A stretch of 64,000 bases of DNA from an uncultured Colwellia sp. (GCA_913063325.1 CAJXYE010000012.1:31769-95768); one strand, 5' to 3'; counted from the stretch's first letter, positions 1 to 64,000 are shown. Numbers and translations are program-made. Notes: generated by a model from the letters alone, not told the origin.

Positions 1-78
1 GATGTAATGTATAGCCAATCACGTGATGGTGACTTGCAAGTTATTATCACACCAAAAATTATCAGTGCTGCACAATAA
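1..78 (+). CDS. C-terminal end of a truncated CDS, possibly BamB (outer membrane assembly lipoprotein)
   Basis: Open frame from base 1 to TAA at 76-78 (...DVMYSQSRDGDLQVIITPKIISAAQ*). The bamB guess rests on the common bamB-der gene order and the RDGDLQVI-like end. Confidence 0.45.
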   Translation, partial: DVMYSQSRDGDLQVIITPKIISAAQ

Positions 79-141
79 GCAGTCCTGGTTTAGTTGATTG
101 TTTTTAGTTGATTGTTTTTAATAAAGATCAACTAAAGTTAA

Positions 142-177
142 TAACGGCTCCAATGCAAATTGCATTAGGAGCCGTTA
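142..177. terminator. Intrinsic terminator-like hairpin
   Basis: taacggctcc ... ggagccgtta perfect 10-bp stem with extra pairing aatgcaaattgcatt in the loop, followed by cttgttttt. Confidence 0.75.
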
Positions 178-321
178 CTTGTTTTTAGCAATATCATTTT
201 GAGTAATACTACCTTGGCTAACCAGGTTGAGAGTTTTGCTTTTACTTTTGATATTTAGTTTTTATATTTGTTTGAAAGATTGTGCATTACTCGCTTGCAT
301 AGTTTTTCCTTTGAGGTGCTC

Positions 322-1809
322 ATGCTTCCTGTAGTTGCTCTTGTTGGCCGTCCTAATGTAGGAAAATCAACGTTATTTAACCGTTTAACCCGTAGTCGAG
401 ATGCGCTTGTCGCTGATTACCCTGGTCTAACTCGTGATCGTCAGTATGGTCAAGCTGAAGTAGAAGAACATCCCTTTATTGTTATTGATACCGGTGGTAT
501 TAATGGTGATGAAAAAGGCATTGATGTGAAAATGGCTGAACAGTCGTTGATGGCGATAGAAGAGGCTGATGCAGTACTCTTTTTAGTTGATGCTCGCGAT
601 GGTTTGACTGCGGCAGATCATGGTATTGCTGATCACTTACGTAAACAAAATAAAAAAATATTTGTGGTTGCCAATAAAATTGATGGTATTCATGGTGATT
701 CAGCGGTTGCAGAATTTTACTCGTTAGGCTTAGGCGAGCATGTTCACCAAATTGCAGCTGCTCATGGCCGTGGTGTTACACAACTATTAACACTTGCTTT
801 AACTCCTCATATTGAAGCCTTAGCTAACCCAGTTAAGCCTAAAGTTGAAGGCGAAGAGAATGATGAGTTTTCTGATGATTTTGAGGAGGAGCTTTCTGAA
901 GAAGAGCTTGCTAAAAAATTAGAAGGTGAACCACAAGAAAATGACAAAATAAAGTTAGCGATTATTGGCCGTCCTAATGTAGGAAAGTCCACGCTAACTA
1001 ACCGAATCTTAGGTGAAGAGCGTGTTGTTGTTTACGATATGCCAGGTACCACTCGAGATAGTGTTTATATTCCAATGGAACGTAATGGTCGTGAATATAC
1101 GTTAATCGATACCGCAGGTATTCGTCGCCGTAAAAATGTTACTGATGTAGTAGAGAAATATTCAGTGATTAAAACTTTACGTGCTATTGAAGATGCTAAC
1201 GTTTGTCTTCTTATTATTGATGCTCAAGAAGGTATTAGCGATCAAGATTTAAGCTTACTTGGTTTTATCCTTGAAGCTGGACGTTCACTTGTTTTAGCGG
1301 TCAATAAATGGGATGGCCTAGAAGACCATGAAAAAGATCGTATTAAGACTGAGTTGGATCGTCGCTTAGGTTTTATTGACTTTGCCCGTATTCACTTTAT
1401 CTCTGCTTTACACGGAACGGGTGTAGGTCATTTATATGAATCTGTTGAAGAAGCGTTTGTTTCTGCAACTAAACGTATATCTACGGCAATGGTAACTAAG
1501 ATACTTGATATGGCGGTTTTTGATCATCAGCCTCCTTTACATCAAGGTCGACGTATTAAGCTGAAATATGCCCATGCAGGTGGTTATAATCCACCTATCA
1601 TTATCATTCATGGTAATTCAGCGAAGAAATTACCTATATCTTATAAACGTTATTTAATGAACTACTATCGTAAATCATTAAAAATGATGGGAACTCCTAT
1701 TCGTATTCAATTTAAAGATACCTTGAACCCATTCGCAGGTAAGAAAAAGTTAAATTATACCGAACAGAAGAAAATAGCTCGTGCTACACAGGGTTATAAA
1801 AAAGATTAA
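322..1809 (+). CDS. der: Ribosome biogenesis GTPase Der (EngA)
   Basis: Two tandem GTPase domains ([14 protein letters not shown] and [14 protein letters not shown]), DxxG and NKxD motifs, C-terminal KH-like domain. Likely start is the internal ATG at 322 ([16 protein letters not shown]) rather than 268. Confidence 0.97.
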
Positions 1810-1817
1810 TACCTATC

Positions 1818-1847
1818 GCAACTTGCTAGTTACCGCTAGCAAGTTGC
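1818..1847. terminator. Hairpin downstream of der
   Basis: gcaacttgctag / ctagcaagttgc perfect 12-bp stem right after the der stop. Confidence 0.65.
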
Positions 1848-1873
1848 AATTTATGCCTTATTTTAATAAGGTG

Positions 1874-2137
1874 TATACTCATGATACTTCAAAATGTCTG
1901 TTTCAGGACGCCTGAGCGATTCATGATCAAGGCGCGTATTTTATTAATGGTTGTTCCCTTAATTACATACGCAACGACGAGCATGATTTACTCAGGCGCC
2001 CCGCAAGGCGAGTTTAAAAGGCTTATATGCCGCGTTATTGATTTCGACAAGGGAACAACCACTCTCTTCAATCAAAGCCTTGCCTTTAAGCCTTTTAATT
2101 CTCGCTGAAACGAGTATTTCGAGGTAACATGAGTATA
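1874..2137. repeat. Long palindromic intergenic repeat, family 1, copy A
   Basis: 5' arm TATACTCATGATACTTCAAAATGTCTGTTTCAG pairs with reverse complement of 3' arm TATACTCATGTTACCTCGAAATACTCGTTTCAG. The inner gcgagtttaaaaggctt...aagccttttaattctcgc hairpin is shared with the copy at 19717-19980. Confidence 0.9.
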
Positions 2138-2182
2138 ACTACGCTCCACATTTTATCTTCCTATGATAGATAGTTGAAAAAT

Positions 2183-2857
2183 ATGGCTGAACAAGCAATC
2201 TTAACTGACCCAACTAAACCATCTGCGCGAAACCTCGCTTTTTTAAAAGCAGGTGCACCGATCACTATTGATATTTCCACCCCCGCCGGACAAAAAAGAA
2301 AGTTTAATACCTACTTTATCGGCTACTTACCAAAAAAATATGTATTAATCGAGTTTCCTGAAGCGTCAAAGCTGGGCAATTTTTCTCAATACATTGGTCA
2401 AGGTACTGTCATTACAGTTCGTGGTCTTATTGAAGGGCGAGATGGTGCTGCAGTTGCTTTCATTAGTAGTGTTAAGCAAACCTTGCAAATACCTTCTCGT
2501 ATTATGGTATTAGATATTCCTAATACCGTGACATTACAACAGTTACGTTCTTCTGTTCGCATTGATACGCAAATCCAAGCCAAAGTTAAAATAGATGATG
2601 TTTACTGGCAAACCACGATGAGCAACCTCTCTGTCGATGGAGGCCAACTTGATATTATTAATGGTGAGAAGCTGGTGTTGGCTGAGAATAAAGTCATTGA
2701 AATTGTCATGGAAAGAAGTGCAGGGGAAAGTTACATAAAATTTAACGCTACCGTTTGTAATATTAAGCAGCAAGTTGATGGCATATCTTTTGGTGTTAAA
2801 TTTAATAAAGTGGGTAAAGAACAGGTGATAGAGTTACTTTATCAAGCATTAATCTGA
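2183..2857 (+). CDS. PilZ-domain / YcgR-like c-di-GMP effector
   Basis: N-terminal YcgR-like flagellar-brake-type domain, then LRSSVRI and NLSVDGG elements resembling PilZ RxxxR and (D/N)xSxxG. ATG at 2183 (MAEQAILTD). Confidence 0.75.
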   Translation: MAEQAILTDPTKPSARNLAFLKAGAPITIDISTPAGQKRKFNTYFIGYLPKKYVLIEFPEASKLGNFSQYIGQGTVITVRGLIEGRDGAAVAFISSVKQTLQIPSRIMVLDIPNTVTLQQLRSSVRIDTQIQAKVKIDDVYWQTTMSNLSVDGGQLDIINGEKLVLAENKVIEIVMERSAGESYIKFNATVCNIKQQVDGISFGVKFNKVGKEQVIELLYQALI

Positions 2858-4282
2858 CACAATGCAGTTTTTTCCTTTTGACTTTGCTTTGTATAATGCA
2901 TCATCAGCACGCTTTAAAACAGTATCGATAGTATCCTCGTTAGTCACTTCCGTTAACCCTAAGCTAATGGTAACTTGTTGTTGATTAGAGCTTAATAAAT
3001 TAGTGCTGTTGGCAACTTTCGAGCGTAATTGTTCAGCAATGATTTGACCTTGATTAATATCGGTGTTGATTAAAAGTATCACAAACTCTTCACCACCCCA
3101 ACGAGCAACAAAGTCACTTTTTCTGATATTATTATTTAATGTCTCAGCCAACGATTTCAGTACTTTATCACCAACATGATGCCCTTTGGTATCGTTAATG
3201 TTTTTGAAGTTATCAACATCAATAAATATCACCGATAACGGATTGTTATTACGTTTTTTGAGTAATGAAAATTGTGCTAATTGTTCATGAAAACTACGTC
3301 TGTTAGGCAGTTCAGTTAGCTCGTCAATACTGGCCAATCGGTCTAGTTTTAAATGAATTTTTTTAACATAAAGTACAATGATCAAACTGATAAGTAAGGT
3401 GATAACAGCAGAGATGAAAATATTGAGGTAAAGAGTTTCTTTCGCTAGCTTGGTGAAGTTATTAACATTGGCTTCAACGATAAGATACAAATCTAATTCT
3501 TCAATATATTTTCTATTGAGTAAGTAAGCCTCACCAGCCTGGTTGTAATCAAAAACCTGACTGCCCTTGCCTATGATATCAGGCAGTTGATTTGCTAATT
3601 CAGGGATGTCGCTAAGGTTCTGTAACTTATTGACACTTTGTTCAGCAATCACTACTTTGCCCTTTTCGTCGACAAAATAAACAGAAAACTGATAGCGTTG
3701 CCTAAATATCTTAAGCATATCATTGATGTAAGAGGTTTTGAGCCCTATACCTGTAGCCCCGATCATATGATAATCACTATCAAGGATTTTATGGTTGATA
3801 AACATGATCAGTTCGCTGCCCATATGGGTATTATAATCAATGTTGATTTCGTTTAACTCAGGAGCTTTTTGAAAGTCAAAATACCATTGGTTATTAGGGG
3901 TGTTTTTATCAACAGTATCTAACATTCCTTTGGCTGTGTAGTAGCTTTTACTTTTTTCAGAGACTAAAAAAGCGGTGAACATTTGATATTTATTTTGAAT
4001 CGTTTCTAAGTAACGTACAATTTGTTGCACGTCATCTTCTTCATGTGATAGCCAGTCGATCAAAAAGGTATCGTGCGCCATCATCGAGGCAATGAGGTTA
4101 GGCTCGATTATATTTTTCTGAATTTCAGTATATATATTATCTATAGTGAGCGGCAGGGCGCTATTTTTTAATTGTTCACGAGTTGTTTCCATCGAGGTTA
4201 AATAGTTAATTACCGTTAAGGTGGTAGACAAGGTAAAAACTAGGGTAGTGATAATAAAAACAATTCGGTAATTAAAACGCAT
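2849..4282 (-). CDS. Sensor diguanylate cyclase (periplasmic Cache-like domain + GGDEF)
   Basis: RWGGEEFVILL (GGEEF active site), DVDNFKNINDTKGHHVGD, two TM segments flanking a ~250 aa extracytoplasmic region. Confidence 0.92.
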   Translation of the reverse strand: MRFNYRIVFIITTLVFTLSTTLTVINYLTSMETTREQLKNSALPLTIDNIYTEIQKNIIEPNLIASMMAHDTFLIDWLSHEEDDVQQIVRYLETIQNKYQMFTAFLVSEKSKSYYTAKGMLDTVDKNTPNNQWYFDFQKAPELNEINIDYNTHMGSELIMFINHKILDSDYHMIGATGIGLKTSYINDMLKIFRQRYQFSVYFVDEKGKVVIAEQSVNKLQNLSDIPELANQLPDIIGKGSQVFDYNQAGEAYLLNRKYIEELDLYLIVEANVNNFTKLAKETLYLNIFISAVITLLISLIIVLYVKKIHLKLDRLASIDELTELPNRRSFHEQLAQFSLLKKRNNNPLSVIFIDVDNFKNINDTKGHHVGDKVLKSLAETLNNNIRKSDFVARWGGEEFVILLINTDINQGQIIAEQLRSKVANSTNLLSSNQQQVTISLGLTEVTNEDTIDTVLKRADDALYKAKSKGKNCIVSD

Positions 4283-4455
4283 AATTAAGCAGTATTAGTA
4301 AATATCTAATGAAATCATAACAGTTAATTACCTTTATATCTAAATATCTAAGTATTTTGAAGTGACTTTGATAGCAGCAAGCTTTACTGAGTAGGCTTAG
4401 TCGCATTAAGTTTCAGCGAGGTCGTAAAAGATGAAATTGTATTTTTAAAATAAAA

Positions 4456-4480
4456 AAAAGCACCATTCAATGGTGCTTTT
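4456..4480. terminator. Bidirectional terminator hairpin
   Basis: aaaagcacca ttcaa tggtgctttt perfect stem with flanking A/T runs. Confidence 0.75.
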
Positions 4481-4533
4481 AATAGTATAAATCATAAAGA
4501 TAAATACTTTATCGCATTAATTAACGCTAATGA

Positions 4534-4733
4534 TTAAGCTGATTTTTTAGCTTTACGGCTAAATACAAAACCAGTAATAGCTAAGCCTAAAAAAGCGATA
4601 GAAGTAGGCTCAGGCACGTTAACGATAGGTACGTTAGGAGTGTTATCGTATGTATAAGTTACCTCAAGCAGCAGAATCAATTAGGGTAGTAAATAATGGT
4701 TGGCCGCCATCAGCAATATTAATGATAGTGGTG
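4534..4733 (-). pseudogene. Remnant of a PEP-CTERM anchored secreted protein (frameshifted, N-terminus lost)
   Basis: Minus strand reads ...LEVTYTYDNTPNVPIVNVPEPTSIAFLGLAITGFVFSRKAKKSA*, a canonical PEP + TM + basic tail. Just upstream, another frame reads IINIADGGQPLFTTLIDSAA*, as if one frameshift split the gene. No start found before xseA. Confidence 0.7.
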
Positions 4734-6068
4734 TTATATCACCCGCGCACTTAAGCGCCCATCACTAAGCTGTAAGCTGATTTCTTCGTCAGGAGAAAGT
4801 TGTGCAACTTTAGTGACGACTTCGTTTTTACTATTACGGGTAACACTATAACCCCTTGCAATTGTCGCTAGGGGGCTAACAAGCTGTAATTGTTCAATTA
4901 CGTGCACAAAGCTTTCACTTTTATGTTGTAACGCATTTTGCATCGCTTGTATGATCCTATGCTCACTTTGGCTTATGTGCTGTTGCTGTAATTGAATGTT
5001 TTTTATCGGTGATTGTTGTAATAGTCTTTGACTAAGCTGGGAGGGTTCACTCTTTATATGCAACATACTACGTTTTATCGCTTGTTTTAAACGTAGAGCT
5101 AATTCGTCAGCTTTTTGCTGCTGCAATTGTAATTGCTGTTCAGGGTGAACTTGCGACAAGCGGTGCTGAAAATAGTCTTGTTTACTCGTTAAAGAAGCTA
5201 ACTTCCCTTGATGGGCTTTTATCAGGCGTTGTTTAAGCATTAATACTTGATTCAGTAACTCACTACTATCACTAGATACTAACTCGGCTGCAGCGGACGG
5301 TGTAGGGGCACGTAAATCGGCGACATAATCACTTAGCGTAGTATCAATTTCATGACCCACAGCGCTAATGATAGGTAATACACTTTGATAAATAGCATGA
5401 ACGACACTTTCTTCATTAAATGGCCATAAATCTTCTAATGAACCACCTCCTCGACCAACAATGAGTACATCACACTCTTTACGGATGTTGGCAGTCTCAA
5501 TAGCATGACAAATATCACCCTTTGCATATTCTCCTTGAACAAGAGCAGGATAGATAATTGCTTTTATATTGGGGTTTCGGCGTTTAAGTACTGATAAAAT
5601 ATCTTTAACAGCTGCGCCAGTAGGAGAGGTTACTATACCAACGCAGGCAATGTGTTTAGGTAGTGGTTTTTTATTGGCTAAATCAAAGAGTCCTTTAGCG
5701 TTTAAGCTGTTTTTAAGCTGCTCGTATTGCTGACGAAGCATACCTGTGCCAGCATCTTCCATATGTTCAATGATTAATTGAAAATCACCTCGAGGTTCAT
5801 ACAAAGAAACTTTTGCTCGAACCAATACTTGTTGGCCATTAGAGGGAGAGGCACCAGTACTTAATCGTACGCGCCTATTACTGCCTTTAAACATGGCACA
5901 TTTAACTTGTGACTTTGCATCTTTTAATGACAAGTACCAATGACCCGAGCCAGCAGCAATAAAATTAGATATTTCACCAGTTAACCAGACAGTATTTAGT
6001 TCACTTTCTAAAATGAAGCGCACTTTTCTCGTTAATTCGCTAATTTGTAAAATATGCTGTTGGGTCAT
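4734..6068 (-). CDS. xseA: Exodeoxyribonuclease VII large subunit
   Basis: N-terminal OB fold (VWLTGEISNFIAAGSGHWYLSLKDAKSQVKCAMF), GRGGGSLEDLWPFNEE, AVGHEIDTTLSDYVADLRAPTPSAAAEL. Confidence 0.97.
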   Translation of the reverse strand: MTQQHILQISELTRKVRFILESELNTVWLTGEISNFIAAGSGHWYLSLKDAKSQVKCAMFKGSNRRVRLSTGASPSNGQQVLVRAKVSLYEPRGDFQLIIEHMEDAGTGMLRQQYEQLKNSLNAKGLFDLANKKPLPKHIACVGIVTSPTGAAVKDILSVLKRRNPNIKAIIYPALVQGEYAKGDICHAIETANIRKECDVLIVGRGGGSLEDLWPFNEESVVHAIYQSVLPIISAVGHEIDTTLSDYVADLRAPTPSAAAELVSSDSSELLNQVLMLKQRLIKAHQGKLASLTSKQDYFQHRLSQVHPEQQLQLQQQKADELALRLKQAIKRSMLHIKSEPSQLSQRLLQQSPIKNIQLQQQHISQSEHRIIQAMQNALQHKSESFVHVIEQLQLVSPLATIARGYSVTRNSKNEVVTKVAQLSPDEEISLQLSDGRLSARVI

Positions 6069-6424
6069 AATGCCGAGGTAATGTTTTTTAGTATTGATAG
6101 GCAGCTAGTATATCAAGTCTATTAAAATAATATCGAACTCATCATGATAATATCATAAGCCTCACCTCTAGTGTTTAGCGACTTTTTTAACTTTTTATAC
6201 TTTCTTGTCATACAGCTATTTAGTTGACATACCTGTCAATAATTAGCGTTTTTGACGTTAAATCAAATTATATTCTAATAAAAAATGTATTTCGGCACTA
6301 TTTTTGCGTTGTTTTATAGCGAGTTGATAAAATTTATAAAAATAGGTTTACCTAAAACAATAAAACGGTTAAAATTCTGCCGCAATATTCACTCCCTAAC
6401 CAACCTTTTTAGAGAGATGTTGCG

Positions 6425-7897
6425 ATGCTAAGAATTGCCCAAGAAGCTTTAACTTTTGATGATGTATTACTTGTACCTGCTCATTCAAAAGTACTCCCAC
6501 ACACGGCTGATTTAAAAACTAAATTAACCCGTAAAATTGATTTGAATGTACCTTTGGTTTCTGCGTCTATGGACACAGTAACAGAAGCACGCCTAGCGAT
6601 TAAGCTAGCGCAAGAAGGCGGTTTAGGTTTTATTCATAAAAATATGACCATTGCAGAACAAGCGAAAAACGTTTGTAAAGTAAAGAAATATGAAAGTGGT
6701 ATTGTTTCAGATCCTGTCACAGTAAGTACGGACTTTACTATTGAACAAGTCATGCACAAAGCTGATGACTTAGGTTTTTCAGGTTTTCCTGTTGTTGATG
6801 ATAAAAACAATCTAGTCGGTATCATTACTGGCCGTGATTTACGTTTTGAAACAGACTTAACTAAATCAGTTTCTTCACTTATGACAGTGAAAGAAGACTT
6901 AATCACGGTGACAGAAGGTGCTGCACGTGAAGAAATTTTGGGCTTAATGCATACTAACCGTATTGAAAAAATATTAGTGGTAGATGATGCCTTTAAGTTA
7001 GTCGGTCTTATCACAGCAAAAGATTACCAAAAGGCTGAGAAAAAGCCTGATGCGTGTAAAGATGAGTTAGGTCGCTTACGTGTTGGTGCTGCTGTTGGTG
7101 TTGGCGCAGGAACTGACGAGCGTATTGATGCATTAGTTACTGCCGGTGTTGATGTTTTATTAATTGATACCTCCCATGGTCACTCTCAAGGGGTTATTGA
7201 CCGTGTAAGTGAAACCCGCCAAAAATACCCAGATTTACAAATCATTGCAGGTAACGTTGCAACAGCTGCAGGCGCAAAAGCATTAGCCGATGTTGGTGTT
7301 GATGCAGTTAAAGTCGGCATAGGCCCTGGTTCAATTTGTACTACGCGTATTGTTACCGGTGTTGGTGTGCCACAATTAACCGCTATTTCAAATGCGGTAG
7401 AAGCATTAAAGGGCACAGGCATTCCTGTTATCGCGGATGGTGGTATACGTTTCTCAGGTGATATTGCGAAAGCACTTGTCGCGGGCGCACACTGTGTCAT
7501 GGTTGGTAGTATGTTCGCTGGTACTGAAGAGTCACCAGGTGAAGTTGAGCTTTACCAAGGTCGTTACTACAAATCTTATCGAGGCATGGGCTCTTTAGGT
7601 GCTATGGCTCAAAAAGATGGTTCAAGTGATCGTTACTTCCAAAAAACTGATGGTGAAGCAGATAAATTAGTACCAGAAGGTATTGAAGGGCGCGTTGCTT
7701 ATAAAGGCCCAGTTTCAGCTATAATTCATCAGCAAATGGGTGGTATACGTTCATCAATGGGCTTGACCGGTTGTGCCACTATTGAAGAAATGCGTACTAA
7801 ACCACAATTTATGAAAATTACATCAGCGGGCATGGGCGAGTCGCATGTACATGATGTGACTATCACCAAAGAAGCACCTAACTATCGTATGGGCTAG
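6425..7897 (+). CDS. guaB: Inosine-5'-monophosphate dehydrogenase
   Basis: [12 protein letters not shown], tandem CBS domains, [22 protein letters not shown] active-site loop, [10 protein letters not shown]. Confidence 0.98.
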
Positions 7898-7987
7898 TTT
7901 TACTTTGTATTTTGCACGATAAGGGCATCAGAAGTGCTCATTGACTAACGTCAACTCTGCGCTTCTTTTTTCTTATCGAGTAAAACT
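7896..7987. repeat. Long hairpin, family 2, copy 1 (after guaB)
   Basis: Outer agttttact / agtaaaact, middle cgataag / cttatcg, tip ctcattgactaacgtcaactctgcgc; core shared with 9708-9827. Confidence 0.7.
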
Positions 7988-8046
7988 ACTTTGTAAAACC
8001 ATTATTGGTTGCTTTCTAAAGACGTAATAGTAAAAGAAATTTTGTC

Positions 8047-8077
8047 AGGCTGAACTATGAGTTAATTAGTTCAGCCT
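8047..8077. terminator. Hairpin between guaB and guaA
   Basis: aggctgaact ... agttcagcct stem followed by gtttattta. Confidence 0.6.
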
Positions 8078-8131
8078 GTTTATTTATATATAGCTCTAAA
8101 TTAATGAGCCGCTAAAGGTAGGAAAACACAC

Positions 8132-9709
8132 ATGAGCAAAGACATTCATGACCACCGCATACTAATATTAGATTTTGGTTCTCAGTACACTCAACTTATT
8201 GCACGTCGCGTACGTGAAATTGGTGTTTACTGTGAGCTTTGGTCTTGGGACGTAACTGAAGAGCAAATTAAAGGCTTTAACCCAACAGGTATTATTCTTG
8301 CTGGTGGTCCAGAGTCTGTAACTGAAGAAAATTCTCCTCGCGCTCCTGAATATGTTTACACTGCAGGCGTACCTGTATTAGGTATCTGTTACGGCATGCA
8401 GACTATGGCTGAGCAACTTGGCGGTGGTGTTGAAAGTTCGAGTCATAAAGAATTTGGTTATGCAGCAGTTGAGTTAATTGCAAAATCAGCATTATTCAAC
8501 AAAGTTGAAGACAGCATTGGTGATAACGGTAATGCGTTACTTGACGTTTGGATGAGCCATGGCGATAAAGTGTCAGCGATCCCTGAAGGCTTTGTAACTG
8601 TTGCACAAACACCAAGTTGTGCTTTTGGCGCAATGGCCAACGAAGATAAGCAATTTTACGGCGTTCAGTTCCACCCAGAAGTGACTCATACTAAACAAGG
8701 TTTACGTATTTTAGAAAACTTTGTTGTTGATATCTGTAAATGTGAAAAGTTATGGACTTCAGCATCTATCATTGATGATGCTGTTGCTAAAATGAAAGAG
8801 CAAGTAGGTGACGACGAAGTTATTCTTGGTCTTTCTGGCGGCGTAGATTCATCTGTTGTGGCGATGTTATTACAACGTGCAATTGGCGATAAGCTTACTT
8901 GTGTATTTGTTGATAATGGTTTACTTCGTTTAGACGAAGGTCAGCAAGTAATGGATATGTTTGGTGATCATTTTGGTTTAAATATCATTAAGATTGATGC
9001 TGAAGATCGTTTCCTTGATCGTTTAGCTGGGACAAGTGAGCCAGAAGCGAAACGTAAAATTATCGGTAATGTATTTATTGATGTTTTTGAAGAAGAGTCT
9101 AACAAATTAGAAAATGCTAAATGGTTAGCGCAAGGTACGATTTACCCTGATGTGATTGAATCAGCAGCTTCAGCTACTGGTAAAGCACATGTAATCAAAT
9201 CTCATCATAACGTTGGTGGATTACCAGATTACATGAAGTTAGGCTTAGTAGAGCCATTACGTGAATTGTTTAAAGATGAAGTACGTAAAATTGGTCTAGA
9301 GCTAGGTTTACCTTACGATATGCTTTATCGTCACCCGTTCCCTGGGCCAGGTCTAGGTGTACGTATTTTAGGCGAAGTGAAAAAAGAATATGCTGACTTA
9401 TTACGTCGTGCAGATGCTATTTTCATTGAAGAGCTTCACAAGCATGACTTATACACCAAAGTTAGCCAAGCATTTACCGTATTTTTACCCGTTAAATCGG
9501 TAGGCGTTATGGGTGATGCACGTAAATATGATTGGGTTGTCTCTTTACGTTGTGTTGAAACAATCGACTTTATGACCGCGCGCTGGTCACATTTACCATA
9601 CGATTTCTTAGGGTTAGTTTCTAACCGTATCATCAACGAAATTGAAGGTATTTCACGCGTAGTTTACGATATATCTGGAAAACCACCTGCGACAATAGAG
9701 TGGGAATAA
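8132..9709 (+). CDS. guaA: GMP synthase (glutamine-hydrolysing)
   Basis: GATase domain ([15 protein letters not shown]), ATP pyrophosphatase [15 protein letters not shown]-terminus [13 protein letters not shown]. Confidence 0.98.
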
Positions 9710-9827
9710 TTTAGTTTTAGACTAGTTAAATCAAACAACTTCGTTGTCGAAGGTACTCACTGACTAACGTCAGCTCCGTGCATTCTCCTAGAATTTGATT
9801 GATTTTCCGTCGCCTAATAACTAAATT
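9708..9827. repeat. Long hairpin, family 2, copy 2 (after guaA)
   Basis: Outer aatttagtt / aactaaatt perfect; tip ctcactgactaacgtcagctccgtgc matches the guaB-downstream copy. Confidence 0.65.
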
Positions 9828-9853
9828 CAGCGCTTAAAGAATATATTTTTGAT

Positions 9854-9889
9854 AAAGCCCCAAGGTTGAGAAACGTTGGGGCTTTTTTT
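9854..9889 (+). terminator. Intrinsic terminator
   Basis: aaagccccaa ... ttggggctttttttt stem with T-run. Confidence 0.8.
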
Positions 9890-10034
9890 AACCATAACCC
9901 AACAAGGAGCTCAAACTAGTTGGGGTTTTAGCAAAGCTGTTGAGCCTTTTTTTTCTGAGCATATGACTATATGTGATGAAAGAAAATGCGATAACAATGC
10001 CGCTAAAATTTCAAATAGGAAGAGCCTATACACA

Positions 10035-10382
10035 ATGATAACTAGATTAGAAACTAAGCCAAGAATGAGTCGCATAGTTAAGCATAACGGCACTGTTTAC
10101 TTATGTGGTCAAGTAGCGGCTGATGCCACTAAAGACATCACTGAGCAAACTCAAACCATGCTTGATAAAGTTGATGCACTTTTAATGCAAGCAGGTAGCG
10201 ATAGAGAGCATATCTTATCGGCGACTATCTACGTTAAAGACATGAGCTACTTCGCTGAGATGAATGCAGTATGGGATGCTTGGGTACCAGAAGGGTATGC
10301 ACCAGCACGTGCTTGTGTTGCAGCTAAAATGGCGCGCGAAGCTTTGTTAGTTGAAATTTCAGTGGTTGCTGCACAAATATAA
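10035..10382 (+). CDS. RidA/YjgF/YER057c-family protein
   Basis: [52 protein letters not shown]...PARACVAA. Likely start 10035 ([15 protein letters not shown]); the ORF-track N-terminal extension runs through terminator sequence. Confidence 0.9.
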
Positions 10383-10585
10383 CTACTGACGATACTTCGC
10401 TTTACACTAAAGCGGAGTAACTTCCCTCAATGACACTATCCCCCAATATCTTAAATACATCAATTTTAGCTTGAATCTTTGACTGTCAAAGCAGTAACAC
10501 AGTATATTACCGCCAATTGAGCTGGCATATAATTATGTGCAAACAAATAACAATAATAAAAGCTATTACTGCTACAGGAAATCAA

Positions 10586-11188
10586 ATGTCTTCAAAAGGC
10601 TTTACTGAACAAAAACTAAATCTAACAATAGCACTTTGCGCTGTACTCATTTCTATTGCCTCTTTTTATGCTACTTACATACAGGCAAGTGCCGCTGAGC
10701 AGCAAGTGAAAGCAATGACCCTGCCTTTATTACAATATACTACCAGTAATCTTACGGCTGTTACTCACGAGCCGGTAGTTTCCTTTGCTATTAAAAATGG
10801 TGGTGTTGGTCCCGCGCTAATTAAAAGCCTTTCGTTTAGTTATAAAAAAGAGAAAAACTTAACTTTCCAAGAGTTCTTAAATACCTGCTGTGAAAGTGAA
10901 TTACTTAAGTTTACTAAAGTAGCTTATGCGACTATGGATGTTAGTAAAGGCGGCAATATAACCAGTACTGTGGTGAATACCATTCTACCTGCGCAAGAGG
11001 AAGTTCATTTCTATAAGCTCTTTCGTGGAGAATTTACCTCTGATCTTTGGTTAAAAGTTAATAATGAACGCTTCGAGTTAGGCGTTGAAATTTGTTATTG
11101 CTCATTATTAGATAATTGTTATTTGACTGATGGCAGGGGTAATAACAAAGCTATTGAAGTGTGCCCTGTGATAATAGCAAAAAGGTAG
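10586..11188 (+). CDS. Hypothetical protein with an N-terminal TM helix
   Basis: ATG at 10586 behind caggaaatcaa; TM segment LTIALCAVLISIASFYATYI; complete ORF, family not recognised. Confidence 0.65.
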   Translation: MSSKGFTEQKLNLTIALCAVLISIASFYATYIQASAAEQQVKAMTLPLLQYTTSNLTAVTHEPVVSFAIKNGGVGPALIKSLSFSYKKEKNLTFQEFLNTCCESELLKFTKVAYATMDVSKGGNITSTVVNTILPAQEEVHFYKLFRGEFTSDLWLKVNNERFELGVEICYCSLLDNCYLTDGRGNNKAIEVCPVIIAKR

Positions 11189-11272
11189 AGTAGTTCATTT
11201 TCTTTACTATAAATAAGAATGTGGTACTGTGTTTTATTACAGTTGTTAGTTTTGTTAAATAAGGACGTTATA

Positions 11273-11983
11273 ATGATCAGCCTATACAGTTTTGGTTCAA
11301 GTTTTGGTGTCATGGATCCTAGTCCATTTGTAGTAAAAGTAGATGCTTTTTTAAAAATGGCAGATCTACCTTATGAAGTTAAAAGCGGTGCGCATAATTT
11401 AAAGAAGGCTCCAAAGGGTAAACTGCCGTTTATCTCTATTGAACAGCAGGCAGAAAAGCTTATTATTTCTGACTCTCAAAACATTATTGAGCACTTAACA
11501 CAAAACCACTCAATTACACTTGATGCTTTTTTGTCAGCAGAGCAGCAAGCGCAAGCTTATTTACTGACTAAGTCACTAGATGAAAACTTATATTGGTGTT
11601 TAGTCTATTCTCGCTGGATGTTAGATGATATGTGGCCATTGGTAAATAAAGCGTTTTTTAGTGCTATACCTGCGCCACTGCGTTGGTTTATCCCTAATTT
11701 AATTCGTAAAGCGGTGAGAAAAAATTTACACGGGCAGGGTACTGGCAGACATAGTAAAGATGAAATACTTGCTATTGCTGATAAAAGCTTCAGTGCTTTA
11801 TCGATATTATTAGGCGATAAAGCGTATTTTTATGGTGAGCAGCCATGTTCATTTGATGCCACCGCTTATTCCATTTTGTGTCAATTTATCTCGGTAGACT
11901 GCAAAAATGAATTCAATGATAAAGCACGTAGTTATGCTAACTTGAGCAGTTTTTGTCAACGTATAGAAAAACAATTTTATTAA
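11273..11983 (+). CDS. Glutathione S-transferase family protein (metaxin/FAXC-like)
   Basis: [37 protein letters not shown] thioredoxin-fold start, C-terminal ...[21 protein letters not shown]. Confidence 0.75.
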
Positions 11984-11996
11984 CGGAGTTAGTTCT

Positions 11997-13478
11997 TTGA
12001 AACTTAGCAATCATTATCATCAGTTGGGCGAAGCCTTTTATCATCAAGGGCTTCCTACCCCAGTAGCTGAACCGGTTTTATTACTGTGGAATGAAAAGCT
12101 TGCCAATGACTTAGTTATTAACCTTTCATCACAGCATGATAGTGAATTATTGGCAAAATACTTCTCTGGAAATCAGTTGGTAGAGGGAAGTAGGCCACTC
12201 TCACAAGCCTACTCAGGTCACCAATTTGGTCATTTTAATCCGCAATTGGGTGATGGTCGGGCTCATTTACTTGGCGAGATAGTTGATGATGCAGGGCAAG
12301 TAAAAGATATTCAGTTAAAAGGCTCAGGCACGAGTCACTTCTCTCGCAGCGGTGATGGCCGTTGTGCGTTAGGTCCTGCATTACGTGAATTTATAATGAG
12401 TGAGGCTATGTACGCCTTAGGTGTGCCGACAACTCGTTGTTTGGCGGTAGTGGCTACGGGGGAGGCTGTATATCGAGAGCGACCTTATGCTGGCGCTGTG
12501 GTCACTCGGGTTGCATCTAGTCATATTCGTGTCGGTACCTTTCAATATTTTGCGGCGAGAAAAGATACTAAATCGATGAAAGCGCTTGTAGATTTTTCTT
12601 GTCGGCGACATTTTTCCGAGGTTAATATTATTGATGCTGACATCAGTGAACAAGATAGTAGCTCACAAGTATTGTCATTTTTTGAGGCAGTATTAGCAAA
12701 GCAAATTCCGTTAGTACTAGCTTGGATGCGTGTTGGTTTTATTCATGGTGTGATGAATACGGATAATACTGCTATTTCAGGTGAAACTATTGATTTTGGC
12801 CCATGTGCCATGATGAATGATTATCATAGAGGTAGCGTTTTTAGCTCGATTGATAAAAATGGCCGATATGCTTTTGGCGAACAAATGACCATAATGCAGT
12901 GGAATATGACACGTTTAGCTGAGACCTTATTGCCATTACTCAGTGATGACCAAGAGCAAGCTATTGAAAAAATAGAACCATTATTAGCTAAGTTTCATCA
13001 AAACTTAATGCGAGATTACTTCATCATGATGGCCAATAAAATTGGTATTGAGACATTGATTGAAAATGATGATGACCTTATTACCGATCTGATTGAATTA
13101 CTTGAAGCTGAAAAGTTAGATTATACCCAAACGTTTGTAAAACTGACTAATGCCGTTATAAATGATGAAAACCATCATGAACTGAAAGCAAGCTTAGGTA
13201 GTTGGTTTGAACTATGGCAGCAACGCATATCGTTAGATAAAGACGCTGCTTTTCAATTAATGAGTAAAAATAACCCGTTAGTTATTCCAAGAAATCATCA
13301 TGTTGAAGCGATATTAGCTTCAAGCCAAACTGCTTATCAAGAAAAGGGCAACTTATCAGCCTTGAATGAGTTTTTGGCGGTATTAAAGCAGCCTTATACT
13401 CAACTAGCTAAGACTGTAGACTACCAAGATGCTCCTAGTGATGGTGATGAAAACTACCATACTTTTTGTGGTACTTAA
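11997..13478 (+). CDS. selO: Protein adenylyltransferase SelO (YdiU/UPF0061)
   Basis: [77 protein letters not shown]-terminus ...HTFCGT. TTG start. Confidence 0.92.
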
Positions 13479-13526
13479 GTACTTTTTAAGCACACTTTTT
13501 ATAAAAATTATCTCTATAGGACAGTA

Positions 13527-15515
13527 ATGACAAGTCAATTACACCGCGCACTCAAACAAACCTTTGGCTTTGATGGTTTTCGTTCTGGACAAGAGCAAAC
13601 AATCACCCAGTTACTTAATGGTCAGTCGAGTTTATCTATTTTCCCTACCGGCTCAGGTAAGTCACTTTGTTATCAACTAACAGCGTTGCAATTACCGCAC
13701 GTCACTTTAGTGGTATCACCGTTATTAGCTTTGATGAAAGATCAATTAGCTTTTCTGGCGAGTAAAGGCATCAAAGCGGCGAGTATCGACTCAACCTTAA
13801 AAGGGGATGAAGCACAAACTGTGATGGCAGGTGTGCGTAGTGGTGAAATTAAAATATTGATGGTGTCGGTTGAGCGCTTTAAAAATGAAAGGTTCAGGCA
13901 GTTCATTCAATCGGTACCTGTATCTATGTTAGTAGTTGATGAGGCCCATTGTATTTCTGAGTGGGGTCATAACTTTAGACCAGACTATTTAAAGCTGCCT
14001 AGTTACTGCCAAGCATTAAACATTCCTTTAGTATTATTACTTACTGCCACCGCGACACGAAAAGTTAAGATGGACATGGCAGCTAAGTTTCACATTCAAG
14101 CACAGCATATTGTGCAAACTGGTTTTTACCGATCGAACCTTGATTTAAGTGTGGTGCCCGTCGTAGAAGCTCAAAAAAACAGTCTGTTAGCGCAAACTAT
14201 TCATCAGCAGCAAGGTGCAGGTATCGTCTATGTTACCTTGCAACACACTGCTGAAATGGTTGCGCAAAGTATGCAGCAGCAAGGTATCAATGCTTGTGCC
14301 TATCATGCCGGTTTTGACAGTGATACCCGCAGTCAAATTCAGCAGGATTTTATGAATGGTAAAATCCAAGTTATTGTTGCGACAATTGCTTTTGGCATGG
14401 GCATAGATAAAAGTGATATTCGTTTTGTTATACATTACGATTTACCTAAGTCTATTGAAAACTATAGCCAAGAAATAGGCAGAGCAGGGCGAGATGGCAT
14501 GCCTTCTTACTGTTTTACCTTAGCTAACCTTGATGGCTTAAATACAGTGGAGAATTTTGTCTATGGTGATACTCCTGAATTAACAGGTATTGAACTAGTC
14601 ATTAATTCCATTAAAAAAGAAGTTGTCAGTAATAGTTTTGGTGATAGTTACGGTCACCCAAGTAATAGCCAAGTAGAAGGTATGTGGGAGTTACAAATAC
14701 TGCAATTATCTAATGCCGCCAATATCAAGCAATTACCGTTAAAAACCTTATTAGTGCAGTTAGAGTTATGTGGTGTAATCGAACCGTTGTACGCCTATTT
14801 TGCTGACTTTAAAATTAAGCTGCTAAAACCAAAGGATGAAATACTTAATAGTTTTAACGAGCAACGTAAGGATTTTCTACAACGTATCTTTAATGCCACA
14901 GAATTTAAAAAAGTGTGGGGTAGTTTGAATTTTGATACACTTTTACAAGATCAAAGCATTGAACGTAATCGAGTTATTTCCGCACTTGAATATCTAGAAG
15001 AGCAACAGTTAATCGTGCTTGAAACCAAAGGCATGACTGAGGTCTTTAACGTTAACCTTGATGAGCTTGCCGACCCAACGTTAAGTCAATCGCTCTTTGA
15101 TTACTTTATTGATAAAGAAGAAAAAGAAATAAAGCGTATCGCCTCGCTGGTCCGTTTCTTTCAATTAGATAGCTGTTTAAGTACTAATTTATCACGTTAC
15201 TTTGATGATCAAAATACACCAACCCAATGTGGCCACTGCAGTGTTTGTCGTGGACAAGTTGCACACTTGCAGCACTCTCAAATTAATGTGCCTTGGCCAA
15301 GTGATGATAGTTTAAAGCAGGGCATGAGCGATTTAGCAGAGCGATTGTCGGGTAAAATAAACCAACCGTTATCACTAGAGAGTTATTGCCGATTTTTTGC
15401 TGGTATGACAGTGCCGTTGTTTGGGCGGAATAAAGTCAGACAAATACCGGGTTTTGGCTCATGTGAGCAGCAACGATATCAAGCTATTCGAGAAAAATTA
15501 AATAACTTAAGTTAA
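13527..15515 (+). CDS. RecQ-family ATP-dependent DNA helicase
   Basis: FRSGQEQTI, PTGSGKSLCYQ, DEAHCISEWGHNFRPDY, TATATRKV, QEIGRAGRDG, zinc-binding C..CGHCSVC. Confidence 0.9.
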   Translation: MTSQLHRALKQTFGFDGFRSGQEQTITQLLNGQSSLSIFPTGSGKSLCYQLTALQLPHVTLVVSPLLALMKDQLAFLASKGIKAASIDSTLKGDEAQTVMAGVRSGEIKILMVSVERFKNERFRQFIQSVPVSMLVVDEAHCISEWGHNFRPDYLKLPSYCQALNIPLVLLLTATATRKVKMDMAAKFHIQAQHIVQTGFYRSNLDLSVVPVVEAQKNSLLAQTIHQQQGAGIVYVTLQHTAEMVAQSMQQQGINACAYHAGFDSDTRSQIQQDFMNGKIQVIVATIAFGMGIDKSDIRFVIHYDLPKSIENYSQEIGRAGRDGMPSYCFTLANLDGLNTVENFVYGDTPELTGIELVINSIKKEVVSNSFGDSYGHPSNSQVEGMWELQILQLSNAANIKQLPLKTLLVQLELCGVIEPLYAYFADFKIKLLKPKDEILNSFNEQRKDFLQRIFNATEFKKVWGSLNFDTLLQDQSIERNRVISALEYLEEQQLIVLETKGMTEVFNVNLDELADPTLSQSLFDYFIDKEEKEIKRIASLVRFFQLDSCLSTNLSRYFDDQNTPTQCGHCSVCRGQVAHLQHSQINVPWPSDDSLKQGMSDLAERLSGKINQPLSLESYCRFFAGMTVPLFGRNKVRQIPGFGSCEQQRYQAIREKLNNLS

Positions 15516-15880
15516 CATGCCTATGTAGTCTATTCAGGAACTCACAATATTTAATGATTTTTACGTCATGGTGAACTTTTTTAGTATCTTAGCCGGCAAG
15601 TGCCACACTAAATTAGATCCTGAAATAAATTCAGGATGACGAATTCAGGATGACAGTCTTTATGAGATTGTTCCTGAGCTATATGCATAAGCATGTAAGT
15701 TAATGCTATTTTTTGAAAATAGTTATAATTTTCTAGTTGTTTTTTATCGGTTAAATCATAAGTTTAAAACAGCTACTTGAGAGGCTGACGATGAAAAGTA
15801 CTATAAAGAGTTTATTAGTAAAAACGTAAAGTACAGGTAACTGATTTGAATCATTCATTGAGTTTTATGGTTTCTTAATT

Positions 15881-15912
15881 AAATAAGGGATGCACGGTGG
15901 CATCCCTTATTT
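15881..15912. terminator. Strong hairpin
   Basis: aaataagggatgc acggtg gcatcccttattt perfect 13-bp stem. Confidence 0.75.
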
Positions 15913-15953
15913 CCCAAAATAATTTGGTCAATCTTATTGAGATTAGCGCTAAT

Positions 15954-17258
15954 TTATTTTTCTATGTTGATCTGGACGGTATTTACAATACCGTCATAAA
16001 TTACCGATAATACAATGGAGCCTTCACTGACTGAAGTACTGGTTATTTTATAATGTGCGCTGCTAAGACCCGCTGATATTAATTCAAGTTCGACTATATC
16101 CTTACCAATAATCTCCCAGTTAGCAAATTCGGAAACATTAAGATTAGTAGGTGAGGCATCATAAATTGCGGTTAATGTTAACTCAGTTGACTCTAAGGGC
16201 TTGAGTATAACGGTATCTTCGCCTTCATTAATTTGTGTCTCTGTTAGCTTAGCATCACCTTCTACCACTAAAATCACCTTAGCATCTTTACCGCCACAAA
16301 CAGCTAATAATTCAGTAACTCCAGCTTTAAGTGCTAAAATTGTGCCTTTATTTACGCCGGTATAGGTAAGACCGGTTAAGCCAGTATCCTGCTGTTGCCA
16401 ATCGATACTTGGGTCGATATCAAAAGTCTCTGTTGAGATTGTTTCAATCAATTTTGCTTGGGCATTCACCTTGACGCGATCACCGATATCTAAGTTGATC
16501 ACTGTTTGAATTTCATCTGCCAATAAAATTTCAATGGTATCTAAATCTTTCGGGTCAGCCGTTACCGTCAATTGTGCGTCAACTGTACCTATTGTTGAGG
16601 TAATCGTGGTATTTTCTATGCCCTCGGCTGACGTATATAACACACCCTTTTTATCAATAACTGCAGTGGTTTGATCATCAAGTGTAAAAGTCATATCTTT
16701 TATTGTATTAAGTGATAGGTAATCATCTTCATAACGGACATCGCCGTTAATACTGGCATCAATACAGGTATGAATATGACCGGTTTCAGGAGATGCTTGT
16801 TTTAAGGCTATTGAGCTAACGGCAATATCACTTATTGACACTTCTCCTTCCCCAAAAATATCATTGATTGTTGTACCAGTAATAATCACTTTACCTTGAT
16901 CAATATCTGAATTTTTTACACCTGTGACTAAGCCATGACTATTAACCGTAGCAATGGTAGTATCGCTTGAAGACCAAGCGGTTAACTCGGCGGTTACGTC
17001 TCTGGTTTCTCCTTTGCTATCAAGCCCTATCGCTATGAGTTGATGGGTTTCGCCTGCTTCTATACGCATTTGCCCATTTGTTATTTCAAATTCTTCTATA
17101 ATGGTGCCATTAGCACGCAATTTTTCTAATTCAACGGCTCTAGCTAACTCCTCAGAGTTATTATCAGAATCACAGCCAGTAAGAAAGATGCTTGTTATCG
17201 CCAAGCTAAGTAGTGTTATTTTCGATAGATTAGGTAATAAATTCATAAGAGTTGCCAA
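15954..17258 (-). CDS. Lipoprotein with bacterial Ig-like (Big_2-type) repeats
   Basis: Signal peptide and lipobox (LSLAITSIFLTGCDSD); SSDTTIATVNSHGLVTGVK is a typical Big_2 repeat. Confidence 0.75.
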   Translation of the reverse strand: MATLMNLLPNLSKITLLSLAITSIFLTGCDSDNNSEELARAVELEKLRANGTIIEEFEITNGQMRIEAGETHQLIAIGLDSKGETRDVTAELTAWSSSDTTIATVNSHGLVTGVKNSDIDQGKVIITGTTINDIFGEGEVSISDIAVSSIALKQASPETGHIHTCIDASINGDVRYEDDYLSLNTIKDMTFTLDDQTTAVIDKKGVLYTSAEGIENTTITSTIGTVDAQLTVTADPKDLDTIEILLADEIQTVINLDIGDRVKVNAQAKLIETISTETFDIDPSIDWQQQDTGLTGLTYTGVNKGTILALKAGVTELLAVCGGKDAKVILVVEGDAKLTETQINEGEDTVILKPLESTELTLTAIYDASPTNLNVSEFANWEIIGKDIVELELISAGLSSAHYKITSTSVSEGSIVLSVIYDGIVNTVQINIEK

Positions 17259-17309
17259 TATAAAGTATTTTTTAAGTGAAAATTTAAAAGTATGTCTTAA
17301 AACTTATTC

Positions 17310-17855
17310 TTAAAAGTGATAGATGAAACCAAGGGAAATATTCGTTATTTCTATATCACTGTCTTTGTAAAGTGATTGATATCCCAATCTAATGCTAGCT
17401 TGTTCAAAATAAGGGATTTGTTGGTGCATCGATACGCCCCATGAAAAACCATTATAATGATCTTCGCCGTTATAGGTTTCTTCTGGGCCAGACACTGTCA
17501 TATCGGTCATGGCATAACCGACAGAGACATCCATACCAAAACCATCTCGAATGTCTGATTGCATAACAAAATAAAGCGCAGTGCTTTGCTCTAAATCGAA
17601 TGTCATGCGATAAATATCATCGTTATCACCTCTCAAGTACTGTGCTTCAAAAGCCATATTATTATTGCTAATACCGGCACGTAACGCGATTGCACTTGGT
17701 TTGGCGTTTTCACTAGACAACTCAATATCAGTCGACAAATAATCCATGCCGATATAAATATCATCGGCAAAAGATTGCGTTGATAACGTAAGGAGTGAAA
17801 TGGTTATTATCTTGTTGAAAGTGGCCATGATGTTTCTATTGATAGTCTTGTTCAT
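17310..17855 (-). CDS. Predicted outer-membrane beta-barrel protein
   Basis: Signal peptide (IITISLLTLSTQSFA), alternating amphipathic strands, C-terminal NISLGFIYHF ending in aromatic Phe. Confidence 0.6.
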   Translation of the reverse strand: MNKTINRNIMATFNKIITISLLTLSTQSFADDIYIGMDYLSTDIELSSENAKPSAIALRAGISNNNMAFEAQYLRGDNDDIYRMTFDLEQSTALYFVMQSDIRDGFGMDVSVGYAMTDMTVSGPEETYNGEDHYNGFSWGVSMHQQIPYFEQASIRLGYQSLYKDSDIEITNISLGFIYHF

Positions 17856-18085
17856 AAGTAGTAAACAATATCCATGTTAATTTGACGTGAATTAGTTTGT
17901 CGCTATTATACCCAAATGTTATGAAAATACTAAAAATAGGAGACTTTTGCTGAGTTTTTTATTAAAGTGCGTTCTTTCGTGTTAGCTAAAAATAGCTAGA
18001 GATTGCCAATAATTATAAAACTTGCCATGTTCAAATACTGGAAGTGACCAAGCAAGTACTTAGATTAAAAGTAAAGTGAATAACT

Positions 18086-19717
18086 ATGAGAGCAACTAAG
18101 CGCATTGCAGATGCAACGCAAGAGTCTTTACATCGAATTTTTACCATTGCTGAAGCCCCTGATTCTACTTTGGGGCGTCTTGAGCAAGAAATGTCGCAAA
18201 ATTTGGTTGGTTTTTTGAACAACCATATTGTTGCCAGTAAAAATGCTTTAACGGATATTGAGCAAGATTTTATTAATCCTCATATTCCAGAGCAGCCTGA
18301 ATTTGTATCTGATCATATGCATCACTTGCTCGATAAATTAGTCGCGCAATCAGTACATACTTCAAGCCCCAGTTTTATTGGTCATATGACCTCAGCGTTA
18401 CCTTCATTTATTTTACCGCTATCTAAGTTGATGGTGGGATTAAATCAAAACTTAGTTAAAGTTGAGACCTCAAAAGCTTTTACACCACTAGAACGTCAAG
18501 TTTTAGGCATGATGCATAATTTGGTCTATCAGCAGAATGATGATTTTTATCAAAATTGGATGCATAGCGCTCAACATTCACTGGGCTCTTTTTGCTCTGG
18601 TGGTACTGTCGCAAATATTACCGCTTTATGGGTGGCACGAAATAAGCTGCTACAAGCCGATGGTGACTTTAGAGGTGTGGCGCGAGAAGGTTTGCATCGG
18701 GCTATGAAGCATTATGGCTATCAAGACTTAGTGATTTTAGTGTCAGACCGTGGTCATTATTCACTGAAGAAATCTTCTGATATTCTTGGTATAGGCCAAG
18801 AGAATGTTATTGCTATTCCTACTGACGAATATAATAAGATAGATTGCAAAAAGCTAGTGGCAAAGTGTCAGCAACTTAGTGAGCAAAATATTAAAGTACT
18901 CGCTATTGTTGGCGTTGCTGGTACCACTGAGACGGGGAATATTGACCCCCTTGATAAAATGGCTGAAATTGCTCAGCAATACCAGTGTCATTTTCATGTT
19001 GATGCCGCTTGGGGCGGGGCAACATTGTTATCAAACAAATACCGTCCATTACTTAAAGGCATCGAACAAGCCGACTCAGTGACCATTGACGCTCATAAAC
19101 AGATGTATGTGCCTATGGGGGCAGGTTTAGTTATTTTTAAAGACCCTGCGTCTGTGAGTGCCATTGAACATCATGCAGAATATATTCTGCGTAAAGGCTC
19201 AAAAGATTTAGGTAGTCATACCCTAGAAGGTTCACGCTCGGGTATGGCGATGTTAGTGTATGCAAGTTTGCATATCATTAGCCGACCAGGTTATGAAATG
19301 TTAATTAATCAGGCGATAGAAAAAGCCGAATATTTTGCACAACTGATTAATCAGCATGACGACTTTGAGCTAATTACTCGTCCAGAGCTTTGTTTGCTAA
19401 CGTATCGTTACGCACCTAAGTCAGTACAGGTTTTGTTGGCTCGAAATGACGATGAAGCGAATAAATCTCTGAATTTGTTGCTGGGTAAATTAACTAAGTT
19501 TATTCAAAAACGCCAACGTGAAGATGGCCGCTCTTTTGTTTCTCGTACGCGTATTGAAGTGAGCCGATACGGTGGTGAAAAAGTGATTGTCTTTAGAGTT
19601 GTGTTAGCCAATCCGTTAACCACGAAAGAAATTCTTCAAGATATCTTAGAGCAACAATGTGAATTGGCGAAAGAAAGTGAGAACTTTTTACCTGAATTAC
19701 TGACAATGGCAGAATAA
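18086..19717 (+). CDS. panP: PLP-dependent decarboxylase, probable aspartate 1-decarboxylase PanP type
   Basis: Group II decarboxylase fold: SGGTVANITALWVARN, HVDAAWGGATLLSNKYRPLLKGIEQADSVTIDAHKQMYVPMGAG (PLP lysine); length and N-terminus resemble the PanP family. Confidence 0.75.
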   Translation: MRATKRIADATQESLHRIFTIAEAPDSTLGRLEQEMSQNLVGFLNNHIVASKNALTDIEQDFINPHIPEQPEFVSDHMHHLLDKLVAQSVHTSSPSFIGHMTSALPSFILPLSKLMVGLNQNLVKVETSKAFTPLERQVLGMMHNLVYQQNDDFYQNWMHSAQHSLGSFCSGGTVANITALWVARNKLLQADGDFRGVAREGLHRAMKHYGYQDLVILVSDRGHYSLKKSSDILGIGQENVIAIPTDEYNKIDCKKLVAKCQQLSEQNIKVLAIVGVAGTTETGNIDPLDKMAEIAQQYQCHFHVDAAWGGATLLSNKYRPLLKGIEQADSVTIDAHKQMYVPMGAGLVIFKDPASVSAIEHHAEYILRKGSKDLGSHTLEGSRSGMAMLVYASLHIISRPGYEMLINQAIEKAEYFAQLINQHDDFELITRPELCLLTYRYAPKSVQVLLARNDDEANKSLNLLLGKLTKFIQKRQREDGRSFVSRTRIEVSRYGGEKVIVFRVVLANPLTTKEILQDILEQQCELAKESENFLPELLTMAE

Positions 19718-19980
19718 TACCAATTTGATTAAATTTCTTCCCTACTCAGAGCTACATTGATGAGCTTAAAACAAACAAAATTTATTAAACATAGTCATTC
19801 TATATTTAGTTCATTTTGTGACGTTATCAGTTTATCAATGAGCTCCCAAGGGCGAGTTTAAAAGGCTTATATGCAGCGTTATTGATTTCGAGAAGGGAAT
19901 AACCATTCTCATCAATCAATGCCTTGCCTTTAAGCCTTTTAATTCTCGCTGAGTGGGAAAGAACTTAATCAACTTGGTAT
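19717..19980. repeat. Family 1 repeat, copy B
   Basis: 5' arm ATACCAATTTGATTAAATTTCTTCCCTACTCAG versus reverse complement of 3' arm ATACCAAGTTGATTAAGTTCTTTCCCACTCAG; inner arm nearly identical to copy A. Confidence 0.92.
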
Positions 19981-20052
19981 AATTACTGTTTCTTAGATAA
20001 TCTGTTTACGGGTAAATCGCTATATATTTAGGGCGGGTCAGTCAAAGCAAAC

Positions 20053-20094
20053 AAAAAAAGGCACAAGTTAATTTATTAACTTGTGCCTTTTTTA
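20053..20094. terminator. Bidirectional terminator
   Basis: aaaaaaaggcacaagttaat...attaacttgtgcctttttt. Confidence 0.8.
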
Positions 20095-20185
20095 TTGTTA
20101 ACTACCAGCCTTTCCTGGCATGTGTATAAGTGGACACCTCTACACTGATAGTTATATTTTAGTAGCTATGCTTCTAGCCATAATT

Positions 20186-20992
20186 TTAGTAATTATGGTA
20201 AAGACCAAACTCTTGATTTATTTTACAATTTTGCTTATCAGCCCAAAGATAATATTCTTGATCTTCCAACTCACTTGCCGCTTCTTTATCAAGTAATATA
20301 ATGGCATTTTCGTGAAGCTGTAAAGATGATGCTGGACATACTGCTGATAATGCACCTGTAACCATATCTTTTACTGCTTTTGCTTTGTTCTTACCTGTTG
20401 CCATTAGTAGTACGTATCTAGCATCTAGAATAGTGGCAATACCCATGGTCATAGCTAATGTTGGTTGAAATTCATCAGCAGCAAATAAACGACTATTATC
20501 GTCAAGGGTTTGCTGAGTAAGTGTTTTAATGCGGGTACGAGAAGCTAAGCTTGAAGTAGGTTCATTAAAACCAATGTGGCCATTGGCACCAATACCTAAA
20601 ATCTGCAAGTCGATACCGCCAGCTTGAGATATTTTATCTTCGTACGCCAAACCTTGTTCTCTTGGGTTTTCACCTTGATTACAGGTTGGTACGAAGGTTT
20701 TAGATTTATCAATATCAACATGATTGAACAAGTTTACATTCATGAAATGACGGTAGCTTTGCTCGTTTTTTTCATCAATACCTAAGTATTCGTCTAAATT
20801 GAAGCTAGTGGTATTGCTGAAACTAAGCTCGCCAGCCTTGTGCTTATTAACCAATTCTTGATAAAGACTAATAGGTGTACTGCCTGTTGCCAAACCTAAA
20901 ACAGGGTTAGATTTTTTATTGATTAATTCTGCAACCCATTCTGCTGCACTTTCGGCAACTTGCTGTGCATCATCAAAAATAATAACTTGCAT
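20186..20992 (-). CDS. nagB: Glucosamine-6-phosphate deaminase
   Basis: LGLATGSTPISLYQELV, FNLDEYLGI, GIGANGHIGFNEP. Confidence 0.96.
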   Translation of the reverse strand: MQVIIFDDAQQVAESAAEWVAELINKKSNPVLGLATGSTPISLYQELVNKHKAGELSFSNTTSFNLDEYLGIDEKNEQSYRHFMNVNLFNHVDIDKSKTFVPTCNQGENPREQGLAYEDKISQAGGIDLQILGIGANGHIGFNEPTSSLASRTRIKTLTQQTLDDNSRLFAADEFQPTLAMTMGIATILDARYVLLMATGKNKAKAVKDMVTGALSAVCPASSLQLHENAIILLDKEAASELEDQEYYLWADKQNCKINQEFGLYHNY

Positions 20993-21095
20993 GTTTTTTC
21001 CTTAGGAAAATTAAATTAATAAAGCATCACGGTACGCTTATATTTTTAAGCGACAAACTTTACAATATGATAAATATCGTCTTACATTATTAAAA

Positions 21096-21113
21096 AATGA
21101 CAGCGCTGTCAAT
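21096..21113. promoter_or_regulatory. Putative NagR operator upstream of nagB
   Basis: AATGACAGCGCTGTCAAT, near-perfect palindrome ~105 bp from nagB start; same motif at five other sites in the GlcNAc locus. Confidence 0.85.
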
Positions 21114-21319
21114 TGTTAATGGTGTTTGTTGATAGTTCTCTTTGTTTAGTTATATACCCTTTTCGATCTTAATAGAGGGTTCTAGCGGGTGTAAATCAAT
21201 TGAATAAGGAGTTACGTACATTACTCCATGATTGCTATAGTTATTAATAGGTATAGCAATATAGTTGTTTTTTTGCTAAAAATTTAGCCATAATGGCTTA
21301 TAGAGTGCATTATTATATC

Positions 21320-21585
21320 TATACCCGCTCCACTTGAATATGCAGGATTCAGCTGGAATTATAAACGCCTTTAGGCAAGGCATTGATTGAAGAGAATAGT
21401 TATTCTATTGTCGAAACCAATAACGTCGCATAAAGCGCTTATAAACCAGCCCTTTGGGGAAAACTGAGCAAAACATACTTGTCGTTACATTTGTTTTAAG
21501 GGAATGACCCTTAACAAAAAAATGTGCCTAGATTATGATTCGCTCAGATTTCCTGAAACGAGCATCTTCAAGTGGAACGGGTATA
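21320..21585. repeat. Family 1 repeat, copy C (opposite orientation to A/B)
   Basis: 5' arm TATACCCGCTCCACTTGAATATGCAGGATTCAG versus reverse complement of 3' arm TATACCCGTTCCACTTGAAGATGCTCGTTTCAG. Confidence 0.92.
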
Positions 21586-21618
21586 TGCTTTACTAAAGAT
21601 AATTATTGAGAAATTGTC

Positions 21619-23076
21619 ATGAGCAATAAAAGCTTACGAACAACAGAGCAATGGATTGATCTTATCGCTAATAGCGAGTTACCCGCTATTACTTCAACAG
21701 CTAAAATGTTAGATAAATTTTCTAACGACGATAAGTCATCGTTACCCAAGTTAAGTGAGGCCATTTTGCATGATCAAGGTCTGTCCTCATGCTTACTTAA
21801 AGTCGCTAATAACATTCAGCATATTAGTATTAATAAAGTTACTACCGTCTCTCGTGCCACCGTAGTACTTGGCATTCAAACAGTTAAAAATATTTGTTTA
21901 ACGGCTAAGTTAGTCTCCAGTTTATTAGCATCGAAGACGCTTGATATTAATGTTTATGAACACTTAACTCAGCTTATGGCTAACTCCTTTTATGCAGGTA
22001 TGTTGGCTAAGATGATGGTGCCTAAATATAGTGAAGAAGTGCAAGAGGAAGTCTACCTTGCAGCTATGTTATATAGAATAGGAGAAACAGCTTTTTGGAG
22101 TGCTGGTGGTGATGTAGCTAAAAAACTAGCAAATTATGAAGCTAAATCTACTCGAGACTTTGACCAATATTGCCAGCAAGAGTTAGGTACAAATTTTAAT
22201 GAATTAAGTAAAGGTTTGGCGGCAACTTGGAACTTGAGTGACTTACTTATTAAGGCTCTAGACCAACCCACAACACGCACGGATGAAGTAAAAGTTATTT
22301 ATTTTGCAGACAAACTCAGCGCAATTATTGCTAGCCCTGAAGGTTGTAAAGGAGATTATCATCGCTTACTTGAAGATATAGCCAAAATTGTCGGTGTTTC
22401 AGTGAAGCAGTTAACGGTGAGAATTGAGCATACCCGTGAGCAGGCTGAAAAATTACTCTCTTCTTATGGTGCTGAAATATTAATCGAGCGTATTAACTGT
22501 TTACCTAAAGCTGATGACTTTAAATCTAATGGTGAATCGTTAAACAGTAAAGAAGATGTGAGTAGAGATAAGGCCTTATTGAATGGTTTTATGGGGCTTA
22601 CTAAGTTAATGCAAAGCAGTAAGGATTTTAATGAATACTTGCAGTTAACCTTGGTAAATATTGCCAATATTTTTGCTTTTGACCGTAGTTCTTTTTTAAT
22701 GTTAGTTGATGAACGGGGGAGAGTTAAATCACGATTAGTTCTTGATAAAAATGCTCAAGACGATGCTATAAAAATTAATATTGATATAAAACATAGTGAC
22801 AATGTTATTGCTAAAGTGCTTAGTAGTGATACCGCCGCGTTGATCAATGACCACCAAGAAATTCGCTGGCGAGATTTAATCACCCAAGAGCTCAGTGAGG
22901 TGATTGGAGAAGGAGCTATTGCTTTTGTGCCGGTCAAAATAGGAGGAAAAGCGATAGGTGTGATGTGTTTGCAATCATTTGCATCAAAACAAAAAATACA
23001 GACGCAAGACTTCCAACAACTATGTGCCTTTATTGATCATCTTAATATGTGCTTAACCATGATTAAATACAGTTAA
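21619..23076 (+). CDS. HDOD-domain protein with C-terminal GAF domain
   Basis: HDOD-like N-terminus (LPAITSTAKMLDKF...AILHDQGLSSCLLKVANN...VVLGIQTVKNICL) and GAF-like FAFDRSSFLMLVDERGRVKSRL...GAIAFVPVKIGGKAIGVMCLQS. Confidence 0.8.
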   Translation: MSNKSLRTTEQWIDLIANSELPAITSTAKMLDKFSNDDKSSLPKLSEAILHDQGLSSCLLKVANNIQHISINKVTTVSRATVVLGIQTVKNICLTAKLVSSLLASKTLDINVYEHLTQLMANSFYAGMLAKMMVPKYSEEVQEEVYLAAMLYRIGETAFWSAGGDVAKKLANYEAKSTRDFDQYCQQELGTNFNELSKGLAATWNLSDLLIKALDQPTTRTDEVKVIYFADKLSAIIASPEGCKGDYHRLLEDIAKIVGVSVKQLTVRIEHTREQAEKLLSSYGAEILIERINCLPKADDFKSNGESLNSKEDVSRDKALLNGFMGLTKLMQSSKDFNEYLQLTLVNIANIFAFDRSSFLMLVDERGRVKSRLVLDKNAQDDAIKINIDIKHSDNVIAKVLSSDTAALINDHQEIRWRDLITQELSEVIGEGAIAFVPVKIGGKAIGVMCLQSFASKQKIQTQDFQQLCAFIDHLNMCLTMIKYS

Positions 23077-23208
23077 CTCAATAATAGTTACGGTTTTTAT
23101 TCAAGACAGAGAGCGAATCAGGTGTTTGTAAATATGGATACAATTAGTTACTCGTTTTAGCATATCTTCTGATAAACTAGCGATAATTTTATTAGTTAAT
23201 GCACGCTT

Positions 23209-23754
23209 GTGCCAAAATCTACAATGACCCAACCATCAACTTCTCAATCAAACTTATTTACCACCAGCTTTACTTTAGATAAAGCCCATTATGCAGAGTG
23301 CTACGGGCAATCTAGTACTTTAAAACATGATAAAAAAACGTACTTTAAAGCCAATGTTTTAACTGTTTTTGGTTTGATTATTTTATTGTTTACCCCGGTT
23401 AACCCCTATGCTGCTTGGTTTGTTATAGCTTGCGGTATTCTCGAAACGCTTAGTGTTTATTATCATAAACCGTGGTGGGTAATGAGGCAGATGCTTAGTA
23501 AGGCGTCGGGTAGTGAAGTTAAACTTACTATTGATGAACAAGGTATATTGACGGAATCATTTCATATTAATAGTCGTATTTTATGGACAGATGTTACAGC
23601 TGTTACTGAAACTGACTTGGGTTTTGTTATATATTTTAGTTTAGGTAAAAGTGTTACAGGCAAAGATATTGCCAGTAAAAGTTATATATCTAACAGTTGT
23701 TTGTCTGATGAAGCTAAAGCTTTTATTGCGGAAAAAAATCCTGTTGTTGCGTAA
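23209..23754 (+). CDS. YcxB-like membrane protein
   Basis: Two TM helices followed by a beta-rich C-terminal domain (LTIDEQGILTESFHINSRILWTDVTAVTET). Confidence 0.55.
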   Translation: MPKSTMTQPSTSQSNLFTTSFTLDKAHYAECYGQSSTLKHDKKTYFKANVLTVFGLIILLFTPVNPYAAWFVIACGILETLSVYYHKPWWVMRQMLSKASGSEVKLTIDEQGILTESFHINSRILWTDVTAVTETDLGFVIYFSLGKSVTGKDIASKSYISNSCLSDEAKAFIAEKNPVVA

Positions 23755-23788
23755 AGTCAGCAGTAAGTGAAGATGAAGTAATATTTCT

Positions 23789-24658
23789 ATGGTTAAACAA
23801 GCATTTATTCGGTTATCTAACCCTAAATTTATCGTACTGTTTTTAGTCGTATGGGCGTGCTTACTGTTGAGCTCTAGTTATGCGCTGAACGAACTAGCTG
23901 ATTATAGTTTGTTTACCTTTTTAGGTACTCTAGGTGCTATTTTTGCCAATTCAACAGGGGCTGGTGGTGGTGTGGTGTTTATTCCCATGTTCACTCAGCT
24001 TAACTTTACCGAGCAACAATCAATAGCAACAAGCTTTGCGATTCAATGTTTTGGCATGACCGCCGGAGCTGTGACTTGGTGGCACCATTATAAAACAGAA
24101 AAAACTGAGCTACGTTTATGGCAAGGCTTTAAACGTATCATCTGTGTAACCACTGTTGCATCTGTTATTGGCTTGTATGCAGTCTTTTACTTCCAAACTA
24201 ATTCGCCAGCAGCTTTGCATATTAGTTTTAGCTGGTTTTCAGTGCTATTAGGTTTTTTCATCATATTGACCATCTATTTACTGCAACCACACCGAGAGCG
24301 TAGCCAGTTATATTATGTTGACTATATTGCACTGGTGATGATTGGTTTTTTTGGTGGTGCTGTTACCGCTTGGTTAAGTGTTGGTGTCGGTGAGTTGTTA
24401 GTTATTTATCTGCTGCTACGTCATTTTGATATTAATATGGCGGTAGCTGCAGCGGTTATTGTATCTGCTATTAGCGTTTGGGCGGCAATTGGTCAAGTTA
24501 GTCATGACGTTTATTGGCAAGTAGTTTTATTTGCTGGCCCAGGGGCTGTATTAGGCGGTATCTTTGCTAAAACAGTAGTCACGCATTTATCAGCAACTAA
24601 GCTTAAATTATTTTTTGCATCTTGGTTGTTGATAAGTGGCGCCGTAGGGTTAAGTTAA
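23789..24658 (+). CDS. TSUP-family (TauE/SafE-like) permease
   Basis: Multi-TM; LGAIFANSTGAGGGVVFIPMF and GFFGGAVTAWLSVGVGELLVIYLLLR repeats. Confidence 0.82.
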   Translation: MVKQAFIRLSNPKFIVLFLVVWACLLLSSSYALNELADYSLFTFLGTLGAIFANSTGAGGGVVFIPMFTQLNFTEQQSIATSFAIQCFGMTAGAVTWWHHYKTEKTELRLWQGFKRIICVTTVASVIGLYAVFYFQTNSPAALHISFSWFSVLLGFFIILTIYLLQPHRERSQLYYVDYIALVMIGFFGGAVTAWLSVGVGELLVIYLLLRHFDINMAVAAAVIVSAISVWAAIGQVSHDVYWQVVLFAGPGAVLGGIFAKTVVTHLSATKLKLFFASWLLISGAVGLS

Positions 24659-24700
24659 CTTGAGTTAAGTAAAGGAAAAATGATCTGTTACAAGTCTTAA

Positions 24701-24715
24701 TGAGAGTTATTCTCA
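24701..24715. promoter_or_regulatory. Fur-box-like site
   Basis: TGAGAGTTATTCTCA resembles the 7-1-7 TGATAATnATTATCA core; ~65 bp upstream of the iron transporter start. Confidence 0.6.
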
Positions 24716-24780
24716 AAAACCTTGACAGCTTTTACTGTGCTTGTACAATTCGACCACAGTATTTTATGGAGACACTAATT

Positions 24781-25803
24781 ATGTTGAAAAAATTGATTAA
24801 TACCTCACTTGTTGGCTTACTTTTAACCGCTAGTTTTATGACAAGTTTTATTGCCGATGCTAGTGAAGGAGTGAATGTTTACTCTTACAGACAACCTTTT
24901 CTTGTAGAGCCTTTGTTTAATAAATTTACCGAGCAAAGCGGTATTAAAGTGAATGTCGTTTTCGCTAAAAAAGGCATGGCTGAACGTTTAGCGCGCGAAG
25001 GCAAATATAGTCCTGCAGATATATTACTCACTACAGATATTAGTCGTTTGATTGAATTACGTGATAAAGACCTAGTGCAACCAGTTAACTCGTCAGTTTT
25101 AAGTAACGCGATCCCTAAACAATATCAAGCACAAGACAATACTTGGTTTGCCTTAACTACACGCGTCCGTAATATCTACTCTGCGAAACGTTTAGGTAAG
25201 ATTGACCTGAATTATGAAGACTTAGCCGATGAAAAGTATAAAGGTCGTGTTTGTACACGCAGTGGTAAACACCCCTATAATGTTGCCTTAGTTGCTTCTA
25301 TGATCAGTGAACATGGTGAAGCTTACACATTAGATTGGCTAAAAAAGGTGAAGAATAATTTAGCACGTAAACCCCAAGGTAGTGATCGCGGTCAAGTACA
25401 AGCAATTCATCAAAAACTGTGCGATATTTCTTTAGGTAATAGTTATTATTTTGGCAAAATGCTAAAAGATGAAAAACAAAAAGTTTGGGCTGATGAAGTC
25501 TACATTAACTTCCCTAACCAAAAAAATCGTGGTGCCCATATAAACATATCGGGTGTTGCTATGGCTAAATACGCGCCTAATGCAAAAAATGCTCAAGTGT
25601 TAATGGAATTCTTAGTTTCTAAACCTGCGCAAGCATTATATGCACAAACGAATATGGAATATCCTGTTCGAGAAGATGTTGCAGTATCGAAATTAGTCGA
25701 TTCTTGGGGGAGTTATAAAGCAGATGCCTTACCATTAGAAGAGATTGCGAAAAACCGTAAAGCAGCATTAAAGCTATTAGACCAAGCACAGTTTGATTTG
25801 TGA
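24781..25803 (+). CDS. Fe(3+) ABC transporter, periplasmic substrate-binding protein (FbpA/FutA type)
   Basis: Signal peptide; VNVYSYRQPFLVEPLFNKFTEQSGIKVNVVFAKKGMAERLAREG; C-terminal NMEYPVREDV. Likely start ATG 24781. Confidence 0.88.
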   Translation: MLKKLINTSLVGLLLTASFMTSFIADASEGVNVYSYRQPFLVEPLFNKFTEQSGIKVNVVFAKKGMAERLAREGKYSPADILLTTDISRLIELRDKDLVQPVNSSVLSNAIPKQYQAQDNTWFALTTRVRNIYSAKRLGKIDLNYEDLADEKYKGRVCTRSGKHPYNVALVASMISEHGEAYTLDWLKKVKNNLARKPQGSDRGQVQAIHQKLCDISLGNSYYFGKMLKDEKQKVWADEVYINFPNQKNRGAHINISGVAMAKYAPNAKNAQVLMEFLVSKPAQALYAQTNMEYPVREDVAVSKLVDSWGSYKADALPLEEIAKNRKAALKLLDQAQFDL

Positions 25804-27428
25804 TAGCACTGTATAACAGTAGATCATGGAAGTTATCTAGCTATTTAATTGCACTGGTATTGATAGTGCCAGTGGTTGTTATGCTAGTCGGCGGCGTAAG
25901 TACTTCAACGCAGCTGTTTGTTCATTTATGGCAAACAGTGCTGCCAAGTTATCTTGAAAATACTTTATTACTCGCTTTTTGGGTGGTGTTATTGGCGTTG
26001 TTTTTTGGCGTGTTTAGTGCAGCCATCATTACGCAAACCAATATTGTATTTAAACAACAGCTACGTTGGTTGTTACTTTTACCTTTAGCTATGCCCGCGT
26101 ATTTAGTTGCTTACCTTTATACCGACCTATTTGATTACGCAGGTCCAGTTCAGCGTGCTTTAAGAGCATGGTTTGATTGGCAATCGCCAGACGACTATTG
26201 GTTCTTTGATATTCGTACCTTACCCGGCGCTGCTTTAATGCTAGCACTGGTGTTATTTCCCTATATTTATATGCTTACCCGTGGCGCTTTTGAGCAGCAA
26301 GATCAAAACTTAACGCGTGCGAGTCGATTACTCGGCTTAACAGCAAAGCAAAGTTTCTTTAAAATAGCCTTACCCCTAGCAAGGCCCGCTATTGCAGTTT
26401 CGGCTAGCCTTGTCTTAATGGAAACCCTAGCTGATTTTGCAACCGTACAATACTTTTCTGTTAATACACTAACAACTGCTATTTATGATACTTGGCTTGG
26501 TTATGGCGATTTGGGAGCGGCTAATGCGTTAGCCAGTGTTTTAATGCTTTTAGTGTTATTTGTTGTGTTAGCAGAGCAACGAAGTAGGGCAGGGTTACGT
26601 CACCAAAGCGCTAGACCTAACTTAAATAGAGAGCTGATAAAGTTGTCTGTGATCCAACAATTTATGGCGAGTATTTTTTGCTGGGCATTAGTTATTTTGG
26701 GTTTTTTACTGCCGTTAACCTTATTAATCATTATGGCTGTGCAATACAGCGATGTGGCACAATTATCGGTGTTAATCTCTACCGGCATCAATTCATTAAA
26801 AATTTCAGTTATTGCGGCAACGGTTGCTGTATTGATTGCTTTATCTTTGGGTCTATATCAGCGTTTACACAGTGATAAATACCGTCATCTTCCACAGCAA
26901 ATTTCTGGTTTTGGTTATGCTATACCAGGCACTGTACTCGCTATGGCTATGCTATCGACGTTAGGACCTTTAGACCATTGGCTCAACGGAGTTGTTGAGT
27001 TTTTTGGGGGAGTAGCTCCAGGACTGATTTTATCGGGCTCTCTGTTTGCTATTATATTTGCGCTAGTAGTACGTTTTTCAGCTATCGCTAATGGCACTAT
27101 TATGAGCGGTATAAAGCAAATCCCTCAATCACTTGATTATGCACCAGCGTCTTTGGGAGTAAATCTGAAGGGAAGTTTAGTTAAAGTACATTTGCCTATT
27201 TTAAGGCCCGCAATAATAGTTGCATGGTTATTAGTTTTTGTTGAAGCAATGAAAGAGTTACCGGCAGTATTGTTGCTACGACCGTTTAATTTTGAAACCT
27301 TAAGTAGCCAAATTTATCAGCTTATTTCTGATGAAATGTTAGAGCAAGGTGCTTTAGGCGCAATTCTCATCGTGTTGTTTGGTCTGTTACCTATAATAAT
27401 CCTGAATAAGAGCAAGGAAAAAGTATGA
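25800..27428 (+). CDS. Fe(3+) ABC transporter permease (FbpB type)
   Basis: Two fused permease halves with EAA-like motifs (ASRLLGLTAKQSFFKIALPLARPAI; APASLGVNLKGSLVKVHLPILRPAI); overlaps upstream stop. Confidence 0.88.
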   Translation: MIALYNSRSWKLSSYLIALVLIVPVVVMLVGGVSTSTQLFVHLWQTVLPSYLENTLLLAFWVVLLALFFGVFSAAIITQTNIVFKQQLRWLLLLPLAMPAYLVAYLYTDLFDYAGPVQRALRAWFDWQSPDDYWFFDIRTLPGAALMLALVLFPYIYMLTRGAFEQQDQNLTRASRLLGLTAKQSFFKIALPLARPAIAVSASLVLMETLADFATVQYFSVNTLTTAIYDTWLGYGDLGAANALASVLMLLVLFVVLAEQRSRAGLRHQSARPNLNRELIKLSVIQQFMASIFCWALVILGFLLPLTLLIIMAVQYSDVAQLSVLISTGINSLKISVIAATVAVLIALSLGLYQRLHSDKYRHLPQQISGFGYAIPGTVLAMAMLSTLGPLDHWLNGVVEFFGGVAPGLILSGSLFAIIFALVVRFSAIANGTIMSGIKQIPQSLDYAPASLGVNLKGSLVKVHLPILRPAIIVAWLLVFVEAMKELPAVLLLRPFNFETLSSQIYQLISDEMLEQGALGAILIVLFGLLPIIILNKSKEKV

Positions 27429-28540
27429 CCGTGTTGTTAACTACCCAGCCACCTATAGAGTCACCAGTCTTGTTATCTATCAAACAGCTTTGTGTAACGC
27501 TGCAAGATAAAGCGGTTTTATCTACATTGGATTTAACGCTTAATGAAGGAGATATATTAGGTCTGGTTGGTGCTAGTGGCTGTGGAAAAACAACCTTACT
27601 TAATGCTATTGCTGGTTTTAGTAAACCGAGCAGGGGGCAAATAACCATTGATAGTAATGTGCTGAGTGATGGGGACCACAGTGTACCAGCAGAAAAACGT
27701 CAGGTAGGCATGATTTTCCAAGACTATGCCTTATTCCCACATTTAACTGTAAAAGAGAATATTGCTTTTGGCATTGCAAAGTTAAGTAAGGCCGAGCAGA
27801 AACAACAAATAGAGCAGTTACTGGCCATATTAAAGCTAAATGATTACGGTGATAGTTATATTCATCAGCTTTCCGGTGGACAGCAACAACGTGTTGCCAT
27901 TGCACGAGCTTTAGCGCCAAAACCTAAATTACTTTTACTTGATGAACCCTTTTCAAATATCGACGCTCGCCTTAGGAATGAATTGATGGTCGAGATAAGA
28001 TTGTTATTAAAGCAGTTTAAAATGACCGCTATTTTTGTAACCCATAACAAAGATGAAGTATTTACCTTTGCAGATAAAATGGCAGTAATGGCACAAGGTC
28101 GGTTATTACAATTAGATGCCCCTAGTATTATTTGTCAACAACCCAATAGCTATCAGGTTGCAGATTTTTTACAGCTTGGCAGTTGGTTACCTTGCAAAGT
28201 TAATTCAGCTGGTGCGCATAGTTTGTTAGGCGATCTTGAAACCGAGTCGATAAAGGGGGAGAAATCACGGTTATTATATTTGTTAATAAAACCTCAGCAA
28301 CTAACCTTAACGGCAAAGGTAGATGATAAGAATATAGCGAATGCACAAGTTGAATATATTAGTGTTACTGAGCAGGGCTATCATTATTATCTACGTAGTA
28401 TCAACTCACCTTCAGCCGATAGCGCATTAGCATTTAACAAAATAAGCTTATACAGTAATGTGGTACTGACAATAAATCAGCAGGTTTTGGTACTTATAAA
28501 GCCCCATGACTTAATATTCTTCGAGCGTAACCCCTTGTAA
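27425..28540 (+). CDS. ABC transporter ATP-binding protein (FbpC type)
   Basis: Walker A GASGCGKTTLL, LSGGQQQRVAIARAL, LLLDEPFSNID, C-terminal TOBE-like region. Confidence 0.9.
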   Translation: MTVLLTTQPPIESPVLLSIKQLCVTLQDKAVLSTLDLTLNEGDILGLVGASGCGKTTLLNAIAGFSKPSRGQITIDSNVLSDGDHSVPAEKRQVGMIFQDYALFPHLTVKENIAFGIAKLSKAEQKQQIEQLLAILKLNDYGDSYIHQLSGGQQQRVAIARALAPKPKLLLLDEPFSNIDARLRNELMVEIRLLLKQFKMTAIFVTHNKDEVFTFADKMAVMAQGRLLQLDAPSIICQQPNSYQVADFLQLGSWLPCKVNSAGAHSLLGDLETESIKGEKSRLLYLLIKPQQLTLTAKVDDKNIANAQVEYISVTEQGYHYYLRSINSPSADSALAFNKISLYSNVVLTINQQVLVLIKPHDLIFFERNPL

Positions 28541-28665
28541 AAGGGTATGTAATTTTAACGGTGCAAGCTGTTACAGTTCCTTTACAACACCTTACAGTCT
28601 CTTTAATACTTTGCTTTTATAATTTACTTATCAAATCAAAGTCGTTTAATTTTAAGGAGTCTGTC

Positions 28666-29436
28666 ATGACACCAAGTATAGAGCTTGTTGATAATACACA
28701 ACCACCTGAAACTAACCTAAATAATGAGTTACCGAATAAATTATTGCTGATTGAAAATGATCACTACTTAAGTAAGGCTTTTGCGGAGAAGGGTAAGCAA
28801 TCTAGCTACCAAACCATGAAAGTATGTACGGGTGAAGTGCTGAGTCAGAAGTTGAAAAGCTATTTAGTAGACCAAAAGCCTAATATGATAGTGCTATATG
28901 TTGGCTTTTCTGATAGCTCACAGTTGCTGATAATAAGTGATCTTCGGGCCTTATTTGATGGCCTATTAGTCATTGTATCGAATAAAAATAGTGAACAAGA
29001 GCAATTTAATGCGTTCAACCTTGGTGCTGATGATTATTTGATTAAGCCCATCGATAGTCGAATCTTAATGATGCGAATTGAAGCTTTATTTCGTCGTCAA
29101 AGCAATAAAGTGAATCCCGTTGAGTTAGCTAGTTTAGCAATTGGTGATGTTTGCTTACAGCCTAAATCTCAAAAGTGTTTTATTAATGGTGAAGGAGTTA
29201 AGCTAACGACCTTTGAATTTAATTTATTAAAATCGTTAATAGAGCATCAAGGGCTAATTTTATCTCGAGATCAACTTTATAGTACCTTGCTTAGACGTGT
29301 ATATAATGGAGTCGAACGTACGCTTGATGTCAGAATGTCACAATTACGTGAAAAACTGACTGTAGCAGGTATGAAGAAGAATCAAATAGAAACTGTTTGG
29401 GGTCAAGGTTATATGTTTAACAATATTAGCTCTTAA
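28666..29436 (+). CDS. OmpR/PhoB-family response regulator, orphan, atypical receiver
   Basis: Receiver-like LLLIENDHYLSKAF ... LGADDYLIKPI; winged helix LTTFEFNLLKSLIEHQGLILSRDQLYSTL...RTLDVRMSQLREKL. Start ATG 28666. Confidence 0.85.
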   Translation: MTPSIELVDNTQPPETNLNNELPNKLLLIENDHYLSKAFAEKGKQSSYQTMKVCTGEVLSQKLKSYLVDQKPNMIVLYVGFSDSSQLLIISDLRALFDGLLVIVSNKNSEQEQFNAFNLGADDYLIKPIDSRILMMRIEALFRRQSNKVNPVELASLAIGDVCLQPKSQKCFINGEGVKLTTFEFNLLKSLIEHQGLILSRDQLYSTLLRRVYNGVERTLDVRMSQLREKLTVAGMKKNQIETVWGQGYMFNNISS

Positions 29437-29455
29437 ACTTTCACTGCTCAGTAAA

Positions 29456-29489
29456 AATTTAGTGGAGGAATAACACCTCCGCTAAAATT
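29456..29489. terminator. Hairpin downstream of the response regulator
   Basis: aatttagtggagg aataaca cctccgctaaaatt. Confidence 0.6.
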
Positions 29490-29522
29490 GAACAACTGGG
29501 ACATCTTAGCTACTTTCTAGTA

Positions 29523-29786
29523 TATACCCGCTACCATTCAAGATGCAGGTTTCAGAGTGCTTGATAAATTTTAATTCAAGGCGCTGTGATGAAAGAATGG
29601 TTATTCCATTGTAAGTCACAGCAACGATGAAGTAATGTTGCTCAAGCTCTTCTTCGATGGGGTTAAAATGACTTTACACCGCGTTAAATAAAAAAAACAT
29701 AGAATAACTATGCTTTACTTATTTTACTTGTCTAAAGCCATTTTAATTCCCACTGAAATCCTGTACTTTGATTGGTAACGGGTATA
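29523..29786. repeat. Family 1 repeat, copy D
   Basis: 5' arm TATACCCGCTACCATTCAAGATGCAGGTTTCAG versus reverse complement of 3' arm TATACCCGTTACCAATCAAAGTACAGGATTTCAG. Confidence 0.88.
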
Positions 29787-29855
29787 AATAAATAATAGCT
29801 TTACCTTATTATTTGTTTTTTCTGTATACTCGCCCATAATCTTTTTTAGCTATCT

Positions 29856-30599
29856 ATGCTGGAGCTTTCTTTGCTAGCAGTAATACGCGTTTTCCTAATG
29901 ATCTTAGCCTTGGTTGTTATTTGCACTATCTCTATTGTTTATTGCTTATTACGCCCTTTTCACCGTAATAATGTTTATCACACCTCACGATATTTAGGGA
30001 AAATCCCGACACTTCTTGGTGTAGAAGTGGAAGTAAGAATTCCTGAATCTGTTAAAAATATTGGTCCTGTTGTCTGGGCGGCAAATCATCAAAATAGTTA
30101 TGATCTGTTTACTCACGCGAATGCCGTACTGCCTGGTACCGTGAGTGTAGGCAAAAAGAGTTTAAAATGGATTCCTTTTTTTGGGCAAATGTATTGGTTA
30201 ACCGGTAATATTTTAATTGACCGAAAAAATACCAGTAAGGCAATGAACACCATTGACTTAACCGCGGATAAAATAAAAAAAGATAAACTTTCTGTATGGA
30301 TGTTTCCTGAAGGTACTCGTAGCCGAGGCAGAGGTTTATTACCATTGAAAACCGGTGCTTTTCGCACTGCTATTCAAGCGGGAGTGCCTATTGTACCAAT
30401 TTGTGCCAGTAATCAAGTAGGGACAATTAACTTGAACCGTTGGGATAATGGGAAAATAATCATAGAGTTCTTAGACCCCATTCCGCTTAATGATGCAAGC
30501 CGCGAAAACTTAAGGTCAATAGTAAATGAAACTCATAAATTAATGTATAATAAAATCGAGACGTTATCGATTGAAGCCGCGGCTTACCATAACAAATAA
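29856..30599 (+). CDS. plsC: 1-acyl-sn-glycerol-3-phosphate acyltransferase
   Basis: AANHQNSYD (NHx4D-like) and MFPEGTRSRGRGLLPLKTGAF motifs. Confidence 0.88.
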   Translation: MLELSLLAVIRVFLMILALVVICTISIVYCLLRPFHRNNVYHTSRYLGKIPTLLGVEVEVRIPESVKNIGPVVWAANHQNSYDLFTHANAVLPGTVSVGKKSLKWIPFFGQMYWLTGNILIDRKNTSKAMNTIDLTADKIKKDKLSVWMFPEGTRSRGRGLLPLKTGAFRTAIQAGVPIVPICASNQVGTINLNRWDNGKIIIEFLDPIPLNDASRENLRSIVNETHKLMYNKIETLSIEAAAYHNK

Positions 30600-30627
30600 C
30601 CCCGTTGTTTATAAACAGAGATAGGTA

Positions 30628-30984
30628 ATGAAAATGATTGATGAAGAATTACAACAATGGTTTAGCCATACTGAAATGTTAATTTCTGAGTTGCTTGAAG
30701 ACGGTACTAATGAGGAAGTTTATCACACGATTGAACATCATTTTGCTAGTAGTGATTTTGATTTGCTCGAAAAAGCCGCTATCGCAGCTTTTAAATTAGG
30801 ACTCGAAATTGAAGAGCCCGAAGAGGCAGAATTAGAAAATGGTGATAAAGTCTTTGCTTTTGATATTGCTACCGAACAAATGTTAGATGTAGATTTAATC
30901 AAAAAAGAAACTAAAGCTATGTTTGAGCTGGCAAAAAAGTGTGGTGTTGACTATGATGGTTGGGGTACTTACTTTGAAGAATAA
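30628..30984 (+). CDS. rraB: Ribonuclease E inhibitor RraB-like protein
   Basis: Acidic ~118 aa; C-terminal ELAKKCGVDYDGWGTYFEE typical of RraB/YjgD. Confidence 0.85.
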   Translation: MKMIDEELQQWFSHTEMLISELLEDGTNEEVYHTIEHHFASSDFDLLEKAAIAAFKLGLEIEEPEEAELENGDKVFAFDIATEQMLDVDLIKKETKAMFELAKKCGVDYDGWGTYFEE

Positions 30985-31145
30985 TGCTTTAAGTATATTT
31001 TAATACTCTAAGACTTGAACACGTGTACTAAATACCTTAAAATATGCGACATTATTAGCCAGTATGATGTTTTTCTGGCTCACTAGCACTGAAAAGTGTA
31101 AGCTGATATTTGACGTTTTAGTACACTTATAAAGGAAATCAAACC

Positions 31146-31301
31146 ATGGAATGGCTTAGCAGAACGCTTTCACAAGAACCTACTCTACTCGCACTGTCAA
31201 TAACGGTTATCGTAACTGTTTTTATTTTTTCAGCAAGAAAAGCACATTTAAATCATTTAGCTAAAATGAAAAAAATTAATGATAGCTTTAACGTCAAATA
31301 A
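31146..31301 (+). CDS. Small single-TM protein (51 aa), hypothetical
   Basis: ATG behind aaaggaaatcaaacc; MEWLSRTLSQEPTLLALSITVIVTVFIFSARKAHLNHLAKMKKINDSFNVK*. Absent from the ORF track (below its length cut-off). Confidence 0.6.
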   Translation: MEWLSRTLSQEPTLLALSITVIVTVFIFSARKAHLNHLAKMKKINDSFNVK

Positions 31302-31415
31302 AAATTGATGTACTTAGGTTACGCTTCTACTCTCAAAGTTTTTCTTTTCCTTTCTCTTCTTATATTTCGACATAAAAAATCACACTATAATAGTGTGAGC
31401 TTTAAACGTAATCTT

Positions 31416-31671
31416 ATACCAATCCATCTAAGAAAGTGATCGTTTAGCGAGAATTTAAAGGTTTAGAGGCAAGGCATTTATTGCCAAGAAGAGTTTTTAA
31501 ATCAATAATGCAGCATATAAGTCTTTAAAACTCGCCCTTCGGGAACGCATTGGCATCATGATAAATGCACAAAATTTGTTTGATGTAGAGTAACTATATC
31601 AACACATATTTTGCTTTTTCTCATATCGCCAATGCCGTTCTAAGTGGTCACTTCTTTAGATGGATTGGTAT
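31416..31671. repeat. Family 1 repeat, copy E
   Basis: 5' arm ATACCAATCCATCTAAGAAAGTGATC versus reverse complement of 3' arm ATACCAATCCATCTAAAGAAGTGACC; inner arms gcgagaatttaaaggttt / agtctttaaaactcgc and gaacgcattggc / gccaatgccgttc. Confidence 0.92.
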
Positions 31672-31693
31672 TATACTCTCGAAAACACCAAAG

Positions 31694-32716
31694 TTAACAC
31701 TTAGCTGTTGAGTCTCTAATGACCAGTTTTGGTACATACTGGCTGATGGTTATTTTATTTTTTTGTTTACGAACCTGGCTGATAAGTAAATTTGCTGCAT
31801 CTTCAGCAATTTGACTATTTGGCTGATCAGCGGTAGTGAGCTTTGGCCATGTTTGACGGGAGAAAGGACTATTTTCAAAGCCGACAATGGAGAGTTGCTC
31901 GGGTATGGATATATTCATCAGTCGTGCCGCAAATAATGCCCCTGCTGCAATTTCATCGTTACAAGAGAAAATGGCCGTCGGGCGAGTATTCTTACTTTCC
32001 GAAGACATCAACTGCTTTGCACCACTTACACCTGAATCAAAAGAATAGTCTCCCTCAATAACAAGTGATTTATCAAAATCAATATTACTTGCTTTTAAGG
32101 CTCTTCTATAGCCTTTATAGCGTTCAATAGTCGACATATGTTCCGCATCACCCGCTATAAAAGCAATATCTTTATGACCTAAGTCGATGAGGTGTTGGGT
32201 GATAGTTTGTGCTGCATCTCTATCGTTTACCATAACACATGGACTAAGCTCATCTGGTGCAACGTCACCTGACATAATTCGAACAACCTTAACATCAAGC
32301 TCGACTAATGTTTTAACAAACTCAGGCATTTCAGATAAAGGGGGAGTTAAAATTAGGCCAGCAATACGTGCATGCTTAACCATGTTAACAACCTCTTCGG
32401 TGATATTTTTATTTTTTGCATCACAAGGGTGAATTAATAATTCAAAGCCGTGCTGCTTACATGCGGATAATATGCCTTCTTGCATATCAATGATGTAATA
32501 AGCGTTTGGATTATCGTAAATATAAGCAACAGAAAATGATTTTGCACCAGCTAAGTTGCGTGCTGATAAATTAGGTTGATAATTTAGCTCTTCGACAGCA
32601 AGTTGTACTTTTTCTCGCGTTAATTGACGCACCGAAGTTTCATTGTTAATGACACGAGATACAGTTTTTATTGATACGCCAGCTTGTTTTGCGACGTCAT
32701 TTATTGTTGCTTTCAT
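31694..32716 (-). CDS. nagR: LacI-family regulator, probable NagR
   Basis: ATINDVAKQAGVSIKTVSRVINNE HTH; periplasmic-binding-like sensor domain; embedded in GlcNAc locus with an operator in its own upstream region. Confidence 0.85.
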   Translation of the reverse strand: MKATINDVAKQAGVSIKTVSRVINNETSVRQLTREKVQLAVEELNYQPNLSARNLAGAKSFSVAYIYDNPNAYYIIDMQEGILSACKQHGFELLIHPCDAKNKNITEEVVNMVKHARIAGLILTPPLSEMPEFVKTLVELDVKVVRIMSGDVAPDELSPCVMVNDRDAAQTITQHLIDLGHKDIAFIAGDAEHMSTIERYKGYRRALKASNIDFDKSLVIEGDYSFDSGVSGAKQLMSSESKNTRPTAIFSCNDEIAAGALFAARLMNISIPEQLSIVGFENSPFSRQTWPKLTTADQPNSQIAEDAANLLISQVRKQKNKITISQYVPKLVIRDSTAKC

Positions 32717-32835
32717 CTGCAGATAACCTTGTTCTTATTTTTATAAACTCGCTGAGTACCCCAGCGGCGGTAATTATTGCATAGCCTCACTGTAGTAATC
32801 TACAGGATTTTACAGTATTCTTTAGAGTATTAATA

Positions 32836-32853
32836 ATTGACAGCGCTGTCATT
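32836..32853. promoter_or_regulatory. Putative NagR operator between nagR and pgi
   Basis: ATTGACAGCGCTGTCATT palindrome in the divergent intergenic region. Confidence 0.85.
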
Positions 32854-32970
32854 TTTTTATAGGGTACCATTAAAATATCACACGTCATAGTGGTTAAATC
32901 GAGCAAATACTCAACTTAACCATCATGATAACGTCGATAATTGTGTCTAAATCACCTTATAGGAATTAGT

Positions 32971-34611
32971 ATGTCATCTCGTCAAACATTAGCTAGCTGG
33001 AAGAAACTTCAGTTACTTGCCCAAGATAAAAAATCTCAGCACATGAATACCTTGTTTGCACAAGACAGCGAACGTTTCAATAAATTCTCTATTGAGTTGC
33101 CAAATATGCTACTCGATTATTCTAAAAACTTAATAGACAGTGAAACATTAGACGCATTGTTAGATTTGGCTGAAGAGACGCAAGTCTGTGATTGGCGAGC
33201 TAAGATGTTTGCTGGTGAGAAAATCAATAAGACGGAAGACCGTGCAGTATTGCACACCGCTTTACGTCGTCAAAGTGATGAACCACTTATTATAGATGGC
33301 GAAAATGTTACAGACCACGTACAAAGCCAATTGGCTGATATGGAAATATTTGTCGATAAAGTTCGCCAAGGCCATTGGTTAGGTTACTCGGGTAAACGTA
33401 TTACCGATATAGTTAATATTGGTGTTGGTGGTTCTAACCTTGGTCCACAAATGGTAACGGAAGCGTTAAAGCAATATAGCGACGGTAGTGTTAATGTTCA
33501 TTACGTATCTAATGTAGATGGTGCGCAAATTGCTGATGTACTCCGCCCATTAGAGCCTGAAAAAGTTCTGTTTATTGTTTCAAGTAAAACCTTTACTACC
33601 ACAGAAACCATGACGAATGCTCGTACTGCTATCAATTGGTTAACGAGTGCATCTTTTGATGAAAATTCAGTTGCCAAACATTTTGTAGCCGTCACAGCAA
33701 ATAAAGAAAATGCCATGAGTTTTGGTATTGAAGAAAAAAATATCTTTGATATGTGGGATTGGGTTGGTGGTCGTTTTTCTTTATGGTCCGCTATTGGTCT
33801 TGCGATTGCACTTGATTTAGGTTTTGATAAGTTTAAAGAACTGCTTAGCGGTGCTCATGATATGGATCAACATTTTATCAAGGCACCACTAAAAGAAAAC
33901 TTCCCCGCAATTTTGGCATTGATTAGTGTTTGGAATACCACTTTCCTTGGCTCTCAGTCTCAAGCTATTTTGCCTTACGATCAGACCTTACATATGCTAA
34001 CTGCATATTTACAACAAGCCGAAATGGAAAGTAACGGTAAGTCAGTTAGCTGGGATGGAGATGAAATTGACTATGCGACAGTGCCTTCTATTTGGGGCGA
34101 GTTAGGCATCAATGGTCAACATGCATTCTACCAATACTTACATCAAAGTAATAATGTTGTACCAGCTGATTTTATTGGTTCAGTTAAAAGTGTAACGCCG
34201 GTAAAAGGGCATCATGAAACATTGATGGCAAACTTCTTTGCGCAAACACAGGCATTAATGGCTGGTGTTAATGAAGAGCAAGTACGTGCAGATTTAAAAG
34301 CGAAAGGTCGTACTGCAGATTACATCGACAAAGTTGCACCGCACAAAGTACATAAGGGTAACAGACCAACTAATACCATTTTATTAAAATGTATTAACCC
34401 AAGAAACCTTGGTAGTTTAATTGCGGCTTATGAACATAAAATATTTGTTCAAGGCATTATCTTGCAGATATGTTCATTTGATCAATGGGGTGTTGAGCTT
34501 GGTAAAGGCCTTGCTGCTGAGATTCAGACAGAGTTAGAGACAGATAACATCTCTGAACAACATGATTGTTCAACCTCAAGCTTGTTGAATTTTTATCAAT
34601 CAGCAAAATAA
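32971..34611 (+). CDS. pgi: Glucose-6-phosphate isomerase
   Basis: NIGVGGSNLGPQMVTEAL, VSSKTFTTTETM, GGRFSLWSAIG, start at ATG 32971. Confidence 0.96.
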   Translation: MSSRQTLASWKKLQLLAQDKKSQHMNTLFAQDSERFNKFSIELPNMLLDYSKNLIDSETLDALLDLAEETQVCDWRAKMFAGEKINKTEDRAVLHTALRRQSDEPLIIDGENVTDHVQSQLADMEIFVDKVRQGHWLGYSGKRITDIVNIGVGGSNLGPQMVTEALKQYSDGSVNVHYVSNVDGAQIADVLRPLEPEKVLFIVSSKTFTTTETMTNARTAINWLTSASFDENSVAKHFVAVTANKENAMSFGIEEKNIFDMWDWVGGRFSLWSAIGLAIALDLGFDKFKELLSGAHDMDQHFIKAPLKENFPAILALISVWNTTFLGSQSQAILPYDQTLHMLTAYLQQAEMESNGKSVSWDGDEIDYATVPSIWGELGINGQHAFYQYLHQSNNVVPADFIGSVKSVTPVKGHHETLMANFFAQTQALMAGVNEEQVRADLKAKGRTADYIDKVAPHKVHKGNRPTNTILLKCINPRNLGSLIAAYEHKIFVQGIILQICSFDQWGVELGKGLAAEIQTELETDNISEQHDCSTSSLLNFYQSAK

Positions 34612-34692
34612 CATTGATGATAACGCAGTAGATGGTTAAGCAATCTAAGTATTTCTAAAAGGAAAACTTAGCAAAAAGAAAGCAGATTAATT

Positions 34693-34730
34693 AAAAGCTA
34701 ATATCTATTAATTTAGGCATTAGCTTTTTT
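34693..34730 (+). terminator. Terminator after pgi
   Basis: aaaagctaat ... attagctttttttt. Confidence 0.7.
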
Positions 34731-35019
34731 TTGTTCATAAATCAAATATCCCCAGCAAATAATTTTTGAGTTACATCCTTTAACTAAAGTGAATATTTAT
34801 TCTATCATCTAGAATAAAAAATCATACAATCGTTTTTTACGTGTTTTTTTTATACAAAAATTGATAACTATTTAGATAATTATCATTTCAGTAACAAAAA
34901 AAAATAAATGAAAATCCCTATTAATTCAATGGTTTTGTGTTTTTATGTAACCAGATTGCAATTATTGGTTAATTTATTCTGGTCAAACGTAAAAATAAAC
35001 GGTATGGTTTATTACGTCT

Positions 35020-35037
35020 TATGACAGCGTTGTCATT
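35020..35037. promoter_or_regulatory. Putative NagR operator 1 upstream of the TonB receptor
   Basis: TATGACAGCGTTGTCATT. Confidence 0.8.
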
Positions 35038-35041
35038 AAAT

Positions 35042-35059
35042 ATTGACAGCGCTGTCGTA
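35042..35059. promoter_or_regulatory. Putative NagR operator 2 upstream of the TonB receptor
   Basis: ATTGACAGCGCTGTCGTA, 22 bp from operator 1. Confidence 0.8.
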
Positions 35060-35129
35060 AAACCAAATTAATTATTATAAGTAAATATAAAAACATTCTA
35101 AAAAACAAAACGTGTGTAAGGGAAAGTCG

Positions 35130-37739
35130 ATGTCAACTAAAACATTTAAAAAAGGCGTGTTAGCAAGTTCAATTGCTATGATCCTAGCTGGTGTATCATC
35201 ACAAGCTATGGCAGCCGAAGAAGCAGCAGTTAAAAAAGACGATGTAGAAGTAATTCAAGTAACAGGCTTACGTGGTAGCTTAAAAGCTAACATAAATGCA
35301 AAGCGCTTTGCTGATGGGGTTGTTGATGTAATCAGCTCTGAAGATATTGGTAAGTTTCCAGATAAAAACGTTGCTGAGTCATTAGCACGTATCCCTGGTG
35401 TTACAATTCAACGTCAATTTGGTGAAGGTTCTTCAGTATCAATTCGTGGCGCTGGTGCAGAGTTTACTAAAACGACTTTAAATGGCCAAAACGTTGCATC
35501 TACTGGTTGGTTTGTACTTGAACCAGCAAAACGTAGCTTTAACTATGAATTACTTCCTTCTGAAATCGTTGGTGACTTAGAAGTATATAAAACTTCTCAA
35601 GCAGACCTCATTGAAGGTGGTGTTGGTGGTACAGTTATCGTTAATACTCGTACTCCATTAGATATGGATGCTAATACAGCATTTATTGGACTTGAAGCGA
35701 TGTATTCTGATGATTCAGAATCAACAGATCCTCAGCTTTCTGGCATGTATAGCTGGAAAAACGAAAATGAAGATTTTGGTGTAATGGTTTCTGCTGTAAT
35801 GCAAGAACGTCAATTACAACGCCAAGGCAACGAAGCTTTCTGGGAATGGGGTGCAGGCCCGGTTGCCTTTGAACAAGATCGTAAACGTCAAGCATTAACC
35901 GTTGCTTTAGAATATGCTCCAACTGATAACTTATCTTTCGTATTAAATGCGATGGATATGAAAATGGAAGCAGATAACGTGAACTACGCGTTGTGGTTAA
36001 CACAGGGCGATCACTCTTGGTCAGGTAATACTCCTGAGCAATGTTTAGGTGGTGATTGTAGTGCTGATAACCGTGGTGTTGCAGTTAAAGGTCAATTAGC
36101 GTCTGGTTTTTATCAAGCACGTCCTCGTGAAGCAACGATGAACTCAGATCTTATCGACTTGCAAACAACGTATGAAGGTGATTCATTCACTTTAGAAGTT
36201 CAATTTGGTAATACAACATCTACTGGTGGTACTGATTTTGAAATGGTACTTGAAGATGGCGTAAACACTCCAATTGTTGGTGGTACTTACGATTTCACTG
36301 GTGGTGAGCAGACTTGGCAGCTTCCTAACGGTATTGCTGGTCAATCTATGGCTGACTACGACCCAGGTGTTTTCGCTATGGGTACAGGCTCTAACTTTAA
36401 CGCTACGCCTAAGACAGATGAAGAAATATACTTACAAGCTGATTTCGAATATCAACTTGATGGTGACTTTTTAACAAGCATTAAAACTGGTTTCCGTTAC
36501 GGTGATCACAATACTACTTCTCGTCGTTATGAGTTTGACCAAAATGATGGTTTTGATAATATGCTGTCTACGTCAGGTCTAAGAACAGGCACTATTGATG
36601 TAGGTGATGGAGATTATCAAATATCTGATTTTGATATTGAGGCTTTTAAAAATATCGCAAAAGCTAGCATCACAGGCAAAACTGAAGACTTAGGTTCTTA
36701 TAGAGAACTTGATGAAACCAATACAGCACTTTATGTAATGGCAAACTATAGTACCGATAGCGGCTTCCGTGGTAATTTTGGTGTACGTTATGTAATGACA
36801 GATGCTACCTCTACTTATTACTCAGACGGCGTTAAAACTAGCACTGATGGTGATTACTCTGAAGTATTACCAAGTGCTAACTTAGCATATAACCTTACTG
36901 ATGATGTTATTATCCGTGCAGCAGCTGCTCGTACTATAGCGCGTCCTCAATATAACGATATGTATGTTAACCCTAACGTTTTAGGTGCTAATGATAACTT
37001 AGATAACAACCAATTTTGGGTTGTTGGTAACGTAGACTTGGACCCTTTCATGGCAGACCAATTTGAAATTGGTGTTGAATGGTACTTCAATGAAAGTTCA
37101 TTGTTAGGCGCAACAATGTTTATGAAGGATGTTGCTAACTTTGTTAGTATTACAGAGTATCATTCAAGCTCAGCTAACTTACCTGGTGGTCCTTTTGCTG
37201 GTGACCTTCGCCCTGAAGAAGAAGCTGCTGGCTGGACTGTACAAGAAAAAGAAAATGCTAAAGACGGTGAAGTATTTGGTATTGAATTACAATACCAACA
37301 AGACTTTGATAACGGTTTTGGTTTAATGGCTAACTATACTTATACTGATACAAGCACTGATGATGATACGTTTAGCGATCAAAACGCATTCTTAAGTGAT
37401 AGTTCTGACCACGTAATGAATGCTTCAGGTTTCTATGAAGACGATAACTTCTCAGTACGTGTATCTTATAACTACCGTTCTGAATACATGCTTCGTGAAG
37501 AAGGTTCATACGGTAACCGTTTACACGATGCTTTTGGCTCAGTAGATTTAGGTGCTGTTTACCACATGAATGATAACATTGACTTTAAATTTGATGTTAT
37601 TAACCTAACTGGTGAATCATCTGTCCAAGATGGTAATAACGTTCAGCAAAGTAACGCAAGTGGTTTTACCAATGGTTTCCCACTATACGCATATGAAATG
37701 GCAACTCGTTTCAGTGCAGGTGTAAGCATCAGATTCTAA
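35130..37739 (+). CDS. TonB-dependent receptor (probable GlcNAc/chitooligosaccharide uptake)
   Basis: Signal peptide; plug domain (DKNVAESLARIPGVTIQRQFGEGSSVSIRG), barrel ending ATRFSAGVSIRF. Substrate inferred from operators and neighbours. ATG 35130 (MSTKTF) preferred over 35112. Confidence 0.9.
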   Translation: MSTKTFKKGVLASSIAMILAGVSSQAMAAEEAAVKKDDVEVIQVTGLRGSLKANINAKRFADGVVDVISSEDIGKFPDKNVAESLARIPGVTIQRQFGEGSSVSIRGAGAEFTKTTLNGQNVASTGWFVLEPAKRSFNYELLPSEIVGDLEVYKTSQADLIEGGVGGTVIVNTRTPLDMDANTAFIGLEAMYSDDSESTDPQLSGMYSWKNENEDFGVMVSAVMQERQLQRQGNEAFWEWGAGPVAFEQDRKRQALTVALEYAPTDNLSFVLNAMDMKMEADNVNYALWLTQGDHSWSGNTPEQCLGGDCSADNRGVAVKGQLASGFYQARPREATMNSDLIDLQTTYEGDSFTLEVQFGNTTSTGGTDFEMVLEDGVNTPIVGGTYDFTGGEQTWQLPNGIAGQSMADYDPGVFAMGTGSNFNATPKTDEEIYLQADFEYQLDGDFLTSIKTGFRYGDHNTTSRRYEFDQNDGFDNMLSTSGLRTGTIDVGDGDYQISDFDIEAFKNIAKASITGKTEDLGSYRELDETNTALYVMANYSTDSGFRGNFGVRYVMTDATSTYYSDGVKTSTDGDYSEVLPSANLAYNLTDDVIIRAAAARTIARPQYNDMYVNPNVLGANDNLDNNQFWVVGNVDLDPFMADQFEIGVEWYFNESSLLGATMFMKDVANFVSITEYHSSSANLPGGPFAGDLRPEEEAAGWTVQEKENAKDGEVFGIELQYQQDFDNGFGLMANYTYTDTSTDDDTFSDQNAFLSDSSDHVMNASGFYEDDNFSVRVSYNYRSEYMLREEGSYGNRLHDAFGSVDLGAVYHMNDNIDFKFDVINLTGESSVQDGNNVQQSNASGFTNGFPLYAYEMATRFSAGVSIRF

Positions 37740-37761
37740 GTTAATCGTTTAAAATTTGATG

Positions 37762-37788
37762 AAAAGGGGAGTTTAACTCCCCTTTTTT
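37762..37788 (+). terminator. Terminator or attenuator after the TonB receptor
   Basis: aaaaggggag tttaa ctcccctttttt. Confidence 0.8.
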
Positions 37789-37894
37789 TATACATAAAAA
37801 ATGACAAAAGCACCCAAAAAAAAGCTGGATAATAGCGGCTTTTCCCCGTATAAATCATAACTAAATATAAAAAATAAACCTCAAGGATATTCAA

Positions 37895-38599
37895 ATGACT
37901 TCTGCGATCCAAGCAATTAATTATGCCAATCATAGCCAAGTAAAGATTAAATCTACTCGGGATTATCAACATGCTAAAGGGCAGCAAGTAGTACCACTGA
38001 TAATTCATGAATTTTCACGTGCTAGCGGTGAAATGCCAATCGTGTTTGTTAAAAATGGACAGACAGGTGAGTTTCAATCTGTTGCCTTACTTGGTCTAAC
38101 GGCAAACGAAAATCTTTTCTACAGTGAAGATAAGTGGTTAGCTAACTATCTTCCTGCGCTTATTACTCACCATCCATTCGCTTTAGTACCAACGCAAAAT
38201 GATGAAAATCAGCTCCAAGTTGTTATTAAAGAAGACAGTCACCTTGTTTCAAATGAAGAAGGCGATGCGCTGTTTGATGATGAAGGTAATGAAACCGAAT
38301 ATATGGAAAAACGTAAAAATGCATTAGGGCAATATTTTGAACATAGCCAAACGACTAAAGCATTTACCGACTTCTTAGTCGAAAAGTCTCTATTAAGTGA
38401 GCAAAATCTATCTATGAAACTAAATGGCGAGAACATTGGCATTAATGGCGTGTATTTAGTTGATGAAAAAGCCTTAAGCGCTTTGTCTGATAAAGATTTT
38501 CTTATCCTACGTCAAAGAGGTTATTTGGCACCTATTTATAATCATTTAAGCTCTTTACATCAGCTAACTAGTTTAGCTAAATTAAAAAGCGAAAAGTAA
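37895..38599 (+). CDS. SapC-family protein
   Basis: HAKGQQVVPLIIHEFSRASGEMPIVFVKN...FQSVALLGLTANENLF typical of SapC-like proteins next to TonB receptors. Confidence 0.8.
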   Translation: MTSAIQAINYANHSQVKIKSTRDYQHAKGQQVVPLIIHEFSRASGEMPIVFVKNGQTGEFQSVALLGLTANENLFYSEDKWLANYLPALITHHPFALVPTQNDENQLQVVIKEDSHLVSNEEGDALFDDEGNETEYMEKRKNALGQYFEHSQTTKAFTDFLVEKSLLSEQNLSMKLNGENIGINGVYLVDEKALSALSDKDFLILRQRGYLAPIYNHLSSLHQLTSLAKLKSEK

Positions 38600-38625
38600 T
38601 AAAACTATAAATAGTGGGAGGATAC

Positions 38626-40173
38626 ATGGTAAATGAACAAGTGAAATCTATTGCAATTGTTGGCGGTGGGTCATCAGGCTGGATGACAGCTCTTTATTTA
38701 AATAAGCTCTATAATCATAGCCAAGCTAATGTTGCTATTACCCTGATTGAGAGTCCTAATATTCCCACTGTTGGTGTTGGCGAAGCAACCGTACATAACA
38801 TTCGTAGTTACTTTGCCGCCATGGGCTTAGATGAAAAGGAGCTGTTGAAAGCGACTAATGCAACGTTGAAAACAGGCATAATGTTTCGTAACTGGATGAA
38901 GCCAAATCAAGATGGTTCAACCCATGAATATTTTCATTCATTCGAACAGCAAAATATCGGTCGGGTGCTTGATATATCTTCTGCTTGGATTCTAGATAAA
39001 GGTTTTGAAAAAGAGCGTTATGATGAAGCTATTTCTATCTCATCACATCTAATCAAAGAAGGTTTATCACCTAAGAATGCGAATTCACGTGGTTATGAAG
39101 GTGTTGTTCCCTATGGATATCATCTCGATGCTATAAAAATGGCAGCCTTTATGGCCAAAAAAGGTGTTGAGGCAGGGATCAAGCATGTAAAAGCTTCGGT
39201 AGATACAGTTGATGTTGAAGGTGAAAATATTGTTGCTGTTCACACGGACAAAGGCAGCTTTACCGCTGATTTATTTATAGATTGCACCGGTTTTAAAGGG
39301 CTTTTAATAAACCAAGTTAAAGATAGAAAAACAAACTGGCAGTCTTTCGAAGATGCCTTACCTTGTAATAAAGCGGTTGCAGTGCAACTAGCCTACAGTG
39401 AAGAGCAAGAGCCTAAACCTTATACCGAAGCTACGGCGTTAACCAATGGTTGGGTTTGGCAGATAGATTTAATGAATCGTCGTGGCACTGGTTATGTTTA
39501 TGATGGTAACCGTATCAGTAAAGAAGAAGCTGAAACCGAGTTACTTGATCACCTCAATGAAGGTAACGGGCGTGATAAAGAAGTACTTCGCACAGTGCAT
39601 CTTGATATGAATATTGGTTGTTTAAAAGAGTTTTGGGTAGGTAATTGTCTCGCTCTTGGTTTATCTGGAGGATTTATTGAACCTCTTGAATCTACCGGCT
39701 TACACTTAATTAATGCCAGCGCTAGATTATTAGGAACTCACTTAACAGGTAAGAATACCGATCAATCAGTACGAGATTCATATAATAAAATTATGAATGG
39801 TACCTATCAAGACTTGAAGCAATTTATTGTTTTACATTATTGCTTAACTGACCGAGACGACACTGACTTTTGGCGTGAAGTTCATAAAACGGCACAATAC
39901 TGTGATGGCTTAGAAGAAAAGCTGGCAACTTGGCAACATAAAATCTGTGAATATATGGACTTAGCAGGGAACTATATCACCATGTTCTCTGATGAGAATT
40001 ACCGCGCAGTTTTATATGGGATGAACCATTATCCTAAGCTACATTTATCTGCTGATAGTGCAGAAAATAAGAAGATGTATGATGAGTTTAGTAACAGGGT
40101 TAAGCAAGTTAGCAATATGGTTATGCCACATCGCGATTACTTAAAAAACCTTCATAAAGCGCCGAAAGCTTAA
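38626..40173 (+). CDS. Flavin-dependent (tryptophan) halogenase-like protein 1
   Basis: GGGSSGWMTA (FAD-binding GxGxxG), VGVGEATVHNI, TLKTGIMFRNW (catalytic-Lys region), WVWQIDL, EPLESTG (catalytic-Glu region). Confidence 0.88.
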   Translation: MVNEQVKSIAIVGGGSSGWMTALYLNKLYNHSQANVAITLIESPNIPTVGVGEATVHNIRSYFAAMGLDEKELLKATNATLKTGIMFRNWMKPNQDGSTHEYFHSFEQQNIGRVLDISSAWILDKGFEKERYDEAISISSHLIKEGLSPKNANSRGYEGVVPYGYHLDAIKMAAFMAKKGVEAGIKHVKASVDTVDVEGENIVAVHTDKGSFTADLFIDCTGFKGLLINQVKDRKTNWQSFEDALPCNKAVAVQLAYSEEQEPKPYTEATALTNGWVWQIDLMNRRGTGYVYDGNRISKEEAETELLDHLNEGNGRDKEVLRTVHLDMNIGCLKEFWVGNCLALGLSGGFIEPLESTGLHLINASARLLGTHLTGKNTDQSVRDSYNKIMNGTYQDLKQFIVLHYCLTDRDDTDFWREVHKTAQYCDGLEEKLATWQHKICEYMDLAGNYITMFSDENYRAVLYGMNHYPKLHLSADSAENKKMYDEFSNRVKQVSNMVMPHRDYLKNLHKAPKA

Positions 40174-40194
40174 TCTTCTATTGGAGTATCTGTC

Positions 40195-41757
40195 ATGTCG
40201 AAAGAGCATGCGATTAAAAAAATAGTAATTGTTGGTGGTGGTACTGCGGGATGGTTAGCGGCCAATCACTTAGCGAAAAATTTGATTACCCAAAACCCCA
40301 ATAGTGTAAAAATCACCTTAGTTGAATCTGCGAATATACCTGCCATTGGCGTTGGAGAGGGTACTGTACCCATGATGCGCCAATCATTACAGCATCTTGG
40401 CATTAGTGAAACCGAATTTATCTTAGAATGTGATGCGACCTTTAAACAGGGCATTAAGTTCGTAGATTGGACTACAAACCCTATTGCTGGTAAGTCCAAT
40501 TATTATCACCACATTTTTGATTATCCAAAAACCAGTGATGTCGACTTAACTGCTTATTGGTTAAAGAATATAAAAAATACCGGTATGAGTTATGTGGATG
40601 CTTTATCCATTCAGGGCCAAATGTGTGATGCGGGCTTAGCGCCTAAAATGATCACTACGCCTGAGTTTCAAGGTGCAGCATCTTATGGTTATCACCTTGA
40701 TGCTAATAAGTTTTCTGCATTATTGGCTAAAAATGCTGTTAAAAAGTTAGGTGTTAATCATCTCCAAGCAGATGTGCTTGATATTACTCAACATGAAAAT
40801 GGTGAAATAAAATCGTTAATAACAAAAGGTGGTCAAACGATTAGTGGCGATTTTTTTGTTGATTGTACTGGGTTTAAATCACTGTTATTAGGTGAAAAAC
40901 TTAAAGTACCCTTTAAAGATAAAAGTGATACGCTTTTCGTGGATCATGCGGTAGCCATTCAAGTGCCCTACGAGAAAGAAGATGCCCCGATAGCGTCCCA
41001 TACTATATCAACGGCCCTGACTTCAGGTTGGGTCTGGGATATTGGTCTTAAAGAGCGTCGTGGTATTGGTCATGTATATTCATCACGATATACCAGCCAT
41101 GAGCAAGCAGAGCAGGATTTAAGAGCTTATATTGGTCCTATGGCTAACAATGTTGATAGCCGATTAATTCCTATGAAAATAGGCTACAGAGAGAAGTTTT
41201 GGCATAAAAACTGTGTGGCGCTGGGTTTATCACAAGGTTTTGTTGAACCTCTAGAGGCAACGGGTTTGTTAGTGTTTGATGCCACGGCTAAAATGTTAGC
41301 AGAACAATTTCCTAGTAGTAAGCTTGATATGCCATTAATCGCTAAACAGTTTAATGAGCGAGTAACCATTAGCTGGGACAATGTTATCGACTTTGTTAAA
41401 GCACATTATTGCTTATCTAAGCGAGATGATAGTGATTTTTGGTTAGATAACCGAGCAAGTGACAGTATTCCTGATTCATTGAAAGAGCGGTTAGCTAGAT
41501 GGCAGCATCAACCGCCTAGTGCTTATGATTTTGCAAGTAAGTTTGATATTTTTAATCTAGAAAATTATCAATATATACTTTATGGAATGGACTTCGATAC
41601 TAACTTAGATAACTTCCAACATCGGCTTGCTAAAGACGAACGAGCTAGTGAGGAGTTTGCAGCGATTCAAAATCAAATGCAGTTTGCCTTGAGTAAGCTT
41701 CCCAAACATCGCGACTTAATTGATAAAATTTATCAATACGGCTTACAGAAAATATAA
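40195..41757 (+). CDS. Flavin-dependent (tryptophan) halogenase-like protein 2
   Basis: GGGTAGWLAA, IGVGEGTVPMM, TFKQGIKFVDW, WVWDIGL, EPLEATG. Confidence 0.88.
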   Translation: MSKEHAIKKIVIVGGGTAGWLAANHLAKNLITQNPNSVKITLVESANIPAIGVGEGTVPMMRQSLQHLGISETEFILECDATFKQGIKFVDWTTNPIAGKSNYYHHIFDYPKTSDVDLTAYWLKNIKNTGMSYVDALSIQGQMCDAGLAPKMITTPEFQGAASYGYHLDANKFSALLAKNAVKKLGVNHLQADVLDITQHENGEIKSLITKGGQTISGDFFVDCTGFKSLLLGEKLKVPFKDKSDTLFVDHAVAIQVPYEKEDAPIASHTISTALTSGWVWDIGLKERRGIGHVYSSRYTSHEQAEQDLRAYIGPMANNVDSRLIPMKIGYREKFWHKNCVALGLSQGFVEPLEATGLLVFDATAKMLAEQFPSSKLDMPLIAKQFNERVTISWDNVIDFVKAHYCLSKRDDSDFWLDNRASDSIPDSLKERLARWQHQPPSAYDFASKFDIFNLENYQYILYGMDFDTNLDNFQHRLAKDERASEEFAAIQNQMQFALSKLPKHRDLIDKIYQYGLQKI

Positions 41758-41791
41758 TATCACCTCGAGTAATATGTTGGTGAAATAATTT

Positions 41792-41827
41792 AAGCAGGTT
41801 TAACACTATAATGTTAAACCTGCTTTT
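41792..41827. terminator. Bidirectional terminator between convergent genes
   Basis: aagcaggtttaac actataat gttaaacctgctttt. Confidence 0.8.
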
Positions 41828-43332
41828 TGCATTTTTATTGCGTAAGGTGCTAATTGCTCTCGGTATTTGTGCCAAGAATTAATTGATGATTTAAAAATAG
41901 GTTTGCGTATTTGAGTATTGCTAACAGTGTGAACCGTTCGTTTGTTGTTATGAAAGTCAATACAACTCTGTTGCATGTCTAGTGCTAAAAAATTTAGCAG
42001 TTCGTGGGTCGTTTTTTCTTGATCACTTACTAACATTTTATAATCTAGAGTGAATATTTTTCCAGGTATTACTGTTATCCAATGTTTCATCAATTGATGT
42101 TGAGCAATTATCATGTCTGTTAGTTCATCGAGATCATAACTGTATTGATTACCGGTACTTAAAATCTGTTGATAAGCACCCAGTAATAAGTCCATAGGAG
42201 GGCGTAGACAATAGACTATTTTAGCTTGAGGAAGTGCTTTATGAATCAGACCGATGGCCTTGTAATTCAGTGGCATTTTATCGGTGAAGTACCTTGCTGT
42301 ATTTATGTGTTGGGTAAGCCTTAGGTATGTCTCACCAATATCATCCCATTGCGAGCTAGATAACTCATCAGCCCAAGAAGGAAATTGTTTTTTTGGTTTT
42401 ACAGCTTGAAGAATATTTTGTGTCGCTTGTGCAAGTTCAAAGAGCTCATCCCCTGCAGCAACCAATGAATGAGCAGAGATAATTTGCTCGGCTAATGTAG
42501 TACCTGAGCGAGGCAGCCCACAAATGAAAATAGGGCAATCACCTTGCGCTAAAGTCGTGTTATTGTCTTGAGGTTTTTCACATAAAGCATGGTCAAAGAC
42601 TTTTGCAATAGCTTTGTGCTCATCGAGTTCTTTTTGATGATTGTAATTGAAACCTTCTCTTTGAGTTGTTGCCCCCAGAGTAAGGTACTGAAACGCTGTA
42701 GAGTGTTCGTTTATTGATTGGTGATGTTTGAATAATGCATAAGCGGCATGAACTACTTGATTTTTGTTTTTAACTGCATCGCTTAAGTCAATTATCTTTT
42801 TGAGATTCTCCACATAATGTTCAGGCATTTTCGGCGTAATATCACTGCGGAGCCAATAGGGCGGAGTAAAGTCACTTTGTTGCTCAATGCAAGTTTCAAA
42901 ACATTTTTTCGCCTCAGTAAATTTCCCAGTTTCTTTATACATAATGCCTAAACTATTACGCCATAATATGTTGTTTGGGGCGAGTTTAACGGCTTGCTCT
43001 ATGGATAATAATGCTTCATTAGGTTGACGCATAAAGCGCAAAGCATTGGATAGATTAAAGTGACTTAATGAGTCGTTAGGCATTAAATCTATTAAACCTT
43101 GTGCATATTGAGCTAACTTCGAATACTTCTGTTGAAAGGATAATATTGTATAAAGTAGGTGGTAAGCCGAAGTCGACGTTGGAACTTGAGAAATTATTTG
43201 TTCGGCTAAGTGCTCAGCAATAGCAGCCCGTTGTTGGCTTATTGCTTCTTGAAGCTTAGCAAGGGCATCTTCAAGGCTAATGTTCACGGCTAAAGCGTGT
43301 GGAACTAATGTGAGGGTAAGTGTTTTCATCAA
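41806..43332 (-). CDS. TPR-repeat sulfotransferase-family protein
   Basis: N-terminal TPR repeats; FICGLPRSGTTLAEQIISAH (PAPS 5'-phosphosulfate loop-like), YCLRPPMDLLLGAYQ. Confidence 0.82.
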   Translation of the reverse strand: MMKTLTLTLVPHALAVNISLEDALAKLQEAISQQRAAIAEHLAEQIISQVPTSTSAYHLLYTILSFQQKYSKLAQYAQGLIDLMPNDSLSHFNLSNALRFMRQPNEALLSIEQAVKLAPNNILWRNSLGIMYKETGKFTEAKKCFETCIEQQSDFTPPYWLRSDITPKMPEHYVENLKKIIDLSDAVKNKNQVVHAAYALFKHHQSINEHSTAFQYLTLGATTQREGFNYNHQKELDEHKAIAKVFDHALCEKPQDNNTTLAQGDCPIFICGLPRSGTTLAEQIISAHSLVAAGDELFELAQATQNILQAVKPKKQFPSWADELSSSQWDDIGETYLRLTQHINTARYFTDKMPLNYKAIGLIHKALPQAKIVYCLRPPMDLLLGAYQQILSTGNQYSYDLDELTDMIIAQHQLMKHWITVIPGKIFTLDYKMLVSDQEKTTHELLNFLALDMQQSCIDFHNNKRTVHTVSNTQIRKPIFKSSINSWHKYREQLAPYAIKMQKAGLTL

Positions 43333-43520
43333 GTTGTACAGCTCTTACTTAGTTAGGAGAAAATTCTGAAGCTATTAGTTACTTTTATAACTAACGAAAA
43401 ATATCATAATCTTCCTTGATCTGTATATTATTTTTCACCACAAAAACTATCATAATTCGGGATAGCGAAATCACAAGGTTGTGTAATTTTGTTACTGGAT
43501 GGTTGTTTTGTGTATTTAAT

Positions 43521-43538
43521 TTTGACAGCGCTGTCAAA
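43521..43538. promoter_or_regulatory. Putative NagR operator between sulfotransferase and hexosaminidase genes
   Basis: TTTGACAGCGCTGTCAAA perfect 18-bp palindrome. Confidence 0.85.
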
Positions 43539-43622
43539 ATTATGGATAGTTAGTCTAACAATAACATCTAGAGAAGAGCAGTCTTTATCATTTAAAGCTG
43601 TATAAGGTCCTTTAACATGTAC

Positions 43623-46271
43623 ATGAAGAAGATGAATAAAAAAGTGTTGGCGCTTGCTATTGCCGCTAGCTTATCTTTACTTGGTTGTGAAAAATCCCCT
43701 ACGCCAGCGGTTGATACTGGCGAGAGAGTTAATTTACAGGCGATATACTCTGTAACGCAAAATGATATAGATAAGATTGCTCAGAATTTAGATGTAAACT
43801 ATCGGGTGGTTACTAATATACCAACCGATAAATGTGACAGTAAAGTAGCGGATGGCGCTTGTTTTGAAGTAGAGCTAACTTTTACCGCAAAACAAGCCAT
43901 TGCAGCGAAAGATTGGACTATTCATTTTAGCCAAATTGCGCCTATTCAATCTTTTGAAAGCGATGCCTTTAGCATAAAGCACCTCAATGGTGATTTACAT
44001 CAAATCAGTTTAAAAGATAACTTCTCTGGTTTTTCCGCAGGAGAGCAAAAAACGTTAAACTTTCGCGCCATGTTTTGGTCGTTAGCAGAGTCAGATGTTA
44101 TGCCTAACTATATTGTTAGTGCGCCAGGGCTTGAAGCGCGAGTTATTGACAGTACCAAGCCTTTTATTGATAAAGACACAGGTTTAGAAATTGTTCCACA
44201 TGCAGAAACGTTTACCGACATCAGCACCCAGTTTAAACGTAGCGCAGATGATAAAACTCAATGGCTAACGAGTGAAAAACTCTACCAACGTAATTCAGTA
44301 CTTGTTGAAGATAAGTTATCTGTTTTACGTGCAATTATTCCCACGCCTAAATCAGTTAGCCTTGATGCCAATAATGGCTTTGCTGATATTAGCCAAGGTA
44401 TTGCTGTTTCATTGGGTAATGTCAAACACGAAGAGGTTGATGCTGCTATTTCACGTTTAGGTGAACTAGGCATTAAGCAGAGCACTACAGGGTTACCATT
44501 ACGTTTAAGCATTATAAAAAATGGCGATAAAGTTATTGGCAGCTACAGCTTAACGGTAACGACAAAAGAAATTGTCATTGTCGGTGTTGACGGTAATGGT
44601 GTTTTTAATGGCTTGCAATCGTTAGCAAGTTTAGTGACTGTTGGTGAATCGCGACTACCCATGTTAACGGTTAATGATGAACCACACTTTGCCTTTCGAG
44701 GTATGTTAGTTGATGTTGCCCGTAATTTTCACTCTAAAGAGTTTATTTTAAAGCTGCTTGATCAAATGGCGGCATATAAACTCAATAAATTACATTTGCA
44801 TCTTGGGGATGATGAAGGCTGGCGTTTAGAAATTCCAAGTTTACCTGAACTTACTGACATTGGTGCAAAACGCTGTTTCGATGTGACTGAAGAGAGTTGC
44901 TTAATATCTCAATTAGGCGCAGGTGTTAATGAAAATTCATCGGTGAATGGCTATTACAGCGTCAATGATTACCAAGAAATTTTGCAAGCTGCAACAGCTC
45001 GCCATATTCAAGTGATCCCATCACTTGATATGCCAGGCCATTCTCGTGCTTCTATTAAAGCGATGACGGCACGTTATAAAAAATTCATGGCGTTAGAAGA
45101 TGAAGCAAAAGCGACACAATTTTTGTTAGAAGACTTTGAAGATAAGACCAAATATTCTTCAGTACAATTTTATGGTGACAATACTATCAATGCATGTTTA
45201 GAGTCTTCTTATGATTTTGTTGTCGAAGTCATGACGCAAGTAAAGAAAATTCATGCTGACGCAGGTCAACCCCTTACTCGTTATCATATTGGCGCAGATG
45301 AAACCGCAGGTGCTTGGTTAGAGTCTCCGGCTTGTAAAGCTTTTGTAGCTAATAATGACAAAGGCGTTACTCAAATGAGTGAGCTAGGTGCTTATTTTAT
45401 TGAACGTGTTGCTGGCATTTTATCTGAGCTTGATATTGAAACGGCTGGTTGGAGTGATGGTATGGAGCATACTCGTAAGGAGAATATGCCAGCTATTGTT
45501 CAAGCCAATGCTTGGGATGCGTTATTTTGGGGGGGACACGGTAAAGTTCATCAATTAGCAAACAGAGATTGGCAAGTTGTTCTTTCTAGCCCAGATGTAT
45601 TGTATTTTGATTTTCCACATGAAGCCGATCCAAAAGAACATGGCTATTATTGGGCTTCACGTCATACCAATACTGAAAAAGTATTCCAGTTTATGCCGGA
45701 TAATTTACCTGTTCATGCTGAATTTTGGTTAGATAGACAAGACAATGCTTATGCTGCCGATGACACCAAAACGCCATTAGCACCAGGTCAAAAGTTTTTA
45801 GGTATACAAGGCCAATTATGGAGTGAAAATGTCCGTACTGATGACATGGTAGAACATAAGGTGTTCCCTCGCTTGTTAGCGCTTGCAGAGCGTGCATGGC
45901 ATCAAGCCGACTGGGCAGTACCTTATAATTATCAAGGCGCAAAATACTCATCACAAAGCAATACCTTTACCGATGAATTAAAAGTAATGCGTGATAATCA
46001 ATGGTCTTTGTTTGCAAATACCTTGGGGCACAAAGAGTTCGCTAAACTTGAATTAGCAAAGGTTGATTATCGTCTGCCTACGGTAGGTGCTGTCATTAAG
46101 GCTGGTAAGCTATATGCCAATATCGCTTTCCCTGGTTTAGTCATTGAATACCAAGTTAATGACGGAAACTGGCTTACTTATCAAGAGCCTATTGCAGTTT
46201 TAGGTGAAATATCGGTTAGAAGTCGCAGTACTGATGGTTTAAGAGCAAGCCGTATCACGCAAGTTAAATAA
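43623..46271 (+). CDS. Beta-N-acetylhexosaminidase (GH20) lipoprotein
   Basis: Lipobox LSLLGCEKS; GH20 features LHLHLGDDEGWRLEI, IPSLDMPGHSRA, YHIGADETAGAW, GIQGQLWSENVRT. Confidence 0.94.
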   Translation: MKKMNKKVLALAIAASLSLLGCEKSPTPAVDTGERVNLQAIYSVTQNDIDKIAQNLDVNYRVVTNIPTDKCDSKVADGACFEVELTFTAKQAIAAKDWTIHFSQIAPIQSFESDAFSIKHLNGDLHQISLKDNFSGFSAGEQKTLNFRAMFWSLAESDVMPNYIVSAPGLEARVIDSTKPFIDKDTGLEIVPHAETFTDISTQFKRSADDKTQWLTSEKLYQRNSVLVEDKLSVLRAIIPTPKSVSLDANNGFADISQGIAVSLGNVKHEEVDAAISRLGELGIKQSTTGLPLRLSIIKNGDKVIGSYSLTVTTKEIVIVGVDGNGVFNGLQSLASLVTVGESRLPMLTVNDEPHFAFRGMLVDVARNFHSKEFILKLLDQMAAYKLNKLHLHLGDDEGWRLEIPSLPELTDIGAKRCFDVTEESCLISQLGAGVNENSSVNGYYSVNDYQEILQAATARHIQVIPSLDMPGHSRASIKAMTARYKKFMALEDEAKATQFLLEDFEDKTKYSSVQFYGDNTINACLESSYDFVVEVMTQVKKIHADAGQPLTRYHIGADETAGAWLESPACKAFVANNDKGVTQMSELGAYFIERVAGILSELDIETAGWSDGMEHTRKENMPAIVQANAWDALFWGGHGKVHQLANRDWQVVLSSPDVLYFDFPHEADPKEHGYYWASRHTNTEKVFQFMPDNLPVHAEFWLDRQDNAYAADDTKTPLAPGQKFLGIQGQLWSENVRTDDMVEHKVFPRLLALAERAWHQADWAVPYNYQGAKYSSQSNTFTDELKVMRDNQWSLFANTLGHKEFAKLELAKVDYRLPTVGAVIKAGKLYANIAFPGLVIEYQVNDGNWLTYQEPIAVLGEISVRSRSTDGLRASRITQVK

Positions 46272-46374
46272 TAAGTTAAAAATTAACCAACTGGTTTTTA
46301 TTCAATATTATCAGTTGGTTACTTTACATTTAGTTACACTTGAAATAAAAGCTGATATTTTATCCAAAAAAAGA

Positions 46375-46392
46375 AATGACAACGCTGTCATT
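46375..46392. promoter_or_regulatory. Putative NagR operator upstream of nagK-nagA-nagP
   Basis: AATGACAACGCTGTCATT. Confidence 0.82.
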
Positions 46393-46449
46393 TCTAGCTA
46401 AGATGAAAAAATCAAAAAATTAATAAATGACAGTTAACATGGGGTCGGT

Positions 46450-47364
46450 ATGCTGACAAGTAGTGGCAAAAACAAAGAATTATTTTTAGGTATTGATGGT
46501 GGTGGTAGTAAGTGTAAAGCCATTGTTATGAATGAAGATAATGACATACTTGGTACAGGTATTTCAGGTCCTGGAAATCCATTGCATGGTTTTGAACAAG
46601 CGACTAATTCAATCACTGAGTCTGCAAAATTAGCACTAGAAGATGCAGGTTTAGCACATATCGAACTAAGTGAGCTAGTGGCTGGTGTGGGCCTTGCGGG
46701 TGTTAATATTCCAGTGCTGTTTGATCAAATGTCAGCTTGGAAACATCCCTTTAAAACAATTCATTTAGCTACCGACTTATTAATCGCCTGCCTTGGTGCT
46801 CATGATGGCAGCGATGGCGCTGTTATTATCAGTGGTACTGGCTCATGTGGTTTTTCTTGTGTTGATGAACAATATACTATTGTTGGCGCACACGGGTTTC
46901 CTCATGGTGATAAAGGCAGTGGTGCTTGGTTTGGTTTACAAGGGGTTAAACAGGTCTTATTATCTCTTGATGGTTTAGTTCCACCAACCTTGATGTCAAA
47001 TGTGCTATTGAAAAAACTTAACTGCAAGGACGATACTGATCTTGTTGAAGCTGTTGCTAGTCAAAAAGCAACATTCTATGCCCAGCAAGCCAATTTAGTA
47101 TTTGATGCCGCAGAGCAGGGTGATAAAGTTGCCCTAACCATTGTTGATGAAGGTGCAGAATACATTAATAGTATTGCCCGTACTTTAACGGCAAAAAATC
47201 CTCCTCGACTATCTATGTTAGGTGGTTTAACACCGAGATTAAAGTCTTGGTTAGCTGATGAGATTAAAACAAATCTAGAAGAGCCACTACATGCGCCAGA
47301 AGTTGGCTCTGTAATTTACGCTAGACAGCAACAAGCAAAGCAGGCTGTACAGCAGTCCGCCTAA
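46450..47364 (+). CDS. nagK: N-acetylglucosamine kinase (BadF/BadG/BcrA/BcrD ATPase fold)
   Basis: LFLGIDGGGSKCKAIVMNE, ISGTGSCGF, GDKGSGAWFG; context nagA/nagP. Confidence 0.88.
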   Translation: MLTSSGKNKELFLGIDGGGSKCKAIVMNEDNDILGTGISGPGNPLHGFEQATNSITESAKLALEDAGLAHIELSELVAGVGLAGVNIPVLFDQMSAWKHPFKTIHLATDLLIACLGAHDGSDGAVIISGTGSCGFSCVDEQYTIVGAHGFPHGDKGSGAWFGLQGVKQVLLSLDGLVPPTLMSNVLLKKLNCKDDTDLVEAVASQKATFYAQQANLVFDAAEQGDKVALTIVDEGAEYINSIARTLTAKNPPRLSMLGGLTPRLKSWLADEIKTNLEEPLHAPEVGSVIYARQQQAKQAVQQSA

Positions 47365-47413
47365 TGGCGGTATAATATAGTTTTTACTTGAATTTGATAA
47401 TCTAGGACAGCCA

Positions 47414-48544
47414 ATGATACAAACACGCTTTCATGCTCAACGCCTCTTTGACGGACAAGCTTTCTTCGATGACTTAGTATTGACTATAGTCAACGGTAAA
47501 ATTACTGCTATTGACCAAGATACCAGTAATGTTGATGTTATCGCGACAGGCTTAGTTGTTCCGGGGTTTATCGATTTACAAGTTAACGGCGGTGGTGGTG
47601 CTCTATTTAACGACTCTCCATCCGTTGATAACTTAAAAACTATAATGGCAGCTCATGCTCGATTCGGTACTACAGCGATGATGCCAACCTTGATTACCGA
47701 TAAATTTGAAGTAATGCAACAAGCTGCAGATGCCATTGCCCAAGCCCTAACTGAAGGCGTTCCAGGTATTGTTGGTGTTCACTTTGAAGGACCCCATTTA
47801 TCTGTTGATAAAAAAGGCACCCATTGTGCTGAGTATATCCGTGCTATTTCAGATGATGAATGGCGGGTTCTGTCACGTCAAGACATTGGTCAAGTCATAG
47901 TAACGCTTGCACCAGAAACAGTGAGTCCTGAAGAAATAAAGCGTATGGTTGAATTAGGCATTAAAGTTTGTCTAGGACACACTAATGCCGATTATCAAAC
48001 AGCCCAAAAGGCTATTGATGCAGGAGCCAGTGGTTTTACCCATTTATTTAATGCTATGTCGCCATTACAAGGTCGTGAACCCGGCGTGGTTGGTGCTGCA
48101 CTTCTAAATAATCACACCAGTTGTGGTTTGATAGTTGATGGTTTCCATGTCGATAATGCGAGTTGTAAATTGGCTATACAAGCAAAACCACAAGGCAAAA
48201 TATTTTTGGTCACTGACGCAATGCCGCCTGTTGGCACAGATCAAACAGAATTCGCTTTATATGACCGTACGGTTTACGTTGATAATGGTAAACTTACCTC
48301 TACAACAGGTGAGCTTGCAGGTTCATCGTTGGATATGGCCAGTGCCGTTAAAAATACCCATAAAGGTTTAGGCATGCCTTTAGATGAAGCATTACGCATG
48401 GGTAGTTTGTATCCAGCACAATATTTATATCAGGATCAAGCCGTTATCCGCGGTGAACTGAAACAAGGATATCAAGCCGATATGGTGGTATTAAATGACG
48501 ACCTATCAGTAAAAGAAACTTGGATTTCAGGTAAGAAAGTTTAA
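47414..48544 (+). CDS. nagA: N-acetylglucosamine-6-phosphate deacetylase
   Basis: GFIDLQVNGGGG, GVHFEGPHLS, LGHTNADYQTA, THLFNAMSPLQGREPG, VTDAMPPVG. Confidence 0.95.
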   Translation: MIQTRFHAQRLFDGQAFFDDLVLTIVNGKITAIDQDTSNVDVIATGLVVPGFIDLQVNGGGGALFNDSPSVDNLKTIMAAHARFGTTAMMPTLITDKFEVMQQAADAIAQALTEGVPGIVGVHFEGPHLSVDKKGTHCAEYIRAISDDEWRVLSRQDIGQVIVTLAPETVSPEEIKRMVELGIKVCLGHTNADYQTAQKAIDAGASGFTHLFNAMSPLQGREPGVVGAALLNNHTSCGLIVDGFHVDNASCKLAIQAKPQGKIFLVTDAMPPVGTDQTEFALYDRTVYVDNGKLTSTTGELAGSSLDMASAVKNTHKGLGMPLDEALRMGSLYPAQYLYQDQAVIRGELKQGYQADMVVLNDDLSVKETWISGKKV

Positions 48545-48641
48545 TAACTAATTTAGCTATTATTTAGTAAAATTTAGTAGTCATTCAATTTACGCAATAA
48601 TTATAACAATAATGCAAGTTAACGAGGAAGTTATGGAAATG

Positions 48642-49955
48642 TCACTCACGCAAGAAAAAGAAAATAAAAAACAGAGTAATGCACTACCGATGGTAATAGT
48701 CGCCGGGCTATTTTTCATCCTGGGTTTTGCTACTTGGTTAAACGGCTCTTTGATGCCATATTTGCAACAAATATTGCAATTAACACCTTTTCAAGCATCA
48801 CTGATATTATTCTCATTTTATATCGCAGTGACATTTACTGCCTTACCTTCAGCGGCAATTATTCGCAAAGTAGGCTACAAAAATGGTATGGCATTGGGTA
48901 TGGGAACCATGATGGTAGCAGGTTTACTCTTTATTCCAGCTGCTAAAACTCAGATCTTTCCTCTATTTTTACTAGCTCAGTTAGTGATGGGCACAGGTCA
49001 AACCTTGTTACAAACAGCGGTTAACCCTTATGTGGTACGCATTGGCCCTGAAGAATCAGCAGCAGCACGTATTTCAATTATGGGTATCTTAAATAAAGGC
49101 GCGGGTGTTGTAGCACCAATCGTTTTTACTGCACTAATTTTAAGTGGTTTTAGTGGTACTGTTGGTACTGAGTTAAGTCAAATTCAAATTGATGCAATGG
49201 CTGACAAATTGATTCTACCTTATTTAGGTATGGCTTTATTTATTGGTATTCTTGGCTTTGCAGTAAAAAAATCTCCGTTACCTGAGCTAGCTAGCGAAGA
49301 AGAGGAAGGTGAAGCGGAACATAAAGGTCAATTGAAAGAAGCACTTTCTCATCCTAACTTAGCATTAGGTGTTGTCGCTTTATTTTTATATGTAGCAGTA
49401 GAAGTTATCGCTGGTGATACTATTGGTGCGTTTGCCTTAGCCCTTGGTGTAGAGAGTTACAGTGTCATGACGTCTTATACTATGGGCTGTATGGTTCTAG
49501 GTTACATTCTAGGTATCGCACTTATTCCACGTTTTATCTCACAGCAAAAAGCGTTGATGGTCTCAGCCGTTTTAGGTTTAGCACTAAGTTGTGGTGTTAT
49601 TTTCGGAGATAACAATTCATTCGCTATTGCCAACTCATTATCATTTATCCTGGGCGGCGCTCAATTACCTGATACCTTAATATTGATTGCTTTCTTAGGG
49701 CTTGCAAACGCGATTGTTTGGCCTGCTATCTTTCCGTTAGCACTTTCAGGCATGGGTAAACTAACCAGTGTTGGTTCAGCTTTATTAGTTATGGGTATTT
49801 CTGGTGGTGCATTTGGACCATTATTCTGGAGTTTAGCAAGTGGCTCTAGTGGGCAAGCTATAGACCTTCAAAGCGGTTATGTTGTGATGTTACCTTGTTA
49901 TTTGTTTATTTTATTCTACGCTGTTAAAGGCTGTAAAATGAAATCTTGGAAATAA
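48642..49955 (+). CDS. nagP: MFS sugar permease, GlcNAc transporter NagP type
   Basis: FucP-like 12-TM protein; VAGLFFILGFATWLNGSLMPYLQ; operonic with nagK-nagA. ATG 48642 (MSLTQEK) or an upstream start. Confidence 0.85.
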   Translation, partial: SLTQEKENKKQSNALPMVIVAGLFFILGFATWLNGSLMPYLQQILQLTPFQASLILFSFYIAVTFTALPSAAIIRKVGYKNGMALGMGTMMVAGLLFIPAAKTQIFPLFLLAQLVMGTGQTLLQTAVNPYVVRIGPEESAAARISIMGILNKGAGVVAPIVFTALILSGFSGTVGTELSQIQIDAMADKLILPYLGMALFIGILGFAVKKSPLPELASEEEEGEAEHKGQLKEALSHPNLALGVVALFLYVAVEVIAGDTIGAFALALGVESYSVMTSYTMGCMVLGYILGIALIPRFISQQKALMVSAVLGLALSCGVIFGDNNSFAIANSLSFILGGAQLPDTLILIAFLGLANAIVWPAIFPLALSGMGKLTSVGSALLVMGISGGAFGPLFWSLASGSSGQAIDLQSGYVVMLPCYLFILFYAVKGCKMKSWK

Positions 49956-50028
49956 AATAAGTGATTATATCAATCACTTAGTTATAAAGTTAGCGACAAA
50001 TAACTTAACGTTTTAAACGCGAACTTAA

Positions 50029-50079
50029 AAAAAACCTTGATGAGCCATATTTAACCTGTGCTTATTGAGGTTTTTTTAT
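50029..50079. terminator. Hairpin after nagP
   Basis: aaaaaaaacctt ... gaggttttttta. Confidence 0.5.
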
Positions 50080-50313
50080 GTCTTAAATTCAATAGCTTAG
50101 CGTGGTTGTTAATAATGGTTATAACATATTAATAATTAATGTTTAAAACATGGTTAACTGGTTGTACCAGGTGTTGACCTACTGGTACAACCACGTTAAG
50201 ATTAGAAAACTGCTTAAGGTCTGACCACTTCTGTGAAAGATGAAGTAGAGAAATTTAAGCAGGTTTATAAAAAAAATAAACTTGATATATAAATAGTTAA
50301 AAGGATTTTGTTT

Positions 50314-50529
50314 ATGAGTGAAGCTAAAAGGAAAGTTACTATCATTTATTGTTGTGATAATGATTTAGCTATGTATAGAAAAACACAAGTTTTTAACTTA
50401 AATGCCTATGGCGATATGATTATTCCACAAGACTTTAAACGTGGGAAAACCATAGTAGCAGTGTGTGACGGCGAGATAAACATTATCAACAGCGTCGGTG
50501 ATAGAGTTGTTGAAGAGTACTGGCATTAA
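50314..50529 (+). CDS. Small conserved-hypothetical-like protein (71 aa; possibly TIGR02922 family)
   Basis: MSEAKRKVTIIYCCDNDLAMYRKTQVFNLNAYGDMIIPQDFKRGKTIVAVCDGEINIINSVGDRVVEEYWH; RBS-like aaaagga. Family name is from memory. Confidence 0.65.
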   Translation: MSEAKRKVTIIYCCDNDLAMYRKTQVFNLNAYGDMIIPQDFKRGKTIVAVCDGEINIINSVGDRVVEEYWH

Positions 50530-50552
50530 TATCAGTATGGTATTTGTGCAAT

Positions 50553-50582
50553 AAAAAAGGTGACAATTATGTCACCTTTTTT
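50553..50582. terminator. Bidirectional terminator
   Basis: aaaaaaggtgacaattatgtcaccttttttg. Confidence 0.8.
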
Positions 50583-50656
50583 GTGTCTATTGAATGACCC
50601 GTCCTAGGACGGGTCAGAATACTAACCTAGAGAGTATTAATCCATTTGCTTTAACA

Positions 50657-51193
50657 TTAGTAGCTGTTAGTTTTTTTACTTTCTAATTGTTTTTCACTAT
50701 AGGTTGTTTTGTCATGTTTCTGACCCGCGGCTTCAGCTAACTCCGCCGGCATATAGTTCTCATCATGTTTAGCAAGTACTTCGCTCGCTTCTATGCTCAA
50801 CCCTGTTGGTGGGTGTTCAGCTAGCGTTCCATTAGCAACGATACCTTGGCCTTCACGAAATAAATCAGGCAATATTCCTTCATAATAAACAGTAACCATA
50901 GGATCGCTGTCTTTAAACTCTATTGGCATGGTCATATCACTAAGCTTAAATGATACTTTTAAACTTTCTGGATCGCGCTTTACCGTACCAGGAACAACTA
51001 AACCACCAATACGAATACGTTGACCAATACTTGGCTTTAAACCTGTTTCTTTTTTACCTTGAGTGATCTCTGACGGGGTAAAAAATAAATCAATATTTTG
51101 GCTTAACGCGTAAAGCACTAGACCTGAAACAGCACCAATACCAATGAGAATAGAGCCAACAATGGCTAGACGTTTTTTACGGCGTGGATTCAT
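50657..51193 (-). CDS. ccmE: Cytochrome c maturation protein CcmE
   Basis: [20 protein letters not shown]...[23 protein letters not shown]; ...[11 protein letters not shown] (heme-binding His, HDExY). Confidence 0.96.
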
Positions 51194-51426
51194 TACTCAG
51201 TGACCTCTTTTAAAGCTTCATTTTGTTGTTTACGTAGCTCTCGTGCTTGGCGAAGTTTATCTTCACGTTGCTTACGCTTAGCTATTTGGTTAATAATTTG
51301 TTGATGACCAGCTTTCGAGCTAACCAATAATAGGGTAAGTATCAAAGCAGCCGCACCAAAGGATAGCCAGACATAAAAGCCATAACCGCCCATATTGATG
51401 AAATCGCTAAAACTATTAAATTGCAT
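51193..51426 (-). CDS. ccmD: Heme exporter protein CcmD
   Basis: Small one-TM protein ([25 protein letters not shown]) between ccmC and ccmE. Confidence 0.93.
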
Positions 51427-51480
51427 TGAATGCTCTCCAATTACAGCACTAATGTTAGTGTTGTTTGATGTAACTTAGTG

Positions 51481-52227
51481 TTATTTAACTGTGTTTTGTT
51501 GTACTAGTTCGCGCACCCAAGGACGAATGCTATTGCGAGCAAGGATCTCATTTCTAAAGCGTAAACAGATGATCACACCAACAAGTAAAGAAAAACCAAT
51601 AAAACAAATAATGAATGGCCATAACATATCAAGTGACATGGATGGCTTACCCAATTTACTCACCGTTGAGCCTTGATGCAGGGTATTCCACCAGTCGACA
51701 GAGTATTTAATGATTGGGATATTGATCACCCCAACCAGCGTTAATATACCAGCGGCTTTACCTGCTAAGTTTTTATCTTCAAAAGCATTATGTAGAGCGA
51801 TGACACCTAAATATAAGAACAATAAAATGAGTTCAGAAGTTAAGCGGGCATCCCAAATCCACCAAGTGCCCCACATAGGTTTACCCCAAGCAGCGCCAGT
51901 GATAAGTGCTATAGCCGTGAAGGCCGCACCAACAGGAGCCATAGCAGCAGCAGAGGCATCAGCGAGCTTTAGCTGCCAAACCAAGCTACTAAAAGCGGCG
52001 ATGGCCATAGCAAAATAAATGCCCATAGATAATGAAGCAGCTGGCACATGAACATAGAATATTCTAAAGCTGTGACCTTGCTGGTAATCAGCAGGGGCAA
52101 ATAGCAATGCCCATACCAGACCTATGCCCAGAAATAATGCCGCAAGGGCGCTTAACCAAGGTAATAACTTATTGGTAAAGTGATAAGACACTTCAGGGTT
52201 TGCATAAGGGTGTAACCATTTCCACAT
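51481..52227 (-). CDS. ccmC: Heme exporter protein CcmC
   Basis: WGKPMWGTWWIWDARLTSELILLFLYLG (WWD-like domain), HVPAA. Confidence 0.96.
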   Translation of the reverse strand: MWKWLHPYANPEVSYHFTNKLLPWLSALAALFLGIGLVWALLFAPADYQQGHSFRIFYVHVPAASLSMGIYFAMAIAAFSSLVWQLKLADASAAAMAPVGAAFTAIALITGAAWGKPMWGTWWIWDARLTSELILLFLYLGVIALHNAFEDKNLAGKAAGILTLVGVINIPIIKYSVDWWNTLHQGSTVSKLGKPSMSLDMLWPFIICFIGFSLLVGVIICLRFRNEILARNSIRPWVRELVQQNTVK

Positions 52228-52363
52228 TAATTAATACTCACTATTTTGTCGATTATAAGGCCGGATTACCGTGTTGTTTTTCATGGTAAAGTAACAGTGC
52301 TCTTTCGTGTTTATATTGTGTGTTTATATTGTGCGTTACCATTTCCACGTTCCGCCTATCATG

Positions 52364-53119
52364 TTAATTGGTACTCACTTTTAGGGCCGCTCCAACTGCA
52401 AAAGGTGCTAGCGATAAAGACCCAAAGAATAATGCGGCGATTATAGCAAGTTGGCCGCTGTAAGGTAAGCCAAGCGCGGCAGTGTCTATCGCGCTAGTGG
52501 CAAAAATTAATACTGGGATATAGAGTGGTAGCACTAGCAAGCTAAGTAATACACCGCCTTTTTTAATGCCAACAGTAAGGGCTACACCTACAGCCCCTAG
52601 CAAACTAAGTACCGGTGTTCCCAGTAATAAGGTAAATACAAGTGCGCCATAACTGTTTTCATCTAAGTGTAGTAATACCGCGAGTAATGGTGCGATTAAG
52701 ATAAGAGGTAAGCCAGTAATTAACCAGTGGGCAAATATTTTAGCTAGCACTAATAAAAATATTGGGTGGGGACTTAATAACATTTGCTCTAGTGAGCCAT
52801 CATGATGATCTGATTTAAATAAGCGATCTAATGATAATAGGGTCGCTAATAGTGCTGCTACCCAAATAATACCCGGTGCAATGCGACTTAAGGTTTGAGC
52901 TTCTGGACCGATGCCTAAAGGGAAAAGTGTGATAACTATAACAAAAAATAATAATGGATTAATGATGTCATCTTTATGGCGCATCGCTATGGTTAAGTCG
53001 CGTTTCAATACCAACATAAAGGCACGACGATAAGATAACGGCTGTGATGACGGTATTGGGTTATTAGTTTGGGCTGGTAAGTTTTCAGTCGATTGCACAG
53101 ACTGTGCTTCTAATGTCAT
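52364..53119 (-). CDS. ccmB: Heme exporter protein CcmB
   Basis: RRAFMLVLKRDLTIAMRHKDDIINPLLFFVIVITLFPLGIGPE; DHHDGSLEQMLLSP. Confidence 0.95.
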   Translation of the reverse strand: MTLEAQSVQSTENLPAQTNNPIPSSQPLSYRRAFMLVLKRDLTIAMRHKDDIINPLLFFVIVITLFPLGIGPEAQTLSRIAPGIIWVAALLATLLSLDRLFKSDHHDGSLEQMLLSPHPIFLLVLAKIFAHWLITGLPLILIAPLLAVLLHLDENSYGALVFTLLLGTPVLSLLGAVGVALTVGIKKGGVLLSLLVLPLYIPVLIFATSAIDTAALGLPYSGQLAIIAALFFGSLSLAPFAVGAALKVSTN

Positions 53120-53164
53120 TGGTATATCTTCTCTAAATGAATCTCATCTTCATATGAAGGCATG

Positions 53165-53818
53165 TTAACTACTATAATCTAAAACGATTTTTTTCACTTG
53201 TTCTGGCTTAATGCTGATCAAATCTTGATGGGTCGTTAAAATAACACAGCCGCCTCGGTTAGCATGTTCAATAAATAATTTCTCTAAACTGGCTACACCT
53301 TGTTTATCGATAGCGGTGAAGGGTTCATCTAAAATCCAAATAGGTGCACTACTCTGATATAAACGGGCTAAAGCAATACGACGGTGCTGACCTGCACTTA
53401 AATGAGAAGCTAAACTGTCTTCAAAACCTAATAAATTTACTTTAGCTAAATAAGCTAAACTGTCTTCAGTGTTATTTCCGTGAAGAGCCAAGTTAAAATT
53501 GAGGTTTTCCTCAGCGGTCATTTCACCTTTTACCCCTGATAAGTGGCCAAAATAGAGCAGGTTTTGCTGATATTCTTCTCTACATCGACTAATCGATTGG
53601 CCTTGGTAATGTACTTGACCATCATATGGCTGGGATAAGCCTGATAAAATGCGCAACAAACTCGTTTTTCCTGAGCCATTTGGACCTTCAACTTGCACAA
53701 TGTCACCGGCATGAATTTGCAGGGATAACTCATCAAATAATAAGCGTTCTTCTCTAATACAGGTTAGCTTTACGCCACTGAGTAGGGAAGTTGAGGTTTT
53801 TTTAGGCAATGTGTTCAC
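53165..53818 (-). CDS. ccmA: Heme exporter ATP-binding protein CcmA
   Basis: [44 protein letters not shown]. Confidence 0.95.
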
Positions 53819-54120
53819 TTAGTCTTTATCAACGTTCTATTAGGTTTATAGCGTTAAGCTAGGAGGCTGAATTCTAGCGCATGTTTGTCGTATAATTCTT
53901 GATTTGGATCGTATATTCACTTTGGACGATATATTACCATAGCCAAGATTAACATAGCCCAAGGAAGTTGTAACATTATGAAACAACTTGAGCCGTTAAT
54001 TTACATTAATATTTCGACCCATAAAATGTTAGTATAACGCGATAATTTTTAACCTAATTAAGTTTTTATAAAAACTTAGGTCTTAGGTTAGATGTTTTTT
54101 GAAGTAGAGCGGAGAAACCA

Positions 54121-56178
54121 ATGATACCCGACCTGGTAGCAAACCAAATGCCTGAGCTTATACCTGAGCTTGGTCACTTAGCCCTTATTATAGCTTTAGC
54201 ATTTTCTATTTGCTTAAGTTTGATCCCCTTAATTGGTGTACATAGTCCAGAGCAGAGTTCTTTAAAGAAACTCATGACCTACGCTAAACCATTGGCCTAT
54301 GGTATGTTTTTCTTTACCGGTATTAGTATTGTTATTCTTGCTTATAGTTTTGTTATTGACGATTTCTCTATTAAGTACATCGCTAGTCATTCTAATACGC
54401 ATTTACCTTATTATTTTAAAATAAGTGCTGTTTGGGGCGGGCATGAAGGCTCTTTATTATTATGGGTATTCTCATTAACTGCTTGGACTGCGGCAGTGGC
54501 ACGTTTTTCTGACGGTATAGAAGAAGAATTTATTGCGCGTGTATTAGCTGTTATGGGCATGATTGCGATAGGTTTTATTGCCTTTACCTTGTTAACTTCA
54601 AACCCGTTTGAACGTTTATGGCCAAATGTGCCGATGGAAGGTCGAGATTTAAACCCTCTATTGCAAGATGTTGGTTTAATTATTCACCCACCACTGTTAT
54701 ATCTTGGTTATGTTGGTTTTGCTGTTGCTTTTGCCTTTGCTGTTGCTGCCTTAATGGCAGGGAAAATGGATGCCGCATGGGCTCGTTGGTCTAGACCTTG
54801 GACTGTCGGCGCATGGATGTTTCTAACACTAGGTATCGCACTAGGTAGTTGGTGGGCTTATTATGAACTTGGCTGGGGTGGCTGGTGGTTCTGGGATCCA
54901 GTTGAAAACGCTTCATTTATGCCTTGGTTAATTGGAACAGCGTTAATACATTCATTAGCCGTTACTGAAAAGCGCGGTACCTTCAGGAACTGGACTATTC
55001 TATTGGCAATATTTGCCTTTGGTTTAAGTTTGTTGGGCACATTTTTAGTACGTTCAGGGGTGATTACTTCGGTACATTCTTTTGCTGCCGATCCTGGCCG
55101 AGGAATCTTTATACTAGTGCTGTTGGCTATTGCTATGGGCGGTTCACTAACTCTGTATGCATTTAGAGCAAATACCGTAGCGAGCTTTTCTCGTTTTGCC
55201 TTCTATTCACGTGAAACAGCTTTGTTATTGTGTAATGTCATTTTAGTTGTTGCAACGGTAACTGTACTTCTAGGTACTTTATATCCTTTATTAGTCGATG
55301 CATTAGGTTACGGGAAAATATCAGTTGGCCCTCCTTATTTTAATGCTGTCTTTGTGCCAATCATGAGTGTTTTATTCATCATTATGGGAATAGGGCCGTT
55401 AATTCGATGGAAAAAAGCTAAAAAAGGAGAGTTACGTAAAAGGCTTTTCAGCTCATCGGTATTTAGTATTGCTTTTGGTCTATTGTTCCCGGTGGTCTAC
55501 GGTGGCGAGTTTAATATGCTAGTTGCTATGGGCATCACGTTAGCGACTTGGGTTTTCTTAGTTGTTGTTAAAGAAGTTAAAAACCAATTTACAACAGTAG
55601 GGAAATTAACAACCAGTCATATAGGTATGGCAACAGCTCATGCTGGTATTGCTATCACAATTGTTGGCGTAACAATCGTCTCAATGTATGAAAGTGAAAC
55701 CAACGTAAAAATGGCGCTAAACGAAAAAGTTATTGTGTCAGGTTACGAAATTGAGTTCAAAGGCATTAAACATGTTGAAGGACCAAACTACAGTGCCGAA
55801 CAGGGACAAATTAATATCTATAAGGTGACTGGCGAGAACGAAAGCGACTTTGTTACTTTGCTCAAACCAGAACGCCGCTCTTATCGTGTACAAACGATGG
55901 GTATGACAGAAGCTGGAATCGATGCTGGTTTATTTCGTGATGTCTATGTTGCATTAGGTGATCCTTTACCCGGTGGTGCTTGGGCAATTCGAGTTCATTA
56001 CAAGCCGTTTGTTCGTTGGATCTGGCTAGGCGCTATTTTCATGAGTATTGGTGGCATTCTCTCTATGCTTGATAAACGTTACCGCCGAAGAAAGCCTGCT
56101 GTAGCTAAATCACCTGTAGTGGCTGATTCACTCACTCAAGCTAAACCTGCTAGTGCGGCAAAAGTGTCGGAGGCGTAA
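54121..56178 (+). CDS. ccmF: Cytochrome c heme lyase subunit CcmF
   Basis: WGGHEGSLLLWV, WGGWWFWDPVENASFMPWL, multi-TM. Confidence 0.97.
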   Translation: MIPDLVANQMPELIPELGHLALIIALAFSICLSLIPLIGVHSPEQSSLKKLMTYAKPLAYGMFFFTGISIVILAYSFVIDDFSIKYIASHSNTHLPYYFKISAVWGGHEGSLLLWVFSLTAWTAAVARFSDGIEEEFIARVLAVMGMIAIGFIAFTLLTSNPFERLWPNVPMEGRDLNPLLQDVGLIIHPPLLYLGYVGFAVAFAFAVAALMAGKMDAAWARWSRPWTVGAWMFLTLGIALGSWWAYYELGWGGWWFWDPVENASFMPWLIGTALIHSLAVTEKRGTFRNWTILLAIFAFGLSLLGTFLVRSGVITSVHSFAADPGRGIFILVLLAIAMGGSLTLYAFRANTVASFSRFAFYSRETALLLCNVILVVATVTVLLGTLYPLLVDALGYGKISVGPPYFNAVFVPIMSVLFIIMGIGPLIRWKKAKKGELRKRLFSSSVFSIAFGLLFPVVYGGEFNMLVAMGITLATWVFLVVVKEVKNQFTTVGKLTTSHIGMATAHAGIAITIVGVTIVSMYESETNVKMALNEKVIVSGYEIEFKGIKHVEGPNYSAEQGQINIYKVTGENESDFVTLLKPERRSYRVQTMGMTEAGIDAGLFRDVYVALGDPLPGGAWAIRVHYKPFVRWIWLGAIFMSIGGILSMLDKRYRRRKPAVAKSPVVADSLTQAKPASAAKVSEA

Positions 56179-56180
56179 TT

Positions 56181-56729
56181 ATGGGTAAACTCATTCGTTT
56201 TTTACCACTTATTTTGGTTATTGCCTTAGGTGTTGTTTTGTATCGTGGTTTGTCATTAAACCCACAAGATATGCCATCAGCATTAGTCGGTCAAACTATG
56301 CCCAATTTTTCACTACAAACATTAAATGATAGTGAGAAATTGGTAACAAAAACTGACTTGTTAGGTGATATTGTCTTAGTCAATGTTTGGGCTACTTGGT
56401 GTCCTACCTGTAAGTATGAACACCCTTACTTGGTGGACATAGCTAAAGATGCTCAAGTTAAGTTATATGGCTTAAATTATAAGGACGACCGTGAGGCTGC
56501 TCAACAATGGTTGAAACATTATGAAGATCCATATGTATTTTCTATCTTCGATGAAGAAGGAACTTTAGGTTTAAATTTAGGTGTTTATGGCGCTCCAGAA
56601 ACGTTTGTTATAGATCATCATGGCACTATTCGTAAACGTTTTGCTGGTGCTATCGATACACGTGTATGGCGACGTGAATTTGAGCCTTTAATCGCTCAGC
56701 TTATTGAAGAAAAGAAGCAGGAAAAATAA
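56181..56729 (+). CDS. dsbE: Thiol:disulfide interchange protein CcmG/DsbE
   Basis: VNVWATWCPTCKYEHPYL; YGAPETFVIDHHGTIRKRFAG. Confidence 0.95.
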   Translation: MGKLIRFLPLILVIALGVVLYRGLSLNPQDMPSALVGQTMPNFSLQTLNDSEKLVTKTDLLGDIVLVNVWATWCPTCKYEHPYLVDIAKDAQVKLYGLNYKDDREAAQQWLKHYEDPYVFSIFDEEGTLGLNLGVYGAPETFVIDHHGTIRKRFAGAIDTRVWRREFEPLIAQLIEEKKQEK

Positions 56730-56730
56730 C

Positions 56731-57198
56731 ATGAAATTAATCAGTATACTTATACTAGCTTTGACGCTAATTATTGGTATTAATCCAGCTTCAGCTAGCC
56801 CGGTAGAAACGTTTGAGTTTCGTGATGAAGTGACTAAAATTCGTTTTCAAGCACTGAGTAAAGAGCTGCGTTGCCCTAAATGTCAAAATCAAAACTTAGC
56901 CGATTCTAATTCTCCTATTGCCCAAGATTTGCGCAAAGAACTGTATGAGCTATTACAGCAAGGTAAAGCCGATAGTGAAATTGTCAACTTTATGGTCTCG
57001 CGTTATGGTGAATTTGTTTTATATCGACCAAGAGTATCCCCGTTGACTTACGTATTATGGTTTGGTCCAGCCGTTCTTATTTTGTTAGGTATTATTGTGG
57101 TAATTGTCGTTGTTCGTAGAAAACCGGTTGAGAAAAAAAACTTGGTTTTATCGGCTGAACAACAAGATAAGCTGAAAGATTTATTAAATAATAAGTAA
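56731..57198 (+). CDS. ccmH: Cytochrome c maturation protein CcmH
   Basis: LRCPKCQNQNLADSNSPIAQDLR (LRCxxC), start ATG 56731 (MKLISILIL). Confidence 0.95.
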   Translation: MKLISILILALTLIIGINPASASPVETFEFRDEVTKIRFQALSKELRCPKCQNQNLADSNSPIAQDLRKELYELLQQGKADSEIVNFMVSRYGEFVLYRPRVSPLTYVLWFGPAVLILLGIIVVIVVVRRKPVEKKNLVLSAEQQDKLKDLLNNK

Positions 57199-57234
57199 CC
57201 ATTCATATCATTAAAAAAAGTAGTAGATAACATT

Positions 57235-58542
57235 ATGGAATTTTTAGTAATAGCCCTTATATTTTTAATTTTATTATTATTGATGGTATGGCGACCTTTC
57301 TTTAAACAGAAAACACAAGATGTTCGTGTCGATAGTAGTTTGCGTGATGAAACTAATGTCCGTTTGTATCATGAACATAAAAAAGAAATAGAAAAAGATT
57401 ACGGCGAAGGGGGCATTGATGAAGAAAGCTATCAGTACCTACTGGCTGAATTAGATAAAACCTTATTACAGGATATAGAAAGTACCTCAAAAGAAGTGAA
57501 AGTTGCTATTAATACAAAGTCATACTCACCTTTATGGCCGTTAGGTCTCAGTGTATTTATTATCATTTTCACTGTAGCGTTATACAACAAACAAGGCAGT
57601 TATAAGCTGATAACAGAAATGCCATCTGGCCACGGTCAGCAGCAAGGTATGTCACAAGAACAAATGCTAGAGCAGCGTGAAAATGAAGCAATAGCGCATA
57701 TCAATAAACTGCAAAAACATATCGAATCTAATCCTGAAGATAGTGAAGCCTGGTATAACTTAGGGCAAACTTATGTTGCGGTAGGCGGTTTTGATGAAGC
57801 TGTTGCTGCATTTACCCAAGTAATTAACATTGAAGGGGAGCATGCAGACGTATTAGGTGCAATAGCACAGGCTCTTTATTATAAAAACAACCAAAAAATT
57901 AGTGCCCAAGTGCAAGAGTATATTGATAAAGCATTAACCCTAGATATTAACGACCCATCAACTAATATTTTATTAGGAATGCATAACTTTATTGCTGAAA
58001 ACTACCAAGAAGCTATTACTTACTGGCAACGTGTTATTAATTCAAACAGTCAAGGCGTTAATATTGCAGCGCTAAAAGAAGCGGTTGCTGAAGCTAATAA
58101 TCGACTAGGTAACGCTTCTGGTAAATCAGCTAGCAGTATGGGGGCTAGCTCAACATCTAATCATACAGATGAGGCACAATCAGTTGCAGGGCCGCAATTA
58201 AAAGTCAGTGTAAGTCTGTCTGATGAGCTTATTAAGCAACTAACAAAAGATGAAGACCGCGTTGTGTTCATTTATGCTGTACCGACTAATGGTCAACGTA
58301 TGCCACTGGCAGCTGTTAAAATGAAAATCAGTGATTTACCGACTGTTATTGTATTAAATAATAGCCAAGCGATGAGTCCTGAGAATAATTTGGCGAGTGT
58401 TGAAAAAGCTCATGTATATGCCATTGTTTCAATGCAAGGTGGCGTAGGCATTAAGCCGGGAGACTTTAAAGCAGAGGCCCTTGGTGTTGATGTTAATCGC
58501 AGTGATACTCTTGAATTGATCGTTAATACGTTAGTGGAATAG
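57235..58542 (+). CDS. ccmI: Cytochrome c maturation protein CcmI
   Basis: N-terminal TM pair, TPR repeats (DSEAWYNLGQTYVAVGGFDEAVAAF), C-terminal Ig-like region. Confidence 0.92.
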   Translation: MEFLVIALIFLILLLLMVWRPFFKQKTQDVRVDSSLRDETNVRLYHEHKKEIEKDYGEGGIDEESYQYLLAELDKTLLQDIESTSKEVKVAINTKSYSPLWPLGLSVFIIIFTVALYNKQGSYKLITEMPSGHGQQQGMSQEQMLEQRENEAIAHINKLQKHIESNPEDSEAWYNLGQTYVAVGGFDEAVAAFTQVINIEGEHADVLGAIAQALYYKNNQKISAQVQEYIDKALTLDINDPSTNILLGMHNFIAENYQEAITYWQRVINSNSQGVNIAALKEAVAEANNRLGNASGKSASSMGASSTSNHTDEAQSVAGPQLKVSVSLSDELIKQLTKDEDRVVFIYAVPTNGQRMPLAAVKMKISDLPTVIVLNNSQAMSPENNLASVEKAHVYAIVSMQGGVGIKPGDFKAEALGVDVNRSDTLELIVNTLVE

Positions 58543-58568
58543 CTGTTTGACTAGGTAAGTTGCTCATT

Positions 58569-58602
58569 CTTACTGAGCAAGGTATTAAGGTTGCTCAGTA
58601 AG
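58569..58602. terminator. Perfect hairpin between ccmI and hemH
   Basis: cttactgagcaa ggtattaagg ttgctcagtaag (12-bp stem); no strong T run. Confidence 0.55.
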
Positions 58603-58623
58603 TTTAATAAGAAGAAAAACCAA

Positions 58624-59688
58624 ATGAAATCTCGTTTTAGTGCGCGTATAAAAGAGAGTGATAACACAGTTGATGATAATAAAAACCCATCAACTGCAGT
58701 GTTAATAACTAATCTAGGTTCACCTGATGAGCCTACAACTAGTGCAGTACGCCGCTATTTGCGAGAATTTTTATCGGATAGGCGTGTCGTTGAAATTCCA
58801 CGCTTAATTTGGCTGTTAATTTTACACGGTATTATTTTACGTATTAGACCGGCAAAATCAGCCAAGTTATACCAAACTGTTTGGCAAGATGACGGTGCCC
58901 CTTTATTAAGTATTACCGAAGCACAAAAGCTTAAATTGGCAGTGAAAATTAAATCTCAATATGGCGACAATGTCATTGTCGATTTTGCCATGCGTTATGG
59001 AAATCCATCAGTAGCGAGTGTATTGCAGAAATTCCAACAACAAGGTGTTGATAAAATTGTTGTGTTACCTTTATATCCGCAATATGCAGGACCAACAACC
59101 GCGTCAACTTTTGATGCCGTTAGTAAAGAATTACAAAAGTGGCGTTATATACCGTCGATACACTTCTTAAATACCTATCATAACAACTCTCTCTATATTC
59201 AAGCATTAGCTGACACAGTTAAAGATCATGTGGCAAGTCACGGTAAACCAGAGCGTTTAGTATTGTCATACCATGGCATGCCAGAGCTATTTCGAAAGTG
59301 GGGCGATCCATATTATGATTTTTGTCATGAAACAACCGTACTTCTCAAAAAAATATTACTGGAAAGTAATATAGGCTTTACTGATGATGAAATAATCATG
59401 ACCTTTCAATCTCGTTTTGGTAAAGCAGAGTGGCTTAAACCTTATACCGATGCAACACTTGAACAACTGCCAGAGCAAGGTATAAAGCACGTTGCGATTA
59501 TTAGCCCAGCATTTAGTGCTGACTGTTTAGAGACACTTGAAGAGTTAATTCACGAAAATAGTGAAGTATTTTTAAAGGCAGGTGGTGAAAGCTACCATTA
59601 TATCGCCGCGTTAAACGATCGTGATGACCATATTGATGCTTTATATAATGTATTAGAGCCTACATTAGGTTCGCCTGAACTTAGCTAA
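58624..59688 (+). CDS. hemH: Ferrochelatase
   Basis: VLITNLGSPDEPTTSAVRRYLREFLSDRRVVEIPR; VLSYHGMPE; SPAFSADCLETLEE. Start ATG 58624 is preferred because 58591 lies inside the hairpin. Confidence 0.95.
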   Translation: MKSRFSARIKESDNTVDDNKNPSTAVLITNLGSPDEPTTSAVRRYLREFLSDRRVVEIPRLIWLLILHGIILRIRPAKSAKLYQTVWQDDGAPLLSITEAQKLKLAVKIKSQYGDNVIVDFAMRYGNPSVASVLQKFQQQGVDKIVVLPLYPQYAGPTTASTFDAVSKELQKWRYIPSIHFLNTYHNNSLYIQALADTVKDHVASHGKPERLVLSYHGMPELFRKWGDPYYDFCHETTVLLKKILLESNIGFTDDEIIMTFQSRFGKAEWLKPYTDATLEQLPEQGIKHVAIISPAFSADCLETLEELIHENSEVFLKAGGESYHYIAALNDRDDHIDALYNVLEPTLGSPELS

Positions 59689-59797
59689 GGGTAAGAATAG
59701 AGCAAGGTTGAACGCCAACCACCACGATAAACTCACTTGCTAAGCTATATAAAAATAGTATACTGTTTTTATATACAGTTGTTGGCGGGGTGGTAAA

Positions 59798-60856
59798 GTG
59801 GGCAATCAGAAAAAAATAATCCACATTGATATGGACTGCTATTATGCTGCTGTTGAAATGCGAGATTTTCCGGAGTATCGCGATATCCCAATAGCCGTGG
59901 GTTGGGATGGTCCGCGTAGTGTATTATGCACGTGTAATTATCAGGCTCGACAGTTTGGCGTCCGCTCTGCTATGCCAGCGATGAAAGCAAAGCAACTCTG
60001 TCCAGAGTTAACGATTGTCAATTGCCGCATGGATGTTTATTCAGAAACGTCTAAACATATTAGAGAAATATTTTCTCGCTATACCGATCTCATTGAACCA
60101 CTATCTCTAGATGAAGCTTACCTTGATGTCACAGATGCAACTATGTGTCAGGGCAGTGCCACGCTAATTGCTGAAAAAATTAGAGCCGATATATTTAACG
60201 AGTTAAACTTAACCGCATCGGCAGGAGTCGCACCCAATAAATTTTTAGCTAAAATTGCTAGCGACGAAAACAAGCCGAATGGCCAATGTGTTATTACTCC
60301 AGATAAAGTAGCAAATTTTGTCGAACAACTTTCACTTAAGAAAATACCAGGTATAGGCCCTAAAACATTTGAAAAACTCAATAGGCATGGTTATGTAACT
60401 TGTGCTGATGTCCGTAAAAGTGATATCAGAACATTACAAAATATTGTCGGTAAATTCGCGAATAGTCTGTACTTAAAGTCTCATGGTGTCGACAATCGAG
60501 CTCTAGAAGTAAGTAGGCAACGAAAGTCACTCGCTATAGAGACAACGTTAATGCAGGATATTACCACACAAGATGAGTGTGAACTTGTTATAGAGTCGTT
60601 ATATCAAAAACTATTAACTCGACTTGCACCACACAGTAATAGAGAGATCATTAAGCAAGGGGTAAAACTTAAGTTTTCTGACTTTAATCAAACAACCGTT
60701 GAGACACAAAGCAATGAGTGTCAGCAGGCACTTTTCAGCAGTTTATTATCAAAGGCCTATAACAGATCAAATAAACGCGGTATACGTTTGGTCGGTTTAA
60801 CCTTAGGGTTTGCTGATACCCCAAGTGAAAGTAATCAACTACAGCTTTCACTTTAG
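59798..60856 (+). CDS. dinB: DNA polymerase IV
   Basis: IIHIDMDCYYAAVEMRD, SLDEAYLDVTD, GVAPNKFLAKIASDENKPNGQ. Confidence 0.96.
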   Translation: MGNQKKIIHIDMDCYYAAVEMRDFPEYRDIPIAVGWDGPRSVLCTCNYQARQFGVRSAMPAMKAKQLCPELTIVNCRMDVYSETSKHIREIFSRYTDLIEPLSLDEAYLDVTDATMCQGSATLIAEKIRADIFNELNLTASAGVAPNKFLAKIASDENKPNGQCVITPDKVANFVEQLSLKKIPGIGPKTFEKLNRHGYVTCADVRKSDIRTLQNIVGKFANSLYLKSHGVDNRALEVSRQRKSLAIETTLMQDITTQDECELVIESLYQKLLTRLAPHSNREIIKQGVKLKFSDFNQTTVETQSNECQQALFSSLLSKAYNRSNKRGIRLVGLTLGFADTPSESNQLQLSL

Positions 60857-60878
60857 GATTTACATAAATAAAGGTATT

Positions 60879-61034
60879 TTGATCGGCAATGAGCTAAAAC
60901 AAATAGGCGTTTGCGCAACAATTATTCAAGAATTGCGTGAAAGTTGTGAAATTGATTGGTATCTTCAAGGCGAGCTTGCGTATAATAAGCGCTTATGCGC
61001 CAAGTGCTCTGTTGATGACAACATTAATAGCTAA
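60879..61034 (+). CDS. Hypothetical small protein (51 aa, TTG start)
   Basis: aaaggtattTTG; reads (M)IGNELKQIGVCATIIQELRESCEIDWYLQGELAYNKRLCAKCSVDDNINS*. Protein-like composition, no recognised family. Confidence 0.35.
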   Translation: MIGNELKQIGVCATIIQELRESCEIDWYLQGELAYNKRLCAKCSVDDNINS

Positions 61035-61174
61035 CTTGGTAACAAAGCAGTACAAAAAGAACAAGCTAAGAAGATTCATTTTATAATAGCGCGGTTGTTT
61101 CAGTGATGGAATTTTTGCAATATTAGAATGAACTCAGAATTATAATAGACCTAAATCGATTTGTAGAGTATCCC

Positions 61175-63805
61175 ATGATTAAAAGCACCGCTGAAGTCCG
61201 TCAGGCATTTTTAGATTTTTTTGCCACCAAACAACATCAAATAGTTAAAAGTAGCTCTCTTGTCCCTGGTAATGATGCAACATTATTATTTACCAATGCC
61301 GGCATGGTTCCTTTTAAAGATGTTTTTTTAGGTGCTGAAAAACGTAGTTATACACGAGCAACCTCTGCACAACGTTGTGTTCGAGCCGGTGGAAAGCATA
61401 ACGATTTAGAAAATGTTGGCTACACTGCACGTCATCACACATTTTTTGAAATGATGGGTAACTTTAGTTTTGGTGACTATTTTAAAAATGATGCAATTAG
61501 TTATGCTTGGGAATTTTTAACTGGTGAGTTAGGGATACCAAAAGAAAAACTATTGGTCACCATATATGATACTGATGAGGAAGCTTTCTCTTACTGGAGA
61601 GATGAAATTGGTGTACCTGAAGATAAAATAATTCGTATTGGTGATAAATCTGCTAGTAAAAAATATGAATCTGATAACTTTTGGTCAATGGGTGATACAG
61701 GGCCTTGTGGACCTTGTTCTGAAATATTCTATGATCACGGGGAAGACATCTTCGGTGGACCTCCAGGATCGCCAGATGAAGACGGTGACCGTTTTATAGA
61801 GATATGGAACATAGTATTCATGCAATTTAACCGTCAAAGTGATGGTACTATGGAGCCATTGCCTAACCCGTCTATCGACACTGGTATGGGCTTAGAGCGT
61901 ATTTCTGCCATTATGCAAAAAGTGCATAGCAATTACGAAATAGATATTTTCCAAGCGTTAATTAAAGATACTGCAAACTTACTTGCTTGTACCGACTTGG
62001 AGCATAAATCACTTCGTGTTATCAGTGATCATATTCGTTCATGTAGCTTCTTAATTGTTGATGGTGTTGTACCATCAAATGAAGGGCGTGGTTATGTACT
62101 TCGCCGTATTATTCGACGAGCAATTCGACATGGTCATAAACTTGAAGCCAGTGAACACTTTTTCCATAAACTAGTTTCTTCACTTATCGAACAAATGGGC
62201 GAAGCCTATCCTGAGTTAGTTCAGCAGCAAGCGATCATTGAAAAATTATTACGTATCGAAGAAGAACAATTTGGCCGTACCTTAGATCGCGGTATGATTT
62301 TACTTGAAGATATATTAGCTAACCTCTCTGGCGATATTATAAAAGGTGATGATGTATTTAAGTTATATGATACTTATGGCTTTCCTGCCGATTTAACGGC
62401 TGATATCGCTCGTGAACGTCATTTGAAAATTGATAAAGGTGGCTTTGATGCTGCAATGAAGCAGCAGCGTGAACGTGCCCAGCAAGCCAGTAATTTTGGC
62501 ACAGACTATAATCAGCAACTTAAATCAGATCAAAAGACTAACTTCAAAGGCTATGATAATGACTCATACTCAGCAACCGTTGTAGAGTTGTTTAATAGCC
62601 AAGATCAAGACCCAGTCAATCAATTGAATTCAGGTGAACAGGGCATTGTGATTTTAGATCACACCCCATTTTATGCTGAATCAGGTGGTCAAGTAGGTGA
62701 TAGTGGTTTATTACACCTTGATGGTGGTGTTTTTGACGTCACGGATACCATTAAGTTAGGTAATGCTTTTGCACATAGAGGTACTGCACTTACTGATATT
62801 GGTTTGAATCGACGTGTTAAAGCGGAAATTAATGTTGAGCGCAGAGCTGCAATTATTAAAAACCATACTGCAACACATTTATTACATGCCGCTTTACGAA
62901 AAGTGTTGGGTGAACATGTTACTCAGAAAGGTTCATTATGTGATAGTGATAAATTACGCTTTGATTTCTCTCATTTTGAAGGGGTAACCTCAGAAGAGTT
63001 ACATGCTGTTGAGAAAATGGTGAATGATGAAATCCGTCGTAACCATTCAAGACAAACTGAATCTATGTATATTGAAGAAGCTAAAGAAAAAGGTGCTATG
63101 GCACTCTTTGGTGAAAAATATGACGATGAAGTACGTGTTGTAACCCTTGGCGACTTTTCAATAGAGCTATGTGGCGGCGTACATGTTGACAGAACAGGTG
63201 ATATTGGTTTATTAAAAATAGTTTCTGAATCTGGTATTGCTGCTGGCGTTCGTCGTATTGAAGCGGTTACTGCTACAAGTGCACTCGATTTTATTAACCA
63301 ACAAACTAGCACCCTTATAACAATTGCTGCGCTGGTTAAGAGTGATGTAACGAATGCAAGTAGCAAAGTTGAGCAACTTGTTAGCCGCTCTAAACAACTT
63401 GAAAAAGAAATTTCTCAACTCAAGCAGGAACTCGCTGCACAAGCTGGCTCTGATTTAATCAATAATACTGTTGATATTAACGGCGTTAAGGTACTTATTG
63501 CTGATTTAGGTGGCGTAGAAAGTAAAGCGCTTCGCGGTATGGTTGATGAGCTTAAAAATAAAATGCAATCAGGTATTATTATGCTGGCGACGGCTAATGG
63601 TTCTAAAGTTGGATTAATTGCCGGTGTGACTAAAGACTTAGTCGGCCGTGTTAAAGCCGGAGAGCTTGTTAATATGGTAGCTCAACAAGTCGGTGGTAAA
63701 GGTGGTGGGCGTCCAGATATGGCACAAGCTGGTGGCACACAGCCAGAAAATATAAGTGAAGCACTTGAAAGTGTCTCATCATGGTTAACAGATAAGTTGA
63801 CTTAA
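61175..63805 (+). CDS. alaS: Alanyl-tRNA synthetase
   Basis: [89 protein letters not shown]. Confidence 0.98.
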
Positions 63806-63924
63806 GTAAGCTTTGAGCAACACCGTTATTAGCTATATATATTGTAATAATATTGCTCAACACTCTGAAACATTTTTCTTGATTTGTGACAGGGTATAGA
63901 TACGAAAAAGGAAGCATTATGCTT

Positions 63925-63953
63925 AATGCCGTTCACTTAAGGTGAACGGCATT
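63925..63953 (+). terminator. Intrinsic terminator downstream of alaS
   Basis: aatgccgttcac ttaag gtgaacggcatt + ttttt. Confidence 0.85.
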
Positions 63954-64000
63954 TTTTTGTACTGCTTTTTTGATCGGGTATCTATTTTTAGAGCACTTTA

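Follow-up and report, generated by a model that had tools for sequence, protein, structure and literature searches.

Five copies of an intergenic element of about 260 bp lie in a 64,000-nt stretch of DNA from Colwellia, a bacterium of cold seas (the whole stretch analysed, hereafter the window), and they raise the question of why the two ends of each copy match each other when the ends of different copies do not. The sequence-only reading of this DNA had described these features, and they were all confirmed here. The copies lie at 1874-2137, 19717-19980, 21320-21585, 29523-29786 and 31416-31671 (264, 264, 266, 264 and 256 bp; copies 1 to 5), near reverse-complementary ends were seen in each of the five, and the arm sequence differs between all of them. 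As shown below, the Colwellia data can tell apart three ideas for such palindromic repeats, namely descent, copying between arms and structural constraint.

Copy number, target sites and mobility

Further copies were gathered from stretches of contigs of the same genome (G000, 87.6% complete). The first 1.14 Mb sampled contained 84 loci related by similarity (about 74 per Mb), 42 of which were 260-279 bp long, together with 60 arm-paired candidates, and because of these numbers the five copies are not a product of chance. Extrapolated to the 4.88-Mb genome, about 360 related loci are estimated. Close relatives of the window genome carry the same elements, and when a conserved 33-bp segment of one hairpin was searched for, the 80 loci listed all came from Colwellia or Alteromonadaceae records. 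Plasmids and phages gave no match to a copy-4-type consensus, no Rfam family reached the gathering threshold anywhere in the window, and the literature searched described no element of this kind for Colwellia.

Two arm classes, ATACCAA and TATACCC, were distinguished, and they differ in target duplication (3-bp TWA in the former, flanking TA in the latter). The earlier reading had proposed a search for target-site duplications and for empty sites in relatives, and both were found. First, the flanks of the ATACCAA class were TTA on both sides in 29 copies and TAA on both sides in 31, against 2 crossed copies (60 matched versus 2; Fisher 2e-15), and since the flanks are matched in this way, the element itself is delimited as TACC...GGTA, flanked by a TWA duplication of 3 bp. 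Second, TA was present on both sides in 63 of the 76 copies of the TATACCC class, a pattern that can be told from a fixed TA target at the empty site of copy 3 alone. This site is kept in a sister species (G010) as ATATC-CA-TGCTTTAC, where the window reads ATATC-[TATACCC...GGGTATA]-TGCTTTAC, and it is consistent with a TA duplication. Within the window, TA stands at both outer ends of copy 1 (arms TATACTCATG), copy 3 (arms TATACCCGCTCCACTTG) and copy 4 (arms TATACCCGCTACCATTCAAGATGCAGG, of the group nearest to the ERIC end). Copy 2 (arms ATACCAATTTGATTAA) is flanked by a TAA duplication at 19715-19717 and 19980-19982; the gene at 18086-19717 ends with the left TAA as its stop codon, which the duplication restores. 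Copy 5 (arms ATACCAATCCATCTAAG) has a TTA duplication at 31414-31416 and 31671-31673.

Movement has been recent, because relatives of copy 2 with 95-99% identity occur at several sites elsewhere in its genome; another species carries one with 98% identity, and copy 2 itself is missing from the orthologous gap in seven sister species. Although called ORFs cover 84% of the DNA, 82 of 83 copies were placed between them. An element lay within 20 bp of 21 of 67 gene 3' ends, and this excess may arise partly because TAA, as a stop codon, also fits the TWA target. Being short and non-coding, with inverted ends and target duplications, dispersed and with empty sites, the elements are miniature inverted-repeat transposable elements (MITEs), that is, non-autonomous transposons.

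Several candidate mobilisers were considered. No pair of terminal inverted repeats (TIRs) enclosing a gene within 5 kb was found in the DNA sampled. Y1_Tnp (RAYT) gave no hits in G000 (87.6% complete) or in several other element-carrying Colwellia genomes, and IS630 was rejected by the lack of any DDE_3 gene in G000, at the same completeness. The DDE_Tnp_1 gene, which is present in most Colwellia genomes and once in G000, has different inverted repeats of its own (CAATGTCATTAACTTAAG) and belongs to an unrelated insertion sequence. In addition, each of these three families is missing from at least two element-carrying Colwellia genomes. As no transposase was found, we infer mobilisation in trans rather than observe it.

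Twin internal hairpins and their covariation

The elements have the architecture arm, hairpin (sense +), short linker, hairpin (sense -), arm, in which the two hairpins of a copy are the same motif on opposite strands. On either strand, the predicted fold is an arm stem around two hairpins of about 90 nt. The twin internal hairpins do not appear in the sequence-only reading. For their detection, a covariance model was built from 29 hairpins from both halves and several classes; these were chosen by an AAGG/AACG motif, so that the invariance of this motif is by construction. In the window, the model matched 9 of the 10 hairpins and nothing outside the five copies, which tells more about specificity than about sensitivity, since most window hairpins resemble training sequences. 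In every copy with both hairpins matched, the order was + then -.

Copy 1 was matched at 1915-1990 (+; 72.0 bits, E 3.9e-17; itself in the training set) and at 2019-2095 (-; 69.2 bits, E 2.5e-16). The match in copy 2 was weak for the + hairpin at 19759-19834 (17.8 bits, E 0.053), where a fold is predicted, and strong for the - hairpin at 19863-19939 (82.4 bits, E 5.1e-20). Both hairpins were also recovered in copy 3, at 21363-21439 (+; 68.8 bits, E 3e-16) and 21469-21544 (-; 61.6 bits, E 3.2e-14), and in copy 4, at 29564-29640 (+; 75.2 bits, E 5e-18; in the training set) and 29668-29743 (-; 58.9 bits, E 1.7e-13). In copy 5, the + hairpin at 31457-31524 was matched (35.7 bits, E 5.4e-07) and is predicted by folding, whereas the second hairpin had no model match, though folding predicts it. 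A stronger test of the model than the window hairpins is a class of about 159 bp with ATACCAA arms, which lies outside the training set and in which a single hairpin was matched (E 1e-7 to 3e-6). Copies of about 313 bp carry about 50 extra bases at the hairpin tip after GGTT(A/G)TTC. Modules also recombine between elements. For example, copy 1 is a mosaic with one hairpin from each class: the hairpin at 2019-2095 is of the ATACCAA-class type, whereas the other hairpin belongs to the TATACCC class, as do the arms, which read TATACTC and match at both ends.

Among the 29 hairpins, 91.0% of cells were paired, compared with 37-46% when the structure was slid by 1-3 columns, double changes occurred at 21 of the 23 pairs, and the covariation score was 0.733 against 0.223 for shuffles. 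Whole elements were examined with our own implementation of a null of the R-scape kind, in which Fitch substitutions were redistributed across the tree in 30 simulations, with an APC-corrected G statistic. With this null, which ignores the recombination between elements seen in copy 1, 4 pairs were significant in 60 TATACCC-type copies and 5 in 72 ATACCAA-type copies. About 34,000 pairs were tested per class, and all significant pairs lay inside consensus helices and none outside them. When the test was confined to helix pairs, 14 (TATACCC) and 13 (ATACCAA) were significant, divided as 6 and 6 in the arms, 3 and 0 in the first hairpin, and 5 and 7 in the second hairpin.

The earlier suggestion that pairing is conserved is therefore borne out beyond shared descent, as covariation exceeds the tree-based null and is confined to helices. 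Its extension to selection on a folded structure is supported for the internal hairpins, through their covariation, and is left undecided by the arms alone, which cannot separate folding from a shared fit to the transposase. A single transposase binding both inverted ends would by itself require them to match, and for this reason arm covariation needs no folding. The case for folding is stronger in the internal hairpins than in the arms. Pairing and predicted stability are not by themselves proof of a folded form in the cell.

The mismatches and fold stabilities give a hint, not proof, that the hairpins may act as single strands of fixed polarity and that the arms may be read as duplex. On the sense strand, G.T exceeded A.C mismatches by 25 to 11 columns in the + hairpin and by 34 to 18 in the - hairpin (p 0.03-0.04 each), a modest bias in which the copies counted are related, and the arms showed no G.T excess (17 to 24). 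In each of the six hairpin classes the sense fold was the more stable one, with significance reached in four; the C HP2 class (24 of 44) had no clear polarity bias.

Strong predicted folds on both strands could also belong to a host-level RNA element, which would act on the processing or stability of neighbouring mRNAs and whose fold would be kept by host selection. The proximity to stop codons described above fits such a role, and so does a report that ERIC in Yersinia affects the mRNA upstream of it (reviewed in PMC2229807, citing De Gregorio 2005). Against this, the elements occur at their high density in all gene contexts, their presence varies between sister species, and fresh copies accumulate unpaired changes. 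Moreover, with hairpins of opposite sense, one transcript carries only one in sense, which disfavours a single RNA transcript as the sole selected molecule. We consider a host-level role very improbable.

Descent, compensation and copying between arms

Variation of the arms between copies is largely, not wholly, subfamily variation. The five window copies represent five different arm subfamilies, sister copies with identical or almost identical arms lie elsewhere for each of these types, and discrete arm subfamilies are common to several Colwellia species. The outcome that the sequence-only reading had set against its own proposal, discrete families with fixed TIRs, was thus found in part: the subfamilies are discrete across species, but the helices covary beyond the tree-based null. 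One might go further and regard the elements as ordinary MITE subfamilies with distinct founders, distinct transposases and fixed ends, in which covariation is descent plus trivial matching of the ends. The shared discrete arm types and the different target duplications of the two classes agree with this, and so do the absence of G.T bias in the arms and the conservation of the arms of copy 4's group, which are little changed in other bacterial families of the order (88-100% identity over 24-37 bp), with interiors that differ and are often unmatched. However, such subfamilies leave the two internal hairpins unexplained. In addition, interiors are common to different arm classes, and arm types switch on similar interiors yet stay matched. 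On balance, we judge fixed-end subfamilies to be an unlikely explanation.

The second mechanism offered earlier, regeneration or copying of one arm from the other, is contradicted by the order in which changes appear. In copy pairs less than 4% diverged, all 30 changed arm pairs were one-sided and none was double, and over all helices 151 of 153 changed pairs were one-sided. Double changes then built up with divergence. Their share was about 6-14% at 4-8% divergence, rose to about 20-35% at 8-15%, and lay between about half and about 60% in most helices at 15-30%. Arms and hairpins follow a common trend, although the copy pairs are non-independent. In the ATACCAA class, the first hairpin remained below the other helices, with 19% double changes at the highest divergence. 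Helix pairs covary beyond the tree-based null through one-sided mutations that are later matched on the opposite side. By sequence comparison, the data fit mutation followed by compensation in lineages that are still moving.

Copying between arms by quasi-palindrome correction or template switching would regenerate complementarity with no selection on folding. One copy behaves in this way, the element at C3:119422-119685 of the own genome, which belongs to the main ATACCAA subfamily and has perfectly homogenised arms when its sisters keep fixed left/right differences, and conversion between arms can therefore happen, rarely. Arm pairing is otherwise imperfect: fifteen copies of one ATACCAA subfamily were amplified with the same four left/right mismatches over 17 positions, and internal loops remain unpaired. 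These shared mismatches and the order of single and then double changes rule out arm copying as a general mechanism, and we find it scarcely credible as the source of the matched arms.

Interpretation and relation to known repeats

Taken together, we think it likely that the elements form a high-copy Colwellia MITE family with ERIC-type termini, which is mobilised in trans and whose twin hairpins are under structural constraint. Targets containing T-A, recent amplification, intergenic placement and the twin-hairpin architecture are the shown or strongly supported parts of this reading. In the proposed mechanism, a transposase acting in trans would read both arms as duplex DNA, and because both arms must suit the same protein, they would change together as subfamilies diverge. 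Copying of the element would also require that the hairpin carried by each end is folded, as single-stranded DNA or RNA. Continued spread would then be limited to lineages in which pairing is restored, and immobile insertions would gather unmatched changes. More tentatively, it is possible that the family is a transposon using duplex-read ends together with opposite-sense single-strand hairpins. Each hairpin would serve as the folded handle of its end, the two being exposed on opposite strands, and would be recognised in single-stranded form (DNA or RNA) while copying takes place. In that case, a structure-reading enzyme, and not an ordinary TIR-only transposase, would move ERIC-type elements generally.

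According to a review, transposase-driven movement of such bacterial repeats is as yet without experimental support (PMC2229807). In the Colwellia family, ERIC ends and a high copy number go together with empty sites, recent movement, two duplication classes and hairpin covariation, so that the roles of arm sequence and folding are separately testable. It is a rich natural data set on the movement of ERIC-type repeats and the function of their folds.

Compared with known systems, the two classes have a putative TA duplication or a TWA duplication, like RUP/IS630-type and PIF-Harbinger/IS5-type MITEs. IS630 duplicates TA, and PIF/Harbinger duplicates TWA. Unlike IS630-type systems, the Colwellia genome (87.6% complete) has no DDE_3 gene, and no TIR-flanked gene was found within 5 kb in the DNA sampled. 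In REPINs, as in the Colwellia elements, an inverted pair of structured units moves, and compensatory changes have been reported in their hairpins (PMC3116915). The Colwellia elements differ in their long inverted arms and their TWA target duplication, as REPINs have no target duplication, and RAYT/REPIN identity is rejected by the absence of Y1_Tnp hits in the own genome (87.6% complete). Correia/NEMIS elements of Neisseria have TA termini, long terminal repeats and two size classes about 50 bp apart by an internal piece (PMC2229807), which the 264- and about 313-bp Colwellia forms resemble; compared by description, they have other lengths and a single stem-loop made of their ends. In CIR elements of Caulobacter and Brucella, a linker connects two long inverted repeats (PMC2229807). 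Also by description, CIR elements lack an outer arm stem formed from the two ends, unlike the Colwellia elements.

The closest likeness is to ERIC. ERIC repeats (also IRU or RU-1; Enterobacteriaceae and Vibrionaceae) have been known since about 1990, and they resemble the Colwellia family in TATACCC...GGGTATA termini, TA ends and TA duplications (putative in the TATACCC class), as well as in being non-coding, intergenic, high in copy number and stably folded, with arm changes matched at both ends. For Photorhabdus, 711 ERIC copies have been reported (PMC10969869). The left end of E. coli ERIC, whose published start is TATACCCGTCATATTTCAAGCTGCAG (PMC2759123), is identical to the best Colwellia arm at 22 of 27 positions (shuffle mean maximum 16.0, p<0.0005), and the right end at 20 of 27 (p 0.0135); the likeness is confined to the TATACCC classes, and the ATACCAA class lacks it. 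Arm ends are matched in ERIC as TATACCC/GGGTATA in E. coli and TATACTC/GAGTATA in Salmonella (PMC2759123 Table 1a), so that arm covariation within ERIC proper rests on two published sequences. Membership in ERIC proper is ruled out by the core and hairpin searches: of 331 loci, the E. coli one alone contained the exact ERIC core 20-mer, the core had no match in the window at up to 3 mismatches, and the Colwellia hairpin model did not match E. coli ERIC. The earlier view of an undescribed or poorly described family must be narrowed, because the termini belong to the ERIC kind. ERIC is 127 bp long with one hairpin and lacks the 3-bp TWA duplication of the ATACCAA class, whereas the Colwellia elements are 256-266 bp (or about 313 bp) long with two hairpins. 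From these comparisons, the Colwellia family is an ERIC-ended relative that shares the ends and the way of life of ERIC and not its core. What is new here is an ERIC-like MITE with a twin opposite-sense hairpin core, together with a second class with TWA duplications.

Insertion at stop codons and possible insertion in other elements

Gene 3' ends lay within 20 bp of a copy in 21 of the 67 flanking cases, and gene 5' ends in 8 of 91. As seen in the window (19715-19717) and at copies in its own genome, TAA stop codons can serve as landing sites for ATACCAA-class insertions; such a codon is itself a TWA target, and the stop codon is restored because of the 3-bp duplication. Elements were also found adjoining each other: two from different subfamilies (G000:C3 113058-113369 and 113368-113632, in the source genome of the window) have the junction GGGTATATACCC in common, as if one had been inserted in the TA end of the other.

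Longer and shorter forms

In the ~313-bp copies (for example, G000:C11 92388-92699), the hairpin tip holds a ~50-bp module of the AGGAGAATAAGCTCCTGCATTCTCTAAGAAGCTACATCCATGTAGCGTC type with a small stem inside, and the variation of this stem is itself matched (CTACATCCATGTAG, CTGCATCCATGCAG and CTATATCCATATAG). A ~159-bp relative with ATACCAA arms and one hairpin is carried by several Colwellia genomes (G010:C12 67369-67528 and G024:C4 60282-60439, among others), and 12 of 14 such elements folded better on the AAGG-to-AACG strand.

Other inverted repeats in Colwellia

Apart from the ERIC-ended elements, G000 contains a separate inverted-repeat family of 268-329 bp with TAGGGTCTGTTGATCTTTC ends (C1 42443-42710, C7 31213-31482 and C18 68676-69004). 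Most Colwellia genomes also have a DDE_Tnp_1 transposase, present at low copy number, of the type encoded at 1688-2839 of locus L311 (G000:C31:35500-40000); the inverted repeats of this gene and its relatives (L312-L326) are CAATGTCATTAACTTAAG.
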